64,000 nucleotides of DNA from Planomicrobium sp. YIM 101495 (GTDB lineage: Bacteria > Bacillota > Bacilli > Bacillales_A > Planococcaceae): the NCBI RefSeq assembly GCF_009707665.1, contig NZ_WLZW01000001.1, forward strand, positions 682,001 through 746,000, written 5' to 3'. Positions 1 through 64,000 of the stretch are shown here, piece by piece. The notes beneath the pieces are model-generated. The model saw only the letters and a program-made list of their open reading frames with translations. It was not told the origin of the DNA and searched no databases. The translations under genes and the position numbers were made by a program. Positions within the stretch are counted from its first letter, which is position 1. The number at the start of each line of letters is the position of its first letter.

Positions 1-99
1 CAAACTGCCTCTATTATAGCAAAAGAGCGTTCTCATTTACAATAGAAAGAGCGCCTTCAGATAATAATGATTATTAATTAATAATTTGTTTTATTATCA

Positions 100-642
100 T
101 TAACTTGTTGTCATTTTTGCCCATAGAACAGCAAACGCTGTTTTGGCATCGTAAATCCGCTCGTCTTTCATCATTTCTTCCGCTTCCTCAATCGTCACTT
201 CCATCAATTCCACGAATTCATCTTCGTCCAGCAATGCTGGTTGCTCGACTCGTTCGAGACCGGTCGCTTCATATAAATGGATGATTTCGTCCGCGAACCC
301 CGGTGAAGTCGAGAAGGTCTGAATGTGCTTCCAGTCAGCTGCACGGTAGCCCGTCTCTTCTTCGAGTTCCCGTTTCGCTGTCGTTTCCGGCGCTTCGCCC
401 GGCTCCAGCTTGCCTGCCGGGATTTCGATGATTGACCGCTCCAGTGCTTTCCGGAATTGCTCGACCATGATTAGCTTCCCTTCATCCGTCAGCGCAATGA
501 CTGCGACGGCACCAGGATGCTCGATCAGTTCGCGCTTCCCTTGCTTGCCGTTCGGCAGTTCGACGTCGTCTACTTTCAAATTGATGATTTTTCCTTCATA
601 AAGTCTTTCGGAATGGATTGTGCGTTCTTCAAATTTTTTCAT
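100..642 (-). CDS. nudF: ADP-ribose pyrophosphatase (Nudix hydrolase)
   Basis: Hydrolyses ADP-ribose to AMP and ribose-5-phosphate in the cytoplasm. The protein of about 180 residues has a clear Nudix box near residues 80-105 (G-E-A-P...REL-EEETGY), with a preceding IPAGK loop and an N-terminal beta domain typical of the NudF/YffH type. I place the start at the ATG at 642 because GAGG lies 6 nt upstream; an in-frame ATG 12 nt earlier has no such site. It is divergent from the aldo/keto reductase gene. Family assignment is firm; substrate is inferred from the family. Confidence 0.92.
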   Translation of the reverse strand: MKKFEERTIHSERLYEGKIINLKVDDVELPNGKQGKRELIEHPGAVAVIALTDEGKLIMVEQFRKALERSIIEIPAGKLEPGEAPETTAKRELEEETGYRAADWKHIQTFSTSPGFADEIIHLYEATGLERVEQPALLDEDEFVELMEVTIEEAEEMMKDERIYDAKTAFAVLWAKMTTS

Positions 643-720
643 GATGGTCCTCATTTCGTTTGTGGATTGTCTACCAAAAAGTATACCATAGAAGAAACAG
701 ATGGATGGAGGTGCTTGATC

Positions 721-1623
721 TTGAAGAACAACCGATTAGGCAAGAGTGAGTTGGAAGTAAGTGAGATCGGACTCGGCTGCATGTCGTTGCCGAACGATCT
801 TGAAGTGGCGAAATCAATCATAGACGAAGCATTCGATCACGGCATCCGCTTTTTCGACACTGCCGACTTTTATGGCAAAGGCGAGAACGAGCAATTGGTC
901 GGAGCTGCACTGAAAGCAAGACGACAAGATGTCATTCTCGCGACAAAAGTCGGGAATGAATGGCAAGCCGATTCCGACGAAGTGAGCTGGAACGCGACGA
1001 AGGAATACATCACCGAGCAAGTGCATAACAGTCTGCACCGCCTCGGCACCGACTACATCGACTTGTATCAGCTGCACGGAGGGATGATCACTGACGATAC
1101 AGAAGAAACGATCGATGCCTTCGAGACACTCAAAAAAGAAGGGCTGATCCGTGCTTACGGGATTTCCTCGATCCGTCCGAACGTCATCCGCCGCTTCCTC
1201 GACCAGGCGGACTTGGCATCCATCATGATGCAGTACAGCCTCCTTGACCGCCGCCCGGAAGAATTCCTCGGGCAAATTGAGGATGCAGGCGTCTCCGTCA
1301 TCACACGCGGCAGTCTCGCACAAGGCTTATTAACGAATTCCGGACTGAGCCGTGCGGAAACGAAAGGCAACTATATGAGCTACGAAAAAGAACAATTGGC
1401 GAAAACCATCTCCGACTTGACGGACGTCCACGGAGACTTGCATGCACTGGCGCTCCATAGCGTGCTCCACAATCCGGCAGTGGCATCCGCCATTACAGGT
1501 GCAAGCTCACAGACGCAGCTGCAAGACACGCTGCGTGCTTATCACGAGCAAATACCGGAGGAAACGATTCAAGATGCATTCCAGCAAGTGAAACAGGAGA
1601 ACTATACACAGCACCGCGAATGA
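721..1623 (+). CDS. aldo/keto reductase
   Basis: NADPH-dependent reductase of the AKR superfamily, (beta/alpha)8 barrel. The catalytic tetrad is visible: Asp and Tyr in DTADFYG, Lys in LATKVG and His in YQLHG. The start is taken as the TTG at 721 because GGAGGTG ends 8 nt upstream; the longer frame upstream has no ribosome site. This gives 300 residues, the normal family length. A plausible promoter (TTGTGG at 660, TATACC at 682) lies in the gap shared with nudF. The physiological substrate cannot be told from sequence. Confidence 0.9.
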   Translation: MKNNRLGKSELEVSEIGLGCMSLPNDLEVAKSIIDEAFDHGIRFFDTADFYGKGENEQLVGAALKARRQDVILATKVGNEWQADSDEVSWNATKEYITEQVHNSLHRLGTDYIDLYQLHGGMITDDTEETIDAFETLKKEGLIRAYGISSIRPNVIRRFLDQADLASIMMQYSLLDRRPEEFLGQIEDAGVSVITRGSLAQGLLTNSGLSRAETKGNYMSYEKEQLAKTISDLTDVHGDLHALALHSVLHNPAVASAITGASSQTQLQDTLRAYHEQIPEETIQDAFQQVKQENYTQHRE

Positions 1624-1632
1624 TCATAAGCA

Positions 1633-1668
1633 AACAGCCCGGGAGAATTACTTCCCGGGCTGTTTTTT
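1633..1668. terminator. bidirectional terminator
   Basis: A perfect 12-bp inverted repeat (AACAGCCCGGGA / TCCCGGGCTGTT) followed by a T run on the plus strand and a short one on the minus strand. It sits between the convergent aldo/keto reductase and cation efflux genes. Confidence 0.9.
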
Positions 1669-2614
1669 AATGCGCATGAGGATGGTCTGTTTGTGATCGA
1701 GTCCCTTGGCACAACATCGACTCGACGTGCGGATGGTCTTTTCCTTCTAATTGCAGTGTGACATGTCCGATCCGCTTCGCTCCGAGCTTCTTCTCAACGT
1801 CCCGCAGCAGCTGCTGGCTTTCCGTGAACGTGATGCCGTCTTCGATGACGACGTGCCCGGATAACGCATGGTCTCCGCTCGTGATGCTCCATACATGCAA
1901 ATCGTGCACTCCGCATACTCCCGGAACCGCAATAATCACGTCTACTATTTCATCAAGGTCGATATTTTTCGGCGTTCCTTCCATTAAGATATGGACCGCT
2001 TCTTTCGTGACACGCCAGCCGCTGATCAAGATCAACACCGCAACGATAACGCTGGCGAGTGGATCCGCCCACATCCAGCCGAACGCAAAGATGAGGATCG
2101 CCGCTGCAATCGCTCCAACCGAGCCGAGCAAATCACCAAGCACATGCAGGAAAGCTGCACGCATGTTCAAGTTGTCTTTCGTATCGCCGCCGCGCATCAA
2201 GATCCAAGCAACCAGCACATTGACGAGAAAGCCGATGACCGCAATGATAAGCATGCCGCCGGAAGCAATCGCTTCGGGTGACGTGAAACGGTGGAACGCT
2301 TCATAGAAAATATACAGGCTGACGAGCACGAGCGTCACACCGTTGAAGACCGCCGCCAAAATTTCGAACCGTTTGTAGCCGTACGTTTTCATCCGGTCCG
2401 CTGCCCGTTCCCCGAACGTGAAGGCGAGGACACCGATCAATAACGAAATGGAATCGCTGAGCATATGTCCCGCATCCGCAATGAGCGCTAAACTATTCGT
2501 CAGCCAGCCACCGACCGCTTCGAAGATCATGAAGACAGTCGTGATGGCGAATGCGATCCATAACGTTTTTTTATTGTTGCCATGTGTATGGTCGTGATCA
2601 TGAAGATGTCCCAT
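1667..2614 (-). CDS. czcD: cation diffusion facilitator, CzcD-like zinc/cadmium efflux
   Basis: Proton-driven exporter of divalent metals in the cytoplasmic membrane. It has a His/Asp-rich N terminus (HLHDHDHTHG), six membrane segments, the paired metal-site motifs IADAGHMLSD in TM2 and LHVLGDLLGS in TM5, and a cytoplasmic C-terminal domain ending in further histidines. The start is the ATG at 2614 (MGHLHDHDH) with GGGGGAA upstream; the longer frame starts without a site. 315 residues is the usual CzcD length. The metal preferred (Zn, Cd or Co) is inferred only. Confidence 0.9.
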   Translation of the reverse strand: MGHLHDHDHTHGNNKKTLWIAFAITTVFMIFEAVGGWLTNSLALIADAGHMLSDSISLLIGVLAFTFGERAADRMKTYGYKRFEILAAVFNGVTLVLVSLYIFYEAFHRFTSPEAIASGGMLIIAVIGFLVNVLVAWILMRGGDTKDNLNMRAAFLHVLGDLLGSVGAIAAAILIFAFGWMWADPLASVIVAVLILISGWRVTKEAVHILMEGTPKNIDLDEIVDVIIAVPGVCGVHDLHVWSITSGDHALSGHVVIEDGITFTESQQLLRDVEKKLGAKRIGHVTLQLEGKDHPHVESMLCQGTRSQTDHPHAH

Positions 2615-2716
2615 GGAATTCCCCCGCTTTTGATTTTTACTTATCCTATCATATTTCAAAAAACAAGGTGCTTCTATTCTGCTTCTTGGCTTTATCGCTA
2701 GCTCAACCGTCTGGCA

Positions 2717-3214
2717 TTATAATCCTTCAGTCTTTTTTCGCAATACGTATTGAATCAATCGGCTGTTCTCCCCCAGGTATTCTTCATAACCTTCCTTTCC
2801 TACCTCTTCAAAGCCAAGTTGCCAAAGCATTTTTCTTGAACGCAAATTGGTTTCATGAGTTTCAGCGCTGAAATTGGATATCCCCAAAACATCTGCACCA
2901 TAGGCCATCATACTCTTTGCGGATTGAGTCCCTAGCCCTCTTCCCCATAAAGCAGATTCTCCGATTGCAATGCCAAATTCTGCAGAGCCATCTCGAATGC
3001 AGGCGAGATCTGCATAGCCGATCAAGCGATTTTCATATTCAATTCCCATCCTGCAAAAATCAGGCTTTGTATCCTTTACACAATATGTCCACCATTTATG
3101 CAATTCAGTAGCTTCCCTATCTTTTTCCCACCCGTTCGCTTCACAAAACAGTTCATCTTAACTCCACCTTTTGACTGTCTGATAATCTTCTATTGATAAC
3201 TTCCTTATTTTCAT
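2717..3214 (-). pseudogene. GNAT acetyltransferase interrupted by an in-frame stop
   Basis: The downstream part (from 3157) reads as a normal GNAT protein: DELFCEANGW, RLIGYADLAC, then the acetyl-CoA loop region GRGLGTQSAKSM and a C-terminal strand NLRSRKMLWQLGFEEVG. The reading frame continues upstream without a shift through an ATG at 3214 (MKIRKLSIEDYQTVKRWS), but a TAA at 3158-3160 splits the two parts. The N-terminal 18 codons are exactly what a GNAT start looks like, so this is a single gene with one nonsense codon. A shortened protein from the TTG at 3103 is possible but has no good ribosome site. A sequencing error is the alternative. Confidence 0.75.
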
Positions 3215-3298
3215 GTGTTCTGAATGTACCAAATCTTTCCTTCCCCTCCGTCACAACCTTATTGTTCTCTAATTATACTTTAAATTTCCTCTAAAATA

Positions 3299-3337
3299 CA
3301 AAAATGTCCCAGGAGCCAAGATGATGGCTTCTAGGAC
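3299..3337 (-). terminator. guaC terminator
   Basis: Stem GTCCTAGAAGCC / GGCTCCTGGGAC on the minus strand followed by ATTTTTGT, 20 bp past the guaC stop codon. Confidence 0.8.
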
Positions 3338-3356
3338 AAGATTCGGTCGATTCGGT

Positions 3357-4340
3357 TCAGTAAACTTTATCACCATTGAAAATCGAGTTTTTCACGATGA
3401 CGTAATCAACGTTGCGGATTGCGCTTAATTTGTCGCCACCTGCGTATGAGATCGATGACTGAAGATCTTGTTCCATCTCTGTCAACGTATCTTTTAAAGC
3501 ACCGCGGTATTCCACGAACATTTTTTTGCCTTCGACGTTCTTCTTCTCACCTTTTTGGAATTCCGAAGCCGAACCGAAGTACTCTTTGTACATTTTTCCG
3601 TCTTTTTCGACCGTCTGGCCAGGAGATTCTTCGTGTCCTGCGAACAGTGACCCGATCATGACCATTGATGCCCCGAAACGGACAGATTTTGCGATATCGC
3701 CGTGCGTCCGGATGCCGCCGTCAGCAATGATCGGCTTGCTTGCTGCTTTAGCACACCAGCGAAGTGCTGCCAACTGCCAGCCGCCTGTGCCGAAGCCTGT
3801 TTTGATTTTCGTGATGCACACTTTCCCTGGTCCGATGCCGACTTTCGTTGCATCCGCACCAGCATGTTCCAATTCACGGACCGCTTCAGGCGTTCCGACG
3901 TTCCCAGCGATGACGAAGCTAGCCGGGATGCGTTCTTTGATGAACTGGATCATCTTGATGACCGAGTTCGAGTGGCCGTGTGCGACATCGATCGTGATAT
4001 ATTCCGGAACTAATCCTTGTTCGACCATTTCTTCAACGAATGTATATTCCTCAGGCTTGATGCCCACGCTGATGGAAGCGTACAGGCCTCTGCCTTGCAT
4101 ATCTTTAATGAAATCGATGCGCTTTCCAGGTTCGAAACGGTGCATGATATAGAAATAATTATTTTCAGCCATTTTAATGGCAATAGTTTCATCGATAATC
4201 GTCTGCATGTTTGCTGGTACGACAGGCAATCGGAATGTGCGTCCTCCGAACTCTACAGATGTGTCACACTGTGAACGGCTGTCGACGATCGCTTTTGCAG
4301 GTACTAGTTGAATATCTTCATAATCAAATACGTTATCCAT
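3357..4340 (-). CDS. guaC: GMP reductase
   Basis: Reduces GMP to IMP with NADPH, returning guanine nucleotides to the adenine branch of purine salvage. 327 residues from the ATG at 4340, chosen because AGGAG lies upstream. IMPDH/GMPR barrel with the catalytic-cysteine loop GPGKVCITK, the dinucleotide/phosphate segments [11 protein letters not shown] and [14 protein letters not shown], and the flap region [12 protein letters not shown]. There is no CBS insertion and the length is GMPR-like, which separates it from IMP dehydrogenase. It has its own promoter and terminator, so it is probably monocistronic. Confidence 0.95.
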
Positions 4341-4384
4341 TGATGTCACTCCTAAAATACGAATATTATATAGATACGGACTCG

Positions 4385-4433
4385 TTATCGTTCGTCCATA
4401 TGACACTTTACTGCATTCTAATATAGATGTCAA
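4385..4433 (-). promoter_or_regulatory. guaC promoter with a possible PurR box
   Basis: On the minus strand TTGACA (4433-4428) and TAAAGT (4410-4405) are separated by exactly 17 nt. Just downstream the sequence ACGAACGATAACG resembles the CGAAC core of Bacillus PurR boxes. The promoter is well supported by spacing; the PurR link is inference. Confidence 0.6.
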
Positions 4434-4473
4434 AGGGAAATATCATTAATTCACGTTTATTTTTCAATTTACG

Positions 4474-4506
4474 AAAAAATCCGCAACCTTTTTTAAGGCT
4501 GCGGAT
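4474..4506 (-). terminator. yqkK terminator
   Basis: Minus-strand stem ATCCGCAGCCTT / AAGGTTGCGGAT followed by six T, just after the yqkK stop. Confidence 0.88.
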
Positions 4507-4512
4507 CCATCA

Positions 4513-4737
4513 TTAAAACTTATTCCCTTTGTCGCCATACCGTTCAAGCAATTCCCCGAACGACATGTTCTTTTCCCGTTGCTTCCGTTCGAATACACGC
4601 TGGGCTTCTTTCTCTTCTTCCTGCTTGCGCTCTTCTTGCTGAAGCTCTTTTTTTGTTTCTTTCAGCTTCGCCAGCATTTCATCCGAGAACAAACCATTCG
4701 GCTCCTCTTTCGGAGACTGTTTTTTCTGTTTTGCCAT
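4513..4737 (-). CDS. yqkK: YqkK family protein (DUF3886)
   Basis: Small, highly charged 74-residue protein, predicted to be one long helix (KKELQQEERKQEEEKE) with the conserved C-terminal motif REKNMSFGELLERYG seen in Bacillus YqkK. No function is known. It starts 12 bp after the thiolase stop codon and probably shares its transcript. Confidence 0.8.
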   Translation of the reverse strand: MAKQKKQSPKEEPNGLFSDEMLAKLKETKKELQQEERKQEEEKEAQRVFERKQREKNMSFGELLERYGDKGNKF

Positions 4738-4749
4738 TGCGTTCGCTCC

Positions 4750-5934
4750 TTATGGACGTTTTACGATTGTAGCAACACCTTGTCCGCCACCGATGCAAAG
4801 CGTTGCAAGACCGGTCTTCGCATCACGGCGCTGCATTTCGTGAAGCAATGTCACGAAAATACGTGCACCACTCGCGCCGATCGGGTGTCCGATTGCAATC
4901 GCGCCACCATTGACGTTCAAACGTTCTTGGTCGAATTTCAATTCGCGGTCAACCGCGATGGATTGTGCTGCAAACGCTTCGTTCGCTTCGATCAAATCGA
5001 TTTGACCAAGCTCCATGTCTGCGCGCTTCAATGCATTCTTGACAGCTTGAACCGGTCCAATCCCCATGACTTCCGGCGCTACACCCGCACTGCCATTTGC
5101 AGCGATCACCGCTAGTGGCTTGATGCCAAGCTCATCCGCTTTTTCTTTCGACATGACTACGACTGCAGCTGCACCATCATTGATTCCCGATGCGTTACCT
5201 GCTGTTACGCTACCATCTTTTTTGAATGCCGGACGGAGTTTCCCGAGTTTCTCTTCCGTAGATGAAGCTTTGATGTACTCATCTTGATCGAAGATGATCG
5301 GATCGCCTTTACGCTGCGGAATTTCCACTGCGACGATTTCTTCCGTGAACTTGCCGGATGCTTGTGCTTCTGCTGCACGTTGCTGTGAACGCGCTGCGAA
5401 TGCATCCTGCTCTTCACGCGAGATTTCGTAACGGTCACACAAGTTTTCCGCTGTGATTCCCATATGGTAATCGTTGAACGCACAAGTCAATCCGTCTGCG
5501 ACCATGCTGTCGACGACTTTCTGGTCTCCCATACGGTAGCCTTCACGCGCTTTCGGCATCAAGTATGGTGCCTGGCTCATGTTTTCCATTCCGCCTGCTA
5601 CGACGATATCTGCATCCCCCGCATAAATCGCTTGATAAGCAAGATGGATCGCTTTGAGACCCGAGCCACATACTTTATTAATCGTCATGGAAGGAACCGT
5701 TTCCGGCAATCCTGCTTTCATCGCTGATTGACGTGCAGGGTTTTGGCCAAGACCTGCTTGTAAGACGTTCCCCATGATGACTTCCGATACAGCTTCCGGC
5801 TTGACGCCTGCACGCTCGATTGCTTGCTTGATGACGATTGCTCCCAATTCCGTTGCCGGTACATCTTTCAGTGAACCCATGAATGATCCGACTCCGGTTC
5901 TGACAGCGCTCACAATTACGATTTCCTTCGACAT
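4750..5934 (-). CDS. acetyl-CoA C-acetyltransferase (thiolase)
   Basis: Condenses two acetyl-CoA to acetoacetyl-CoA or runs the reverse thiolysis in fatty-acid and branched-chain degradation. 394 residues, the full thiolase II length. The nucleophile Cys89 is in [11 protein letters not shown]; the C-terminal catalytic pair is in [10 protein letters not shown] (His) and CIGGGQG (Cys). It is divergent from HMG-CoA lyase, which yields acetoacetate and acetyl-CoA, so a shared role in leucine or ketone-body breakdown is plausible. The paralogue (AtoB, MmgA or YhfS type) cannot be fixed. Confidence 0.93.
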
Positions 5935-5982
5935 TTCATTTCCCCCTTGTTTATAAAACCATTTGCTTGTTGCTCCACCCTA

Positions 5983-6000
5983 TCGATACAATAGTATCGA
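5983..6000. promoter_or_regulatory. inverted repeat, possible operator
   Basis: Perfect 7-bp inverted repeat TCGATAC-aata-GTATCGA placed 11 bp upstream of the HMG-CoA lyase start and within the divergent promoter region. The symmetry suits a dimeric regulator; no regulator is identified. Confidence 0.4.
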
Positions 6001-6011
6001 GGAGGGATTAC

Positions 6012-6923
6012 ATGTTCAGTTTACCAAACAACGCAACAATTATCGAGGTCGGCCCGCGTGATGGCCTGCAAAATGAAGCAGCGCCCGTCAGCACCGAAAC
6101 GAAACTCGCCTTTATCGGCGCACTGCAAGGAGCCGGCGTCTCCGAGATGGAATTGACATCGTTCGTTTCACCGAAATGGGTGCCACAAATGGCTGATGCG
6201 AAAGAGATCGTCGCCCGTGCCGAAAAGGTCGGCCGGCAATTCGTCTTGACGCCGAATGCCCGCGGGATTGAAGCTGCAACAGAAGCAGGTGCAGACGCCT
6301 ATGCTGTATTCGTCGGAGTGTCGAATACATTCAATCAGAAGAACATCAATAAATCCACACAGGAAAGCATGGATGCACTCGAACCGCTTATCAAAGATTT
6401 GAAAGTGGAAGGAAAGTTTGTTCGTGCTTGTATTTCAACAGCTTTCTACTGCCCGTTTGAGGGGGCGATCGATCCGAAAGAGACAATCGAACTTTGCCGA
6501 CAATTCGTTGAGCTCGGCGTCGATGAGCTGAGTGTGGCGGATACGATCGGCATGGCGAACCCGAAGGAAAGTTACGAGCTATTCGCTGAGCTGAAAAAAG
6601 AATTCCCGGATACATTAATCTCCGCCCACTTCCATGACACACGGAAAATGGCACTGGCAAACATTTCCGCTGCTCTACAAGCTGGTGTCGACCGATTCGA
6701 CTCATCGGCAGGCGGACTCGGCGGCTGTCCGTTTGCTCCTGGCGCAACTGGCAACGTCGCAACCGAAGATGTCGTTAACATGCTCCACCGCATGGGTGTC
6801 GAGACAAGCATCGACGTCGACGCACTGTGCGAAGCGGTCGCGGAGATTGAATCGCATCTATCCGGTCCAGTGCAAACTGGGATGTATACACTTTATAAAA
6901 ACCGGAAACCAGCAGAAGCTTAA
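6012..6923 (+). CDS. yngG: hydroxymethylglutaryl-CoA lyase
   Basis: Cleaves HMG-CoA to acetoacetate and acetyl-CoA, the last step of leucine catabolism. 303 residues from the ATG at 6012 with GGAGGG upstream. It shows the HMGL signature: the N-terminal EVGPRDGLQNE with the metal-binding Asp, HFHDTRKMALAN, and the active-site cysteine loop GLGGCPFAPGATGN. The gene symbol follows the B. subtilis orthologue. Confidence 0.93.
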   Translation: MFSLPNNATIIEVGPRDGLQNEAAPVSTETKLAFIGALQGAGVSEMELTSFVSPKWVPQMADAKEIVARAEKVGRQFVLTPNARGIEAATEAGADAYAVFVGVSNTFNQKNINKSTQESMDALEPLIKDLKVEGKFVRACISTAFYCPFEGAIDPKETIELCRQFVELGVDELSVADTIGMANPKESYELFAELKKEFPDTLISAHFHDTRKMALANISAALQAGVDRFDSSAGGLGGCPFAPGATGNVATEDVVNMLHRMGVETSIDVDALCEAVAEIESHLSGPVQTGMYTLYKNRKPAEA

Positions 6924-6937
6924 GGTTTCTTCTAGAT

Positions 6938-6983
6938 AAAAAAAGCGACCGAACGGGTGATTTCACTTGTCCGGCCGCTTTTT
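6938..6983. terminator. terminator after HMG-CoA lyase
   Basis: Imperfect stem beginning AAAAAGCGACCG and ending CGGCCGCTTTTT, with A/T runs on both sides, just past the lyase stop. It can act in both directions. Confidence 0.8.
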
Positions 6984-6999
6984 CTAATTTGAAACAAAA

Positions 7000-7051
7000 G
7001 AAGCTGTCCTAAAAATCATATGCATGATTTTTTAAGACGGCTCCTTTTTTT
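7000..7051. terminator. original yneF terminator
   Basis: Long stem built on AAAAATCATATGCATGATTTTT with outer arms GCTGTC / GACGGC, followed by seven T on the plus strand and by T-rich sequence on the minus strand. It lies directly downstream of the displaced yneF 3' end and would have been the yneF terminator before the element inserted. Confidence 0.75.
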
Positions 7052-7058
7052 AAAAAAA

Positions 7059-7167
7059 TTATTTCTTCTCTTTCACTTTTTTAGTTCCAGATGTAGATGC
7101 TTTATTCATTTGAGTCATCATTTGATTGATTTTCTTCTGCGACGGTTTTTGTCCCATTTGCATCATC
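7059..7167 (-). pseudogene. yneF: displaced original 3' end of yneF
   Basis: This stretch reads in frame as the last 35 codons of YneF ([12 protein letters not shown] ... NKASTSGTKKVKEKK, stop at 7059). Its first 76 bp are identical to the intact yneF at 23564-23639; the last 12 codons differ. It is the chromosomal 3' end pushed away from its gene by the 16.5 kb insertion, and has no start codon. Confidence 0.9.
7092..7167. repeat. attL, 76-bp perfect direct repeat
   Basis: Identical over 76 bp to 23564-23639, with divergence immediately outside on both sides. The repeat is a coding segment of yneF. Together with the integrase next to the partner copy, this defines the element ends. Confidence 0.95.
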
Positions 7168-7293
7168 CGTTGTTATATCAATGTTTGTAAGTAGTTTAAA
7201 TCCACTATTTCTGTTTAGAAAACTATACCATTAGGATTTTAATTTGTCTATATCCTTAACCAACTTCTAGGATTTATGCTTTAAGGTGTGTGA

Positions 7294-7887
7294 TTAATAA
7301 GGGGGTGTTTTCCCCGATTTAATGAATAGCAATCCTAATAAGCCATTTTGTGATAAGTCGTGCATGACTACAGATACAGCCATTCCCTTAATGGTATAAA
7401 CATTATTGATTTTAAACTGCTCTCTCGCTTCAGGAGTATCACGCACATCAACAAAGAAAGCAATTTCCATCATTTGCAGAGCAAAGGCATCATTTAAGCT
7501 ACGTTCCCATTGTTTCATAACTCCATGAATCAAATAAGGATCGGAATAAGCGTCTACATAGATTGGTCTTCCTAACTCATCAAATCTATCAATGACTCTT
7601 CCTAAGAAATCACGAACCTCTATAGAAACGTTGCAACTAGTCATAGTAGCACGATATTTATTATGGCGTGGCGTTTTGACTTCTTCATTAACAATATACA
7701 AATGTCCTCTATGCTCAACATAATCCCCTCTTCTAAATGGCTGCAAGGAACTGATATGACGATTCTCTACCATCCCTAAATAGGCAGTAGCAATAATGGC
7801 TTTCTGCGGTTCACCATTAATCAATACAGTTTCAGAAAGAGAATCAAATGTATCATTAATTAAAGTGTAATTCGTTAATAGATTCAT
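7294..7887 (-). CDS. putative head closure / head-tail connector protein
   Basis: 197 residues, last gene of the element's operon. The middle segment RRGDYVEHRGHLYIVNEEV followed by beta-rich sequence resembles the stopper (SPP1 gp16-like) proteins that seal the portal channel after packaging; the C-terminal half is longer than in gp16. It lies 12 bp after the adaptor-like gene, the usual connector order. Function is inferred from pattern and position. Confidence 0.5.
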   Translation of the reverse strand: MNLLTNYTLINDTFDSLSETVLINGEPQKAIIATAYLGMVENRHISSLQPFRRGDYVEHRGHLYIVNEEVKTPRHNKYRATMTSCNVSIEVRDFLGRVIDRFDELGRPIYVDAYSDPYLIHGVMKQWERSLNDAFALQMMEIAFFVDVRDTPEAREQFKINNVYTIKGMAVSVVMHDLSQNGLLGLLFIKSGKTPPY

Positions 7888-7899
7888 CGTTCTCCCCCC

Positions 7900-8232
7900 T
7901 TAATTAAATAGCATGAAGAAATCAGATTGATTATTGTCTGTTCTCATGCCACGAATTTTCTTCTCTAGTTGATCTATGCGGTCTGTTAGATTCTCATGGA
8001 ACTCTGAAACCGTCATATCATCCAATTTAACGTTACGCATCATTTCAGGGTTGTTAGCGACTGACTCCAATGTAGATAATGCAGTTTGGAAAATAGCTTT
8101 CTTAGCAGAAGGAGATTGAGCATTATATTCCTCATGCGGTTGCAATCCGTTTTCCTGTAGATAGATAATTAGTTCCTGCTGCGATAGAGCAATCCCCTTT
8201 GTTTCCATTTCTAAGCGTTGAATATTTTTCAT
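7900..8232 (-). CDS. putative head-tail adaptor protein
   Basis: 110 residues from the ATG at 8232, preceded by GAAAGGA. The sequence is helical throughout: an N-terminal helix LSQQELIIYLQENGL, then ALSTLESVANNP, then a C-terminal coiled segment with DRIDQLEKKIRG. This is how phage head-tail adaptor (gp15/gp6-like) proteins that dock under the portal look. It sits between a 102-residue unknown and the head closure gene. Confidence 0.45.
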   Translation of the reverse strand: MKNIQRLEMETKGIALSQQELIIYLQENGLQPHEEYNAQSPSAKKAIFQTALSTLESVANNPEMMRNVKLDDMTVSEFHENLTDRIDQLEKKIRGMRTDNNQSDFFMLFN

Positions 8233-8308
8233 TTTATCTTTCCTTTCTATAGTTGGTTGAAAACGAGCATAAGAAAAAGCCACATCATTAAGATGTGACT
8301 CAAATTCA

Positions 8309-8617
8309 TTAGTCTAATAGAGGTAATAGCTTTCTCAAGTCAGTAAGAGCTTCCCCAAGAATTTCATTGTATTCATCGTAATCAATGCTATTGTCGGACA
8401 AAGTACTATATTGTGATAAGAAATTATCTATTAGTATCCTTTGATCTTTATTCCCGTATTTAAAATAAGGCGATAAAGTCGCACTAAGAACATAATATCC
8501 CATTCCTACACTGTTAATAGTATCAGCATCAATTAAACCATCCAAACCGCCTCTATCTTCAATATTTAAAGCTTTCCTACATGTAGCTTCCATAAATAAA
8601 GCATTTTCACGAGCCAT
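8309..8617 (-). CDS. hypothetical protein, 102 residues
   Basis: Start taken at the ATG at 8617, which follows GGAGGTGAATTTA. Mostly helical and acidic, no recognised domain. Being in the connector gene cluster of the element it may be a structural or assembly protein, but nothing in the sequence proves it. Confidence 0.6.
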   Translation of the reverse strand: MARENALFMEATCRKALNIEDRGGLDGLIDADTINSVGMGYYVLSATLSPYFKYGNKDQRILIDNFLSQYSTLSDNSIDYDEYNEILGEALTDLRKLLPLLD

Positions 8618-8666
8618 TAAATTCACCTCCTCTCATTTTCAATTACAAAAATTTAAAGAGGTAAAA

Positions 8667-9518
8667 TTAATCTTGAAAGCTCGTTAAGATTCCATTATCA
8701 AAATACAAATATATCCCATTGTCATATACCCATTGCTCACTTACAGTTGATTGAGTCACAGTTCTATTAATCTTATTAGGTTTTCCTAGTGTAGATTCCA
8801 ATACTTGATCGGTGGTCATTCCGATTCTAGCTTTAAATTCTGATGCGTTTGCTTTTTTATAAGCATCTTCCCATACAAATAATCTGATTCCCTTATCATT
8901 TAAAAACTTAGTAATTTCTCTTGATCGGATACCTTTATATGGTGGTTTTACATTTGTATAAAGTTTTTGATATGCAGCAGGACTATCTTGATTCATTAGA
9001 AGGTTTACATATGCGTCTAATGCTAATACCTCTTGACTGTTAGAAAGATAACCACTTGTACTTATATATCCTAGTTTGGTAGTAGGCTTAAAGTTTTCAT
9101 CCATATTTTCTATATATTGATCCAGATTGCTAATTGCTTCTTGTTCATATTCGTATTTGGCATTTTCAATATAGTCTTTTGTTTCATCATACATATATTC
9201 TTGCGTAAAACTGCTTTGATCTCGCAAATATTCTTCTAAATCATCGTCTACAGAATTAACAATTGCTCTATTATATATGTCGGCTAATTCAGTATCGTTT
9301 TTATGAGCAATTTCACCACTTGCTACTTTGTCATTATAGTCTTTGAAAAGTGTTAATTCATGACCACGTTCTAAATACTCTTCGTATTCAACAAGTAACT
9401 CTTGAGTTATGTCAGAATTACCTACTGAATTTTCTTCTACTGTATTAGCTTCCTCATCACTACAGGCAGATAAGAAAGCTACAGATAATACAATAGTCAA
9501 AACACCCCTTTTAACCAT
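8667..9518 (-). CDS. lipoprotein with BamE/SmpA-like C-terminal domain
   Basis: 283 residues from the ATG at 9518 (GGGGGAAA upstream). Signal peptide with lipobox LSAC, so it should be lipid-anchored on the outer face of the membrane. The middle is a helical acidic region; the last 60 residues (IGMTTDQVLESTLGKPNKIN ... YLYFDNGILTSFQD) match the small BamE/SmpA-like fold found in many secreted Gram-positive proteins. It stands between the portal and connector genes but is not a virion-type protein. It may be a lysogenic conversion gene, for example for superinfection exclusion. Confidence 0.75.
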   Translation of the reverse strand: MVKRGVLTIVLSVAFLSACSDEEANTVEENSVGNSDITQELLVEYEEYLERGHELTLFKDYNDKVASGEIAHKNDTELADIYNRAIVNSVDDDLEEYLRDQSSFTQEYMYDETKDYIENAKYEYEQEAISNLDQYIENMDENFKPTTKLGYISTSGYLSNSQEVLALDAYVNLLMNQDSPAAYQKLYTNVKPPYKGIRSREITKFLNDKGIRLFVWEDAYKKANASEFKARIGMTTDQVLESTLGKPNKINRTVTQSTVSEQWVYDNGIYLYFDNGILTSFQD

Positions 9519-10275
9519 CAGATTTCCCCCCATTTATAATTGATAATTAAATTGTACCATTACTATATAACCACTCGATAGGGGGGAGCAGGGAATTTTC
9601 TAAATATTATGTGGGTGAAAAATCGTGAGTGGTGGGCGCACTGTTTTAGCTTTTGGGGCATCGTGTGAATAAGAAATGTATAAAAATATCTCTACTTCCG
9701 ATAACTTACCTTATGTCAACTTAAATGAACGTCTAAAACCTTGATATGACTCAGTTTGTATATATTGATGTATTATGCACTCTAAAGTCACATGAATAAC
9801 AGGATTTAAATATGCGATTATTTGTATATATTATGGTATTTCTATACATTTAGCAGTTTATAATATTTATTCTCTATTTCCACCGAATAAAGGTTATATA
9901 ATTCACATTATGACACCTTTTTATAATTTCGATCTCTCAATTGAAGTTTTTAGATACATGAAATTTTCTTCCAATATAATGGAAAAGAGTGCAAGGATCA
10001 TTTTCCCCTGCACCCCTTTTTTAAAATTTTTTTTGGAATCGGCTTCTCATATAACAGAGAAAAATTTCTGATATTACCACTAATCTCATCCTCCCCTATT
10101 TTCCCCATGTTTCCTCATAATCGGATGAACAGTAAACTTCATCTATCCTCACCATATTTTCATACCATTAACCAAACACTTCACTACACTAAAGTATCTG
10201 ATTCACTTCAAATATATTCTCAGGATATTTTCAGGATATTTTCATATTTTTTTCAGAGATGATCTAATTCTATTA
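9519..10275. other. 757-bp AT-rich gap between portal and lipoprotein genes
   Basis: No coding frame of reasonable length with a ribosome site is seen on either strand. It contains a terminator-like hairpin at 9989-10013 and, near 10210-10250, a direct repeat of TCAGGATATTTT. The lipoprotein promoter must lie in its left part. Confidence 0.5.
9989..10013. terminator. terminator-like hairpin after the portal gene
   Basis: Stem with arms GTGCA / TGCAC extended by AGG / CCC, followed by CCCCTTTTTT on the plus strand and TCTTTT on the minus strand. It probably ends the head-gene transcript. Confidence 0.45.
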
Positions 10276-11655
10276 TCAAATCTGAATGGGTTCTGCTTTC
10301 CCATCTACTTCAATAGCCTTTCCATCTTCCTCTAACTTCATTCTCTCAATCTCCTGCATTACATCAGTTGTGTAAGGCGAATGTTCAAGCAAGCTCTCCA
10401 TGCTGATAGCGTTCATAGCTCTAAGCTCTTTCAAGTCCTTCACTCTCTCGCTCTCATTAGATGGACGGTTATAAGTAAAGAGTAACGAAAGAGTAGCATA
10501 CTGTTCATCTGTGATCGTCACGCCTTTAAAGCTCAATAGCTTGCGTACCTTGTCATAACGCTCCATCATACCATCACGCAAATAGCTTTCATTCTCTGCT
10601 GCTTTCACTTCTGCCAAACTGAATAGCATCTTAATACTAACCTCTGATAGATTGCTCACATCACTCTTATTCATAGAGACAGCAGGAGTAGCAGATACAT
10701 CTAATAGGCTCTGATTCAATTGGTTATATAATGTTTCAAATGCGTTAATGTCCAGATCATTACTCTTAAAATCAAATGTTGAGCCATCATCTAGCACTAA
10801 TCCACCGCCGATAATCTCTTTAGGAATACCCCCTGTAGTTAGACGTTGCCCTGTGATAACTGGAATCCCCTGAAAATGAGTATAAGTAGCATCGACAGTT
10901 TTCGACAATAGCAATTCCATATTGTCTAAGATGCCAATGAAATCATCTAATACGCTTGATCCCTCAATGTCTGAGTATTCGTTATGAGTATGATAGTGAA
11001 TAGGTAGTCCACTCAGGTTAGCAAATTGATTTACAAGATTAACTTTCCCACCCTCATTAGTATATTCTTTAACTACATCCTCTTCATAAAGTGTGTAGTA
11101 AGAAATCCCATCAAATACAAATGACTGAACAAAAGCGATCATTTCATTTTGGTGATTGTAGATAGGCGTTCCTTCGTCAGAGGGAATAATTTTAGAATCA
11201 ATATATCCTTTCTTATTATAGTAGACATATTCAGCACATGAACCGAATTTGAGAAGATTGGAAAGGATTTTCAAGTTTTTAGCATTATACTTTCCTAGCT
11301 TATTTACCTTATTCAATTCATCAATCATCTTCTCATTGCCAGTAAGTACAATGTCATTTTTTAGAAGAAATTGCGTATGGAATTGCAATAACGTCTTTGC
11401 GGTCTGCAATACAATCTTTCTAGGCGTTACCAATTCACCGTTATACATAAATGAAGGTAAGTTCTGGACGTTATGATAACCCATTAGATAATCCTTTTTG
11501 GCTTCTACATTTAATAGTCGCTGCTGATTGGCAACGCTGTTCACTTCTTCAATAAACCAATGCTCATTATTTCTATGTTTGACTTTAATATATTCTTCTA
11601 AATTCATTTGAACACCCATCTTTCTATTTTGGTGTATGTCCAAAAAATTAGACAT
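10276..11655 (-). CDS. portal protein of the satellite-like element
   Basis: 459 residues, directly downstream of the terminase large subunit and overlapping it by 8 bp. Shows the portal pattern: an N-terminal wing region with PSFMYNGELVTPRKIV, a central beta segment with YYTLYEEDVVKEYT, the stretch DNMELLLSKTVDATYTHFQG and then helical stem and crown with VSATPAVSMNKSDVSNLSEV. It forms the dodecameric vertex through which DNA is packaged. The start at 11655 is supported by AGGA 7 nt upstream; a second ATG at 11607 is possible. Confidence 0.75.
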   Translation of the reverse strand: MSNFLDIHQNRKMGVQMNLEEYIKVKHRNNEHWFIEEVNSVANQQRLLNVEAKKDYLMGYHNVQNLPSFMYNGELVTPRKIVLQTAKTLLQFHTQFLLKNDIVLTGNEKMIDELNKVNKLGKYNAKNLKILSNLLKFGSCAEYVYYNKKGYIDSKIIPSDEGTPIYNHQNEMIAFVQSFVFDGISYYTLYEEDVVKEYTNEGGKVNLVNQFANLSGLPIHYHTHNEYSDIEGSSVLDDFIGILDNMELLLSKTVDATYTHFQGIPVITGQRLTTGGIPKEIIGGGLVLDDGSTFDFKSNDLDINAFETLYNQLNQSLLDVSATPAVSMNKSDVSNLSEVSIKMLFSLAEVKAAENESYLRDGMMERYDKVRKLLSFKGVTITDEQYATLSLLFTYNRPSNESERVKDLKELRAMNAISMESLLEHSPYTTDVMQEIERMKLEEDGKAIEVDGKAEPIQI

Positions 11656-13240
11656 ACCACTTTCCTTCTCCCATTGCTACATTGGCTAACATCATGCTAA
11701 TTACTAAATCGTCCTTATTTTTTTCCCCACGCTTGTTCCCTAACTTGCCATCTTTTTCGACAAAAATCGTCATTTGTTCCAGCAGTGTTTTACACTCTAT
11801 ATTTATCATGCCTGTTTCAAAGTTCTGTCTGAAATTAGAAATGGCTATCTTTTTAGAGCTTTCTGTAGTAAGGAATCCTAGCTTTAATTTCTTCCGTCCA
11901 CGTTCATCAAAAGACTTCATTTTATACAGGTTCATATATTCATGGACTTCTCTAAGTTGCTGCAATACGACTGATCCATAACTGTTTCTCTCTACACAAA
12001 GAAAACTGTAGTTATAATATCTGCCAATTGTATTGATGATTTCAGCAAATTCATGAGGACTAACTTTATTTGAGAAGAATGCTAAAACTTCCTGTCCATC
12101 GTCATTCAGCATACTTAGGGTTGAATCATCTCCCCCAACACCAGCAGCCACATCAATTCCTGAGTAGTAGCGTTTACCACGCTTAGGCAAATGATAAATT
12201 TCTAATCCACGACCAATAAAGCGATAAAGTGATTGAGGGATTTCCTCTTCAACTTCATCACGCTTCAACGGCTCTATAATATGCTCCATGCGCTCCAATA
12301 CCTTAGATTGCTTAAATAAGCCATTTCCTGACGCTACAAAAGCTTCATATAGATTGGATGGGTATTCCTGGTGGAACTCTTCTAACTCCATATCAAGTAG
12401 CTTAAAACGTCTCCACATGAGGGAACGAATAGCGCACCCTTTTTCATGGAGAATCTTTTCATCTTCTTCAAAATCCTTAGGTGACATTCTAGTACCGCTA
12501 TTGGTTGATTTAAACCATGCTTCGGCTTCGTCCATTTCTGTTTTCCATTGCTTCAAGTACAATCTATGATAGAAAGGAATAAAGTACATTTTGAAACGGC
12601 TCTTCCCTTTATCTGCGTTCATGCAAAGCTCATGAAAAGAGTTCATCCCTTTTGCTGTAGATTCTATAATCAATCTGCTGTGCTTTCCTTTGGCAAGTGA
12701 TTGAATAACTGATAGCAACTGCCTATCAATATCATTGTAAAAAGCAAGCTCTGACAATAGGCAGAAGTCTATTGTAATTCCTCGGCCAATATCCTTATCC
12801 CCTGCCGTTGTGGATGTGATACGTGAACCATTCTCAAAGAACAATTCTGATCTGTTCTCACGCTTTACTTTAGGGAAAGCATTAGGATATTTCTTTCTCG
12901 GCAAAGTAGAGTTCATATCTTTTAATTTGTCGAACAAAGATTTAGCGGAAGCACCTAAATAACTGACAATCAATATATTTTGATTAGGAACGGTACAAGC
13001 AAGGTGTAGAGCTTTCGCAAGCATGTAAGTTGTAATCCCTGCCTGACGACTTTTCGGCACAACTAAAAATTTGTTATATTTAAGCAAGTTCTCTATATCT
13101 AACTGAGCTTCATTTAAAGTAAACTTCTGACGCTCACCATCATTATTCTGTATCTCTACAAAGTTCTTAGCGAACAACTCAAAGTCATTCATTACGGTTT
13201 CTAGCTTGTTTGTCGGTTTCTTTTCTATAGCTACTACCAT
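11648..13240 (-). CDS. terminase large subunit of the satellite-like element
   Basis: 530-residue ATP-driven packaging motor. The N-terminal ATPase has a Walker A-like loop VPKSRQAGITT and an acidic strand FCLLSELAFY; the C-terminal RNase H-like nuclease begins with YSGIDVAAGVGGDDS and carries a second acidic site near KNKDDLVISMML. It lies immediately after the small-subunit candidate and overlaps the portal gene. Having its own terminase means the element can select its own DNA for packaging. Confidence 0.88.
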   Translation of the reverse strand: MVVAIEKKPTNKLETVMNDFELFAKNFVEIQNNDGERQKFTLNEAQLDIENLLKYNKFLVVPKSRQAGITTYMLAKALHLACTVPNQNILIVSYLGASAKSLFDKLKDMNSTLPRKKYPNAFPKVKRENRSELFFENGSRITSTTAGDKDIGRGITIDFCLLSELAFYNDIDRQLLSVIQSLAKGKHSRLIIESTAKGMNSFHELCMNADKGKSRFKMYFIPFYHRLYLKQWKTEMDEAEAWFKSTNSGTRMSPKDFEEDEKILHEKGCAIRSLMWRRFKLLDMELEEFHQEYPSNLYEAFVASGNGLFKQSKVLERMEHIIEPLKRDEVEEEIPQSLYRFIGRGLEIYHLPKRGKRYYSGIDVAAGVGGDDSTLSMLNDDGQEVLAFFSNKVSPHEFAEIINTIGRYYNYSFLCVERNSYGSVVLQQLREVHEYMNLYKMKSFDERGRKKLKLGFLTTESSKKIAISNFRQNFETGMINIECKTLLEQMTIFVEKDGKLGNKRGEKNKDDLVISMMLANVAMGEGKWYV

Positions 13241-13243
13241 CTA

Positions 13244-13633
13244 TTACAACTCCAAATCATCAAATGAATTAGAATCAGATGGTTTAACATTGCTTGCTGC
13301 CTTATTGAAAGAGCGAATTTCTTTCTGAATCTGCAAGAGCAGTTTAATGCTCTTTTCATCTGCATCTTCCTCTTTTGCTCTTTCGGCTGTATTGGTATAG
13401 ACTACTTCCAAATCATTAGCAAACTTTGATTCTAAATACAGAGAAAGCAATTGCAAATACTGCGGTGTCCGTTCCCATTTGATGTATTCATTCATAGACT
13501 TCACCTGAAGCTTATCCATAATTTCCTCAGCCGTTTCTTTCTCTTTGGTCTGGTTATAGCTAATGTCATGCTTCCACGTAAAATACAACCGCTTTTTCCA
13601 TGACACTTCTTTTAGTGCTTCATAAATATTCAT
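13244..13633 (-). CDS. putative terminase small subunit
   Basis: 129 residues, ending 3 bp before the TerL start. All-helical, with a basic Trp-rich N terminus, a central oligomerisation-type region and an acidic tail (SDSNSFDDLEL). Size and position fit TerS, the DNA-recognition ring. No sequence motif proves this. Confidence 0.6.
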   Translation of the reverse strand: MNIYEALKEVSWKKRLYFTWKHDISYNQTKEKETAEEIMDKLQVKSMNEYIKWERTPQYLQLLSLYLESKFANDLEVVYTNTAERAKEEDADEKSIKLLLQIQKEIRSFNKAASNVKPSDSNSFDDLEL

Positions 13634-13672
13634 ACTGATCTTCTCCTTTAGATTTTCTGCACAAAAAAACCA

Positions 13673-14848
13673 TCAAGCAGTATGCTCAATGGTCTGTCCA
13701 AATCCTTTTGGTTTTTCTTCTTCCTCTTCTAATAATTTTGCTTCAACATATCTGTCGTACATGGTTGCAAATCGCTTTTCTAAATTTGTAGTTTCTTCTT
13801 CAATAATAGAGAGTTGCGATTTACTCAAGTAAGCTCTCAACAGAATACAGACATTTAAAAGGTAAAATTCTTTAGAAAGATATTGGGAATTTTTATATTT
13901 TTCTTTCTTTTGCTTGTCTTGAGCCAATGAAATGAAATTGTTGCACCATGCTCTATTTACTTCTTGTTCATCAAGCTCTCTAACTACCTTCTTATTTACG
14001 ACATCTACAAACAGGCGTTCAAATTCATAGTCAATTTCTTGATCCTTTAAGTGCTGTTTCACGATTTTATTACATTCTCTTAATTCCTCAGAGTGAAAAT
14101 TATTGAAACGTCTGGCGTTCATATAGTCTTGATATGCTACTTCTTGTTCCTCAACTAAAATCTTAATGTCCGCTTTCAATTCCCTATATTCAATGACATC
14201 AACGACTTGTACATTGCCGTCAATTTTTCGGAAATAGTACAGAGGTGTAATTTCAATTCTGTTTTGCTTCTTTAAGTGGTTAAAAGCATTTCTAATAATA
14301 TCTACGTTTCTACTGTTAATGACTGAATTGATCTCCCTAATAGTCTTATTAATAACCTTTTCAGTATTCTCTCCTAAATTGAACGAATATAATTCCTTCA
14401 TTTCTTCAAATGCTGCTTTTAAAGAATTGTCGTCTAATTTTGGCAAACCGATTAAGGAAGTCCATCTAGTAATGCTAAGAGTATTAGTTTTGATTTTCAA
14501 CAACCGATTGAACACATATTCAATCATGATATTTCCCTCTGGAGTAGAAGCAAAAGAATTATAATTAAAAACCCTTTCTGTCTGAATCTCTTTTTTCCCC
14601 CAAAGGATATAATGTCTGCCTTTACCCTTGCCCTCTACTTGCACATTATGATAAAAAGTTTTTAATTTTGCTATTAAAGCTAAGATAGCTCTATCGCTAA
14701 ATTCGCCTGTAACTTTATCCTTAGTGCCATCAAGTGCGCCATTCTTTTTCCATTTGGCAGTATTAAACTCATTGCCTTCAAAACCGTACTCCATTGTAAG
14801 TAAAATTGCTTCATACTCTGTAAGTGTAATTTTCTCTATAAGTGTCAT
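13673..14848 (-). CDS. unknown phage-type protein, 391 residues
   Basis: Begins with LTLTEYEAILLTMEYGF, a start seen in uncharacterised proteins of Firmicutes phages and plasmids, followed by a likely winged-helix-like N-terminal region and a long helical C-terminal half rich in Glu/Lys. No catalytic motif. It lies 40 bp before TerS. A DNA-binding role in replication or packaging-site choice is conceivable but unproven. Confidence 0.6.
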   Translation of the reverse strand: MTLIEKITLTEYEAILLTMEYGFEGNEFNTAKWKKNGALDGTKDKVTGEFSDRAILALIAKLKTFYHNVQVEGKGKGRHYILWGKKEIQTERVFNYNSFASTPEGNIMIEYVFNRLLKIKTNTLSITRWTSLIGLPKLDDNSLKAAFEEMKELYSFNLGENTEKVINKTIREINSVINSRNVDIIRNAFNHLKKQNRIEITPLYYFRKIDGNVQVVDVIEYRELKADIKILVEEQEVAYQDYMNARRFNNFHSEELRECNKIVKQHLKDQEIDYEFERLFVDVVNKKVVRELDEQEVNRAWCNNFISLAQDKQKKEKYKNSQYLSKEFYLLNVCILLRAYLSKSQLSIIEEETTNLEKRFATMYDRYVEAKLLEEEEEKPKGFGQTIEHTA

Positions 14849-14867
14849 TCTATAAGTCCTCTCAATT

Positions 14868-15044
14868 CTATAAGTTAATTTTGTTTTGCGTCCACTTCTC
14901 TAAAAGCAGGGACAACGACTCGTTTTGCGTAAACACCCAAAAAGTTTTTTTCGTTTCTGAATGAGCCATACAATGAACAGGAATTTGCCCATTTTCTAAT
15001 AGATACTTCATTTGTTTATAGCTAAAACAATTATAATTTTTCAT
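14868..15044 (-). CDS. small protein of 58 residues (paralogue A)
   Basis: ATG at 15044 with AAGGGAA 8 nt upstream. Sequence pattern NCFSYKQMKYLLENG ... TFWVFTQNESLSLLLEKW: an aromatic strand, a helix, and a second strand-helix unit. The same pattern recurs in the 59-residue gene at 15262-15441, so the two are paralogues. They resemble DUF5659-type small phage proteins. Function unknown. Confidence 0.6.
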   Translation of the reverse strand: MKNYNCFSYKQMKYLLENGQIPVHCMAHSETKKTFWVFTQNESLSLLLEKWTQNKINL

Positions 15045-15075
15045 ATAAGATTCCCTTCCATTTAAAAAGTTTAAA

Positions 15076-15132
15076 ATTCCTACAACCTTCTTATAGATAA
15101 ATATATATATTCTATAGGATAGTTGTAGGAAT
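15076..15132. repeat. AT-rich stem-loop between the two small paralogues
   Basis: 11-bp perfect inverted repeat ATTCCTACAAC / GTTGTAGGAAT with partly paired inner arms (CTTATAG / CTATAGG). A second imperfect inverted repeat lies near 15169-15210 (CAACTGGCGATTG / CAATTGCTAGTTG). Together they make this 217-bp gap structured; role unknown. Confidence 0.5.
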
Positions 15133-15261
15133 TTATTATAAAAATAAAAAACCTACGTGCGTAAGCACCAACTGGCGATTGAGTAGCGTAGCGAAACAAT
15201 TGCTAGTTGCAAGATATTTGATAGTATACATCATTCTCCTGAAAACTCCAAAAGCATAAAA

Positions 15262-15441
15262 TTATGCACCGTATTCATCTAGTGCCTGTTGAAGTTGTGA
15301 AGATTTCTGATACAGAGTAAAGGTTTCACCATTCTTAATAGACTTAGCTTTAAAGATATAGTGGAAACCTTGATCTCTAAGATAACAACTCATAGACTTC
15401 TTATAGCAAAAGAAAAAATCCTTATCACTCAGTTGCTTCAT
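15262..15441 (-). CDS. small protein of 59 residues (paralogue B)
   Basis: ATG at 15441 overlaps the stop of the upstream gene as ATGA, so translation is coupled. Pattern FFFCYKKSMSCYLRDQGF ... TFTLYQKSSQLQQALDEYG parallels paralogue A. DUF5659-like; function unknown. Confidence 0.65.
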   Translation of the reverse strand: MKQLSDKDFFFCYKKSMSCYLRDQGFHYIFKAKSIKNGETFTLYQKSSQLQQALDEYGA

Positions 15442-16298
15442 TGCGATTCTCCTTTCATGTGAGTTGAAACTTTAACTTTATCCTTATAGACGAAAGCATA
15501 ACTAAAAGACTCTTCAATTTTTGTTTTCGTCAGTTCATGCCATTCAAGCTTTTCATTCTCTAATTTCTGTATTTCAGTAAATTCGCCTTTAGGAAGCTCA
15601 ACCTTAAAGCCGACTGTTTTACTTAACCAATCTAAATCTACTTCCTGCTGATCCCATTTAATAGAACGACCAGTTTCAATAAATTTAAGCTTGTTGTTTT
15701 TCCTGTTAAGGACAATAGAAGCGTCTAAATTATTTACCTCCTTAAAGTAATACATATCTGCAATATGGGTTCTCTCTAAGACTTCTGCAAAATGGCTCAT
15801 TCCTAATAAATCTAAATGATCCATGAAAATATATCGGTATTCCTCAGGATAATAACCTTTAAATCCTGAATCCACCGAAAGCAGAAGCTTAATTAAATCA
15901 TCGGACAGTCCTTCCGTTTCCATGCCTAATAATGACCACAACATTATGAAGGTACTCATAGCAAATTTTTTATTATAAGTATCTCGGCTAATGTTCAGCA
16001 GGTTATTGATATTGGCCGAATCAGGGTTTTTATAACTGGCTGCGTCAAGCATGGTTAAATGATTGCAGTAGGTATAGCCTTTAACTAGAGCGAGATCAAC
16101 GCCTATAGATTTACGCTTATCCTGTAAATTCAATGCTGATACTTTACTGAATGAATAGAAATAATTAATCTCATAGCCAAAAACGTGTTTCAATAAAGCA
16201 CAGGATAATAATGAATCAAGATCATTTGTTAAAGTTAAATTTCTGTCTTGCTTTAGGGTTGCCCATTCAGGTATCAATTCTAGTAATTCTTGTTTCAT
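15438..16298 (-). CDS. unknown protein with DHH-like Asp motifs
   Basis: 286 residues. The N-terminal LTNDLDSLLSCALLKHVFG followed by a GVDLAL strand and NHLTMLDAAS recalls the Asp/His-rich motifs of DHH-type phosphoesterases, as found in uncharacterised phage proteins of this length, but the full DHH triad is not evident. The second half has no known domain. It is coupled to paralogue B by an ATGA overlap. Low certainty on function; the gene itself is sound. Confidence 0.6.
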   Translation of the reverse strand: MKQELLELIPEWATLKQDRNLTLTNDLDSLLSCALLKHVFGYEINYFYSFSKVSALNLQDKRKSIGVDLALVKGYTYCNHLTMLDAASYKNPDSANINNLLNISRDTYNKKFAMSTFIMLWSLLGMETEGLSDDLIKLLLSVDSGFKGYYPEEYRYIFMDHLDLLGMSHFAEVLERTHIADMYYFKEVNNLDASIVLNRKNNKLKFIETGRSIKWDQQEVDLDWLSKTVGFKVELPKGEFTEIQKLENEKLEWHELTKTKIEESFSYAFVYKDKVKVSTHMKGESQ

Positions 16299-16467
16299 AA
16301 ATAATGATTCTTCAAAATAATTTTCCTTAGGTAAAGCTTCCTTTTCCTCAAAGGTTTCTAAAAACCAGTAAAATAGTCAACGGTCTGACTGCTTACGAGA
16401 AAAAGGAAAGCTAAGTTGAGTGAGTCATTTTTTCACTCCTTCTCATATGGGATTTTCTTTTATGTGA
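16299..16467. other. 169-bp leader region with a five-codon ORF
   Basis: On the minus strand AAGGAG followed 7 nt later by an ATG opens a frame of only five codons (MTHST, stop). No longer gene is seen. It could be a leader peptide for the gene below or a decayed start. Confidence 0.25.
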
Positions 16468-16638
16468 TTAATAGTTCTCAATGAACTGCTTATAAAGAAT
16501 TTGCTTATTGATGTCTAAATTAGCTTTGTCATTCTCAAAGAGTGAGAGCATTGCAATAGAACAGTCAATAAACTCCGCAATTTCTCTAAGCTTAATTTGC
16601 TTTTTTCTTCTAAGTAAAAATAGCTTTTCTTTTTCCAT
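16468..16638 (-). CDS. minimal XRE/Cro-type HTH regulator, 56 residues
   Basis: ATG at 16638 with GAGGG upstream. The sequence KKQIKLREIAEFIDCS-IAMLSLFENDKANL is a classic XRE helix-turn-helix (scaffold helix, turn, recognition helix, then the E-N-D-K loop) with nothing else attached. It sits inside the head operon, between the capsid gene and the DHH-like gene. Probably a Cro-like or delayed-acting repressor of the element. Confidence 0.75.
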   Translation of the reverse strand: MEKEKLFLLRRKKQIKLREIAEFIDCSIAMLSLFENDKANLDINKQILYKQFIENY

Positions 16639-16723
16639 CTTCTTTCCCTCTTCTCATTTAAATTTTTGACTTCCATTTAAAAATAGAAAAGACACTCACC
16701 GTTAAGGCAAGTGTCTTATATGA

Positions 16724-17575
16724 TTATGCTTCTGTTACTTCAAAAGATGCTGCTGCTTTTTCGTTCAATAGGGAAATACCTAGTTGAGTCTCAAGGAATA
16801 CAGATTGTTTAGAACCTGATACTGGCTCAACTTGACCATGCAAAGGAATTAGGACAGGCATTTCAATATATTCAGGGTTAGCGATGAACATTTTGCCTTT
16901 ACCTAATTCCTCTGTAAGGCAGAATGTGACCTGCCCATAGACCGTAGAGTAAACATCTGCGTCAAAGCCCATGAATTTCTCACGTGCAAGGTGAACAACG
17001 TTAGCAGAATCAACAAGATTTTTCTTCATAGATGCAGGAAGGAAAGCAATCATGTTGTCAGAAACGCCAGCATCATATAGTTTTTCTACAACTGATTCAA
17101 AAGCAGCGTCATCAAAGAAACCGCCTTTTAGTTGATGATCTGCGTCAATCTGCTCAAGAATACCAGAAGTGTGATAAGTACCTGTAGAAGCGTCATAAGA
17201 GCCTTTTCCGTGGATTAGCTTATTTTCTACACGCCGTTTAATAGCCTTAGTTTTAGAATCTACTTCTTTAGCAAGCAAATCACTAATACCATGATGGCTA
17301 GAGTATTGAGCAGTGTTAGAAACTGTTGCAGTATTTGCGAATAGCTCTAAATAAATCTGCTTTAGTTCCTGACCGTCTTTAGTATATTCAGGAGCATCTC
17401 CGCCCTCCTGTAGCGTTACGGCACTGTCTGCAATTTCTGTTTGAATCCAGTTATAAACGGGAGCAGTTGCTTTTACCTGTTTTGAAAGCAAGAAAGTTGT
17501 AAATGGGTTCTGTTTTTTATTTACCTCTACTAGCACGTCACGCAAATCAATTACTTTATCTTCTACTTTAAACAT
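16724..17575 (-). CDS. major capsid protein, SU10/DUF5309-like
   Basis: 283 residues. Features of the SU10-type HK97-fold capsid family: an N-terminal arm, NWIQTEIADSAVTLQEGGDAP, then AN-TATVSNTAQYSSHHGI, KAIKRRVENKLIHGKG and a C-terminal P-domain/A-domain region with VYSTVYGQVTFCLTEEL. There is no protease domain. The scaffold-like gene lies directly upstream. Forms the shell of the element's own capsid. Confidence 0.75.
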   Translation of the reverse strand: MFKVEDKVIDLRDVLVEVNKKQNPFTTFLLSKQVKATAPVYNWIQTEIADSAVTLQEGGDAPEYTKDGQELKQIYLELFANTATVSNTAQYSSHHGISDLLAKEVDSKTKAIKRRVENKLIHGKGSYDASTGTYHTSGILEQIDADHQLKGGFFDDAAFESVVEKLYDAGVSDNMIAFLPASMKKNLVDSANVVHLAREKFMGFDADVYSTVYGQVTFCLTEELGKGKMFIANPEYIEMPVLIPLHGQVEPVSGSKQSVFLETQLGISLLNEKAAASFEVTEA

Positions 17576-17625
17576 TTAATATTCCACCTTTAGGTTTTAG
17601 TTTTAGTCAATTTAAAAAGCACTAA

Positions 17626-18018
17626 TCAGCGGTTACCGAAAAGTGCTTTAATCATTGATTTCGAATCTCCATTTTGTTTAGCTACTGTATATGAATCTTG
17701 CTTAGTGTTATCGGTTGGTTGATAGGAAAGAGAAACTTTCAGATCGTTGACAATTGCAGAGAGCTTTTTGATAGTCTCTTTTAGCTCTTTTTCATCGGCT
17801 ATTGATACAACTTCCGCAAACTGCACAAGTCCATTTTCTTTAAGCTCTGCTTTTACCTCACGCTGAAACAATTCTTTTTCACGCTGTTCTAATTGCTTAT
17901 GAGCTTCTTCCAGTGGATCAACTTCTGCTGGTTCTGTATCAACAGTTTCAGTAACACCCTCATTTTCTACTGCATCTGTTTCTGTAGTTTCAATTACTGG
18001 CTCTGTTGCATTTTCCAT
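17626..18018 (-). CDS. scaffold-like protein
   Basis: 130 residues: acidic Thr/Glu-rich N terminus, then a coiled coil (EEAHKQLEQREKELFQREV), a helix EKELKETIKKLSAIV and a short basic tail MIKALFGNR. This layout and the position just before the capsid gene are those of phage scaffolds (DUF4355-like). It would guide shell assembly and leave before maturation. Confidence 0.65.
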   Translation of the reverse strand: MENATEPVIETTETDAVENEGVTETVDTEPAEVDPLEEAHKQLEQREKELFQREVKAELKENGLVQFAEVVSIADEKELKETIKKLSAIVNDLKVSLSYQPTDNTKQDSYTVAKQNGDSKSMIKALFGNR

Positions 18019-18035
18019 AATGATTCTCCTTTTTC

Positions 18036-18236
18036 TTAATTAAATTTGACTTGAATTAGTTGTCTCGCAACTACTGGCTTACCATAAATACCGCTAAACT
18101 CAAAAATAAAATCTGAGTCAGCCGTGTAATTGTAGTCATAATAAAAAGACCCTTGAGATAAATCCTAACCCGTTCGGTTCACTGGTACAAAAACCCGAAT
18201 AACATCTGAAATCGCAAAGATTTTAGCAACAAATAA
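18036..18236 (-). pseudogene. possible coding remnant with an internal amber codon
   Basis: An open frame ends at TAA 18036 after 42 codons that look protein-like (DLSQGSFYYDYNYTADSDF ... QLIQVKFN), but upstream it meets an in-frame TAG at 18165-18167 and no start codon. The frame continues above the TAG for 23 codons to a TGA. It may be the tail of a lost structural gene; chance is not excluded. Confidence 0.3.
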
Positions 18237-18453
18237 TCACAACTTTATAACAACAAATAGTACCTCAATTCGTACAGGTTTAATCAACCTAATTAATGCG
18301 AATCGGCGGTGCTATTTTTCTCGTTCATTTTTCTCGCCTTTTTAAAATTTTTCATTAAGTAAGCTTCTTTTATTGAAAATTAAGGTAAAATGAGATCAAG
18401 GAGGAACTTAAATGGTAATATACCGTTTAAGATTTAAGAAAGGGGGATGTACT
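18237..18453. other. intergenic region before the plus-strand gene
   Basis: AT-rich, no gene. It must hold the promoter of the plus-strand membrane protein gene, whose ribosome site AAGGGGG is at about 18439. Confidence 0.4.
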
Positions 18454-19017
18454 ATGAAGCAGAAATCTAAATTATTCATTTCAATAATAGCGTTGAGCAT
18501 CGGATTAATATCGGTATTTACCGTATGGTCTATTTCAGAAATAAAAATTTCTTATGATGAACCTCAGGAAGCATTATTGGCTGAGAATGAGGATGCAATC
18601 TTAATTCCCGCTTATGTAACGGAGGACAAAGCCTTATTCTACTTCATCACAGATTCAAACAACATTGGCGCAGCAAAGATTAACAAAGGACTATTTGGCT
18701 GGAAATCGGATTACCAAGTATGGAACGAGCCTATTGGAACTATATCTGACGAAAAGTTTAACGGATACCAAAAATATGGGGATGAAATAATATTTGGCTT
18801 GATGGAAAACGGCGAGGAACTTACAGTAATGGCCGATGATATACCTGCCAACAAAATCAACTTGAAAGGTTCTTTGTATGATGAGTCGATTGAGATGGAA
18901 CTAGAAAATGTATACCTATGGTACTTTGAGTCAGACAATTTATCTCAAATAAATGAATTGAGTTTGATTAATCAGAATACAAATGAAGAATTAGACACTC
19001 ACCTATATGAAAATTAA
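18454..19017 (+). CDS. membrane-anchored hypothetical protein (moron)
   Basis: 187 residues from the ATG at 18454, preceded by AAGGGGG at the right distance; the in-frame ATG at 18412 is less likely. One N-terminal membrane segment (LFISIIALSIGLISVFTVW) and an acidic, mostly beta extracellular domain. It is the only gene on the plus strand of the element and has its own terminator, the hallmark of a moron expressed from the integrated state. Function unknown. Confidence 0.75.
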   Translation: MKQKSKLFISIIALSIGLISVFTVWSISEIKISYDEPQEALLAENEDAILIPAYVTEDKALFYFITDSNNIGAAKINKGLFGWKSDYQVWNEPIGTISDEKFNGYQKYGDEIIFGLMENGEELTVMADDIPANKINLKGSLYDESIEMELENVYLWYFESDNLSQINELSLINQNTNEELDTHLYEN

Positions 19018-19028
19018 ATCAAATCATT

Positions 19029-19055
19029 AACATCGCATTTTGCGATGTTTTTTGT
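19029..19055 (+). terminator. terminator of the plus-strand gene
   Basis: Stem AACATCGCA / TGCGATGTT with a 3-nt loop followed by six T, 12 bp after the stop codon at 19017. Confidence 0.9.
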
Positions 19056-19135
19056 TTGAAAACAAACGGTGGCTACTTAACAAAGTCTTTTCAACAAAAA
19101 AGCTTCACCAAGATTTTGGCAAAGCCCTCGAAGTT

Positions 19136-19513
19136 TTAACGTTTGTAAATAATGTCTTCCCACGTATACACCTTGTCAGCGATGCCGAGTCGTTGAGCTG
19201 GTGTTTTCTTCTCACCATTCGAATTGAACGGCATACAGAAGTTATAGTAAGTTCTCAAAATCGTGATGGCCATTTGTGAGTACCTCGGATTGAAGTTCGA
19301 ATAAATATAACTCTTACCATCTCCACGTGCCGTTACAAGAGGTCTTTCTAAAATCGACAATCTACGCCTTACCGTTTGAAAGAACCCGTTTATCGCATTG
19401 TCATTCACTTGTACTAACAGGTCAGCCAGTTGCTTATCAGATAAACTCCACGTGTCTGTTAAAACATCCAAATGACGATGGCCACGATCACTTGTAGGAA
19501 TTGGGTGTTTCAA
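19136..19513 (-). pseudogene. C-terminal fragment of a transposase
   Basis: About 125 codons with the pattern INGFFQTVRRRLSILERP, then SYIYSNFNPRYSQMAI, TYYNFC and TPAQRLGIADKVYTWEDIIY. The last segment is the typical C-terminal end of DDE-type transposases of several IS families. There is no proper start codon; a stop lies 6 nt upstream of the first TTG, and no terminal inverted repeats are visible. Remnant of a decayed insertion sequence. Confidence 0.55.
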
Positions 19514-19558
19514 TGATTAATGGATTAGATTTAGTTCCAATTCCTAACATTTAATCAC

Positions 19559-19906
19559 CTACAATACTTGCGGAATTTGAAGCTTATGAATAATTGTCAG
19601 TTCATCATCAGCCGACTCAAATGTAAAGCTAGTGAAGTTTTCAGTAGTAATTGCGTTAGCTCCAGTAGGTGAATCAAACACAACTGATTTCCCGACTGTT
19701 TGATTAGTGAATAAAGCGTCTGAGCCTTTGATAATGAGCTTGTATTCAATTGTTGGGGTGTTTGCACTTCCAGCGATTTCAAGGCCGTCAGCAATACCAA
19801 AACGCTTTAAAACTGTACCATCCGGCTTCCGCAACTCTAGGTATTTCCAATTTGCAATTACAAACTCTCGAATCTTTTGATAACCGTATTGATTGATTTC
19901 AGCCAC
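19559..19906 (-). CDS. putative structural protein, 115 residues
   Basis: Beta-rich protein starting with an YQKIREFVIANWKYLELR segment and carrying IEYKLIIKGSDALF and FTFESADDELTIIHKL. Such small proteins occur with phage-type head genes and may be a decoration or fibre-like component. Good ribosome site (AAAGGTGG upstream). Function not provable here. Confidence 0.55.
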   Translation of the reverse strand: MAEINQYGYQKIREFVIANWKYLELRKPDGTVLKRFGIADGLEIAGSANTPTIEYKLIIKGSDALFTNQTVGKSVVFDSPTGANAITTENFTSFTFESADDELTIIHKLQIPQVL

Positions 19907-19960
19907 AAAATGACCACCTTTTCATTTAAAGATTTTATTGAAAAATTTGATTGATAGACA

Positions 19961-19992
19961 TAAAAAAAAGAACCCTAATGGCGTAAGGTTCT
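19961..19992 (-). terminator. terminator hairpin
   Basis: Minus-strand stem AGAACC / GGTTCT followed by eight T. It separates the 349-codon gene and its structured trailer from the structural gene below. Confidence 0.75.
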
Positions 19993-20046
19993 AAAAAATA
20001 AACTACAAAAAATTTGCATTACAGAATGAACTATAATGACTAAAGT

Positions 20047-20169
20047 TGAACAGAGGTCTTGACTCCTCTTTATTGTTCATTAGGTGTAATACGTAAATCA
20101 ATCTGGAGGAGAGAATACGCATCTGAGGAGCAAAAAAGATTGACTTTTCACCCCTACACTAGTACCTAA
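20047..20169. ncRNA. candidate structured RNA or regulatory region
   Basis: Three nested or adjacent inverted repeats in about 120 bp: TGAACA-GAGG / CCTC-TGTTCA (20047-20079), an outer pair TTAGG-TGTA / TACA-CCTAA (20080-20169) and an inner pair TCAATCT / AGATTGA (20098-20143). No coding frame. It lies between the stop of the 20202 gene and the terminator at 19961-19992. Strand and function are uncertain; a minus-strand RNA ended by that terminator is possible. Confidence 0.35.
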
Positions 20170-20201
20170 TTATACTCAAAAAGTGTTACGTTTTAGATTG
20201 C

Positions 20202-21191
20202 TTAAATCGCTTCCAATTGTTCTTTAGTTACCTTAGACTTTTCTTTCAAGCGTCTAAGTCTATTTTTGAAAGCAGATTCTTTCATATTCATCTGCATAGC
20301 AAAATATCTTTTATTAAATCCGATCAGATGACCCTTTTCATTAAATGTAAATGGTGCAATATTGATAGCGTCAATTTCCTTCTGTATCACATTCTTTAAC
20401 ATGCTATAGAAAACGGCTTGATTGCTAGTAAGATTGTCTTCATTCACCTGCAAAATATATTTGGCACTAGTTTTAATAAATTGTTGCTTGCGGATTTCTT
20501 CTTTCGTCACATAATACTTTTCGCCATTGATGTTATGGACTTTCGTTCCCAGCAACTTAGTAAGTTTACGGTCAACTTTCCTTTTCGTACTTATAGCAAT
20601 AAAGCCTATAATTTCATCTTCTGATCTAGTTAGATCAACGCTCGACAGTACCTGATTCAATGACTCTAATATTAGAGGTGTATACTGATTAAGCAATTTG
20701 CTCTTTTCTCTATTAATTGCAGGGAGAATATTTCTAAACTCCATAAATTCATCATATACGTTCCCATAACCTATCTTATCCCATACTTTAGATGGTACTT
20801 TGTCAAAATCGTCTTTGTAGTAATGAAAGCCATGTTCTGCAAAAGTGCTATAAATCGTATGCAGAGCATCATCATCATATATTGACTGCTGGCTTCCTTC
20901 AAAAAGATACTTTCTTCGCATGCCATTAGCTTTTTTAGTGTACCTAGCTAACCAAATTCTAATATTGTATGCTAGTCGGTATTCAGCAGTATTTTTCTTA
21001 ACAGTATACTTCGGTCGCCAACGATTAAATGTTAAAGTGTAATGTCCATCTTCCTCATTATAAAACTCTTGCTCGACTTGCTTGCAGATCATTGTAGTCT
21101 TAACCATTTCTGATTGAGCCAACTTCATTAATTCAGCAGCAAAATCATGTTCCCCTTGTTGATGCGCTTTAATCTTCTCTTTAAAATCCAT
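20202..21191 (-). CDS. unknown protein with a possible C-terminal HTH
   Basis: 329 residues from the ATG at 21191 (GAGGA upstream; a second ATG 6 nt earlier is possible). Mostly helical and basic. The last 35 residues (RYFAMQMNMKESAFKNRLRRLKE) look like a DNA-binding helix-turn-helix of sigma-factor region 4 type. Being the first large gene after the integrase, it could be the element's replication initiator or a transcription activator of the head genes. No recognised family. Confidence 0.55.
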   Translation of the reverse strand: MDFKEKIKAHQQGEHDFAAELMKLAQSEMVKTTMICKQVEQEFYNEEDGHYTLTFNRWRPKYTVKKNTAEYRLAYNIRIWLARYTKKANGMRRKYLFEGSQQSIYDDDALHTIYSTFAEHGFHYYKDDFDKVPSKVWDKIGYGNVYDEFMEFRNILPAINREKSKLLNQYTPLILESLNQVLSSVDLTRSEDEIIGFIAISTKRKVDRKLTKLLGTKVHNINGEKYYVTKEEIRKQQFIKTSAKYILQVNEDNLTSNQAVFYSMLKNVIQKEIDAINIAPFTFNEKGHLIGFNKRYFAMQMNMKESAFKNRLRRLKEKSKVTKEQLEAI

Positions 21192-21295
21192 TTTCATTCC
21201 TCTTCTCTTTTGTGTATATCCTCCAAAATAGAGGACTACCAAAAAGAACATATTATTATTATTCTACCCACCAACTTCAAATTCATCAACGTGAT

Positions 21296-21472
21296 TTAGA
21301 AATATTTATCTTTATTTTCTTCTTCTTTCTCTTCTCTATCTCCAATGTCAGCATAAACCTCTTGTATTTTTCTTGCAATCCGTTCAATTGTTTCATCTGA
21401 TAGCGCTTCTCTACCTACTCTTTCTAGTTGCTCTAAGTATTGTGGATTCTTAATAATTTTTGATTTCGACAT
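21296..21472 (-). CDS. small helical protein, 58 residues
   Basis: ATG at 21472 with GGAG 8 nt upstream. Helical, acidic C terminus (EEKEEENKDKYF). No domain. By position it may be a small regulator of the element. Confidence 0.6.
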   Translation of the reverse strand: MSKSKIIKNPQYLEQLERVGREALSDETIERIARKIQEVYADIGDREEKEEENKDKYF

Positions 21473-21576
21473 ATTCACTTCTCCTTCTTTTAAGTAAGTT
21501 ATAATAATACATAGTGTTTAAATACATATTTTACCAATTAACTTACGTCTATCTTACTCTATTTCTTTAGGTGTGT

Positions 21577-21753
21577 CTATTCAACTACTGAATCCTGTAT
21601 CTCACGTTCTAAATACCTCACATAAGCAGCAAGATTCTCTATGTTCTCTTCATTCTCCCCCTGCACCATTAACCCCCATAATTTCTCTTTAGCTTCCTTG
21701 ATCTCACTTTCTAGCTTTTCTCTAGCGTTATATTCCTGCTCTAAGTTCCTCAT
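21577..21753 (-). CDS. small coiled-coil protein, 58 residues
   Basis: ATG at 21753 with AGGGAG upstream. A single coiled coil (EYNAREKLESEIKEAKEKL, then AAYVRYLEREIQD). Nothing like an excisionase HTH is seen. Function unknown. Confidence 0.6.
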   Translation of the reverse strand: MRNLEQEYNAREKLESEIKEAKEKLWGLMVQGENEENIENLAAYVRYLEREIQDSVVE

Positions 21754-21883
21754 GGTTATCTCCCTCCCTCTAGTTATCTTCATCCCTAAAATTCTTTTGT
21801 TTTCTTGCTCTATTTCACTTGACCTTTAACGCTTTTTGACAGCAGAGTTGGAGAAAAATAGGAAATTCGTAAAATTGTTGCCT

Positions 21884-22368
21884 TACTTTCAGACACAAAT
21901 AAAGCTATGTCTGAAAGTAAAGCAGCAATCACGTTTTTAACAGCGTCATTGTGTCAAAATGAGGTTCGTCCGTCTTTGTCTAATTGGAAACTTTCGTTTC
22001 TTATATCCCCATCTGCTTACTGCCCACAGATGATTACAGGAGTATAATGCTAGTGCCGTAACACTTCAGTAAGCTCTCTCCTAGCCTTTAAAGGTAGCTA
22101 CCACCCTTCACTGCTCACCGAGACAAAGAACGGCTAAAAGAGCAGTATATCCGTACTTATTGCATCGGGAACGGAAAACCCTGTCAATTTTAGATTAGTG
22201 TCGTGTTACTAGGCATTCCACGACAAGAACACTCCCGAAAAATGACATTACTTAATAAGCCTTGCAATATCACATTTTTTGCGATAATATTAAGGTACAT
22301 TTTGAATACGGGAGTATTCTATATTTAGTTGGAAGATCAGTGATTGCCGTCACTGGTCTTCTTTTTTT
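21884..22368 (+). ncRNA. candidate large structured non-coding RNA
   Basis: About 490 bp with no coding frame, ending on the plus strand in a strong terminator (22332-22368). Stems seen: TACTTTCAGACA / TGTCTGAAAGTA (21884-21919), CATCTG / CAGATG (22010-22032), AGGAG / CTCCT with inner AGTG / CACT (22038-22082), GGTAGCTACC (22093-22102), ACTGCTC / GAGCAGT with inner CCG / CGG (22110-22146) and TGTCGTG / CACGACA (22199-22225). A TTGACA at 21836 could be part of a promoter but its -10 is poor. Phage-borne large RNAs such as ROOL or GOLLD are of this size; no match can be claimed. Confidence 0.4.
22332..22368 (+). terminator. strong plus-strand terminator facing the integrase gene
   Basis: Stem GAAGATCAGTGA / TCACTGGTCTTC with a 6-nt loop and seven T. 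There is no plus-strand gene upstream of it, which is the main reason to suspect a non-coding RNA here. Confidence 0.85.
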
Positions 22369-22382
22369 GTGCAGAAAACTAA

Positions 22383-23300
22383 TTAATCTTTTGTTGAAAA
22401 TCTCCCCATGAGAGGACTGGAATTAATAGCTTTAGTAATCAATTGCTGATCGCTCATACTGTGCAAATACCGCTGCGTAACACTAATATCAGAATGTCCT
22501 AAGAGTCTCGACAAACTGTAAACATCCATATTAGTATTGTCTAACCATTGGACAGCATAGAAATGCCTGAATGTGTGCGGAGAAACCCTTTTCCCTTCCA
22601 CCCCTGCCCTCTTACCTGCTTGCTTTACAACGCTGTCTAACGCCACATGAGATAGCCCACGCCCCTGATAAGAAAGAAAGTATTCGTCTGTAGTTTGTCT
22701 ATCTTTGAAATTTTGTTTTCTCAGACGTTCATACTTGATAAGGATTCTTTTCAATGCAGGGCTGATGAAAATGATCCGTTCTTTATTCCCCTTACCATTT
22801 ACAAGTATTTTAGTTTCACTAAAACTCGCTGTCTTCAATGTCCTCAATTCCATTGCTCTGATTCCTGTATCCGCTAGAAGCGCTATAATGGCTTTATTTC
22901 TCGCTTCTAAATACGTCTTATAAGAAAATGAATTAATCATGGCGTGAACCTCTTCCAGAGTGAACCCATTTAACACTTTCTCAGGCACTTTAGGAAGCTC
23001 CACTTTTTTAGCAATATTCTCAGAAAGATACTCTTCCTTTTCACACCAATTAAAAAATGATGCAATCATCTTAAACATGGAAACAATGCTTTGTGGCTGC
23101 AATCCTGCTATTTGCTTTTGTCTTACATAGGCTTTTAGATCATAGACCGTTACAGATTGAAGCTTAGTGATCCCCCTGCTTTCTGCTAGATAGGACTTCA
23201 ACTGTTTTAACTCTTGCCTTTTGTTAATCATCGTTTTTGCAGTGAATCCCTTTGCCTGACAGAAATAATAATACTCATTGATTACATCTTCTAACTCCAC
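22383..23300 (-). CDS. int: tyrosine integrase
   Basis: 305 residues from a GTG at 23300 that follows AAGGGTGG at 8 nt; the in-frame GTG at 23312 overlaps the ribosome site and is unlikely. N-terminal SAM-like arm domain, then the catalytic domain with Arg in ADTGIRAMELR, HTFRHFYA (His-x-x-Arg), LLGHSDIS and the nucleophile Tyr in VTQRYLH. XerC/D-like in length. It lies 260 bp from attR and should catalyse recombination at the yneF site. Confidence 0.93.
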   Translation of the reverse strand: MELEDVINEYYYFCQAKGFTAKTMINKRQELKQLKSYLAESRGITKLQSVTVYDLKAYVRQKQIAGLQPQSIVSMFKMIASFFNWCEKEEYLSENIAKKVELPKVPEKVLNGFTLEEVHAMINSFSYKTYLEARNKAIIALLADTGIRAMELRTLKTASFSETKILVNGKGNKERIIFISPALKRILIKYERLRKQNFKDRQTTDEYFLSYQGRGLSHVALDSVVKQAGKRAGVEGKRVSPHTFRHFYAVQWLDNTNMDVYSLSRLLGHSDISVTQRYLHSMSDQQLITKAINSSPLMGRFSTKD

Positions 23301-23302
23301 GA

Positions 23303-23348
23303 AAAAAACCACCCTTCTGCTTAAGTTTCAACAGAAAAGTGGTTTTTT
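23303..23348 (-). promoter_or_regulatory. hairpin covering the integrase ribosome site
   Basis: Minus-strand RNA folds as AAAAAACCAC-tt-TTCTG / CAGAA-gg-GTGGTTTTTT. The right arm contains the AAGGGTGG ribosome site and ends in a seven-T run just before the GTG start. It can act both as an intrinsic terminator for transcripts coming from yneF and as a lid on integrase translation. Confidence 0.6.
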
Positions 23349-23521
23349 GAACTAAATACGAAAAATTAATCAACAAGCTAAATGAGTTGCAAAGGAAAAT
23401 TCACCTCATAGCAATGAAAAAAAGAATCAATCAATAAATAACTTCATTTGATTCATCGACAAACCCTTTTAAAAATCGCTTAGAGAATCAGAAGAAGCTT
23501 GATGTATAAGGGTTTATCCCC
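23349..23521. other. integrase-attR interval
   Basis: 173 bp without a gene. It holds an 8-bp inverted repeat AAACCCTT (23463-23470) / AAGGGTTT (23507-23514) and probably the integrase arm sites. Confidence 0.4.
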
Positions 23522-23779
23522 TTACTTTTTCTCGCCTCTGACTTTTGCTTTCTTCTCAGGTTTTGTAGATGCTTTATTCATTTGAGTCATCATTTGATTG
23601 ATTTTCTTCTGCGACGGTTTTTGTCCCATTTGCATCATCATGATACGCAGCATGTCTTCGTTAATCGGTGGGTTTTCTTCCAAATACTTCATCATGTATC
23701 GGCGGGAAATGAAAAAGCCGAGCGCAACACCCCCGAGTAAAGCGACAACAACGATCAAAATCCAAATCCATGTATCCAA
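23522..23779 (-). CDS. yneF: YneF family protein (UPF0154), C terminus supplied by the element
   Basis: 85 residues: one N-terminal membrane segment ([20 protein letters not shown]), then the conserved cytoplasmic part [19 protein letters not shown] and [14 protein letters not shown]. The 76-bp att repeat lies within the coding end, so the final residues ([13 protein letters not shown]) are encoded by the element, replacing the original SGTKKVKEKK still found at 7059. The protein stays full length and lysine-rich at its end. Function unknown. Confidence 0.92.
23564..23639. repeat. attR, 76-bp perfect direct repeat
   Basis: Identical to 7092-7167; on the integrase-proximal side of the element and inside the yneF coding region. 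Confidence 0.95.
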
Positions 23780-23852
23780 AAAAGTTACCTCCCTCGTGTT
23801 GCATATATAAGTGCACCAAAGAGGATTATACTATAAAACCGCCTATCTGACT

Positions 23853-23890
23853 ATAAGAAAAGCAAGCAACCCGAATTCCGGATTGCTTGC
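23853..23890 (-). terminator. tkt terminator
   Basis: Minus-strand stem GCAAGCAATCCGG / CGGGTTGCTTGC followed by TTTTCTTAT, 12 bp after the tkt stop. Confidence 0.85.
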
Positions 23891-23901
23891 CTAAAGGTTG
23901 A

Positions 23902-25902
23902 TTAATTTGCGAGCAACGCTTTTACTTTCTCTGCAACGTTGTTCGCTGTGAAGCCGAATTCTTCCATGATCTTCTCACCAGGAGCACTTGCGCCGAAACG
24001 GTCAATCGCAAGGATATCCCCTTCGTCACCCGTGTAACGTTCCCAACCGAACGAGGAGCCCACTTCGATCGCAAGACGTTTCTTCACGTGTTTCGGAAGG
24101 ACGGATTGCTTGTAAGCTGCATCCTGCTTCTCGAAACGATCCCATGATGGCATCGAAACAACAGACACTTGGATGCCGTCTTCTGCTAGCTGCTTCTGGG
24201 CTTCGACAGCTAGGCTCACTTCAGAACCAGTCGCAAGAAGAAGTGCTTGTGGGTTTTCTACACCAGACACAGTGTATGCACCTTTGCTGACGCCTTCTTC
24301 AGCCAATTCGCCTGATTGCTCAAGGACTGGAAGATCTTGACGAGACAACACAAGAACTGTTGGTGTGTCTTTTTCAGTGATTGCGATGCGCCATGCAGCT
24401 TTCGTTTCGTTCGCGTCTGCCGGACGGATCAACCCAAGGCCAGGCATTGCACGAAGTGATGCAAGGTGCTCAACTGGCTCGTGAGTCGGTCCATCTTCGC
24501 CGACTGCTACACTATCGTGTGTGAAGACGTATGTGACAGGCAAGCCCATCAAGCTTGAAAGACGGATTGCCGGACGTACGTAGTCACTGAAGACGAAGAA
24601 CGTTCCGCCAAATACACGTAGACCGCCATGAAGCGCCATCCCGTTCAATGCAGTACCCATTGCGAATTCCCGTACACCAAACCAGATATTGCGGCCGGCC
24701 GGGTTCGAAGCATCGAAATCGCCGCCGTCTTTGATCGATGTTTTGTTCGATCCTGCTAGGTCAGCTGAGCCACCGAAGAATGATGGAACAGTTTTTGCGA
24801 TTGCGTTGATCATCTCACCAGAAGATGCACGTGTCGCCTGTTTCTTGCCCGCTTCGTATGACGGGAATTCCTTGTCGAAATCCTCCGGAAGCTCACCAGC
24901 GATGGCTGCTTTTAATTGGGCAGCAAGTTCAGGGTATGCAGATTCGTAGTTCTTGAACAATTCGTTCCAAGCTTCTTCCGCCTTACCGCCAAGCTCTTCG
25001 GTCGCTTGCTTGAACGTTTCGTAAACTTCTTCAGGCACATGGAAATCCTCGTCGAATGTCCACTTGTAATATTCTTTCGTCAATTTCATTTCAGCTTCGC
25101 CAAGGGGAGCACCGTGTACATCCGCTTTACCAGATTTGTTTGGTGAACCGTAGCCGATCACTGTTTTCACTTCAACCAATGTCGGGCCGCCAGTTGCATT
25201 CTTCGCTTCTGCAATCGCAGCCGAAAGCTCGTCAAGATCGTTCCCATCGTTTACGCGCAAGTAGTTCCAGCCGTATGACTCGAAACGTTTGCGAATATTC
25301 TCAGAGAAACTCTTGTCCAAGTCACCATCTAGTGAAATATCGTTACTGTCGTAAAGAACGACAAGTTTGTCCAATTGCAAGTGGCCAGCAAGTGAAATTG
25401 CTTCGCCTGCTACCCCTTCCATCAAGTCCCCGTCGCCACAAAGTGCGAACGTATGGTGATCGACAATATTGAAATCGTCTTTGTTATAAACCGAGCCGAG
25501 GTGACGTTCTGCCATCGCCATGCCGACAGCCATTCCGATTCCTTGTCCAAGTGGACCCGTCGTTGCTTCAACCCCAACTGTGTGGCCGAATTCCGGGTGT
25601 CCTGGTGTCAATGAGTCCCACTGGCGGAAATTACGGATTTCCTCCATCGGCAAGCCATAGCCGCTCAAGTGAAGCAAGCTATAAAGCAGCATTGATCCGT
25701 GGCCCGCTGAAAGTACAAAACGGTCGCGGTTGAACCACGTCGGGTTTTTCGGGTTGTGGTTCATATGTTTTGTCCAAAGTGAATAAGCCATCGGTGCTGC
25801 ACCCATCGGCAACCCCGGATGGCCAGAGTTTGCACGTTCGATTGCATCGATGGACAATGTACGAATAGTCGTCACTGCCAATTGATCGGTATGGTTAGAC
25901 AT
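23902..25902 (-). CDS. tkt: transketolase
   Basis: Thiamine-diphosphate enzyme of the pentose phosphate pathway that moves two-carbon ketol units. 666 residues, the family length. Order seen: [16 protein letters not shown] at the N terminus, the ThDP motif [13 protein letters not shown], the central pyrimidine domain with [16 protein letters not shown] and the transketolase C-terminal domain. Lies between ynzC and yneF as in B. subtilis. Confidence 0.97.
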
Positions 25903-25988
25903 TAAAACATCTCCTCTAAAAGTAAGTATAATCCTTCTATAGTTTAGTCAACATTGCGTAAGAATACAACGAAAAAGGAGAATACGCA

Positions 25989-26222
25989 TTAGTTCAAATA
26001 CTTATTCTCCCGCTTGTTTTTAATTTTGTCCGGCGTAACGTCTTCACCCGTCGGATCGATCACTTTGACATTCTCGATCGTATCGCGCATCGAATTACGG
26101 AACGTCTGCAAATATTCTTCACGAAGTGCCGCTTGTTCTTGCACTTCTTCAGGCATCAGCCCTTCAGCTTTCGATTTTTTGGAAAGCTCATTAATTCGTT
26201 TGATCTTTTCTGGAGATAACAT
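25989..26222 (-). CDS. ynzC: YnzC (DUF896)
   Basis: 77 residues from the ATG at 26222. Small helical hairpin protein; the N-terminal KIKRINELSKKSKAEGL and RNSMRDTIENVKVIDPTGEDVTP are the DUF896 signature. In Bacillus it belongs to the LexA-controlled yneA-yneB-ynzC operon. Role unknown. Confidence 0.9.
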   Translation of the reverse strand: MLSPEKIKRINELSKKSKAEGLMPEEVQEQAALREEYLQTFRNSMRDTIENVKVIDPTGEDVTPDKIKNKRENKYLN

Positions 26223-26270
26223 GAAACCCCGCCTTTCTATGCACTTATCGTACAAAAAAAGCGGGGTTTC
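26223..26270 (-). promoter_or_regulatory. ynzC leader with RBS-sequestering inverted repeat
   Basis: A perfect 10-bp inverted repeat GAAACCCCGC / GCGGGGTTTC; the right arm directly abuts the ynzC ATG and covers its ribosome site. The left arm is also part of a short GCGG / CCGC hairpin followed by seven T. The two folds exclude each other, so the arm could act in termination or in blocking translation. Confidence 0.45.
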
Positions 26271-26275
26271 CGCAA

Positions 26276-27243
<968 letters not shown>

Positions 27244-27259
27244 AATAAATTACCTCCTT

Positions 27260-27366
27260 GGAATGTATGTTCGGAATGTATGTTCCCATAATAATACGAA
27301 CAAACGTTTTTGTCAACGAGGAAATTCGAACCTATGTTTGCATTTCAATATCCGAGTTGGTATACT
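27260..27366. promoter_or_regulatory. divergent yneA/lexA promoters with four LexA boxes
   Basis: LexA (DinR) boxes of the CGAAC-n4-GTTYS type: CGAACATACATTCC (minus strand, 27273-27260), GGAACATACATTCC (27286-27273), CGAACAAACGTTTT (27297-27310) and CGAACCTATGTTTG (27327-27340). yneA promoter on the minus strand: TTGACA (27316-27311), 17 nt, TATTAT (27293-27288), with a box in the spacer. lexA promoter: TTGCAT (27338-27343), 17 nt, TATACT (27361-27366), with a box over the -35. Confidence 0.9.
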
Positions 27367-27406
27367 ATAAATAATAAATATGACGTTTCAAGAAGAGGTG
27401 AATAAA

Positions 27407-28027
27407 ATGAAAAAAGTATCCAAACGCCAAGAAGACATACTGACTTTCATAAAAGATGAGGTTCGCTCGAAAGGGTATCCACCGTCTGTCCGCGAAATCG
27501 GCGAAGCGGTTGGCCTAGCATCCAGCTCAACAGTGCACGGCCATCTAGCTCGATTGGAAAGTAAAGGCTTGATTCGTCGCGACCCGACGAAACCGAGAGC
27601 GATCGAAGTGATCGGCGTCGAAGATGAGATGGTCGAGAAGAGCGCAGTGATCCACGTTCCCCTCATTGGGAAAGTGACTGCCGGTATTCCGATCACTGCC
27701 ATCGAGAACGTCGAGGAGTACTTCCCGCTGCCGCAAAACTACGGCAATGAAGACGACCAGATTTTCATGTTGGAAATCATGGGAGAAAGTATGATCGAAG
27801 CCGGAATCTTGAACGGGGATTATGTCGTTGTTAGACAGCAGCAATCCGCGAATAACGGGGACATCGTCGTTGCAATGACCGAAGACGACGAAGCGACGGT
27901 CAAACGCTTCTTCAGGGAAGATCATTATATTCGCCTCCAGCCTGAGAACTCCTCTATGGAACCGATCATTGTCGAAAATGTCGTGATCCTTGGGAAAGTT
28001 GTCGGTGTTTACCGTCAGATCCATTAA
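27407..28027 (+). CDS. lexA: LexA, SOS repressor
   Basis: 206 residues from the ATG at 27407, preceded by AGAGGTG; the ATG at 27380 is too early for the family. N-terminal winged helix ([20 protein letters not shown]), self-cleavage site Ala92-Gly93 in VTAGIP, catalytic Ser128 in MGESMIE and Lys166 in ATVKRFF. It represses yneA-yneB-ynzC and itself; cleavage after RecA activation also commonly induces prophages. Confidence 0.97.
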
Positions 28028-28037
28028 GCAAACAACC

Positions 28038-28086
28038 AAAAGAGGGAAAGCAAACGGATTGCTCCACATGCTTTCCCTCTTTTTTA
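28038..28086. terminator. lexA terminator, bidirectional
   Basis: 15-bp stem AAAAGAGGGAAAGCA / TGCTTTCCCTCTTTT with T runs on both strands, shared with the convergent gene at 28084. Confidence 0.92.
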
Positions 28087-28515
28087 TTCATTTTGATAGA
28101 TTTCTTTATAAGCAATGACTTTCAGCGCTAGTAACTCTTCCTCGGTCAAGGTTCCTTCAAGCTTGCTGATCATCTCATCGATTGATGCATTGCCGCTCTC
28201 CAGTTCACTTTGCATTTGGGCAAGTTCTGTAACGCCGACCTTCTTAATTAACAGCCGTGCTGCGTCCCCTTTCGTCTTTACCACTAAGTCCGCACCTTCT
28301 GCTTCAGCTTTTTTCGCTTCCTCTACATATCCTGCCAATTGAGGATTTTGTTCGATATATGTTTTCGCTTGAGTTAGCTCCCTTTCCCCGACGAACTCTT
28401 CCGTCGCTTTCGCGGCAACTTGCTCAGCGGCATAATCCACTGCGAAATAATAAATTGCGCAACCGGCCGCTCCTACAATCGCAAGCACGACCAAGAGCCG
28501 TAATATCCATTTCAT
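28084..28515 (-). CDS. membrane-anchored hypothetical protein
   Basis: 143 residues from the ATG at 28515, with GGAGGG 6 nt upstream. One N-terminal membrane segment (WILRLLVVLAIVGAAGCAIYYF), then a helical domain with EGADLVVKTKGDAARLLIKKVG and the acidic motif LEGTLTEEELLALKVIAYKEIY. Resembles uncharacterised Bacillaceae proteins; no known function. Last chromosomal gene before the glnA fragment. Confidence 0.75.
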   Translation of the reverse strand: MKWILRLLVVLAIVGAAGCAIYYFAVDYAAEQVAAKATEEFVGERELTQAKTYIEQNPQLAGYVEEAKKAEAEGADLVVKTKGDAARLLIKKVGVTELAQMQSELESGNASIDEMISKLEGTLTEEELLALKVIAYKEIYQNE

Positions 28516-28600
28516 GCTCATCCCTCCACTTCTCTCTGATTTTACAGGATGCATTGGGTTGTGGGAAGTTTCATGCAACAAGCGATAGTAGTTAAAACAC

Positions 28601-28635
28601 GAAAAAACCGCCCGAGCCCCAAAGCCCCAGCGGTT
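28601..28635 (-). terminator. glnA terminator (displaced)
   Basis: Minus-strand stem starting AACCGC and ending GCGGTT, followed by six T, 8 bp past the displaced glnA stop codon. Confidence 0.75.
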
Positions 28636-28642
28636 ATTTTGA

Positions 28643-28693
28643 TTAGTACATTTTCAGATATTGTTCACGTTCCCAAGGATGTACACTTGTTCT
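28643..28693 (-). pseudogene. glnA: displaced 3' end of glnA; attL of prophage 2
   Basis: Reads in frame as the last 16 residues of glutamine synthetase, RTSVHPWEREQYLKMY, then TAA at 28643. The sequence above 28693 no longer matches GlnA. glnA lies next to the lexA-yneA region in the ancestral Bacillus order, so the fragment is its original end, cut off by an insertion. The layout mirrors the yneF case: the intact gene and the integrase should lie at the other end, beyond 64 kb. Confidence 0.8.
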
Positions 28694-28919
28694 GATTGTG
28701 TGCGATGGATATTTAACAATCTTTATCCATTTTCGACTGCGTTGTACTGCGGCTTTCACCCTTCTTCTATATATAAAGGTTTGTGTTTGTATTTGGGCAT
28801 TGGGGTAATTTTGGGGGCAATTAAAAGTCTGTTGTGGGGCAATACAAATCTACGTGTTACGGTTGGGATTAAATATGAAGAAACCCGCCAGCTTTTTTGT
28901 GCTGACGGGTTCTCTTGTA
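28694..28919. other. attL-adjacent region with repeated arm-like motifs
   Basis: No gene. Between 28791 and 28843 the sequence TTGGG(G)YAAT-like is repeated: TTTGGGCATT, TTGGGGTAAT, TGGGGGCAAT and TGTGGGGCAATA. Such direct repeats next to an att core are typical of integrase arm-type sites. A minus-strand terminator follows at 28877-28911. Confidence 0.45.
28877..28911 (-). terminator. DUF3006 gene terminator
   Basis: Minus-strand stem AACCCGTCAGC / GCTGGCGGGTT, then TCTTC. The T run is weak. Confidence 0.7.
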
Positions 28920-29159
28920 TCAATGTTTATTTTTCAATTTCTCAATCAGATCTGCAACTTCCTGTTTCCGATCTGCTGTTTCTTTTTCAAGCTTTAGGAT
29001 GTGGTAGCCAGATTCGTCTTTGCTGATCTGGACGATCGTTCCCTCTGTCAAAGAAACGGTTACTTCATTTTCCGGAATCAGCAATTGATTCTCTTCAGCA
29101 CCTTTTTCTACGAATACATAGAAGCTGTCATCCAACCGATCAAGTGTGTATCTTTTCAT
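28920..29159 (-). CDS. DUF3006 domain protein
   Basis: 79 residues from the ATG at 29159, which overlaps the stop of the hydrolase gene as TAATG, so translation is coupled. Small beta domain (RYTLDRLDDSFYVFVEKG) and a C-terminal helix. DUF3006 proteins often sit next to ComEC-like secreted hydrolases; this one is cytosolic by sequence. Function unknown. Confidence 0.85.
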   Translation of the reverse strand: MKRYTLDRLDDSFYVFVEKGAEENQLLIPENEVTVSLTEGTIVQISKDESGYHILKLEKETADRKQEVADLIEKLKNKH

Positions 29160-30748
29160 TACGCTTCGCACGCCCATCCGTCTTTGTCGCGGTCATGTTT
29201 CGATTGATATGCTGGATGACCTTGCTTAACTCCGATTGGATAATACTTGCGCATCTCAGTACAGTTTTTGAAGCTCGTTGGAGCCCCTGGAATGACATAC
29301 AAACCAGAGCCAAAGTCAGGTGCAGGCGGTTTCGGTGTCGGTTTTGGTGTCGGTTTTGGTGCAGGAGCCGGCTTCGGCGTTTCAATTACCATTTGTTTTG
29401 CTGTCGTGCTGTGTGAATTTCCATCAGTCGTTACCGTAATGTCTCCAGCAAGAGCTGTCGAGTAAACTTTCGATTTGACGTTATTCAAACGCGTCAAGAC
29501 TTCTTTATGCGGGTGGCCATAGGAATTGTCTTTTCCATAAGAAAGGACTGTGCCTGCTGGGCGCACTGCATTGATGAACGTTGCAGACGAGCTTGTATTC
29601 GAACCATGATGGCCGGCTTTCAGGTACGTAGATTTCACTTCGTACTTTGTCGTCATCGCGTTTTCAATTGATGTTCCTGCGTCACCAGTCAGCAGGAAGC
29701 TCACTTTTCCGTACTTCGCTCTCAATACAAGAGACGCGTCGTTATTATCACTTGCATTCGGCGCAGCGTTCAGCACTTGCACATCCATGACATTGTCGAA
29801 TGCCAGATTCTGGCCGGCTTTCGGCACTTCAAATGGAATGTTCTTCGCATCAATCAATTGAAGCAATTCGAGATACGTATCAGTAGTATGCGCTTTTCCA
29901 GAATCGATGAATTTCCCAACTGAGAAATTATTCAGCACAGAAATCAATCCGCCGATGTGATCGGCATCCGGATGCGTTGCAACGACGACATCCAATTTCG
30001 TCACGCCTTTCGATTTAAGGAAGGAAACGACTTTCGCCCCCTGGCTTTTCGTACCTCCATCAATCAGCATGTTCTTACCGTTGCCGGATTGAATCAGGAT
30101 CGAGTCGCCCTGTCCAACATTGATGAAGTGAACTTTTGCTTGTTTGTTGCCAGTTTCCTGGATAACCAATGCACGTGCAAGGAATGCAGTCAGTTGGCCT
30201 TTTGTAAGCTTATCATTAGGCTTATATGTCCCGTCTAGGTTTCCAACGGTAATGTTAGCCGCTACAATGCGTTTGATGTATGGATATGCAGCCATGTTCG
30301 GGCTGATGTCCTTAAACGTTTTTGAAGATTCTTGCGTCAGGTTAAATGCGCGAGAAAGAAAAATCGCCATTTGCCCACGGGTTACAATTTCTTTCGGCTT
30401 ATAGGATCCATCCGGATAACCCGAGATAATGCCTGCCTGGACAGCTGAGTTGATGTAGCCAGACCATGGCGAGCTTGCATTCACGTCTTTAAATTTAGTG
30501 TTTGTCGGTTTCCCGTCCAATCCTAGTGACTTTGCGATCATGACCGCTGCTTCTTCGCGCGTGATCAGTTTGTTTACCCCAAAGTGCGTATGCTTGCCAA
30601 CTACCCCATTTTCTAGCAAGTACGTCACATCATCGTAGAAACGATGACTGTTTGGCACATCGCTATAGACAGCCGCTTCTACATTTTTCAGTGGCATCAG
30701 AGAAAATACCAAGATGGCAGCCAGTGCTAACAGGACTATTTTCTTCAA
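29159..30748 (-). CDS. secreted SLH / ComEC-type metallohydrolase / Excalibur protein
   Basis: 529 residues. Signal peptide (IVLLALAAILVFSLMPL), three SLH repeats at about 25-190 that would bind cell-wall polymer, then a metallo-beta-lactamase domain of the ComEC/Rec2 type with VHFINVGQGDSI, THPDADHIGG, LLTGDAG and KAGHHGS. A Pro/Lys linker (PKPTPKPTPKPPAP) leads to an Excalibur calcium-binding domain (FKNCTEMRKYYPIGV, DRDKDGWACEA). All metal ligands are present, so it should be an active wall-bound nuclease or phosphodiesterase. Substrate unknown; extracellular DNA is a reasonable guess. Confidence 0.88.
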   Translation of the reverse strand: MKKIVLLALAAILVFSLMPLKNVEAAVYSDVPNSHRFYDDVTYLLENGVVGKHTHFGVNKLITREEAAVMIAKSLGLDGKPTNTKFKDVNASSPWSGYINSAVQAGIISGYPDGSYKPKEIVTRGQMAIFLSRAFNLTQESSKTFKDISPNMAAYPYIKRIVAANITVGNLDGTYKPNDKLTKGQLTAFLARALVIQETGNKQAKVHFINVGQGDSILIQSGNGKNMLIDGGTKSQGAKVVSFLKSKGVTKLDVVVATHPDADHIGGLISVLNNFSVGKFIDSGKAHTTDTYLELLQLIDAKNIPFEVPKAGQNLAFDNVMDVQVLNAAPNASDNNDASLVLRAKYGKVSFLLTGDAGTSIENAMTTKYEVKSTYLKAGHHGSNTSSSATFINAVRPAGTVLSYGKDNSYGHPHKEVLTRLNNVKSKVYSTALAGDITVTTDGNSHSTTAKQMVIETPKPAPAPKPTPKPTPKPPAPDFGSGLYVIPGAPTSFKNCTEMRKYYPIGVKQGHPAYQSKHDRDKDGWACEA

Positions 30749-31046
30749 CTTCTCTCCCCATTCCCTAAGTTTTTTGTCTTCATGGTCAATAATATATCCA
30801 TGCGCTAGGAATGTCCATACAAATTATGATAAAATAAGGAAGTAAACTAATCGAAGAGACATCGGGTATTAACTCCTACAAAAATATGCACTCCGCTATT
30901 AAAATTCATCTTCAAAATTTCTGCTGATTGCAGTTATTTGCAGAGTGAGGCATAGCATTAAATTACGGTTCAAAAAGCTATTATAGTGTGGTTTCCAAAT
31001 TCTTGTTATAATTACGAAAACAAATATGTGAAGGAGATTCTCTGAT
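30749..31046. other. divergent intergenic region
   Basis: About 300 bp with no gene. An extended -10 (TGTTATAAT, TATAAT at 31007-31012) serves the plus-strand DUF3800 gene; its -35 is poor. Confidence 0.5.
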
Positions 31047-31853
31047 ATGTGGAAAGAAAATCCTAGTATTTTGTCCGATTGGCCTGAAGAAGTGGAATAT
31101 GTTTTAGCAATTGACGAGAACGGTACAACGGACTTAAAAGGCGTTATTCACTCTCCTAACGACCTGCTTCAATGGTTCACGATATCAGGAATCCTTTTTA
31201 ATAGGAGTGAATTTATTGCTAGCCGTGACGCATTTGTAAAATTGAAACAAAAATACTGGAAAAATGGTCTTTTTAAAAATGACAGGGTTGTTTTTCATTC
31301 TAGAGATATTAGAAAAAAGATTGGCCCTTTTAATCCAAAGATTATTAATTACACTGAGTTTCTTGAAGAACTAAACTTTCTTTTGTCAGATTTAGATTAC
31401 AAAATATATACATCTTCAATTGATAAATTTGCTCATACCAGACAATATATCTCCCCTTATCCAGTGTATGAATTGTGCTTAGAGTTTGTTATCGAACGCT
31501 TCTGTCGGGAACTTAATAAAAGCGGAGCAAAAGGGATTATTGTAATGGAGTCAAGAGGTAAAAAGGAGAATAAAATTCTACTTGAGACCGCTGTTAAACT
31601 AATTGAAAACGGAAACAAGTATCATGATCCGCCATTCTTTGAGAGTATTCATAGTATAAACTTTAATCCTAAAAGAACTTTTGATAGAAAAATGTCATTC
31701 TTCCATTTAGAGATTGCCGATTTAGTCTCTTATCCTATACATCAGTACGTAAGATATCGAATAAAGGAGAATGAATACCTTAATATCGAAAACAAAATAT
31801 ATAATTATCCTGGTCATATGGGATATGGGATGAAGATATTTCCCAAACCATAA
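31047..31853 (+). CDS. DUF3800 domain protein
   Basis: 268 residues. RNase H-like fold suspected: VLAIDENGTTDLKG as first Asp strand, VVFHSRDIRKKIGPF, then IIVMESRGKKENK and LEIADLVSYPIHQY with a late Asp. These are the conserved acidic positions of the family. Strong AAGGAGA site. AT-rich and likely co-transcribed with the PemK-like gene 22 bp downstream. DUF3800 genes recur in mobile elements and defence loci; no function is established. Confidence 0.8.
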   Translation: MWKENPSILSDWPEEVEYVLAIDENGTTDLKGVIHSPNDLLQWFTISGILFNRSEFIASRDAFVKLKQKYWKNGLFKNDRVVFHSRDIRKKIGPFNPKIINYTEFLEELNFLLSDLDYKIYTSSIDKFAHTRQYISPYPVYELCLEFVIERFCRELNKSGAKGIIVMESRGKKENKILLETAVKLIENGNKYHDPPFFESIHSINFNPKRTFDRKMSFFHLEIADLVSYPIHQYVRYRIKENEYLNIENKIYNYPGHMGYGMKIFPKP

Positions 31854-31875
31854 ATTTATGAAGGAAGTGGATCAT

Positions 31876-32373
31876 TTGTCTGAACAGATTCTAAAAGCTA
31901 AACAAAGTAAATCTCAAAGCATCAACAGTTGGGTTAGAGATAAAGAGCGCCTATCACATGATTTTATCGAAGACTCAATAAACATTAAGTCTAAGCAAAT
32001 AAATATTGGAGATATATATACTTGTGAGATTGGCGAAAATATTGGTGAAGAGCAATGTAATTCCCGGCCAGTGTTAGTAGTTTCCAAGACTTTTTATAAT
32101 AACCACTCTTCAAATGTCACTGTAGTTCCATTAAGTAAAACGATATTGACTAAAGTGGTAATCAAAAATGGTAAAAGAAGAACCTCTTTAAAGGTTAGAA
32201 CACACTTTAAGTTGAAAAAGACCGATTTTCCATTCCTTGATGCAGACTCAGCTGTAAAGTGTGAACAGATTAGAAGTATTAGTAAATCTAGATTATCTGT
32301 AAAAAAAGGTACGATTGACACAGATACTTTAAAAAAAGTTCAAACTCGGCTTAAGGACTTGCTTGACCTATAA
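31876..32373 (+). CDS. PemK/MazF-like protein
   Basis: 165 residues from the TTG at 31876, chosen because AAGGAAG lies 8 nt upstream. The C-terminal 115 residues fit the PemK/MazF fold: IGDIYTCEIGENIG, NSRPVLVVSKTFYNN, VTVVPLSKTI and DADSAVKCEQIRSISKSRL. These are the substrate-contact strands of the endoribonuclease toxins. The N-terminal helix (LSEQILKAKQSKSQSINSWV) is an addition. No small antitoxin gene is seen beside it. Confidence 0.8.
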   Translation: MSEQILKAKQSKSQSINSWVRDKERLSHDFIEDSINIKSKQINIGDIYTCEIGENIGEEQCNSRPVLVVSKTFYNNHSSNVTVVPLSKTILTKVVIKNGKRRTSLKVRTHFKLKKTDFPFLDADSAVKCEQIRSISKSRLSVKKGTIDTDTLKKVQTRLKDLLDL

Positions 32374-32503
32374 AGATTAATGTTTTAAAATAATACTTAG
32401 TTCGATATTTTGCCTATCTAGTCATAGGCACTTTGCGCGAGAAATTGGTTTGAGGCTATCTCAAACGCATGCTCGATGGCATGTTGTTATTGCGCTTTTT
32501 CTT

Positions 32504-32525
32504 AGGACCCTCAGGGTCCTTTTTT
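32504..32525. terminator. bidirectional terminator
   Basis: Stem AGGACCC / GGGTCCT with a 3-nt loop and a six-T run on the plus strand, between the convergent PemK-like and endolysin genes. A second hairpin (GTTTGAG / CTCAAAC) lies just upstream. Confidence 0.85.
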
Positions 32526-33948
32526 ATTTCCATTTTTTACTTTCCATTCCACGTAAAACCATTACAGCCACTTCCGCTCGGGTTGCTTGCCGATTGGGAT
32601 AAGTCCCGTCTGTGATGCCGACTTCAACAGCTTCACCGAATTCTTTTTGCAAAGATGCAGACGGCTTTGCATGCTTATCATCTTTCTCCACTGGCTTCTC
32701 CTCCTTCTTTGGTTCTTCTTTTTTACCGCCACTGTGGACGAGCTTGCCGGATTCGTCATAGACGTTAAGGCCGGCATCATCCGCAGCCTTCTTCGCAATC
32801 GCGAAGCTCATGAACGCGCCGACTTGTGACTTCGCATCTGTCCAAGACTTCCGGACGCGGTAGAATTTCTCTCCGCCGGACGATGCTGTTTCCGCCTGCC
32901 CCTTCTGCAACCCGAGATATTCAGCAATCCCTTGAGCGATCGCCACACCTTGCACCATCAATTTTGCATCGTTCCGCATGGCCTTGATGTCGATATTCGA
33001 ATCCATGAAGCCGCCCTCGGTCAAGATGGCCGAACCTTTAAACTCCCGCACCATATGGAGGTTGCCGCCCTTGATGCCGCGATTGCCGAGCCCCATCGCT
33101 TGGACAATTTTCGGATGCACTCTATCGGCCAGTGCTTTTGATTTAGGATTCCGCGAGACAGGTGTATAAGTGAATGTTTCCACACCGCCATGATTGCCCC
33201 ATCTTCCGGTCATCGCGTTATGATGAACGCTGACCAGTACATCTGCTTTAAACGCATTGGCGCGATCGGTGCGTGTTTTCAAAGGTACGTCAGTTCTGCC
33301 TGTCGGATCGTCCAGCCGGAGCACTTCCACATTGCTGTAAGTATTCAACTCAGCAATGGCTGCCCGAACGACCTTATCATTGAACGACCATTCCCGCTCT
33401 CCTGCAGGCGTGCGCTTGCCAGCTGTATTCATGCCATGACCGGCATCGATAGCTACTTTTTTGACCACACTGCTCACTCCTTCGTCATATTTCGACAAAC
33501 CATATTGTTCAATCACTTTAATCAATTTTTCAGGATAGGCCGGATCCGTTGCGTAGCCTGCAGCAAATACAGCCTGCGCTGCCTTCCGGTAATCCGTTTC
33601 ATCGATCACTGCTGCATACCGGTTATGCTTCTCCCAATCGAGCCCATGCGTGTATTTATGAAGCAAATCTTCCACACATTCAGCGTACGATGGATACCTG
33701 CGAAATTCTGAGACAGCTGAATACCATCCCCGATCGGCGCTCCATTCCTTCGAATCTTTTGCGTAGACTTCGCCGCTCCAGCCGCTGCCCTTCTTGATGC
33801 CAAACAGATTATTGGCTTTGACAGCTAGCTCTGATGTTCCAGAAGCAGATTCGAGAATTCCTTGTGCAAGCAAAAGAGAAGGCAGCACGCCGGCCGCCTT
33901 CCCATATTTCTGCGCAATAGGCGCGAGTCGATCAATAAAGCTTGTCAT
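32524..33948 (-). CDS. modular endolysin: glucosaminidase + amidase + SPOR-like + partial SLH
   Basis: 474 residues. Residues 1-160: GH73 N-acetylglucosaminidase (LLLAQGILESASGTSELAVK, NNLFGIKKG). Residues 165-350: Amidase_3 N-acetylmuramoyl-L-alanine amidase with zinc ligands in AIDAGHG, the Glu in GEREW and HHNA, and the catalytic Glu in ILTEGGFM. About 365-410: SPOR-like repeat (FYRVRKSWTDAKSQVGAF). C terminus: the second half of an SLH repeat (GITDGTYPNRQATRAEVAVM). It cuts peptidoglycan at two bonds for host lysis. Overlaps the holin gene by 17 bp. Confidence 0.92.
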   Translation of the reverse strand: MTSFIDRLAPIAQKYGKAAGVLPSLLLAQGILESASGTSELAVKANNLFGIKKGSGWSGEVYAKDSKEWSADRGWYSAVSEFRRYPSYAECVEDLLHKYTHGLDWEKHNRYAAVIDETDYRKAAQAVFAAGYATDPAYPEKLIKVIEQYGLSKYDEGVSSVVKKVAIDAGHGMNTAGKRTPAGEREWSFNDKVVRAAIAELNTYSNVEVLRLDDPTGRTDVPLKTRTDRANAFKADVLVSVHHNAMTGRWGNHGGVETFTYTPVSRNPKSKALADRVHPKIVQAMGLGNRGIKGGNLHMVREFKGSAILTEGGFMDSNIDIKAMRNDAKLMVQGVAIAQGIAEYLGLQKGQAETASSGGEKFYRVRKSWTDAKSQVGAFMSFAIAKKAADDAGLNVYDESGKLVHSGGKKEEPKKEEKPVEKDDKHAKPSASLQKEFGEAVEVGITDGTYPNRQATRAEVAVMVLRGMESKKWK

Positions 33949-34213
33949 TTTTCTTCACGTTCGGCGCCGGTTTCTTATAATCTAGCCCTCGACGGCTATC
34001 GCTAAGACCTTCCGTAATCGGATCCGAAACAAGGCCCAGAAACACGAGGATGCTGAGTACAGTATTAAAAAGGGCTTCCGCCTGTTCTGTAAAAGCGTCG
34101 CTGATTCCATAACCAAACATACCAAGAATTTGCTGCACAAATAAAAACACCAAAGAAAAAAGCCCGACCAGGAATGGCCCGTGCTGTAGTCGTACTTTCC
34201 AGTTAACCTTCAT
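33932..34213 (-). CDS. holin, phiLC3 type
   Basis: 93 residues: two membrane segments (FLVGLFSLVFLFVQQILGM and ALFNTVLSILVFLGLV) followed by the conserved DPITEGLSDSRRGLDYKKP, the signature of Phage_holin_1. Lets the endolysin reach the wall. Sits between the second holin and the endolysin. Confidence 0.9.
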   Translation of the reverse strand: MKVNWKVRLQHGPFLVGLFSLVFLFVQQILGMFGYGISDAFTEQAEALFNTVLSILVFLGLVSDPITEGLSDSRRGLDYKKPAPNVKKNDKLY

Positions 34214-34742
34214 CTTTCGTTTCCTCCTTCTTTGCCACCTGGTGCTGTAGCATTTTGTTTTCCTCGATCAGCTTAAATTTGTCCACTTTGTCGAGCGTCT
34301 TGTCACGAATAACCATCTGTTCCTTTCCCGCCGGATCTTTGTTCAATTTCTCGAGCGCGTTGTACAACATCGGCGGAATCGGCACGCCCAGCTGTGCAGC
34401 ATTCTCCAAAATCGACAATCCTTCATTGACCAGGAAGAAGCTTGTCACGCCGAGGATGATCCAACCGCCGGTGTCTTGACCAATCTGAATGAAGAAATAC
34501 TCGACCGCTGCAGTCAACGCCAAGATGATGAACACCGCGAACTTTTTGATCAACCCTGCCATGCCGAGTGTGGAATTTAGAGACTTTGTGACATACGCCC
34601 TCAACAATCCCGTGATCATATCCAAAAACATTGCAAAAACCAAGATGACGGTGACCTCGTTAACGACTCCCGCCAAGTACGCGCCGAAGCTCGTGACGGC
34701 TGCCATTAACCCTTTCACCGCACCTACCTCCCATCTGAGCAT
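34203..34742 (-). CDS. holin, phage_holin_4 (TcdE-like) type
   Basis: 179 residues with three or four membrane segments, the typical MFLDMITGLLRAYVTKSLNS motif and LVNEGLSILENAAQLGVPIP, and a cytoplasmic Lys/Glu-rich tail. A second holin of a different family; one of the pair may be an antiholin. Confidence 0.85.
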   Translation of the reverse strand: MLRWEVGAVKGLMAAVTSFGAYLAGVVNEVTVILVFAMFLDMITGLLRAYVTKSLNSTLGMAGLIKKFAVFIILALTAAVEYFFIQIGQDTGGWIILGVTSFFLVNEGLSILENAAQLGVPIPPMLYNALEKLNKDPAGKEQMVIRDKTLDKVDKFKLIEENKMLQHQVAKKEETKDEG

Positions 34743-34802
34743 ATGACTCCTCCTTCATATTCTCACGCCCCCTTATGTGATTTTCTCTCTAGTTGGTAAT
34801 GT

Positions 34803-34829
34803 AAAAAAAGAGCGCCCATATGGACACTC
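34803..34829 (-). terminator. terminator before the lysis cassette
   Basis: Minus-strand stem GAGTGTCCAT / ATGGGCGCTC followed by seven T, 2 bp after the tail gene stop. The lysis genes would then need their own promoter or readthrough. Confidence 0.7.
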
Positions 34830-34830
34830 T

Positions 34831-35385
34831 CTAAACCAGCGTTTTCCATTCTCCATTTTCTTTGATGAGCGATTCGACAATCGGACGTGGCTCACCGTCT
34901 ATCATCACGAATCCCTCCACAGGCTCTTTCCAAGCGCCGTCTACTTTAATCTGTGGAAAAGGTGCGTAACGTTCCCCGCGTACGTACCAGTAACTTCCCT
35001 GGCGACCATCAATCGGATAGGCACCTTCATCTGCGATGACTTCGTCCACATATGTTCCGCGAGAATAGTTTGTTTGCACCTCGTATATTTCTCCAACGGC
35101 GCTTGTCCCGCTTCTGCGCAGCTTTAGGAGCGTTTGCCCTGACGAGATACCTCCCGGCGGGTTTATTACTTCATCTTCATTCGACCCAGCTCTGTAACGA
35201 TCCTCTCCTGTTGTCGGAACGGAAGTGTGGTTGCCCGAGACAGTGAACATTCCTGTGAGAGGATTTAAAGTGTAGCTTTCATACCCTCTTGTGGAAAGCA
35301 TACTACCGAGAATGCCAGCATCTTTCACAAATTCCTCTGAATAATTCGTCCTCGCTAAATACCGCTGATAAACATACTTAGCCAT
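34831..35385 (-). CDS. tail-associated protein, unknown
   Basis: 184 residues from the ATG at 35385 (GAGGTG upstream). Beta-rich, with GSYWYVRGERYAPFPQIK and a C-terminal WKEPVEGFVMIDGEPRPIVE repeat-like stretch. By position a tail-tip or fibre component. No firm family. Confidence 0.6.
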   Translation of the reverse strand: MAKYVYQRYLARTNYSEEFVKDAGILGSMLSTRGYESYTLNPLTGMFTVSGNHTSVPTTGEDRYRAGSNEDEVINPPGGISSGQTLLKLRRSGTSAVGEIYEVQTNYSRGTYVDEVIADEGAYPIDGRQGSYWYVRGERYAPFPQIKVDGAWKEPVEGFVMIDGEPRPIVESLIKENGEWKTLV

Positions 35386-35396
35386 CCACACTCACC

Positions 35397-36053
35397 TCAC
35401 TCATATCGGAAATACACCGACCCGTCTTCTAATCCCGCTGGCGGTGCGCCTGTGCCAGTCAGAATACGTCGGTGTCGATCTGTTTCCGCTAAATGGTTTT
35501 CGATTGCACTAATCCAGAATAATGCTTCCGCAAGCTCAGCTTGGACGGTGCTGTCGAATTCGGTTTCGGTACGGAACACGATGTCTTCTGCCTCTGGTTT
35601 GTCAGACAGGTCGGCATAGGAGCCGCTGAACAATGCCTTCCCCGCTTCTTTATCGACTTTTCCCGCCAGCTGATTAATGATATTCGTGGCAAAATCCGGA
35701 TCGTTGTTGAGGGCTGCTGCAATCTCGTAAAGCGTGTCCAACGCTTCGGGTGAACCGTCCACCATTTCCGCTAGTTTTGTGACGGTATACTGCCGAGCTG
35801 TGGATAGTGCCGCGTCCGCTTTTGCCTGTGATCCGTCTGGTGTTTCCTTCGCATCCAGTTCACCCTGCAGCCCGTCCACATCCGCAATGTGATGACGATG
35901 ATCGTCGAAGTACGGATCGGATGGGTACGTCGCGAGCAATGAAGCGACGTCCGCCTGTAGATATTCCGGAACACGAGCAGGATCGAAGTCTTGGTAATAA
36001 ATAAAATCCGCATAGATTTTGACTAGCGGATTTGGCTTGGTTTCTGTTGCCAT
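35397..36053 (-). CDS. tail fibre-like protein
   Basis: 218 residues. The fibre-type phrase HHIADVDGLQGELDAKE, a helical region with coiled-coil character, and a C terminus GAPPAGLEDGSVYFRYE as seen at the ends of phage fibre or baseplate proteins. Probably part of the host-recognition tip. Confidence 0.65.
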   Translation of the reverse strand: MATETKPNPLVKIYADFIYYQDFDPARVPEYLQADVASLLATYPSDPYFDDHRHHIADVDGLQGELDAKETPDGSQAKADAALSTARQYTVTKLAEMVDGSPEALDTLYEIAAALNNDPDFATNIINQLAGKVDKEAGKALFSGSYADLSDKPEAEDIVFRTETEFDSTVQAELAEALFWISAIENHLAETDRHRRILTGTGAPPAGLEDGSVYFRYE

Positions 36054-36104
36054 TCATTTTTCCTCCTTTCGAGAATAGAAAAAAGAGCACCTAAAAGGCA
36101 CCCT

Positions 36105-36635
36105 TTAAACTTCCACATATGTTCTTCCATTGTCATGCGATTCCAAATGATAACGTGGACCTAACTCCAAGAAAATGCGACCTTGTGGATCGATCTCAAA
36201 TCCATAACTCTTGTAATAACCGAGTTGTCTTTGATTTTGATCAGGTGATTGAAATTTTCTCTTTCCATAAATTTTTGAAATGTCTCGTTTGTAACATTCG
36301 TCAATGGCGATTGTCATTAGGGCCGTTCCGTAGCCTTTGCCGAATGGTGGTTTCCCTTTTGGCGAGTGACCGTCTCCTTCTAGGACACCAACATCACCAA
36401 TCATTAGGGCGTCTTTCTCAAATACACCGGTCAGATAGGAAGAATAAATACCGTACCCGTCCGTGTAAAACAACTCAATTCGTAGCGTGTCACCCGTTGA
36501 GCGATTCTGATTCATTAAAATCCACTCTGCATATTTCGTAGAAGCGAGTTTCAGATCGGTGCCTTTCGCGAACCTTAACAATTTCTTCCGTTTAAGGTAT
36601 GCGGTCAAGCGTGAATCAAATTTCGGTTTTCTCAT
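36105..36635 (-). CDS. GNAT-type acetyltransferase in the tail module
   Basis: 176 residues from the ATG at 36635 with GGGGG upstream. The acetyl-CoA loop is PFGKGYGTALMTIAIDEC, followed by QLGYYKSYGFEIDPQGRIF. N-terminal region is not GNAT-like. It may modify a tail protein or a host factor; such genes are rare inside tail modules. Confidence 0.65.
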   Translation of the reverse strand: MRKPKFDSRLTAYLKRKKLLRFAKGTDLKLASTKYAEWILMNQNRSTGDTLRIELFYTDGYGIYSSYLTGVFEKDALMIGDVGVLEGDGHSPKGKPPFGKGYGTALMTIAIDECYKRDISKIYGKRKFQSPDQNQRQLGYYKSYGFEIDPQGRIFLELGPRYHLESHDNGRTYVEV

Positions 36636-36710
36636 TCCCATCCCCCTTTGTGTGTCTAAAAAGGTTTATTCGACAGGTGGAAGGGAATTCCTCTTTTGGG
36701 AATAAGAATT

Positions 36711-37295
36711 TTAATCATTAGCATCTGAATTGCTAGTTATAAAATTTTGCAGAATTTCTAAATCCTTTAGCTGTAAATCCATGGATCTTTCTATCATTGT
36801 AAAGGTAGATAATAATCGCTCTATAACAATAGTAGAACACAAATACGATAAAATCATTCGAACCTTGCTAATAAAATCAAGATTTTTGAACTTGATACCC
36901 TCGGGTAAAGTACCATGAAATTCTTTTAAACTTTTCTTAGACAATGGAGATTTGAGGTAATCTAATTCTCGTTCACCCATTTGAAAGTTTAAATTATGAG
37001 CATACGAGTTCCTGATGTCATTAAGCTTAGTTAAAGAAGCATATGCATCTTTTTCCACCAATCCAAGTGCATAGACAAGTTGTAGTTTTTCTGATAGATA
37101 CTTTAATTTTAATGCTTCAGGATTTACCATTACCTTTTCAATAATTTTATAAAGTTCTTGTTCTATAAACATATGCGCTTTCAGAATGATTATTAATAAA
37201 TTATCATGTTCAGTTTCGAGTAAAAAATCATCTCTTACCTTAATAAATTCTTTAAACATCTCTTCTTTTTGCTTCTCGCTTAATTCTTTATCCAT
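36711..37295 (-). CDS. HEPN-like protein (cargo)
   Basis: 194 residues, all-helical, with the motif RNSYAH at residues 95-100, the R-N-x3-H of HEPN ribonucleases. The first part EHDNLLIIILKAHMFIEQEL is the usual HEPN helix 1. Clearly more AT-rich than the tail genes on both sides. Possible abortive-infection or superinfection-exclusion gene carried by the prophage. Confidence 0.65.
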   Translation of the reverse strand: MDKELSEKQKEEMFKEFIKVRDDFLLETEHDNLLIIILKAHMFIEQELYKIIEKVMVNPEALKLKYLSEKLQLVYALGLVEKDAYASLTKLNDIRNSYAHNLNFQMGERELDYLKSPLSKKSLKEFHGTLPEGIKFKNLDFISKVRMILSYLCSTIVIERLLSTFTMIERSMDLQLKDLEILQNFITSNSDAND

Positions 37296-37456
37296 TATTA
37301 TCTCGCATCCCTTCCTTTTAAATATACTACAAGGGATAAAGAGAAAATAATACTAATATTCTTTATAATTCAAATTGAGAAAACTGAAAAGCAAAGGATT
37401 TAAAAAATTTTAGGTATTCTTTAACCATTCATCTAATTAGAAAAGAATTTGAAATT
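37296..37456. other. AT-rich gap
   Basis: 161 bp, no gene. Likely holds the promoter of the HEPN-like gene. Confidence 0.4.
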
Positions 37457-37678
37457 TTATTCCTCTACCTCCTCCATAAACTCCCCCTCAATCACCCGCG
37501 CAAACGCCGGCGAATCAATATCATAGGTCTCCACCTCCGGATTGCCGTCGAGATCCACGAGCGTTCGTGCGAATTTGTCATGGCACATGGCTTTTGTGCC
37601 GTTGATGGACGTGCGCCAGTTCGATGTATCAAAGCCGACTGATTGCCAGTATGCGATTGTTGCGATGCAAAATTTCAT
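37457..37678 (-). CDS. hypothetical tail-module protein, 73 residues
   Basis: Overlaps the LamG gene by ATGA. Acidic C terminus (EGEFMEEVEE); contains YWQSVGFDTSNWRTSINGTK. Unknown; probably a small chaperone or partner of the LamG protein. Confidence 0.65.
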   Translation of the reverse strand: MKFCIATIAYWQSVGFDTSNWRTSINGTKAMCHDKFARTLVDLDGNPEVETYDIDSPAFARVIEGEFMEEVEE

Positions 37679-38181
37679 AAGTTCCAGCGCTCCTTTTCGA
37701 GTTGGTAGTTGTGCGCGACTTCTTCGGGTGTTAGGGCACGGTTGTAGACGCGGGACGTATACAAGACTCCTGAAAATAAATAACCAGTTCCCGTATGCCT
37801 AGACCAGTTCCCGAGGCCGATATACCCACCCTGTACCAACTTATGCTCTTTACTAGATATATATATACCATTGATATATAAATGAAAACTGTCGCCATCA
37901 TAAGTCACTACTATATGGTACTTCTTGTCGAAATCCACACTATCTCCCGAGAAATATAGGTGAGTGTATGCACCCACCCCATCTCCCGCAGAGACGACAA
38001 CTCTTCCTCTTCGGATTGTGACCGCAAAACCCGTAGAAGGTTGCAGTATATTCAAGGAGCTTAATGGTGCACCCCATTCAGATGTATCTGATTTCAAAGA
38101 TGTGGTTTCATAAGTGCAAACAACCGAAGGAGATAAGTTTATATTTCCTTTATCATCCACCCCATCAAAAACCAAAGCCAT
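37675..38181 (-). CDS. LamG-domain tail protein 1
   Basis: 168 residues forming essentially a single concanavalin-like (LamG) domain: VTYDGDSFHLYINGIYIS, GYLFSGVLYTSRVYNRALTPEE, ending EKERWNL. The same ending occurs in the gene upstream, so the two are paralogues. Likely carbohydrate-binding on the tail tip. Confidence 0.75.
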   Translation of the reverse strand: MALVFDGVDDKGNINLSPSVVCTYETTSLKSDTSEWGAPLSSLNILQPSTGFAVTIRRGRVVVSAGDGVGAYTHLYFSGDSVDFDKKYHIVVTYDGDSFHLYINGIYISSKEHKLVQGGYIGLGNWSRHTGTGYLFSGVLYTSRVYNRALTPEEVAHNYQLEKERWNL

Positions 38182-38182
38182 T

Positions 38183-38929
38183 TTAAATCCCCCACCTCTC
38201 TTTTTCCATTTCGAAATTATGCTGGATTTCTTGTTCGGTTAGTGCGCGGTTGTAAATGCGCGCAGAAGAGATGCGCCCTGCGAAAACTTGTGCGGCAGGA
38301 TTCATCGCTCCAATAATTAAATTAACCCTTGAATAATTTAAACGCCCTGGAGCATCTCGGATGAAATCTGCTTTCGCATTTATAAATAGAGATAGGGTTT
38401 GCGAAGCGAAATCAAACGTTGCTACAACATGATATTGTGTGTTCTTTTTGAGGTTCCGCACACTGAAGTTGTTAGGTGACGCCAGTCCCCCTATGTTTAC
38501 ATTAAGTCTGTCGTCACTCCATAGGGCAAGACTGAAAAATGACCAGTTTTTATCAATAAGTCTCTGCCAAGTGCTGATTGAGCCCGTAGTAAAAGTAAGT
38601 TCTAAAGACATGCTTTGAATGTTCTCCAGTGTTGGCGGATTCCCTATAAAGACCAAATCATCCACGCCGTCAAAGTTTACCCCCCCCGAATTTCCATAAC
38701 CTTCCACATACCCACTACCTTCTTCGAAAGCGAAATTCACCAGTTCCCCGTGATTGCCGTTGCCGCTTAAGTCCTCCGCCACCGCACGCTGGGCATCGCT
38801 GTTTGTTCTGCCCATGAAGTCGTACCACAGAACCAAGCCGTCCATTACAGGTGACGGATGAATAATATCCCCGCCTTGATAAGCACGAGCGATTTTATTC
38901 TCGCCGATATAAGCGTCTTTGATTTTCAT
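38183..38929 (-). CDS. LamG-domain tail protein 2
   Basis: 248 residues. N-terminal 40 residues (MKIKDAYIGENKIARAYQGG) are the virion-attachment module seen in phage tail proteins; then a LamG domain with GLVLWYDFMG, VATFDFASQTLSLFINAK and ISSARIYNRALTEQE, ending EKERWGI. Receptor-binding candidate. Its neighbour lacks the attachment module. Confidence 0.8.
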   Translation of the reverse strand: MKIKDAYIGENKIARAYQGGDIIHPSPVMDGLVLWYDFMGRTNSDAQRAVAEDLSGNGNHGELVNFAFEEGSGYVEGYGNSGGVNFDGVDDLVFIGNPPTLENIQSMSLELTFTTGSISTWQRLIDKNWSFFSLALWSDDRLNVNIGGLASPNNFSVRNLKKNTQYHVVATFDFASQTLSLFINAKADFIRDAPGRLNYSRVNLIIGAMNPAAQVFAGRISSARIYNRALTEQEIQHNFEMEKERWGI

Positions 38930-38933
38930 GCAC

Positions 38934-40028
38934 TCACCCCCTCACCCAGTACAGAATTGAGTCGTCTTTTTCTGGAATGGCGTCGTATTCTGCGAGTGTG
39001 CCTGTCCACAGACGGATTTGCCCGACGCCATTTTCATTATGGTCGCTCATGGCTTGTCGGACGAATTGGTCGGTTTCTGCGACGGATGACGCGATATCCG
39101 GAAGGAATTCTTCCTGGATGTATGCCATTTGTACAGCCACCGTGCCTATCTGTTGCAGTTGATCCGCACTCTGCTGCTGGGCGATATTCCCCTGTTCCGT
39201 CGCAAATTCTCCCGCCTCATTCGCCCCGTCCCGCGCCTGTTCTGTTTGCGGAATCAATTCTTCCACAGACGAGCGCACCATTTCCGTCGCTTCCCGCTCT
39301 TCCGATGTCGCCAATCGTTCCGCTTCTGTATTCTGCCGGACAGTTTCGGTTTCTTCCTTCGTCTGATTCGCTAAATATGCCGCTGAATCCGCATCATCTG
39401 CCGCACCGTCTGCACGAGTAGCTGCTGCATTCGCACCATCCCGCGCGGTATTCGCTTCCGTAACCGCTGTTGACATCTCGTCGAGCGCCACCTTCTTATC
39501 TGCTTGCAAATCTGCAAGCGCCCCGTTAACAGCGCCAGTCAATTCTTCCCGAGCCTTAATAGCCGCCAGTGTCGCTGCTTCGGCTTCTGCCATGATTTCC
39601 GGACCTCGCACAAGTACCTGTTCAATCAGTGAACCTTCACGCTCCGACGGCACGTATTCGCCTGTTAAATCCTTGTCGACCTCGTATCTAAATTGCGCTG
39701 ACGTGTTACGACCGTCCACAGAATAGAGCTGGACAGCTGCACGCACACTGCCTGTTAGGAGTGTTTCATCTGTGCCGAGGTGGAACATGACTCCATTCGT
39801 CCCTTCCACACGCTCGCCTAATACATAAAAACTCTTGCGGTCCGGTCGCTCACTTGTCATCGTGATCGTCGGGAAATTGTCTAGCAGTCCCTGATCGCTC
39901 CTCCCGTCATCGGTTACGCGGACAAGAAAAAACGTCGCCGTGTCGCCTTGTGTGACGGTCGGGACGTAATACTGAGTTTCCTGCTTTAAGTCCACCTCAA
40001 TGATATGTGGCACTGGTTTAGTTATCAT
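38934..40028 (-). CDS. BppU-family baseplate upper protein
   Basis: 364 residues. N-terminal DUF2479/BppU domain (YYVPTVTQGDTATFFLVRVTD), a Thr/Ser beta region and a long coiled coil (ANTARDGANAAATRADGAAD and similar) that should form the stalk carrying receptor-binding proteins. C-terminal IRLWTGTLAEYDAIPEKDDS is a common tip module. Confidence 0.85.
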   Translation of the reverse strand: MITKPVPHIIEVDLKQETQYYVPTVTQGDTATFFLVRVTDDGRSDQGLLDNFPTITMTSERPDRKSFYVLGERVEGTNGVMFHLGTDETLLTGSVRAAVQLYSVDGRNTSAQFRYEVDKDLTGEYVPSEREGSLIEQVLVRGPEIMAEAEAATLAAIKAREELTGAVNGALADLQADKKVALDEMSTAVTEANTARDGANAAATRADGAADDADSAAYLANQTKEETETVRQNTEAERLATSEEREATEMVRSSVEELIPQTEQARDGANEAGEFATEQGNIAQQQSADQLQQIGTVAVQMAYIQEEFLPDIASSVAETDQFVRQAMSDHNENGVGQIRLWTGTLAEYDAIPEKDDSILYWVRG

Positions 40029-40045
40029 TATGAGACCTCCTTTCG

Positions 40046-40417
40046 TTATTCGGGTTTAATCGCGCCGAACCCTGTAATCCGTTGCGTTGCATAAGATCCG
40101 ATTAGCGCTCCAGCGAATGCGACAAACTCCCCGCGCGAACCATTAAACTGGCTTGTGGCGCTGGTGAGTTCCTCGTTATCCTCCGCCTGTACAACCACTT
40201 TCGTGCCCGTGTTTAAATACACGTCAAACAGATTATCCGTTGCATCTTCCGGCAAGACTGGCGCAACCATTGCGATATTCCCTTTTCTCTCCATGATTTT
40301 CGGTCCAATGTTGATAAATTGAGCACTCGGGTTCGCGAATGTACTTTTCAGCATGTCGATGTCCACGTCTTTTATTGTCCAAATAACCCCGTCTTGTGTG
40401 TAAATTTTAAAATCCAT
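40046..40417 (-). CDS. hypothetical baseplate protein, 123 residues
   Basis: Beta-rich, no known family: DFKIYTQDGVIWTIKDVDID and a C-terminal FAGALIGSYATQRITGFGA. Between the tail lysin-like and BppU genes, so probably baseplate-associated. Confidence 0.65.
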   Translation of the reverse strand: MDFKIYTQDGVIWTIKDVDIDMLKSTFANPSAQFINIGPKIMERKGNIAMVAPVLPEDATDNLFDVYLNTGTKVVVQAEDNEELTSATSQFNGSRGEFVAFAGALIGSYATQRITGFGAIKPE

Positions 40418-40429
40418 CAGTTTTCCTCC

Positions 40430-42196
40430 TTAAATAAATTGCAGTCTACGGCGTGTACCGTTGCCGTCATACACATTCAAAAAGTTTCCATCGATTCCAA
40501 GCGCCAGCCGTTGATTCAGCGACGTTCCCGTGAGCACAGGCATGTCGTTCCCGAAAGACGGATGACGAGCTTCGAGAAGTCCGCCCGCAATGATGTAAGA
40601 TGCAGATAAGGTGATGCTGTCCCCTTGCGAATAGACAGTCGCTCGGCCGTTATTAAAGCTCAAGCCTTTTAGCTGGCCATTATTCGCTCGACCAAACTCA
40701 ACTCGATCCGCAACTCGGACGATCCCTTCCAGCTCTATTTTGGTAGCACTGATCAACGCACCCGCAGGAGCCAACTCAATCCGGTTGATGATGTTCGCGC
40801 CTGTGTAGTCGGTATAGCTCACTTTTTGCGTAAGCGTGCCCGATACAGCATCCAAGTCTTGCTCCACTGTTGTAATCTTGGTTCCGAGCGCGGTAACGGT
40901 AGTGTTTTCCGCCTTCGAACTGATACGCCCCGACAAGATGTTGAAGTTTGCCGTAGCTGTATTTTGGACTTTTCCGACTTCCGCGTCTGTATAACTTTTT
41001 GTCGTTTGAACAGCCGTAGTAACTTGACCAGCAAGAATGTCGAAATTTGTTGAAGCTTCTTCTCTGACCTCTCCGAGTTTTTCGTCGGTGTAAGTTTTAT
41101 TTGCAAGAACCTCTCCGCGAATACCATCCGCTTCAACGATCCAGGAAGCATAGGCTTCCACGATTTCACCATCTAATCGCTCCGCTTCTTGGGTGATGCG
41201 CTCGTTCGTCTGTTCAAACTTGGTTTGGTTCTGCTTGTCGTTTTCGTCGATTTTTACTTTTTGTTCAATTAAAATATCCTGCAGCGTTTTCTGTTTGGCA
41301 TTCCCGAGAGTGATCGATTTCGTGACCCACTTGCCGTTTCTGATGATAGTTTTTTTAGCGTAGATGCGAGTTTTGAATTTCAATTCCATGCCCTCGTATA
41401 TCAGCCAAACACGCTCTCCAAGATCTCTATCCTTTAGTTCAAGCGCATCAAGCTCATAAGAAATGTCCGGATAATCTTGTAGCTCACGTTTAATGCGCTC
41501 AGTCAGGGACGCAGGGATCGTGTACCGCTCGTCTCGTACCGGTTCCGCTTCACGGTTTTGTGTGCCGTAAATATCCGCGAGAGGAGAAACGTAGGTGACT
41601 TTTAATCCATTCGCACCGTAACCCGTAATCCACGTACGGAGGTTGCTAGCATCCACACTTTTCGAGAGAGCTCTGATATTGTGCTTGTAGCGATACTGAG
41701 TGTCGTGGTCGCCACCGATTTGTTTGGAAAAATGCACGCGATTCCCGGGCATGATTTTGAATTCACACTCGAAGGCTGCACACAAGTCCTGAACCAGCTT
41801 AATAACATTCCCTTCGCCATAATTCGGAATCAACGCGGATCCGATCACGTCGCTTGAGAACACCCATCCCGTGCCAGTGAAAACGTGACTCGCAAACTGC
41901 TGGAGGGTTCGAGTGCCGCCGTAAATTCCTTCGCGTCTGTGCCCGATCAAGTCGTAGAATGTTGACAGGGCTGTAACGGTCTTCTTTCTTGGTGTTTCTT
42001 TGAGTTGCTTAATCCGGAAGTCATAGCCGTTGGCGGAAATGATGGCTTCTTCTTCTATTAAAGAGTGCCCCGGATTATTGGCATGAAAAAAAGAAGTAAA
42101 AGAAACCGTAAAAGTCCCGTTCACTTCTTCATTAATTTCGGCATCTTGAAAATTATTAATTCGTTCTTTCTGTCCGTTATTCGTGACTGTTAGCAC
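40430..42196 (-). CDS. tail endopeptidase-like protein (Tal)
   Basis: 588 residues. N-terminal prophage_tail/Siphovirus ReqiPepy6-like region (INNFQDAEINEEVNGTFT, YDFRIKQLKE) forming the tail-tip cap; coiled coil in the middle (NDKQNQTKFEQTNERITQE); C-terminal beta region. No obvious peptidase motif is seen, so lytic activity is not claimed. It follows Dit, the standard order. Confidence 0.85.
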   Translation of the reverse strand: MLTVTNNGQKERINNFQDAEINEEVNGTFTVSFTSFFHANNPGHSLIEEEAIISANGYDFRIKQLKETPRKKTVTALSTFYDLIGHRREGIYGGTRTLQQFASHVFTGTGWVFSSDVIGSALIPNYGEGNVIKLVQDLCAAFECEFKIMPGNRVHFSKQIGGDHDTQYRYKHNIRALSKSVDASNLRTWITGYGANGLKVTYVSPLADIYGTQNREAEPVRDERYTIPASLTERIKRELQDYPDISYELDALELKDRDLGERVWLIYEGMELKFKTRIYAKKTIIRNGKWVTKSITLGNAKQKTLQDILIEQKVKIDENDKQNQTKFEQTNERITQEAERLDGEIVEAYASWIVEADGIRGEVLANKTYTDEKLGEVREEASTNFDILAGQVTTAVQTTKSYTDAEVGKVQNTATANFNILSGRISSKAENTTVTALGTKITTVEQDLDAVSGTLTQKVSYTDYTGANIINRIELAPAGALISATKIELEGIVRVADRVEFGRANNGQLKGLSFNNGRATVYSQGDSITLSASYIIAGGLLEARHPSFGNDMPVLTGTSLNQRLALGIDGNFLNVYDGNGTRRRLQFI

Positions 42197-42211
42197 ATAT
42201 CTTCATCCTCC

Positions 42212-42958
42212 TCACACGAAATAGAAGCGCGTGGATATCGACAATACAAAATCTCCAGTTGCTCCACTAATCTTAATTTCGTTGTTTCCGGGAGCGAAAC
42301 TAATCATTTCTTGGTTTGTATTTCCGAACACCGATAGCCCGTTCTTCAGGGATTGGACACCGACCAATCTCAATTCATCATTCGCGACGGTGTTACCGTT
42401 GTATCTCCAAACATCTCCAGTAGTGAGGTTCGTGATGGTGAGCGATCTTGACGCGCCACGAAAAACAATTTCCGTTTCGTTCTGGGATCTCATGTCTATT
42501 GCTTCCGTTCCTGGATTCTTGAAAATGAAAGAATCGGTGTCAAAGTTCCGGGTGAATTTAGACACGGTTTCGGCAAACGGCGAAAAGGCGACTAGTTGAA
42601 TGTCAGCAGTGCCAAAGCGAGAAACGCGTTGAAGATCAAATTCTCCGCTACATTTTACTTTCCACCGCTTTCCTGCTGCATTCTTATCCATTAAGTAAAA
42701 CGGCTCCCTGCTACGGAATATTTTAAAGATCAAATCACGTTTGCGGACAAGATCCTCTGTGTTGATTCCCTGGACTTTCAGTCGACATATTAGTGTGCGC
42801 GGAAGGATGGTCGTCTCTAAGTCGTGGTAGCCGTCCTGCCCATCCGCTTCGAACGTTTCGTAAGCATATGCAGGGGAAGATACTATGAAGTCCAAGACCC
42901 TCAGACCATTTTTCTCTAAATCGTAGAATTCTCCGTTTAACCTCTTTATTGTCAGCAA
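42212..42958 (-). CDS. distal tail protein (Dit)
   Basis: 248 residues of the Sipho_tail family: an N-terminal belt with GLRVLDFIVSSPAYAYETFE, then DGYHDLETTILPRTLICRLKV, and a galectin-like C-terminal half. Joins the tail tube to the tip complex. Lies 2 bp after the tape measure. Confidence 0.88.
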   Translation of the reverse strand: MLTIKRLNGEFYDLEKNGLRVLDFIVSSPAYAYETFEADGQDGYHDLETTILPRTLICRLKVQGINTEDLVRKRDLIFKIFRSREPFYLMDKNAAGKRWKVKCSGEFDLQRVSRFGTADIQLVAFSPFAETVSKFTRNFDTDSFIFKNPGTEAIDMRSQNETEIVFRGASRSLTITNLTTGDVWRYNGNTVANDELRLVGVQSLKNGLSVFGNTNQEMISFAPGNNEIKISGATGDFVLSISTRFYFV

Positions 42959-42960
42959 AA

Positions 42961-45900
42961 CTAACCCCCCTTTACAATGGACTGGATAGACATTTTCCCC
43001 GCCTGGTCCATACCAACCGCATCGCTCATCGCTCGCCCCATCTCCTGACTGTCCACCATTATCACGTTTTCGATAACGAGCTTGTCGCCAGTTCTCGGTT
43101 TCGGACTTGCTGCTTCCGTGGCATACTGCCGATCATTTCGGTATGGGGTAGCCGATTTTGCGTTTCTGACCATGCTTCCGGTTCCCAGCGCGACTTCGGG
43201 AGTTGCCCATACGTCCATTCCTGATGAGAGGGAATTCAAAGCTTCGTAAACAGCTTTCGCGTTTTCGTCGATTCCTAGTGCGATACCTGCCGGAATCATT
43301 TTCCCAATGTCGTCCCGCATCAAGCGAGATGGCGAATGAATGTCGAGAGCCGACTTAATGGTTGACTGGATGCTGTTTGCGATACGTTTGGCTGTCGACA
43401 TCAAAGATGATTCATTGGCCAGCATACCCTTTTCCAAGCCCTTAATAGCGTCGAGGCCAACCTGATGCATGCTATCAAACTCTTTTTTTGTTCCAAGGAC
43501 TATTTTTTTAATTGCGTCCGTCCATTCTCGGTTTACGACTTCAAGTTCTTTCTGTGATTCATAATTCAATTTTTTGATTTGTTGAGTAATGTCATCTTTT
43601 AGCGGCTCTAATTCCCTACTGGCTTGGCTTCTAGCGAGTCTAAACCTTGTTTCATATAAACTAGAGAACTCCTGCAATTCACTATTTGAGAGAGAGTTCA
43701 AAGCCTTTAATTCAGCAAGAGATTTCGGACCAAGCGCCTGCAGCTCTTCAAACAGCGCATCGTTATCAATACGAGTCCCTAAACTCGAAATGACTGCCGT
43801 ATACTGCGTGAGTGCGGTTACTTGAGACCGCAAGTTATCAATCAGCTTCTGCCCGGACACCTCTTCTTTCTCCGCGTATTCATCCAATAAACCGACGAAG
43901 TTCACAAGACTGCTCACACGGTTAGAATATGCCTGGTTATACTCATCGTTTAATTTCTGAGTATCGTCGACGAGTTTCTTGTCAATCTCGACAATGCGCT
44001 TCGTATAATCCTCATTCGTCTTCTCCATCTCGGACCGCATCTGCTTGACTACACTCTGGTGGTTCTGCAAAGCTTTTTCATATTCTTCGCTTCCAACTTT
44101 GGACGCGCGTTTCATCTCATTCCAGAAATGTCCTTCTTCTTTCAAATTCATTTTCCCTGCTGCTGTTTTATCTTTGACATATTTCTCAGCGATTTGGATG
44201 AGGAGTTTACTGCTTTCTTGAGCAATCTTCTCCCGTTCCTGTGCCATCTTCTCCTCAATCGTGACAATTTTCTTGTTTGCGTCTTCAGTTATTCTGCGAA
44301 TTCTAACCGTTTCATCCTTAGTCAAAGCACGCTTTGCTTTGGATGCCTTTGCCTGGATCGAGCTGATGTCTTCTTTTGATCGCTTTTCAATCGTCTTGAT
44401 TTCCGTGTTATGTTTGGCAGTGTCGTCTCTGACATCTTTGTTCATCTGTTTGATGATGCCGGCAATTGTGTCCGCCATTTTCTTCGATGTCGCGTTTACT
44501 GCCGACTGCTTGTCTTTCAGCCCTAGGTTGACCCCTTCACCTGTCTCGTTCCCGATTTTCCGAGTAACGCGAGAAGGTGAATGGATTTGAAGCGCCGACC
44601 TCATTGTTCTAGCCACACTGTTAGCCAAGGCTCTCGCTGTAGACAAGACCGCACCCTGCCCTGCGCGTAATCCGGAGTTCATGCCCGACATCGCTTCCCG
44701 ACCAATTTGACTGAACTGCGCGGGAGTGTTGTTGAAAGGACTCAGCAGGTCTTTTGATAACGTCTTCATGACGCTGACTTGTTGCGGTGCTCCAGTTTTC
44801 AAGCGTTCGAGCATCTGGCTCATGGATTTCTGAGCAATCCCCGGGAGTTTATCGAGTGACTTTTCAATTTTTTTGATTTCTGCATCATAATCTCGAGCCA
44901 ACTTCTTCATCGTCTCGATTTGCAGACGACCGCTTTCTTTCAACTTATCTAGCACATTTTTCATGGCTTTTTGTGTGACTACTGGCAATTTATCAAGAGA
45001 TTTCTCAATCTGCTTGATGGCATCGTCGTAGTTCCGGGTAATATCGCCAAAGTTTTTGCTTGATTCATTTTGGACAGATTGGAACATTTTTTGAATCGCT
45101 TGGATGACCTTCGCCGTCCCATCATTAATGCCGAGAGCAAGACCGTCTGTGACATCTCCACCGATTGCCTTGAATACACGGGAAGGACTATGACTGTCTA
45201 ATGCAGCCTTTGCGGCCTTCGTCGTTTCGTCAGCCATTTTCTTGGAAGAATTCGTCGCGTCTTTGATGCCTTCGTCGATACCGCTCGCAAATCCGGACGT
45301 TACATCACCGCCAATGCCAGGAAAATCTGCTGCGGCAATATCTGATTTAAGCGAGCTTTCCATCCCTACAACCAAGTGACCGACCGCATCCAACACACCG
45401 GAGTCTTCGATGCCGAGCGACTTGCTAAGCGCGTCTGTGGCCACGTCACCGCCCTCAGAGAACGCCGTGCTGAGTCGTTCCAATTCCGCATCGGAAGCAT
45501 TGACAAGTGCGTTGACGTGTCCGGCCGATTCCGGACCAGCAGCTCTCAGTGTTTCGAGCAGCCCTTCATCTACGCCTCGTTCGGCGAGCGTCGCGATGTT
45601 TTCGGCCCATTCGCCGATGATCCGCTGGTTCTCTTCGAGATTTGCGGTCATTTCGCTGACGGACAGTTCCGATTTGTCAGTCAGCGTATCAAACATATCA
45701 GTCGCCGCAGCGGCGTAGTCTTCCCAGGAAGATTTCATCGATTCAACCGTCGTTTTTTGCGTTTCAGACAATTCATCGAGCATCAACTTCTGACGACCGA
45801 CATCCTGTTCCGCTGCCGCTGCGACCGCTGCAGAAGACTCGATGATTTGCTGGTCAATGGCTACGCGCTCTTCGCCGGCCAGTTTATTGGCTTCTTTGAG

Positions 45901-47811
45901 CGAGTCTTCTTGGAGTTGCAGTTCTTCAAGTGCTGTTTTGTGTTCTTTACTTTTCACGGTGCCGTCTTCTAACTTCTGGCCCCATTCTTCTCGGAGCAAA
46001 TTGATTTCTTCGAGTTGCTTCTGAATTTCAATCTGCTCTTTCATGACTTCAGTTAAGCGCTCCTGCGCCGCGTGAAGTTTTTCTTCTTCCATCATGAGGT
46101 TAACCCGGTTCTGGATTTGTTCGGAAGACGCACTCAGAGCGTTTGCTTCCTCGCCGTATGCAAGGTTGAGTCCATCCACATTCTGGTTAAGCTGTTCGAT
46201 GTAGCCGGCCAACTCTTTCTTTTCTTCACCCGTCAGTTTTTCCTTAGCGGCAAGTTCTTCCGCTCTTGCTGCAAGCTCTGAATAGGCCTGTGCGTTCGTT
46301 TCGATATGCCCCTGGTTCTTTTCGTAAGCTAGCGCATTGTCTTCCACAGAGGTCTTGAGGTTATCTGTGGCGGTCGCGAGTTCTTCTGTTTTCGCACCCA
46401 TCCGCTCGCCCTCTTCGGTCGCTGCGTTGAACCATTTTACAATGCCGACCACGCCGGCAACAAGAAGACCCACAGCTGTGATAATCAACCCGACAGGCCC
46501 CAACAAGAAACGAATTGCCGCCCCAAACGCATAGCTCGCTGTGGTTGCCACGATCGTCGCAGCCGTTTTCAGGGATATGGTTCCTGTCAATACCCCAATC
46601 GCAAATGTGCTGAGCGTAATCGCACTGGTCTGCGCGACTGTGGCTGCAGCGCCCGCCCGGTCAACGGTGGTTGCCGTGATCTGTGCCGCGACTCTTGCAT
46701 TCGTAGCGAGTGTAAGTGCCATTGTTGTTGCTCGAGCCGCTGCAATAGCTGTATTCGCCGCTGTGATGGCCGCCTGCGCTTTCGAAATGACTGTATAGGC
46801 CGCGTATGCCGCGACGAGCCCGATGATGGCCGGGGTCAATGCCTGGACAACTGGTATCGCCGCTTGAACGGCCGACACGAATACAATGACGACTGGTGCA
46901 GCTCCTTCGATGACCGAGCCCATAAATTTAAAGGCAGATCCGACTACAACTTTCAAGCTGTCCAGGTTTTGAGCAATGTTTTTTCCGGTTGTTGCCTGCG
47001 CCAGTCGGTCGAATGAGCCAATAATGTTCGCAATCCCGACCGTTACGGCGTTCTTCAAGTTTCCGAGAGACGTTGCAATACCCGCACTACCGGATGCTGC
47101 CATATCAGCGAACCCGCCTACTCCCTCGTTCAATTCGATTAATTTTGCGTTGAAATCACTGAATACGATATCACCGCTTTTCAAAGCCGCGTAGAGATCG
47201 TTTTGCGCCGAAGCTCCTGTGAATCCAAACTCTTTAGCGGTCTCTTTGAGCGCGTAGCCCATCGTCTCCTGCAAGGTACGCCAGGACATGATATCCACAG
47301 AACCTTTTGAGAGCATTTGGACGTACTGTGTGAGCCCTCGTTCTGCATCCCCTGCACTGGCCCCAGATGCCAGGAAAGCGTTATTCAGCGCTAACGCGGT
47401 ATCTGTTGCCATGTCCAGGTCACCGGTCAATACCGCTATCCTTTGCGTACTGGACACGATGCCATCGAGTGTTGTCGGCAAGCCTTGAATACCGTCTGAT
47501 AGTTTATTGATGGACTTCTGTGCCGATTCACTGCTAAAACCCATCCGTTCCATAACGGTCGGGAAAGCGTTCAGCGTATCAAACCGCGAGATTGCCCCAC
47601 CAATTGCAGATTTCAGGACGTCCATTGCCTTGGCTGCGATTGCTACAAGACCGAGAGACGTGGCTAAATTTTTGAATCCTGTGGTTGATTTCTCCACTCC
47701 CTGCCCCGCCTGAACTGCTGATGTTTCCAATTTCTTTAAGTCGTCACCGGCGCGGACAACCGTCCTGGAGTCAACTTCTACGTCAATACGAATACTTCCA
47801 TCTGATGCCAT
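42961..47811 (-). CDS. tape measure protein
   Basis: 1616 residues. N-terminal TMP domain (AVQAGQGVEKSTTGFKNLAT), membrane-spanning segments around residues 320-460 (LTPAIIGLVAAYAAYTVI, FLLGPVGLIITAVGLLVAGV), then a long coiled coil. Three repeats of a HSPSR motif unit (DSHSPSRVFKAIGGDV, IHSPSRVTRKIGNE, IHSPSRLMRDDIG) lie in the last half. By the usual 1.5 angstrom per residue the tail would be near 240 nm. Overlaps the Gp15 gene by 1 bp. Confidence 0.95.
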   Translation of the reverse strand: MASDGSIRIDVEVDSRTVVRAGDDLKKLETSAVQAGQGVEKSTTGFKNLATSLGLVAIAAKAMDVLKSAIGGAISRFDTLNAFPTVMERMGFSSESAQKSINKLSDGIQGLPTTLDGIVSSTQRIAVLTGDLDMATDTALALNNAFLASGASAGDAERGLTQYVQMLSKGSVDIMSWRTLQETMGYALKETAKEFGFTGASAQNDLYAALKSGDIVFSDFNAKLIELNEGVGGFADMAASGSAGIATSLGNLKNAVTVGIANIIGSFDRLAQATTGKNIAQNLDSLKVVVGSAFKFMGSVIEGAAPVVIVFVSAVQAAIPVVQALTPAIIGLVAAYAAYTVISKAQAAITAANTAIAAARATTMALTLATNARVAAQITATTVDRAGAAATVAQTSAITLSTFAIGVLTGTISLKTAATIVATTASYAFGAAIRFLLGPVGLIITAVGLLVAGVVGIVKWFNAATEEGERMGAKTEELATATDNLKTSVEDNALAYEKNQGHIETNAQAYSELAARAEELAAKEKLTGEEKKELAGYIEQLNQNVDGLNLAYGEEANALSASSEQIQNRVNLMMEEEKLHAAQERLTEVMKEQIEIQKQLEEINLLREEWGQKLEDGTVKSKEHKTALEELQLQEDSLKEANKLAGEERVAIDQQIIESSAAVAAAAEQDVGRQKLMLDELSETQKTTVESMKSSWEDYAAAATDMFDTLTDKSELSVSEMTANLEENQRIIGEWAENIATLAERGVDEGLLETLRAAGPESAGHVNALVNASDAELERLSTAFSEGGDVATDALSKSLGIEDSGVLDAVGHLVVGMESSLKSDIAAADFPGIGGDVTSGFASGIDEGIKDATNSSKKMADETTKAAKAALDSHSPSRVFKAIGGDVTDGLALGINDGTAKVIQAIQKMFQSVQNESSKNFGDITRNYDDAIKQIEKSLDKLPVVTQKAMKNVLDKLKESGRLQIETMKKLARDYDAEIKKIEKSLDKLPGIAQKSMSQMLERLKTGAPQQVSVMKTLSKDLLSPFNNTPAQFSQIGREAMSGMNSGLRAGQGAVLSTARALANSVARTMRSALQIHSPSRVTRKIGNETGEGVNLGLKDKQSAVNATSKKMADTIAGIIKQMNKDVRDDTAKHNTEIKTIEKRSKEDISSIQAKASKAKRALTKDETVRIRRITEDANKKIVTIEEKMAQEREKIAQESSKLLIQIAEKYVKDKTAAGKMNLKEEGHFWNEMKRASKVGSEEYEKALQNHQSVVKQMRSEMEKTNEDYTKRIVEIDKKLVDDTQKLNDEYNQAYSNRVSSLVNFVGLLDEYAEKEEVSGQKLIDNLRSQVTALTQYTAVISSLGTRIDNDALFEELQALGPKSLAELKALNSLSNSELQEFSSLYETRFRLARSQASRELEPLKDDITQQIKKLNYESQKELEVVNREWTDAIKKIVLGTKKEFDSMHQVGLDAIKGLEKGMLANESSLMSTAKRIANSIQSTIKSALDIHSPSRLMRDDIGKMIPAGIALGIDENAKAVYEALNSLSSGMDVWATPEVALGTGSMVRNAKSATPYRNDRQYATEAASPKPRTGDKLVIENVIMVDSQEMGRAMSDAVGMDQAGKMSIQSIVKGG

Positions 47812-48368
47812 TATTCTTCCACCTCCTCGCCTAGTGAGTAGGCTCTCTGCAGTTCACGCATAGTCTGTTTCGTTTCTTCGGAATCCCCTTTAGAAGGTTC
47901 CCATAGACGTATTTGGATAATGCGCTGCATTACGGTGTCACTCGGCAACCCGTTCAATAATGCCTTGAACTCATGCCAGTGTAACTTCCCCTGCTCTTTG
48001 TACAAATTTATGTTATAAGCCTGTTGAAACGAGGCGAAAATGTAGTCTGCGTCTTTATCAAAATCAATCACCTGCTGCTGCTCTTTTTGGACAGGCAGCG
48101 GATTTCCTTTTCGGTCCACTTCAATCGTATGCTTTTCATCGCTGTGGATGAACGTTTCGTAGATGTGATTCCATAGAGGAAAAATTAATTCCTGGCTGTT
48201 GGGTTCTTCAAGCAACAAAGATAAACAAACTTCCACGCGTTCGAAATCCCTAAGTGATTCATCCTCCAGCACATCGAATGCATCCAAAACATTGTCAAAT
48301 GCTAAATCAATGGCGTATACTTTGCCACCGAATTCAAATTCCGTAACCAGTGGATCATTTAAGCGCAT
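47811..48368 (-). CDS. Gp15-family tail assembly chaperone
   Basis: 185 residues with the Gp15 pattern VTEFEFGGKVYAIDLAFDNV and LHWHEFKALLNGLPSDT. It directly precedes the tape measure, the place of the second tail assembly chaperone. Confidence 0.8.
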   Translation of the reverse strand: MRLNDPLVTEFEFGGKVYAIDLAFDNVLDAFDVLEDESLRDFERVEVCLSLLLEEPNSQELIFPLWNHIYETFIHSDEKHTIEVDRKGNPLPVQKEQQQVIDFDKDADYIFASFQQAYNINLYKEQGKLHWHEFKALLNGLPSDTVMQRIIQIRLWEPSKGDSEETKQTMRELQRAYSLGEEVEE

Positions 48369-48377
48369 AGCCCCGAC

Positions 48378-48830
48378 CTACTTCTTTTTAACTTTTTTGT
48401 TCAGGTATTCCGCTTTCTTTGATTCGGTTAGTTTCGTGCGCTCGACCTCTAGTTCGACGATTCGCTCGCTGATGGCCGTGCCTACCAATTCCAGTGTCTG
48501 TTCGAGAGCCATAACATCCGGATAAGCTTTATAAACCTTCTTGAACGTACCGTCACCGAAAATGATGTCGTATTGTGCCGCAATAAACTCTTTGTTGACG
48601 TCGAACGCCGCATCCACCGTTTTGATGTCCACTTTTTCATAATCAACATCATCCGGAAAATGAATGTGCTTCGCCTTTTCCTGTGCTTCCTTCAATTTTT
48701 CCTGTGCAATCGCATCCAAGTCGAAGAATCGTCTTAGATTCTCCAGTGAGCTGTCAAACCACAATTCGATAGAACCCAGTTTCACCGGAAAACCAGTGCG
48801 TTTTATGTCAATAATCAAATCTTTTCCCAT
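48378..48830 (-). CDS. tail assembly chaperone-like protein
   Basis: 150 residues from the ATG at 48830 (GAGGATGAGC upstream). Beta N terminus (IELWFDSSLENLRRFFDL), then helices with VDAAFDVNKEFIAAQYDIIF; ends in KKVKKK. First of the two chaperone-position genes. No frameshift site was examined in detail. Confidence 0.65.
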   Translation of the reverse strand: MGKDLIIDIKRTGFPVKLGSIELWFDSSLENLRRFFDLDAIAQEKLKEAQEKAKHIHFPDDVDYEKVDIKTVDAAFDVNKEFIAAQYDIIFGDGTFKKVYKAYPDVMALEQTLELVGTAISERIVELEVERTKLTESKKAEYLNKKVKKK

Positions 48831-48851
48831 GCTCATCCTCCTCAATACAAA

Positions 48852-48882
48852 TAAAAAGATGCCCTGAATGAATCAAGGCATC
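48852..48882 (-). terminator. terminator after the major tail protein
   Basis: Minus-strand stem GATGCC / GGGCATC followed by five T. A partial terminator here is common and keeps tail tube expression above that of downstream genes. Confidence 0.75.
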
Positions 48883-48908
48883 TCACTCATATAAACTTCT
48901 CTTACTAC

Positions 48909-49361
48909 TCAGCCTTCAGGCAAAACTGTCTCTTTCGGAATGCTGTCGAAACGGATGTTGCAGCTGAATGTTTCGTAGGCGCTTGCATCTCCTGCGCCAG
49001 CTACAATAGCCGTAACCGTTGCTCGGCCTACCCACTCTTTGCGACCGTCAGCAGATACCACACGGTGCCAAACTTTCCGGCCTTCCCCAACTTTGTATTT
49101 CAAGCTGGCAATCAGCTCCTGTGCCGGATCTTCCGGATCATAATAACCTTCTGGCGTGTAAGCGCCTGCCACAGAAGTAACCGTGGTTTCCGGTGTACCA
49201 TCCCCGTCGTAAAACGCTTCATCTTCCGTTGCTTCTTGTGTATCGTCCCCGATTGTAGAGATTTGGTGAGCCAATTCTAGCCATTCCTCGCCCGGCTCCG
49301 TCTCTCCTGGTGTGTAAGGTTGTAGAAAATGTCCTCGTAATGCGTTCTTCGATTTAGCCAT
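48909..49361 (-). CDS. major tail (tube) protein
   Basis: 150 residues from the ATG at 49361 with AAGGAGG upstream. Tail-tube pattern: LRGHFLQPYTPGETEPGEEWLE, then EATEDEAFYDGDGTPETTVT and YDPEDPAQELIASLKYKVG. Polymerises into the tube around the tape measure. Confidence 0.85.
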   Translation of the reverse strand: MAKSKNALRGHFLQPYTPGETEPGEEWLELAHQISTIGDDTQEATEDEAFYDGDGTPETTVTSVAGAYTPEGYYDPEDPAQELIASLKYKVGEGRKVWHRVVSADGRKEWVGRATVTAIVAGAGDASAYETFSCNIRFDSIPKETVLPEG

Positions 49362-49761
49362 TCTTTTTTTCCTCCTTGAGTACTGTAATATTTGCTTGCA
49401 CATTCAATAAAAAAACGAACCAGTCTTGATCATCGATTTGATTGATAAAAGGCTTGCTCGTGATGACGATTCCCTCAAATTGAAAGCTGTTGTTCTGACT
49501 TTCGATTTTCTCCAGTTGTTCAAGCTCGTTCTGAATCATCCACAATGCGCTATTGATTTTATTGCTGGACTTCGACTTCATGGCGATCTCATAATTCAGC
49601 TGCTGATCCTTCGTGCCGTCCATGTACTCGATTACGGTTCGCGAGCCGGGTAAAGGGTATAGAACCAAAGATTCCGCAACACCGAGATAGCCAAGCACAC
49701 AAGTGGCAGGGAGTCCTGGTATTTCATTTATTTTGCCTTGCAATCTTTGCATAAAATCCAT
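49354..49761 (-). CDS. tail terminator / minor capsid 3-like protein
   Basis: 135 residues, starting at the ATG at 49761 that overlaps the upstream stop as TAATG. Pattern LVLYPLPGSRTVIEYMDGTK and FQFEGIVITSKPFINQID; Minor_capsid family member in the tail completion position just before the tube gene. Confidence 0.75.
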   Translation of the reverse strand: MDFMQRLQGKINEIPGLPATCVLGYLGVAESLVLYPLPGSRTVIEYMDGTKDQQLNYEIAMKSKSSNKINSALWMIQNELEQLEKIESQNNSFQFEGIVITSKPFINQIDDQDWFVFLLNVQANITVLKEEKKNG

Positions 49762-50087
49762 TACCAATCTGCCCCCTTCACAAATGCGTCAATCCAACTA
49801 CTCATGAACATGCGTTTCGCTTTGATGTCCCAGCGTGGACCAGTGCCGGGCGTCGTGTAATTCCGCATGTACATGTAAAACATTCTGGCCGCATACGGCG
49901 AAGAATAGATGATAGAAGATCCATCACTGGAGATATGCGATTCCATTCGCAAAATCCCTTCACGCATCGGGACGAAGGGGTTCATATCCATGATGGCCTG
50001 ATTCGCCATTGCGTAACGGCCTCGGTTGATCTTCGCTTGGCTCAGCTTCGCCTTTGCCGGTTCCAAGTTGATTCTCACCTGTGCCAT
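49761..50087 (-). CDS. neck protein, minor capsid 2-like
   Basis: 108 residues: basic helix (AKAKLSQAKINRGRYAMANQ), then FVPMREGILRMESHISSDGS and the WDIKAKRMFMSSW segment. An HK97 gp10-like neck or minor capsid protein. Confidence 0.75.
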   Translation of the reverse strand: MAQVRINLEPAKAKLSQAKINRGRYAMANQAIMDMNPFVPMREGILRMESHISSDGSSIIYSSPYAARMFYMYMRNYTTPGTGPRWDIKAKRMFMSSWIDAFVKGADW

Positions 50088-50428
50088 CAGATCACCTCTA
50101 TTTCAACTGAATAGAGAGTAGAACTGAAGGCTTCGTGGACTGGTACGACTTTCGTGACCGTGTGTTCAATGCCATCGAATACCAAGACGGATTGCGGTTT
50201 GAATCTCGGCACAGGAGACGTGATCCCTGCGTAGCAAAAGACAAGCGCGTTATAGATCAGTTGCTTCCCCGTGGACGTCGTTGAGTATTCAGCACCGCGG
50301 TCAATGCGGCAACGGTTAATAATTACAGGCTTGGCGTATTCAGCTTCTGACCAGTCGTTCAGGCCCACATACTCTTTATAAATAAACGAATCGACACAGA
50401 ACGCAGCTGGCGGTTTAGGGGTTACCAT
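50087..50428 (-). CDS. head closure, minor capsid 1-like
   Basis: 113 residues, beta-barrel type (DSFIYKEYVGLNDWSEAEY; QSVLVFDGIEHTVTKVVPVH). Same role class as the closure protein in the other element but no visible similarity. Confidence 0.75.
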   Translation of the reverse strand: MVTPKPPAAFCVDSFIYKEYVGLNDWSEAEYAKPVIINRCRIDRGAEYSTTSTGKQLIYNALVFCYAGITSPVPRFKPQSVLVFDGIEHTVTKVVPVHEAFSSTLYSVEIEVI

Positions 50429-50820
50429 GTACTCACCCCACTAAACGTCAAACCCGTTCCTTCAAGAAACATGAACACTTCTTCCGCCACAAGCGACTTG
50501 CTCTCGTTTTCTCCTGCCGGATTGAAGCGACTTGCGTTTGATACCCTTGTCCGACCGGCCGAGAAGCTCTGTGGTGAGCTGTTGATCCCTTCGAAGGTAG
50601 TGGTGCCCAACGCGTTGAAGTATTCAATCTGACTGCTCAACGCAAGTTTAAACTGTTTTACACGCCACGGGTTGTCCAGTGACATCGGATATCTGACATA
50701 AAACTGACTGGTCACATTGTCCAGGACCGCCGAAGCTTTCGGCAGCAACTTGATGAACTCCCCTTCAGAAAGCTCATCGCTTGTAAGCCTCTGAAACTCT
50801 TCATACGTTAGATAAGGCAT
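50422..50820 (-). CDS. head-tail connector protein
   Basis: 132 residues from the ATG at 50820 (GAGGAGGGG upstream). All-helical adaptor (EEFQRLTSDELSEGEFIKLL, then WRVKQFKLALSSQIEYFNAL), which docks beneath the portal. Confidence 0.75.
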   Translation of the reverse strand: MPYLTYEEFQRLTSDELSEGEFIKLLPKASAVLDNVTSQFYVRYPMSLDNPWRVKQFKLALSSQIEYFNALGTTTFEGINSSPQSFSAGRTRVSNASRFNPAGENESKSLVAEEVFMFLEGTGLTFSGVSTW

Positions 50821-50847
50821 GTTACCCCTCCTCAAGAAGAGGAAAGG

Positions 50848-51126
50848 TTACTCACCCTTCCCCTGCTTTTCCTTTTCTTTATCAGCTGGCGGTGCGTCCT
50901 TGCCATCCGGTGAATCTTGCTTACCCTCGCCACCTGATGGATCGCCAGGCTTATCAAGGCGCTCATAGCCGAAGTCTGCGTATTCTTTGTACGTGGCGCT
51001 CTGCGCTTTGATGTTTTTTACAACTTCGTCCGCGCGTTTGACCGTCATCTCGACGAGCTCTTCCGCTTTGACTTCACGTTTCAATTCTTTATCACGATAG
51101 TTTCGATTGAATTTGAATTCTGCCAT
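50848..51126 (-). CDS. hypothetical head protein, 92 residues
   Basis: Basic helical N-terminal half (KRADEVVKNIKAQSATYK) and a low-complexity Pro/Gly/Lys/Glu tail. Located between capsid and connector genes; perhaps a decoration or processing partner. No family. Confidence 0.6.
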   Translation of the reverse strand: MAEFKFNRNYRDKELKREVKAEELVEMTVKRADEVVKNIKAQSATYKEYADFGYERLDKPGDPSGGEGKQDSPDGKDAPPADKEKEKQGKGE

Positions 51127-51137
51127 TTAAATCACCC

Positions 51138-51971
51138 TCACCCTTCTGGAGTTGTTGCCGCACCGATGCGAACAATGCGAGACTCATCGACTAGCGCTAC
51201 TGAATAGTGTTGGTCAGCGTTGAATTTCGTCAACTTCCGGTCCATGTCTCGTCCGGTTTCTGGTAGCAACTGACGTTTCAAGTACGTTTTAAGAGCACCT
51301 GCTTTTACCGCGAACCCTGTGCCGTCTTCAATTTTTTGCGAACGGACGATTTCCCAGCCAAACAATTCCCCAAAAGCGCCGGTTACAAGGATGCGATCAC
51401 CTAATTCAGATGAGCGCGTCCATCCGTTCATTGCTTCTTTGCGGAGTTTTGCAGCGTCTTTGTAAGAAAGGAACAGAACACCTGTTGTGTCGACATTCTC
51501 GAAGTTATCCGGTGCATCTACGAACGTCGCTTCCAATGCATCAATCAAGTCCAAGTTGATCTCGTGCTCGATGGAAAGTGGCGCTGTCATTGCGGTGTCC
51601 ACAATGTCGTTATCGACTTTAGATGCGATGGACATTCTGACTTGGCGCTGTGCTTCTCCGACAGGATCCCCATATCCGGAGAGAACGGCTTCATCCGTGA
51701 GAATTACCCCAATACCTGCTTTTTGGATTGTGTATTTTGCCGAGTCCGTAGTGAGCTGTTCGTACTGGATCGGTTCGCCTTCCGCTACAATTTTAGCGTC
51801 GCCAATGTACTTGAATTTTGGCACTGTGATCGTCGAGCCTGGCTGCCCTTCTAAAGTATTATCGATTGGCGCAATTCCACTAAATTTAATCGCTTTCGGA
51901 AGCTGCGCGGAAATAATGGCAGCCATTACCTCCGGATCGATTAGGTTTTGTAATTTAGTTACTGATGGCAT
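51138..51971 (-). CDS. major capsid protein (N4-gp56-like, HK97 fold)
   Basis: 277 residues. Pattern PGSTITVPKFKYIGDAKIVA, EGEPIQYEQLTTDS and AGIGVILTDEAVLSGYGDPV, ending LVDESRIVRIG. Not similar to the SU10-type capsid of the 16.5 kb element, so the two shells are unrelated at sequence level. Confidence 0.88.
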   Translation of the reverse strand: MPSVTKLQNLIDPEVMAAIISAQLPKAIKFSGIAPIDNTLEGQPGSTITVPKFKYIGDAKIVAEGEPIQYEQLTTDSAKYTIQKAGIGVILTDEAVLSGYGDPVGEAQRQVRMSIASKVDNDIVDTAMTAPLSIEHEINLDLIDALEATFVDAPDNFENVDTTGVLFLSYKDAAKLRKEAMNGWTRSSELGDRILVTGAFGELFGWEIVRSQKIEDGTGFAVKAGALKTYLKRQLLPETGRDMDRKLTKFNADQHYSVALVDESRIVRIGAATTPEG

Positions 51972-51990
51972 GTTACATTCCTCATTTCTT

Positions 51991-52608
51991 TTATTTTGTC
52001 AGTTCGGTATACAATTCTGGATTGTTGGACTTCAATTCGCTTAATTCTTGGTAACTCATTTCCGATAGACTCTTTGTCGTATTCGTTGAGCCTCCGTTCG
52101 GATTGCCCGGCGTTACGATGTTGGGCGTGTTGGGCGGCGTTTCTTCCGTTTCGAACAGATAAGCGTCAGATTCCTTTAGTTTTGCGATCTGATCGTCCAG
52201 TCCTTTGATGGATTCGCCGTCCAGTTTGATTGTGTCCATGTCCAGCAGCGCCTTGATGGCTTTCACGTTTTTCACTTTTGCGCCGGACAAGGAGTTTTCG
52301 AGTTTGTGTTCAAAAGCCTGCGTGTTGAGCTTTTCCTCGTACTCCGCTTTCGCCGCCTCGTTCTGAGACTTCAATTCATCGATCTGGGCAGTCAACTCTT
52401 CATTGCCTTTGGCTTTTTCGCCGAGCTCCTGCAGCTGCGTGTCGCGATCCGTCAGCTGCTGCTTATAATCAGCGACCTGGCTTTCCAGTGCGTCCACTTT
52501 ATCGGCCTTTTCTTTCGTTTCATTCAGCGTTTTGCCGTGCTCGGCCATGATTTTATTGACTGCTTCGTCTTCGAGGCCTAAGCCTTTTAGAAATTCTCTG
52601 TTCATCAT
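51991..52608 (-). CDS. scaffold protein (GP20 type)
   Basis: 205 residues. Coiled coil (KEKADKVDALESQVADYKQQ, then EELTAQIDELKSQNEAAKA) with the family segment AKVKNVKAIKALLDMDTIKL. Gly/Asn-rich linker and helical C terminus. Just before the capsid gene. Confidence 0.85.
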   Translation of the reverse strand: MMNREFLKGLGLEDEAVNKIMAEHGKTLNETKEKADKVDALESQVADYKQQLTDRDTQLQELGEKAKGNEELTAQIDELKSQNEAAKAEYEEKLNTQAFEHKLENSLSGAKVKNVKAIKALLDMDTIKLDGESIKGLDDQIAKLKESDAYLFETEETPPNTPNIVTPGNPNGGSTNTTKSLSEMSYQELSELKSNNPELYTELTK

Positions 52609-52652
52609 ATCCTCCTACATTTGTTGACGCGGTAGTGTCCGCGATGGATTAG

Positions 52653-52805
52653 CTAGTTGACGCATAGCTGCGATTTATTACATAACAAAAAAGACGACAC
52701 CTCGCCGCCTTCATGATTGACCCCAATACGCCCTTTCAGGCGACAGCACCCATTGTCAATCTTCCCGTTGCTCTTAAGCCCGAGACGGCAGATGTGATGG
52801 ATCAC
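52653..52805 (-). CDS. small Cys-containing phage protein
   Basis: 50 residues from a GTG at 52805 (GGAAAGG upstream). HHICRLGLKSNGKIDNGCC, then GRIGVNHEGGEVSSF, a pattern I know from small proteins placed between minor head and scaffold genes in related phages. Frame extends further up without a better start. Confidence 0.45.
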   Translation of the reverse strand: MIHHICRLGLKSNGKIDNGCCRLKGRIGVNHEGGEVSSFLLCNKSQLCVN

Positions 52806-52860
52806 CTTAACCTTTCCGGCATATCGCCTGCTTATGGCAAAGCAAAATCCATCACCCCTT

Positions 52861-54033
52861 TCAATCGTAGTATTTGAAGTCCCTAACGAGCGAATCAAGC
52901 GGCGTATAGACCCGCTCACGCGCATAATTCCGGCGCAGGTACTTGTCATTGCCTGCCAAATGCTCCCGCATCACGCCCTGTCGTTTTCGCACCATCGACT
53001 TCCAGTATGCCGCGCGTTCCGCTGTGCCCATTTCCTGCGAGACCATCAAGTTCTTCTTGTACTTCACAATCTCACGCTCAATACGGCGCTGTTTGTTCTG
53101 GGCGGCCGCCACCTGTGCATTCGTCTCCGCATCGTATTTCGGCTGATTGTTCGTATTGACGCCAGGAACGAAAGGTACGTGCAGATGGCGACAGTTGACG
53201 CCCCTGTGCCCACCAGGCTCGCCGTATTCAGCCTGCCAGTACGCATCGTAAATGCTCCGATAATCGCTGTCCGGTGGAATCTCATGCGGCTCACGCAGAT
53301 CCACGACATTCCCTTGAATACGAGAACAGGCAGCCCGCGCGCCCATGTGGCTGGTGACAAGCACGGTGTATACGCCGTATTCGCTCATGCGCTCTTTCCG
53401 GATGGCGTCATACGTATTACCGAGTGTGGACTTGAGTACCGTCCGGGCGTAACGCTCCAGGCTCCATGTGTTTCCGCCTCTGTCCCGCAGCACCGTCTGG
53501 ATGCCGCGTTGGGCCAATTCCTGCACAGATTTCTCGACCGCTTGCTCGAATGTATAAATGCCGGCGTTGAACATTGCAGAGGTGCGGTTCAGTACATCCT
53601 GATAGGCGCGCTGTGCAGAACCGGCACCGAACACCGTCGTCAGCAGTGTCTGGTTCACGTAATTGTCGATCTCCCGCCAGACCTGATTGTGATAGCCCCG
53701 CATAATCTGATTAAGGTCTGCCGGTACCGGTTTGTTCGGATAAGGCATGGCCGTGTCAACATCATGGACGACGCCTTCCCCGACGTCTTGGAACATCCGG
53801 AGCAATTCGGGTTCGGCCACATTCGTCACTTTGGACAAGAGCCTGGAAACGTCTGCATTGAACAGATGAAGCTCAGCAAGTTTCTGCGCCTGCCAGTGCG
53901 TAATGTCGGAGTGTCCGGTATTCAGCCGCCGGATGATGAGACGGATGATTTCACCTTCCAGGGCGTTATAGAGGTGTGACATGTTACCGGTCCATAAGTC
54001 CAGTTGATGCGGAGTAACTTTTGGACGAGCCAT
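52861..54033 (-). CDS. minor head protein (Phage_min_cap2)
   Basis: 390 residues: helical N-terminal half and the conserved block YGVYTVLVTSHMGARAACSR, IQGNVVDL and HRGVNCRHLHVPFVPG typical of Mu F / SPP1 gp7-like minor capsid proteins with paired Cys-His. Ejected with or bound to the portal. Confidence 0.85.
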   Translation of the reverse strand: MARPKVTPHQLDLWTGNMSHLYNALEGEIIRLIIRRLNTGHSDITHWQAQKLAELHLFNADVSRLLSKVTNVAEPELLRMFQDVGEGVVHDVDTAMPYPNKPVPADLNQIMRGYHNQVWREIDNYVNQTLLTTVFGAGSAQRAYQDVLNRTSAMFNAGIYTFEQAVEKSVQELAQRGIQTVLRDRGGNTWSLERYARTVLKSTLGNTYDAIRKERMSEYGVYTVLVTSHMGARAACSRIQGNVVDLREPHEIPPDSDYRSIYDAYWQAEYGEPGGHRGVNCRHLHVPFVPGVNTNNQPKYDAETNAQVAAAQNKQRRIEREIVKYKKNLMVSQEMGTAERAAYWKSMVRKRQGVMREHLAGNDKYLRRNYARERVYTPLDSLVRDFKYYD

Positions 54034-54037
54034 TTAA

Positions 54038-55594
54038 TCACTCCTCTTCGCCGAATAAGAGTTCCGCTTTTTTCGTGTCCAGGTTCATCGGATCCATATC
54101 CGCCTGCTCGTTCTGAATTTCTGCCAGCCACTGCTCAGCGGTCGCTTTCGGCACTTTGAACACGCGCTGGATAATCTCTACGGTAGGGATCAATCCGAAT
54201 GTCTTAGCTTTTCCGTAGAATGTCAGCAAGGCGTTCCGGTCTTGGAAGACGCCATCGTCGAAATCAACACCGATGTGTTCAAATGTCGGAATCTCCCCGT
54301 CAAACAGCTTTCTGCCGTTCCAGGTCGTTGCCTTTGCTAGCTCCAAGACAGAGACCACCAGGCCCTTGATAAATTTCTCGACTTCCTGGACGTGATTGTT
54401 GCGCGTCCGGTAGGTCAGATCGTTCTCGCTCACGACTTCGGTTGCAGTTTTCATGGAGCGTCCGTCAAATGAGAACGTGCCAACCGACAGTTTCAGCTCC
54501 ATCTCCAAGTTTTTCAACGTCTGGTTGATGGCGGCAATGTATTGCTCTGTCCGGATATCACTTGTGACGTCTTTGATCAGTTCATCGCCGCTGCTCATGC
54601 GCATCGACTTATAGACGTTGGTGTCCGGATCAAAAATCTGCCGTGGGGGCATGCCATTTTCCGATGGCAGCAAGTTGAGCATCTGATCGCTCACAAACAC
54701 AGTGCGTTGCCCCATGCGAATTTCCCAGTTGAATTGATCAAATGTATCGTTGATTTGTTTGAGTGTGTCTTTGCTATTGTCCGTAATACCAAGACCCAGC
54801 GGTGAGTGCGGGTTGATATTGTTAAAACCGAACGGCGTCACGTAATTGAACAGCGGCCTGCTCAGTTTGGTAATTTCCGCTACCTCCGGCAAATCCTTGT
54901 ACAGCTCACTTAACGGAACGCGCTTGCCAACTTCGCCTTTTACAAGGGATTTGTACAACTCATTCGTAATTACGTAAACGTCGCCACTCCATTCGTGGAA
55001 TTCCAGTAGCGTGTAATATTGCTCTTTTCCATTCTCAATTTTCATGGTGACCGACTTCATGACACCTTCTGAAATGCCGTTGCTGTTGTGTCGCAAAGGA
55101 TAGAACGCATTGGCTAGTGCCCAGGAAAACTCAATCTCACCCTTCGCCTGGTCGACGTATGGTCTGACCATCAAGCCACCGGTTGCATACATCGGATCTA
55201 GATATTTTGCCAGGTTTTTCTTGAAGTCGTTATGTTCAAAGACATGCTGGATGAAATCATCTGCAGACTTGTATGTGTTTTCCGGCTTTTCTTCCTGGCT
55301 GTCGGAGATAATCACTTCACATTGTTCATTGAAGACTAAGCCGGATAAAAGTTCTGAACTCAATTTAATCATGTTGATTGTCATGTATTTTCTTTTCTTC
55401 AAATCCCCCATTGAGTTGTAATACTCAACTTGTGGATAATCGCCTTTGTATTCTCGAAAATTGCGGTCGATCCTTGCGAGTTCTGCTGGATCGATGTTAA
55501 TTTTCGGGTGATCGTTAATCACTTTTAATGTCTGGCCAGTCAATGCGTACCCTCCTTTCCGGAATATATTTTTAATACGCTCAATGATTTGCAA
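54038..55594 (-). CDS. portal protein (SPP1 gp6-like)
   Basis: 518 residues. Pattern RIDRNFREYKGDYPQVEYYN, LSSELLSGLVFNEQCEVII and FSWALANAFYPLRHNSNGIS; late helical stem with DPDTNVYKSMRMSSGDELIK. Second portal in the window, with no similarity to the one at 10276 beyond fold-level features. Confidence 0.88.
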   Translation of the reverse strand: MQIIERIKNIFRKGGYALTGQTLKVINDHPKINIDPAELARIDRNFREYKGDYPQVEYYNSMGDLKKRKYMTINMIKLSSELLSGLVFNEQCEVIISDSQEEKPENTYKSADDFIQHVFEHNDFKKNLAKYLDPMYATGGLMVRPYVDQAKGEIEFSWALANAFYPLRHNSNGISEGVMKSVTMKIENGKEQYYTLLEFHEWSGDVYVITNELYKSLVKGEVGKRVPLSELYKDLPEVAEITKLSRPLFNYVTPFGFNNINPHSPLGLGITDNSKDTLKQINDTFDQFNWEIRMGQRTVFVSDQMLNLLPSENGMPPRQIFDPDTNVYKSMRMSSGDELIKDVTSDIRTEQYIAAINQTLKNLEMELKLSVGTFSFDGRSMKTATEVVSENDLTYRTRNNHVQEVEKFIKGLVVSVLELAKATTWNGRKLFDGEIPTFEHIGVDFDDGVFQDRNALLTFYGKAKTFGLIPTVEIIQRVFKVPKATAEQWLAEIQNEQADMDPMNLDTKKAELLFGEEE

Positions 55595-55605
55595 GTTCTC
55601 ACCTC

Positions 55606-56964
55606 CTATACCTTCAATCCGAGATCTCTAGCGTTGCTCACGCACATGTAAATAAATTGGTCAACGGTATGATCATCTTCTTTGACCACCCGCGGATCGT
55701 CGGAGTTCAACGTCTTCGGATCCCAGGCGAACTTCTTGTGCTCTTCAATAAAGATTTCGTTGCTGTCCGCGTGCGGAAGCCCGGTCGGGTAAGGATTTTT
55801 GAGATAATAAAAACGCCCCTGCGCTAAAAGGTCGTGGACGTAATCGATCATATCGACTTTTTTCTGTTTGTGGACGCCGTTCAGATGCTGCCCGTAATCT
55901 TTATAGTATTGGTTTTTGAGGGCTGCTTCTGCACTGTCTATCGTCCGATTCATAATCCTTGCTCCCTTCCACATTGATTGTGTGGACGTCTTCGAGATAA
56001 AGAAGTGTAAGTCTTTTGATAGCTGACTTGGCGCTTTCTTGTCGACTTTCCCAGCAGGGCTATAATAGTAAGTGTTTAAAAGAATTACTTTGCCCTTTGC
56101 AGTCAGCCCGTAAACGCCATGCGTGGTAGCCGAGACAGCGTGTCCGCCATCCGTTGAGTAATAGAGGGCGATTACTCTATCGTCGCTAGGAAGTTCGTCT
56201 AACGGTTTAAAGAGGTTCATATTGTAGACGTTTGTGCCGAGACCGACCGGTTCGCCTAAATAGATATAGCGGTAGTAATCGAAGTCGTTGTTCTTGATCC
56301 GTTCTATATCTTTCAGCATCTGGTCCGTTACGAATCCCAGCTCGTCGTCCAGGTAACTGGATTCATGTACCAGGTAGTCTTCCTCGCCAGTCATCCGATC
56401 TGCCCATTCATTTATCCAGTGATAGGGATTGCGCGGAGGGTTATAAGACCAGAAGAACTGCACGTAGGCAGCAAGCAGATGTTTCTGTCTCATGAAGGTG
56501 ACGTTCGTTTGGTCGAACTCCTCTTCACTAGCGAATTCCGCACCTTCCTCGTACCAAACGGCGATGATGTTTTCAATGTCATTCGATTTCAGCTTTTGGA
56601 AGTCATCCTGCCCGTAGAAATAGAACGTGCTGCCAGTTTTCCTGTGCGTAATCTTAAATGGAGAAACAGTGGCTTTAAATCTGCCAGACATTCCGAACAG
56701 CTTAATGGCCCACTGAATTTTGTTGAAGACGGAATCCCGGATCGTGTTGCCGACCTTGCGGATCACGACCACGTTCGCCTTTTCGCCCATCGTAATGTAC
56801 AGAATCATCATGTAGACCAGCTTTAATGCGATGACGGAGGACTTAAAGGAGTTCCGGCCGCCTTTCAGGATGTTGTATGGTTTGTCGGACGTCCACACGC
56901 TCTCAAAATTCGGGTTGACGTTTTCCTGGACGTTGAAGATGACCTTTTTCTTTTCTTTAAGCAT
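55606..56964 (-). CDS. terminase large subunit (PBSX XtmB-like)
   Basis: 452 residues from the ATG at 56964, which overlaps TerS by 8 bp and follows GGGG. Walker A KGGRNSFKSSV, Walker B IIAVWYEEGAEF, motif III SYNPPRNP and nuclease-type residues in YYSTDGGHAVS and RTIDSAEAAL. The packaging motor of prophage 2. Confidence 0.9.
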   Translation of the reverse strand: MLKEKKKVIFNVQENVNPNFESVWTSDKPYNILKGGRNSFKSSVIALKLVYMMILYITMGEKANVVVIRKVGNTIRDSVFNKIQWAIKLFGMSGRFKATVSPFKITHRKTGSTFYFYGQDDFQKLKSNDIENIIAVWYEEGAEFASEEEFDQTNVTFMRQKHLLAAYVQFFWSYNPPRNPYHWINEWADRMTGEEDYLVHESSYLDDELGFVTDQMLKDIERIKNNDFDYYRYIYLGEPVGLGTNVYNMNLFKPLDELPSDDRVIALYYSTDGGHAVSATTHGVYGLTAKGKVILLNTYYYSPAGKVDKKAPSQLSKDLHFFISKTSTQSMWKGARIMNRTIDSAEAALKNQYYKDYGQHLNGVHKQKKVDMIDYVHDLLAQGRFYYLKNPYPTGLPHADSNEIFIEEHKKFAWDPKTLNSDDPRVVKEDDHTVDQFIYMCVSNARDLGLKV

Positions 56965-57691
56965 CACACTTACCCCATTTATCCACGATGACGATTTCTT
57001 CCGCGTCCTCGCCTTCCTCTTTACTGATGCGATCGGCTTCAGCTCGTGTTTTATCGATGCCCACTTGCATAGTTTCAAGTTTCAAACGGCGCTCATCAAA
57101 AGCATCCGTCATTTCTAAGAACTGCTTTACTAGATTTCGATATTCAGCCATCGCTCTCGTCTGTGCTTTGATATATGACTCATAGCGCTCATAGGCGAAT
57201 GCTACTTTGTAAGTCGTCCCGCCACCTTCTATGGAAGAGTGATAACCACTCTCCTCTTTCAGATGGTCCTCAGCATCTCCGACCCACATAATCTTTTGCA
57301 TCCGGATAATTGCGGAGAATTTGATTTCGATTTGCAGCCATAATTGATCAGTAAAATCCATGTCTGCCATCGCATCCATAATCTCCACTTGCTCCTCGTG
57401 CAAATACTTGCTGAACAGTCCATGCTTCCTGCTGAAGCTGTTGCGTTTCGGAAAGCTCTGTGAAGGGCTGGGGTTACCACTTCTCTTTTGCTGCCGCTGC
57501 TGCTTTCCATTCTTTTTCTTCGTTGCAACACTGCTGGTACTTCCGGAACGTTGCGTTGCATCGTTGCGTTGCCATTTTTCGCGATTCTTTCGGCTGCGGA
57601 TCGTGGCATCTTTTAAACCGTGCTTTTCAGCTAATTCCTTGAAAGTGATTTCGCTTGATTCCCATTCGTTTCGTACTGCTTCCCAATTCAC
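56957..57691 (-). CDS. terminase small subunit (XtmA-like)
   Basis: 244 residues. N-terminal HTH (EITFKELAEKHGLKDATIRS) followed by a basic spacer (KKKNGKQQRQQKRSG), then a helical oligomerisation region and an acidic C terminus. Overlaps TerL. Confidence 0.88.
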   Translation of the reverse strand: MNWEAVRNEWESSEITFKELAEKHGLKDATIRSRKNREKWQRNDATQRSGSTSSVATKKKNGKQQRQQKRSGNPSPSQSFPKRNSFSRKHGLFSKYLHEEQVEIMDAMADMDFTDQLWLQIEIKFSAIIRMQKIMWVGDAEDHLKEESGYHSSIEGGGTTYKVAFAYERYESYIKAQTRAMAEYRNLVKQFLEMTDAFDERRLKLETMQVGIDKTRAEADRISKEEGEDAEEIVIVDKWGKCDA

Positions 57692-57858
57692 TTCACTTCA
57701 CCACACCTCCGAAGACGTAATAAAAGACCTCGAGGGGCCTTGTTTTTTGTTCGTATCATATGGGGCTGATGGAGGGAATTAGCGCATCGCACGCATCCCC
57801 TCTTTTATTCTCCCCTTCACATATGCAGACTTCGTAAGACAAAAACGGAAAAATAAAT
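57692..57858. other. gap between Xpf-like and TerS genes
   Basis: 167 bp, no gene. A palindromic hairpin around CCTCGAGG (about 57724-57745) is followed by TTTTTTG on the plus strand. The late promoter recognised by the Xpf-like factor, and possibly the packaging site, would be expected here. Confidence 0.45.
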
Positions 57859-58347
57859 TCAAGAAACAATTTTTTTCACTTTTATTCGGGCACGTTCGAT
57901 GTATTTTTGCGCCGTGCCTTTCTTAATGCCAGCCTCCTTTGCGACTTCCTCCACACTCATCTGCTGGGTCGTGTGAAGGAGATAGCACTGCCTTTCCCTC
58001 GTAGACAGCACCGCTAAAACGTTTGTGATCTTGATGCGCTGGTATGGGGTCAACCGAAGCTGATGATCATTGATATCCAATTGCTCTGCAATATCCGGGA
58101 TAAAATCCATCGTTTCAAACATCATCTTCTGATACACCGCCTTTTTATCGATTCCTTGATAAACATTAGGTTGTCGACCCGAGCGAAGCCATTCGATGGC
58201 GTATTCCATATCGGCGATCATGTCTGTGACCAATCGAATATCCACTTCATTGACAACTGCATCTTGCTCCAGTAATTTCAGCTTTTTATTTAAGTCCGAT
58301 TTCCCGCGTCGGTATTCTTCGATCAAACTGTCAGCCCATCTATCCAT
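57859..58347 (-). CDS. xpf: Xpf-like late gene activator (sigma-like)
   Basis: 162 residues from the ATG at 58347 with GAGGGGG upstream. C-terminal sigma region 4-type HTH (VLSTRERQCYLLHTTQQMSV, EEVAKEAGIKKGTAQKYIER). Equivalent to PBSX Xpf, which drives late genes. Directly before the terminase genes. Confidence 0.82.
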   Translation of the reverse strand: MDRWADSLIEEYRRGKSDLNKKLKLLEQDAVVNEVDIRLVTDMIADMEYAIEWLRSGRQPNVYQGIDKKAVYQKMMFETMDFIPDIAEQLDINDHQLRLTPYQRIKITNVLAVLSTRERQCYLLHTTQQMSVEEVAKEAGIKKGTAQKYIERARIKVKKIVS

Positions 58348-58375
58348 CACGCGATCCCCCTCTTTCTGCAGGAAA

Positions 58376-58421
58376 TAAAAAAAGAGGACACCAAAACAGC
58401 GCAATGCTGTAAGGTGTCCTC
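58376..58421 (-). terminator. early-operon terminator
   Basis: Minus-strand stem GAGGACACC / GGTGTCCTC with an inner ACAGC / GCTGT pair and a seven-T run, 29 bp before the Xpf-like start. It cuts early transcription off from the late regulator unless read through. Confidence 0.88.
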
Positions 58422-58437
58422 CAGTTGACTGGTGGGA

Positions 58438-58965
58438 CTAATTATTATTCAATTCAATAGTTCTTTTGCCTCTAAGCTTCTTATTAGCAATATTATATGA
58501 AATTGATACCTTATCGCCTGTTTTATAAGGTATGTCTTCTAAATTAAAATTCGCCCTAGCCTTGAGATAAAACATTTGTTTTGGGCCAATGTTTAAGTGT
58601 CGAACCTTGTCGAAATACTTAAACATTTGGTCACTCCTTAGAGAAGCCGCATCTTCAATCTCTACCTCATAATCCTTGGATTCTGAATGTATTACAAATT
58701 TCAAATCGTATATAGCTCTCAAAACTTCGGAAGTATTCTCAAAAAGAATGCCGCTATTTATATCATAACCTACTGTGTGGGACCTACCATCCCCGCTTGG
58801 ATCAGGCCCTAAATATCTTTCATTAGCTTTGTCCTTGAAATAATCTACGTGTGGTTGTACTGTTCCCCAGTTTTTAGTGATAACGTTAATTCCTAAAGAG
58901 AAAATAATCCCTAGCAAAACTCCAATAACTCCTTGAAATTCTTTAAGGTACTCCAGTAGTATCAA
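58438..58965 (-). CDS. membrane protein, hypothetical (moron)
   Basis: 175 residues. N-terminal membrane segment (GVIGVLLGIIFSLGINVI), then a beta-rich domain with TGDKVSISYNIANKKLRGKR. AT-rich compared with its neighbours. Overlaps the XtrA-like gene by ATGA. Function unknown; exclusion-type activity possible. Confidence 0.65.
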   Translation of the reverse strand: MILLEYLKEFQGVIGVLLGIIFSLGINVITKNWGTVQPHVDYFKDKANERYLGPDPSGDGRSHTVGYDINSGILFENTSEVLRAIYDLKFVIHSESKDYEVEIEDAASLRSDQMFKYFDKVRHLNIGPKQMFYLKARANFNLEDIPYKTGDKVSISYNIANKKLRGKRTIELNNN

Positions 58966-59159
58966 AAATCCACCCCCTCATCAAAATTCACACGCTTCAC
59001 TTTCCCCTTGTAAGTGACGATGCTCGTTTCTGCATGGGCAGGAAGTTCGACCAGCTTCACTTTGCCCTCCGAGATGATGAGAGCACAATTTATAGGTAAT
59101 TCCATTATATCCAATTTCAGTTCACCTGTCTCTGAAATTTCCACTTCTTGCAACCTCAT
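58962..59159 (-). CDS. xtrA: XtrA-like phage protein
   Basis: 65 residues: MRLQEVEISETGELKLDI, then ELPINCALIISEGKVKLVEL and HAETSIVTYKGKVKRV, the pattern of PBSX XtrA and YqaO. Early or middle gene of unknown function. Confidence 0.75.
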   Translation of the reverse strand: MRLQEVEISETGELKLDIMELPINCALIISEGKVKLVELPAHAETSIVTYKGKVKRVNFDEGVDF

Positions 59160-59171
59160 TCTCCAGCCCCC

Positions 59172-59390
59172 TTACAGTCCAAACATGCCGCTATCCCTGC
59201 TTTTAATAATCCCGCGCTCCGCATGGTCGAACACAAGAAGCGCAATCTCCGATGGACGGCGCTTCATCTTCTTCGCGATGTTCTGCAGGCTGATCTCGGC
59301 TTCCCACAATTCTTTGAAATCTGCAAGCTCGTCTTCCTCAAAGACAAGGTCCAGCTTCAAATCATCATCTTCGAAAAGGAAATATCCCAT
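59172..59390 (-). CDS. small acidic phage protein
   Basis: 72 residues: strongly acidic N terminus (FEDDDLKLDLVFEEDELAD), then a helix MKRRPSEIALLVFDHAERG. Resembles HTH-containing small phage helpers. Unknown role. Confidence 0.6.
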   Translation of the reverse strand: MGYFLFEDDDLKLDLVFEEDELADFKELWEAEISLQNIAKKMKRRPSEIALLVFDHAERGIIKSRDSGMFGL

Positions 59391-59399
59391 GTCTCCACC

Positions 59400-59612
59400 T
59401 CAATCCGAGTCCTTTTCTCCCCATTTCACCACATACACTTCTTTTTCAACCTTCTCGATCTTCACCTGAACACCTTCCTGGTAGCCAGTATCAAATCCAT
59501 ATTTCTTCCCTCGGTTGAAAGAGACGCCATTGCTGACACCTAGTATCACAGCAAACAAAACAGCTACGAACACTGCCCAAAGAATTGTTTCTAATATCAT
59601 TTCCTCACCCAC
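59400..59612 (-). CDS. single-pass membrane protein, 70 residues
   Basis: N-terminal segment TILWAVFVAVLFAVILGVSN, then a charged tail (VKIEKVEKEVYVVKWGEKDS). Overlaps DUF1064 gene. Unknown. Confidence 0.65.
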   Translation of the reverse strand: MGEEMILETILWAVFVAVLFAVILGVSNGVSFNRGKKYGFDTGYQEGVQVKIEKVEKEVYVVKWGEKDSD

Positions 59613-60064
59613 TCCTTCCCTTTTCGCTCGATGACGACCAGCTCTTTCCCATACCGCCGCTCGAACAGCTTCTGCCGCAGCGGGAAGTCCCGGCTAACAG
59701 GACCGCCCTTGATATCGATCACCTCTTCAAACCCATCGATATACGTCACCCGAAAATCTGCTGTGTACCCGATTCCCGGCTTCTCCCGCCTGCCAACGCC
59801 TTTACACAGCCGACAGTTGACAGGGTTGCCTGTGCGTGCGCTAGGGAGCTTTCCGGTGCCGCTGCAACGCTTGCACTCGACTTCGTAGCGATCGACGAGC
59901 TGAAAGGCCGGCTGCAGTTCGATGTCCTTTACCGCCTGGTCCTGCTTTAAGTATTTGTAATAAGCCATTTCTGTAAGGGAATCGAATTCATGCCCATCGT
60001 ACTCGGCCTTTTTGGAAATATACTGCCGGGCTTGTCGCTTTGCGCGTGGTCTACTATTTCGCAA
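59597..60064 (-). CDS. DUF1064 nuclease-like protein with DnaJ-type zinc insert
   Basis: 155 residues. Nuclease-like core: EFDSLTEMAYYKYLKQ, ELQPAFQLVDRY, YTADFRVTYID and VIDIKGGP, an Asp-x-Lys pattern of the PD-(D/E)xK/holdase-like family. Between the strands lies CKRCSGTGKL ... CRLCKGVG, two CxxCxGxG repeats as in the DnaJ zinc finger. Probably acts on branched or replicating DNA; insertion is unusual. Confidence 0.8.
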   Translation of the reverse strand: MRNSRPRAKRQARQYISKKAEYDGHEFDSLTEMAYYKYLKQDQAVKDIELQPAFQLVDRYEVECKRCSGTGKLPSARTGNPVNCRLCKGVGRREKPGIGYTADFRVTYIDGFEEVIDIKGGPVSRDFPLRQKLFERRYGKELVVIERKGKEWVRK

Positions 60065-60076
60065 TGGATCACCCCT

Positions 60077-60223
60077 TCACTTCAATTTCAACAAGCGCTG
60101 ATATTCTTCCACAATCCGACGATCCGTCATGTCCGCATAATAGACCGAGGGGCGCATATTCATGATGGACAACGTTTCAATCATGGCTGCTCTGTCCTCA
60201 GCGGAGAGTCCCGGCTCTTTCAT
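60077..60223 (-). CDS. BH0509-family small protein
   Basis: 48 residues. The ATG at 60223 overlaps the MazG-like gene stop as ATGA, with GGAGGGGAAGG upstream. Contains LSAEDRAAMIETLSIM, YYADMTDRRIVEEYQRLL, the pattern of BH0509 family proteins common in Bacillales phages. Function unknown. Confidence 0.7.
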   Translation of the reverse strand: MKEPGLSAEDRAAMIETLSIMNMRPSVYYADMTDRRIVEEYQRLLKLK

Positions 60224-60534
60224 TCCTTCCCCTCCAAATCACTGTTCTTCACAAACGTCCCACCGACCATTCTTCCCTGCCGGTCTTTGATTTCGCTCCA
60301 GGCAAGTTCAGCGCATTTCTCTAAAGACGTGCCCAGTTGCTGCGCCATAATGGAAAGGACGACGAACATATCGCCGATTGCATCCTCTGCGTCTTTCTGG
60401 TTTTCTCGCAGGAGCGCCCGGCATAATTCGCCGTATTCTTCTCCAAGCTTCACCGACTGAATGAGCGGATCCGCTTTTGCCAGTCCGCGTTCTGTTGACC
60501 ATTCTTCCACTCTCTCCACCAATTCAGTAACCAT
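60220..60534 (-). CDS. MazG-like pyrophosphohydrolase
   Basis: 104 residues. Metal motif KLGEEYGELCRALLRENQ and DAEDAIGDMFVVLS (ExxE...ExxD). Hydrolyses NTPs or dNTPs, possibly lowering alarmones or modified nucleotides during infection. Confidence 0.82.
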   Translation of the reverse strand: MVTELVERVEEWSTERGLAKADPLIQSVKLGEEYGELCRALLRENQKDAEDAIGDMFVVLSIMAQQLGTSLEKCAELAWSEIKDRQGRMVGGTFVKNSDLEGKE

Positions 60535-60778
60535 GTAATTCCGCCTCTTTCCTTAATCGATTTACTTCTTTCCGCAGCGTTCGCGCTTCTTTGATCGTCG
60601 CTGGATACACCGTTTTGTAATAATTCACTTGACTTTGCAGCATGCGCTTTTCTTCTTTCGCCCGATCCAACGCGTTTTTATAGTCAAGTAACGCTTCCAC
60701 AAGCGACACCGGGAGCGTGACCGTGTTGTGATACGGTCGTTTACTGATGCATTTTTGGATTTCTTGCAGTTGGGTCAT
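60524..60778 (-). CDS. coiled-coil phage protein, 84 residues
   Basis: N-terminal YHNTVTLPVSLVEALLDYKN and a coiled coil (EEKRMLQSQVNYYKTVY; RKEVNRLRKEAEL). Overlaps MazG-like and the peptide gene. Unknown. Confidence 0.65.
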   Translation of the reverse strand: MTQLQEIQKCISKRPYHNTVTLPVSLVEALLDYKNALDRAKEEKRMLQSQVNYYKTVYPATIKEARTLRKEVNRLRKEAELHGY

Positions 60779-60852
60779 GATGTTGTCTCCACTCCTTCCA
60801 GGAGCCGGAACCGATTGCCTTTCTTGAGTGCAAGCATTTGCTGGTAAGTCAT
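60775..60852 (-). CDS. 25-residue peptide gene
   Basis: MTYQQMLALKKGNRFRLLEG..., ATG at 60852 with GAAGGGTG upstream; overlaps both neighbours by 4 bp in the ATGA manner, which supports real translation. Unknown role. Confidence 0.45.
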   Translation of the reverse strand: MTYQQMLALKKGNRFRLLEGVETTS

Positions 60853-61058
60853 GTCATCACCCTTCTGCGTTTGTCCTCCGCTTTGCGCCCAGTAGCAGAT
60901 TCGTATTTTCTGCGGCGATTGCGCGTGTTCTCCGCACGGTGATCCAAGATGTAACGGCTGCCGCTGATCTCTACGACCGATGGTTTCCCGCCGCTTGTTT
61001 TGGCGATGGTGACGATCGGGCGGTAGCGGTCGCCTTTTTGCCGTGTGTCGCGGTTCAC
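60849..61058 (-). CDS. basic hypothetical phage protein, 69 residues
   Basis: GTG at 61058 following GGGAGGTGG; coupled to the genes on both sides by 4-bp overlaps. Rich in Arg/Lys (RQKGDRYRPIVTIAKTSGGK; RNRRRKYESATGRKAED). Possibly nucleic-acid binding. Confidence 0.6.
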   Translation of the reverse strand: MNRDTRQKGDRYRPIVTIAKTSGGKPSVVEISGSRYILDHRAENTRNRRRKYESATGRKAEDKRRRVMT

Positions 61059-61240
61059 GCCGCCACCTCCCCAACTGGATGCTCGTTGATCAACGCAATT
61101 GCCTGCTCCCGGTCCAAGCCGCTCACCTGCTGCAGCATGTCCAGGTTCTCCGCGAATTGCCGTTCCAGTTCCTCGTCGTTGCAGCCGGCCTGTTGCCATG
61201 CCCCGGCAAGAAATATAAGGTTTCTGATGAATTGATTCAT
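61055..61240 (-). CDS. small phage protein, 61 residues
   Basis: FIRNLIFLAGAWQQAGCND, LDMLQQVSGLDREQAIALIN. Helical, possible UBA-like shape. 4-bp overlap with the next gene. Unknown. Confidence 0.65.
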   Translation of the reverse strand: MNQFIRNLIFLAGAWQQAGCNDEELERQFAENLDMLQQVSGLDREQAIALINEHPVGEVAA

Positions 61241-61251
61241 GTGGGTTCCTC

Positions 61252-62073
61252 CTAGATTTTGATTTGTCGGATCCGTTTGTCCGAGGTGTCTTGAAAATCA
61301 ATCAGCGCCATCGTCGCCTGCAAACGGCTGACCAGTTTCGCGTCATACATCTGCACGAGTTCCGGTTTTGTTAGATTTGTCGTCACGAGCGTGCATTTAT
61401 CCTGCCTGGCGTTGGCGATGGCATACAGAACGCGCAACGTGAAGTCCGTGGCCCGCTTCGTGGTGCCGGTGCCGCCTGTTTCTGCTCCGAGGTCATCCAG
61501 TACAAGGAAATCCGCTTTCGACAATAATTCGACAAAGTAGTATTCCGTGTATTTGCTTTCCTTGTTGTCAAAACTGTTCCGGATCCGCAGAAGCATTTCA
61601 TCAACGCTGACGAAGATGCACGATCGGTCCTGCTCTCCGGCTTCGTTGAGATTTCTGAGAATACTCATGGCCAGATGGCTTTTCCCAACTCCCGGAAGTC
61701 CCGTGAACCACGCATTGAAAATCTCGCCGCGGTTGTATTTCTGAAAAATCTTCACCGCTCGCTCCTTATTGGCAGCTTCTTCAGCTTCGGCTGTTTCGTA
61801 ATTGCTGAAAGAAGCCTGGAATAGATCCGTGTTGGTCAAGACGCTCTTCTCTTCAAGCGCCTTATAATTCTTCCGAGTCATCGCCCGCCGGATCTTCTCT
61901 GATTCTCGCTGCGAGAGCAATTCATTTTCGCGGTCACGTTCACAGATCGGGCAGATTTCTTTGCCGTCAACAACAATCACTTCGACTTTCTTTCCGCCGT
62001 GCAAATCGCATTGCTTACCAGCTGATGCCAGAAGTGTCGTTTGATTTTTGAGGAACTGGCTGATGGGCTCCAT
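61252..62073 (-). CDS. DnaC-like helicase loader
   Basis: 273 residues. N-terminal Cys pair region (QCDLHGGKKVEV ... CPICERDRE), then AAA+ ATPase with Walker A TGLPGVGKSHLA and Walker B FLVLDDLGAE, sensor TLVTTNLTKPEL. Loads the host DnaB-type helicase at the phage origin. Overlaps the DnaD-like gene by 59 bp. Confidence 0.88.
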   Translation of the reverse strand: MEPISQFLKNQTTLLASAGKQCDLHGGKKVEVIVVDGKEICPICERDRENELLSQRESEKIRRAMTRKNYKALEEKSVLTNTDLFQASFSNYETAEAEEAANKERAVKIFQKYNRGEIFNAWFTGLPGVGKSHLAMSILRNLNEAGEQDRSCIFVSVDEMLLRIRNSFDNKESKYTEYYFVELLSKADFLVLDDLGAETGGTGTTKRATDFTLRVLYAIANARQDKCTLVTTNLTKPELVQMYDAKLVSRLQATMALIDFQDTSDKRIRQIKI

Positions 62074-62698
62074 ACGATCTCGCTCCTTTCGGTTTTCTGG
62101 AATTCGGATTGTTCAAGATGGCCCGAACGTATTTCAGGTTACGAGCGCCATTCAGCACCGCTTCTTTCATCGCTGCTAAGACCCGATCTTCGCCAAAGCT
62201 GTCTACAAGATCACCGAGCTGTTCCCCAACGAACGAGCTGAGGGTTCCGAATCCTTCTTGCTCGAAGAAACGGAAAGGATTGATAGGCGCGCGCGTTTTA
62301 TCATCATCTTCTTTTGTTTCGTTTAGTTTTGTTTCGTTTAGTAATGCAGAAGTATTGTCGGAAGGACTGTCGGAACCATTGCCGGAAACACTGTCGGCTA
62401 GTTTGTCGGTAACTGTTACCGACAAGTCTATTAATTGGTACAAAGCTGACTGGTTTCCCTTCCTCGATTTGTACTCAAGATAGCCTTTTAAATTCAATTC
62501 ATTCCGGGCGTTGGTTACACTTTTCTCTGACAATCCAGACTTAATACGTAACACCGATACAGCCACCGAGAACTCATTTCGCCATCCAGTTTTATTGTTT
62601 ACGTGCACTAGAGCGTGCCATAAGGCAATTGCGGATGTGCTCAGCGGGTTCGTTTCGAGCCGATCATAGAACGCATTAAGTAATTTGATGTAATTCAC
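62015..62698 (-). CDS. DnaD-like replisome organiser
   Basis: 227 residues. N-terminal winged helix (LSTSAIALWHALVHVNNKTG, SGLSEKSVTNARNELNLKGY) and a C-terminal DnaD-like region (LGDLVDSFGEDRVLAAMKEA, LKYVRAILNN). It binds the phage origin and recruits the loader encoded next. The origin is often inside this gene; the Ser/Asn linker coding region near 62340-62420 has repeated CGGAA-type motifs. Confidence 0.8.
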   Translation of the reverse strand: MNYIKLLNAFYDRLETNPLSTSAIALWHALVHVNNKTGWRNEFSVAVSVLRIKSGLSEKSVTNARNELNLKGYLEYKSRKGNQSALYQLIDLSVTVTDKLADSVSGNGSDSPSDNTSALLNETKLNETKEDDDKTRAPINPFRFFEQEGFGTLSSFVGEQLGDLVDSFGEDRVLAAMKEAVLNGARNLKYVRAILNNPNSRKPKGARSYGAHQPVPQKSNDTSGISW

Positions 62699-62756
62699 GT
62701 GTTCACCGCCTTATTTAACAGAGAAGGGAGAAAAGCTGCTCCCCTCTCCGCGGGTC

Positions 62757-63644
62757 TTATTGCTGATCCATTAATTCTTTAGCAGAAGGCTTCTTGTCTT
62801 TTTTCGGCTCTTCCGCTGGCACGAGTTCCGGTTCTTCTTGTCCGACCTGCGGCATCTCAATCAAATCGTAGTCCGGCGCTTCGACAAACACGTCGTTGTC
62901 TTTCGGTGTGATGTCCCGGATGTTCCGTCCTGCCCCTTCGTCGTAAGCAACTTGCTGCTGGACCTCAACAGAGATTGGCAGGTACTTCCACATGTGCCGC
63001 ACAACCGTTTTCTTTGCCATTTCCTCGTAGTCAGTCGTCCACGGGGAGTAAGAGGAATTTCCGGCCTTCGAGCGGCTTCTGCGCTTATCGATGTCCGTCT
63101 TGCTCATGAATTCGAACTGATGGCCGCCATCTTTGAAGTGTGCAACGGCATAAGCGCCGATGAACTTCCCACGGTCGGCTTCCATTGTCGGGCGGTGTAC
63201 CAACTTCGCTTCCAGTCCAAGCTCGTACTCGAAATCATCGTTTTCATGTACCGCGTGCGAATAGATGGACTGGATGTGACCCGAGCGTCGTGCCAGGTCA
63301 ATCATCCCTTTATAGCCAATAATAAATTGCACCTCCGTGATGCCTTTCTTATTGTTTTTGAATGGGAGCAAGTAACATTGCCCGAGAAGTCCTGGTTCCA
63401 GTCCGAGTTGTGCAGCCTGCATGACAGCGCCGAGAAGGCTTCCCACATCCGCTTCTTTCAGTTGAGGCGTCGTGCGAATCGTAGTCATCGTGAGTCGTGT
63501 GAGGCGGTCGATGTCCATGTGTTTCGGGAGTGCTTCTGCCATTGCCGGTGCCATTTGCTTGATGTAATCGTCAATCGTCTTTGCTTTCGGAGCTCCGACT
63601 TCGTTTTTCTTGACCGTTTCTTTGAGTGATTGATTAGTTGCCAT
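62757..63644 (-). CDS. recT: RecT single-strand annealing protein
   Basis: 295 residues. RecT pattern: VGSLLGAVMQAAQLGLEPG, LPFKNNKKGITEVQFIIGYK, GMIDLARRSGHIQSIYSHAV and YAVAHFKDGG. Pairs with the YqaJ-type exonuclease for phage recombination. Good ribosome site (AGGAGGTAA). Confidence 0.92.
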   Translation of the reverse strand: MATNQSLKETVKKNEVGAPKAKTIDDYIKQMAPAMAEALPKHMDIDRLTRLTMTTIRTTPQLKEADVGSLLGAVMQAAQLGLEPGLLGQCYLLPFKNNKKGITEVQFIIGYKGMIDLARRSGHIQSIYSHAVHENDDFEYELGLEAKLVHRPTMEADRGKFIGAYAVAHFKDGGHQFEFMSKTDIDKRRSRSKAGNSSYSPWTTDYEEMAKKTVVRHMWKYLPISVEVQQQVAYDEGAGRNIRDITPKDNDVFVEAPDYDLIEMPQVGQEEPELVPAEEPKKDKKPSAKELMDQQ

Positions 63645-63656
63645 TATTGTTACCTC

Positions 63657-64000
63657 CTAGTTTTCGACTTTCTTGATCCGCAATGTGCGGGAAGTCGTTG
63701 TTTTGGTGTACTGTTCTGCCAGTTCCGGTCGTTCTGCTTTCAGCCGCTTCGAGTCGATGGTCTTCCGTTCGGCCGCCTTGTAGGTGACCTGGTATTTTGG
63801 CGACACGCCCTGCGCAGCTTCTTCCAGTTCCATCTTCAGCTGATTTTCGTACTTGTCTTTCAGGATTTTGAGCTCGTCCATTTCCCCTTTGACGGCTTCG
63901 AGCGCTTTGAGCAATTGGTCTTCTTTCTCCGTCAGCATGATCGTCTCCCCGTTGTCTTCCGGATAGAGCTTCTTAAGCAATTCGCCTGCAGCCGGACTGC
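63657..64000 (-). CDS. yqaJ: YqaJ-family exonuclease, C-terminal part (runs off the window)
   Basis: The frame is open to the window edge. It contains ELLKKLYPEDNGETI, a coiled segment (LKILKDKYENQLKMELEEA) and the ending TIDSKRLKAERPELAEQYTK, TSRTLRIKK, the C terminus typical of YqaJ viral recombinases. The catalytic part lies outside. Upstream of recT, the standard pairing. Confidence 0.75.
   Translation of the reverse strand, partial: SPAAGELLKKLYPEDNGETIMLTEKEDQLLKALEAVKGEMDELKILKDKYENQLKMELEEAAQGVSPKYQVTYKAAERKTIDSKRLKAERPELAEQYTKTTTSRTLRIKKVEN

Follow-up and report, generated by a model that had tools for sequence, protein, structure and literature searches.

A probable head-encoding phage satellite without recognised tail genes at the 3′ end of yneF in Planomicrobium sp. 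YIM 101495

The window, the whole stretch of 64,000 nucleotides analysed here, contains an element at positions 7092–23639 with a GC content of 0.350, compared with 0.472 for the remaining window. It is bounded by a 76-nt direct repeat (7092–7167 and 23564–23639, 100% identical, spacing 16,472), and the att sites are thus perfect, as a preliminary description of this DNA had stated. The pair is far beyond chance, since the other 19 of the 20 repeat families listed (of at least 60) are shorter (21–38 nt) and less identical (71–84%). A prophage unrelated to the element, siphophage-like and with an ORF of 1616 aa, is located at approximately 32–64 kb of the window. The features of the element, from the integrase-proximal to the integrase-distal end, are as follows.

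23564..23639, minus strand: integrase-proximal att site, within yneF, which gains a new C-terminus from the element
22383..23312, minus strand: tyrosine integrase, 309 aa (Pfam PF00589, 9e-26)
21577..21783, minus strand: small ORF, 68 aa, nothing above the curated cut-off
21296..21478, minus strand: small ORF, 60 aa, similar ORF present in relative G007
20202..21251, minus strand: rep349, 349 aa, at the place of a replication/regulation gene; sequence cluster of n=5
19559..19906, minus strand: g115, accessory gene, in 13 of 18 elements
19491..19550, minus strand: c15 remnant, first 20 residues; coordinates derived from reading frame and offset
19136..19513, minus strand: 125-aa ORF after the c15 remnant, of uncertain origin, without family match
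18412..19017, plus strand: 201-aa ORF, the sole large opposite-strand gene, no convincing family match
18039..18164, minus strand: c10 remnant, last approximately 42 residues; coordinates derived from reading frame and offset
17626..18018, minus strand: putative scaffold, 130 aa, from its size, its conservation in 18/18 elements and its place before the capsid gene
16724..17575, minus strand: major capsid protein, SU10 type, 283 aa (SU10_MCP 9e-52; phrog_1328 7e-24)
16468..16638, minus strand: small XRE-like HTH protein, 56 aa, weak HTH matches, in 18/18 elements
15438..16298, minus strand: g286, family hallmark gene, predicted fold weakly DHH/RecJ-like
15262..15441, minus strand: g59, small protein related to gp174 and gp9 of Geobacillus virus E3
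14868..15044, minus strand: g58, g59 paralogue (hhalign 1.7e-12; E3 gp9 6e-16)
13673..14848, minus strand: g391, in the exchangeable slot before terS, elsewhere filled by c21, c23 or a primase-like protein
13244..13633, minus strand: putative terminase small subunit (TerS), 129 aa, from position, 18/18 occurrence and a sub-threshold HTH_Tnp_1_2 match (8e-5)
11648..13240, minus strand: terminase large subunit (TerL), 530 aa (Terminase_6C 3e-7; phrog_2 2e-30)
10276..11655, minus strand: portal, SPP1 gp6 type, 459 aa (PF05133, SPP1_portal, 1e-56)
8667..9533, minus strand: lipoprotein-like cargo in the variable portal–adaptor slot (phrog_11546 5e-12; lipobox by eye)
8309..8626, minus strand: 105-aa ORF, no assigned family
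7900..8283, minus strand: putative head–tail adaptor g127, between portal and stopper in 18/18 elements (sub-threshold DUF6706 match, 0.0069)
7294..7887, minus strand: stopper/head-closure protein g197, from its predicted fold
7092..7167, minus strand: integrase-distal att site, 76 bp; outward of it the presumed original yneF 3′ end

The capsid, the portal, both terminase subunits and the connectors are all encoded (TerS and the adaptor by position), and the integrase and att sites required of a capsid-forming satellite are present as well. Pfam and PHROGs matches, predicted fold and gene position agree with the earlier assignment of integrase, TerS, TerL, portal, scaffold, capsid, adaptor and closure genes within 16.5 kb; TerS, scaffold and adaptor were assigned largely by position and are putative. 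The AF2 model of g197 (mean pLDDT 81.9) matched head closure knobs in Foldseek (best named match 7e-7), as well as the SPP1 connector and further neck stoppers. Pfam and PHROGs scans of 20 of the 21 listed ORFs (all except g58) revealed no recognisable gene for a tail, tape measure, holin or endolysin, which agrees with the earlier statement that tail and lysis genes are missing from the element; its relatives often carry holin-like genes. A search of phage collections with the capsid, as had been suggested, gave no match at E 1e-5 among 50,697 records, and annotation pipelines may therefore well call such islands incomplete prophages.

The remaining genes are less clear in function. The best PDB match of g286 was weak (RecJ-Cdc45, E 0.007). 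From its position, rep349, which had no Pfam match above the cut-off, would act in replication or regulation; g391 probably serves in replication initiation or regulation. In its slot, neither g391 nor c21 is detectably homologous to c23, or one to the other. This copy is worn, with two accessory genes, c15 and c10, truncated: c15 comprises 128–439 aa in relatives and is present in 12/18 elements, while the window copy is cut to 20 residues. The 125-aa ORF behind it had been read by eye as a piece of a transposase, a reading that was dropped after the family searches gave no match. The 201-aa ORF on the plus strand may be cargo. PADLOC, run on 10 ORFs, indicated no convincing defence gene.

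Besides the window element, 17 relatives extend from integrase to stopper, and all 18 share ten core genes in one order (int, scaf, mcp, xre, g286, terS, terL, portal, g127, and g197). Five of 23 sequences (G251, G256c8, G459, G464, and L035) were incomplete and dropped from this count; G251 and G459 look like one element. The largest ORF per element measures only 474–546 aa in 18/18 cases, less than a usual tape measure requires. Judged by ORF size and map, none of the 18 is a close relative that carries the same genes plus a tail and lysis module, and the proposal of capsid-forming satellite content rather than a shortened prophage has thus withstood the search for such relatives. For relative G256 (39 kb), nine proteins besides the stopper were scanned, and none was recognised as a tail protein. 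The holin-like cluster c14 occurs in 14/18 elements, its single scanned member matching Holin_BhlA (2e-6), and the relative in Sporosarcina aquimarina carries a Phage_holin_4_1 protein; no endolysin was recognised among the scanned proteins (20 of the 21 ORFs of this element and part of the relatives' proteins). S. aquimarina, the nearest named relative, has its element at the same yneF site, which is in keeping with the earlier placement in Planococcaceae.

The family integrates in yneF or at tRNA ends. Flanking repeats of 46–82 bp were found in 8 of the 10 elements searched, the present one included (six perfect, two at 98%); none was found for G350, whose integrase start was set too early, or for L033, which has little flank. 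The eight att-bounded elements measure 16472, 16288, 16109, 17171, 16439, 15801, 15371, and 16205 bp, a span of 15.4–17.2 kb at different att sites. G464, a record from a metagenome, is permuted, carries a terminal repeat of 127 bp and has, between its stopper and its integrase, a single tRNA end resembling an att site; it therefore reads as a 16,259-bp closed circle, with no recognisable tail gene by map (its unassigned ORFs were mapped without a Pfam scan). In some relatives (G460, G465, and L033) terL is broken. Among 398 genomes sampled from the class of the host, g286 was present in nine, the window's own included, and a capsid match in 19, nine of which also carry g286; the 10 capsid-match genomes without g286 were left out of the element counts. 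G355 carries g286. The TerL search retained 80 of 90 loci, of which 55 were only 28–31% identical (metagenome contigs, some long) and stayed outside the counts; the other 25 include the near-identical record of the window and second loci of records already covered.

Compared with a sister element, dN/dS was 0.02–0.19 for TerL, TerS, portal, g127, g197, g115, and rep349, with dS near saturation, indicating that purifying selection acts on the packaging and neck genes. The capsid comparison (25% identity, dN/dS 0.45) is uninformative for selection.

Sequence comparison also identifies the stopper as a homologue of neck proteins of large SPbeta/E3-type siphophages. Of 12 phage records chosen, the stopper alignment matched eight, with Perkons (2e-19) ahead of SPBc2 YomX (1e-16) and E3 (1e-11), and a direct search with the stopper of one relative matched 1 of 50,697 phage records (Perkons). 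The relation is an old one, as the tree places the stoppers of satellites and of phages apart, at approximately 20–28% identity. Lactococcus phage PMBT69 matches the E3 stopper, yet not the satellite stopper alignment. The gp174–gp173 pair of Geobacillus virus E3 corresponds to the satellite order g59–c23, and gp173 nests among the satellite c23 proteins (80% identical to c23 of G350) in a tree for which the FADO sequence was trimmed to 135 aa. Because g391, like c21, had no phage match at E 0.01, the stopper is the one link of the window copy to a helper. No SPbeta-type capsid was found in the 398 genomes, in a search run without a positive control. The chance that a large SPbeta/E3/Sundance-type siphophage is the helper is, in our view, a little less than even.

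Taken together, these observations make it very probable that the element is a capsid-forming (head-encoding) phage satellite in need of a helper's tail. It would sit at the yneF 3′ end by means of its own tyrosine integrase, excise, and replicate by its own initiator-like gene. A head assembled from its own scaffold and capsid would be filled with one element length (approximately 16.3 kb) by its own TerS/TerL and portal, then closed with its own adaptor and with its stopper, to which the helper tail would attach. Since the element is without tail genes, infectious particles would need the tail of the helper. Lysis would also be provided by the helper for this copy, a dependence that may be partial in the family because of the holin-like genes in relatives. 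Head-only satellites demonstrate that one virus particle can be divided between two genomes.

The truncated c15 and c10 and the broken terL genes of the three relatives are what a defective prophage that had lost its tail and lysis genes might display. That origin is scarcely credible, however, given the same tail-less set in 18/18 elements of near-constant size at different att sites, the apparent circle G464 without a recognisable tail gene and the purifying selection seen in packaging and neck genes. Moreover, when 23 satellite profiles, those of stopper and adaptor among them, were run against the ORFs of the resident prophage, none matched at E 1, although the two portals are both PF05133 members. 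Also very improbable is an autonomous tail-less virus whose head itself would carry a g115-c15-c10 adhesion module. These genes lie before the scaffold in 13/18, 12/18, and 12/18 elements, respectively, and c15 shows similarity to a protein of Sundance that carries a laminin-G-like annotation, but c15 is missing or broken in 6/18 elements, the window copy among them, all 18 keep a stopper to close the head for a tail, and the scanned proteins, which cover part of those of the relatives, include no recognised endolysin.

The resident prophage is itself an unlikely helper for the satellite proposed here. It lies on the same chromosome, approximately 9 kb apart, has a siphophage-like gene set with a portal that also matches SPP1_portal, and the helpers of capsid-forming PICIs (cf-PICIs) are described as temperate (PMC10803314). 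Against it stand the lack of profile matches at E 1, a direct BLASTP between the two with one 27-residue match, and the occurrence of detectable stopper relatives in other phages. Its capsid is up to 70% identical to those of Listeria phages such as A500. A search of the host's own genome for the tape-measure family PF10145 gave no match, which is no evidence against prophages, since the resident one with its 1616-aa ORF escaped it. A canonical cf-PICI, that is, a homologous member of the family of Alqurainy et al., is improbable, despite the shared logic of own capsid, terminase and connectors without a tail and the report of cf-PICIs from Bacillaceae, Enterococci, and Streptococci, among others (PMC10803314). 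This report also limits the earlier view that the group is best known from other hosts, which stands only in part. The cited accounts describe cf-PICIs as integrated islands of approximately 14 kb on average that encode capsid, portal, connectors and both terminase subunits and use the helper only for tails (PMC10803314, PMC10690885), and list a head-maturation protease, an HNH endonuclease, AlpA, and Pri-Rep among their features (PMC10690885, PMC10448857). In 20 of the 21 listed ORFs, Pfam and PHROGs gave no match for a head maturation (prohead) protease, an HNH endonuclease with the terminase, AlpA or Pri-Rep, and the capsid genes precede the terminase genes.

For want of these four features the element, which would work like a cf-PICI, is not filed as one. 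Both are integrated islands with their own capsid, portal, connectors, and terminase, whereas the element has an SU10-type capsid, capsid genes before terS-terL-portal, the hallmark g286 and, as candidate helpers, large siphophages. That g286 might be a nuclease standing in for the HNH endonuclease of cf-PICIs is only an idea. MulchRoom of Streptomyces likewise combines capsid formation and packaging genes with a putative lysogeny module, and is described with a small capsid on a long tail whose length is consistent with that of its helper (PMC10690885). It differs, in that account, by direct terminal repeats, a low GC content matching its virulent helper and the lack of a recognised primase (PMC10690885); compared by description, the family studied here resides in yneF or tRNA ends of other hosts. 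MiniFlayer, a further capsid-encoding satellite of Streptomyces, is reported to show no apparent integration, and its own short tail fibres seem to attach to the helper (PMC10690885). SaPI-type PICIs are also small integrated satellites of Gram-positives, but are described as redirecting helper capsid assembly or packaging (PMC10690885), while the element encodes its own capsid.

The elements belong to a family that is both widespread and little described among Bacillus-like bacteria and that most likely takes its tails from other phages. More tentatively, and with some doubt on our part, they may be a separate, uncatalogued family of head-encoding satellites with head genes unrelated to those of cf-PICIs and a capsid unlike those of recorded phages, docking on the tails of large SPbeta/E3/Sundance-type siphophages via the related stopper and swapping replication or regulatory genes with these phages. 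Such a family would contribute a Gram-positive branch whose head differs, together with a specific docking protein to work on and named phages as helper candidates. It also offers a test of tail-piracy specificity: identity to the closest sister, L041, is 97% for the adaptor g127 (110 of 127 residues) and only 63% for the stopper, as one would see if the part that faces the tail followed different helpers.

The element is bounded by a 76-bp direct repeat (7092–7167 and 23564–23639) and has a GC content of 0.350 compared with 0.472 in the background. The repeat contains no mismatch, in line with the perfect att sites claimed in the preliminary description. The insertion point is the 3' end of yneF; the occupied gene terminates in codons supplied by the element, and its 5' part, read across the distal att copy, would end in the presumed original C-terminus. 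Sporosarcina aquimarina carries a relative in this gene (82-bp perfect repeat, 16,288 bp).

The capsid of the element matched none of 50,697 phage records at an E-value of 1e-5. For comparison, 327 phage records were matched at 1e-10 by the capsid of the resident prophage, which is located in the same window:

32524–64000, strand (-): siphophage-like resident prophage, appears to run beyond the window

TerL matched 1836 phage records, all with less than 60% identity (at most 27% among the best 20 of the 1836), and the portal matched 17 (24–26% identity). The capsid of one relative matched two of 72,556 plasmid records (24–26% identity). Many relatives closer than the phage records were obtained from scans of IMG/VR and genomes. 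Among 80 TerL loci kept, 25, including some second loci of one record, were 42–100% identical, and the other 55 were 28–31% identical. Gene mapping was done for 23 sequences, 18 of which (the element and 17 relatives) span the integrase to the stopper gene g197. Integrase, scaffold, capsid, an HTH protein, g286, TerS, TerL, portal, g127 (adaptor), and g197 were present in all 18, and g59 in 17. The mapping is not independent, because some of the mapped sequences also went into its profiles; the pairwise matches are independent. The largest ORF per element encodes 474–546 amino acids, and the integrase-to-stopper span is 13.7–17.3 kb except in G461 (22.5 kb), where four extra ORFs of about 400–500 amino acids appear by eye to be insertions. 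Among 398 genomes of the host's class, g286 was found in nine, counting that of the host itself, and a capsid match was obtained at each of its 10 locations. Judged from these sequence comparisons, the element is a member of a family and no remnant.

The Pfam and PHROGs scan, covering 20 of the 21 listed ORFs (all except g58), gave clear assignments for the integrase, an SU10-type capsid, the terminase large subunit, and an SPP1-type portal. TerS, scaffold, and adaptor are putative assignments by position and conservation, and the closure protein was recognized by its predicted fold; with these qualifications, the head gene content proposed earlier, from integrase to closure, was borne out. 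Thirteen sequences of the family were used to model the last gene, g197 (mean pLDDT 81.9). Against predicted viral structures, the model gave 23 matches at an E-value of 0.001 or better; the named ones were largely either head closure knobs (best 7e-7) or uncharacterised proteins. No match at 0.001 was obtained in the PDB, where PilZ-domain proteins ranked highest (0.009–0.04), followed by many neck stoppers and connectors (SPP1, GTA, Chi, T1, lambda, SaPI1, and others) at 0.06–0.23 with probabilities mostly >0.9. The predicted g197 protein is read as the stopper, the face for tail attachment. One branch (L122, L123, L124, L010/L011, L201) has a long stopper of 378–481 amino acids, with a Big_2 Ig-like domain in all three scanned (L122, L123, L201).

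A flanking repeat pair (46–82 bp, six perfect and two at 98%) was found in eight of 10 elements searched, giving sizes of 16,472 (window), 16,288, 16,109, 17,171, 16,439, 15,801, 15,371, and 16,205 bp; the sites are yneF or, judging by the repeats, tRNA ends. A metagenome record of 16,386 bp (G464, L137, IMGVR_UViG_3300023301_000215) is permuted: it starts with g127-g197, the integrase comes next, and the portal stands at the far end. The same 127 bp are present at both termini, a single att-like tRNA end, recognized by eye, separates the stopper from the integrase, and no mapped ORF is larger than its TerL. Because of the permutation, the terminal repeat, and the single att-like site, the record is read as a closed 16,259-bp circle. 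Collapse of a tandem array during assembly is a possible source of such a record; a free circular form, excised, replicating, or packaged, is the probable one.

Stopper alignment A3 matched eight of 12 phage records, which is no rate because most were picked for an earlier match of a related gene. The matches were Perkons (host Psychrobacillus, 2e-19), SPBc2 YomX (1e-16), E3 (1e-11), and phi6255 (2e-10), and more weakly vB_BcoS-136 (2e-5), Sundance (4e-5), EZ-2018a (5e-4), and FADO (1e-3); SPO1, LP-110, KKP_3916, and PMBT69 gave none. Plain tblastn with one relative's stopper found only Perkons among the 50,697 records. The stopper-like gene is found four genes downstream of the capsid in Perkons and SPBc2, YonB being taken as the SPBc2 capsid because it is 52% identical to that of Perkons, and in Perkons it precedes the tape measure. 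Seven satellite profiles (capsid, portal, scaffold, TerS, g286, g127, g115) had no match in E3, Sundance, vB_BcoS-136, or FADO, nor in Perkons or SPBc2.

A further link to such phages is the slot before terS, which is filled in six of the 18 elements by protein cluster c23, with relatives in E3, Sundance, FADO, vB_BcoS-136, KKP_3916, and others, and in other members by unrelated proteins, some primase- or DnaD-like. In the 141-kb Geobacillus virus E3, gp174 and gp173 are adjacent in the order of g59-c23 (L139, 27591–28807), and gp173 nests inside the satellites, where it groups with G350 c23 (80% identity, support 0.94). This order and nesting point to gene transfer, of inferred direction, between E3-like phages and the family of satellites. 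The window's occupant of the slot, g391, had no phage match, so that for this copy a putative helper is suggested by the stopper.

The resident prophage is a possible helper. Its capsid is 68–70% identical to those of Listeria phages such as A500, and it encodes an SPP1-type portal, a 1616-aa ORF of tape-measure size, and, at its end, ORFs that by eye are holin- and endolysin-like. The portals of prophage and satellite are both members of PF05133; 23 satellite profiles gave no match at an E-value of 1 among the prophage ORFs.

In comparison with the literature (PMC10803314, PMC11389934, PMC13345588, PMC10690885, PMC10448857, and PMC9966839), the element functionally resembles cf-PICIs; it is not filed as one, because protease, HNH, AlpA, and Pri-Rep, listed as cf-PICI features in PMC10690885 and PMC10448857, were not recognized among its 20 scanned ORFs. 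PMC10803314 mentions cf-PICIs from Bacillaceae, which could overlap with this family. A literature search with most subscription papers outside its coverage found no paper on the family.

In a comparison with L040/L041, a sister element from the same genus, dN/dS was 0.04 for TerL, 0.07 for TerS, 0.08 for portal, 0.02 for g127, 0.19 for g197, 0.15 for g115, 0.08 for rep349, 0.12 for g59, 0.23 for g286, and 0.45 for capsid, values that are rough because dS is near saturation; dS was not calculable for s60, scaffold, HTH protein, g58, and g391. The capsid is 25% identical to that of the sister element, the portal 86%, which indicates that the capsid module was exchanged. The mapped core of the window copy is intact. 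Clusters c15 and c10 lie between g115 and scaffold in 12 of the 18 elements; in the window copy, c15 stops after 20 residues and c10 is reduced to its last about 42; between them lie a 125-aa ORF and, on the opposite strand, a 201-aa gene. The near-identical record L006 has the same truncations.

In a 68-kb record (G459, L127–L130), a satellite directly adjoins an apparently ordinary prophage (about 5–53 kb). Contig 8 of G256 (L200/L119/L201, about 129–168 kb) carries a 39-kb island with the same head genes, flanked by what look like two comGA halves and also encoding a large serine recombinase, FtsK/SpoIIIE-like, and Replic_Relax proteins; this genome has a second, ordinary element of 16.4 kb (L124).
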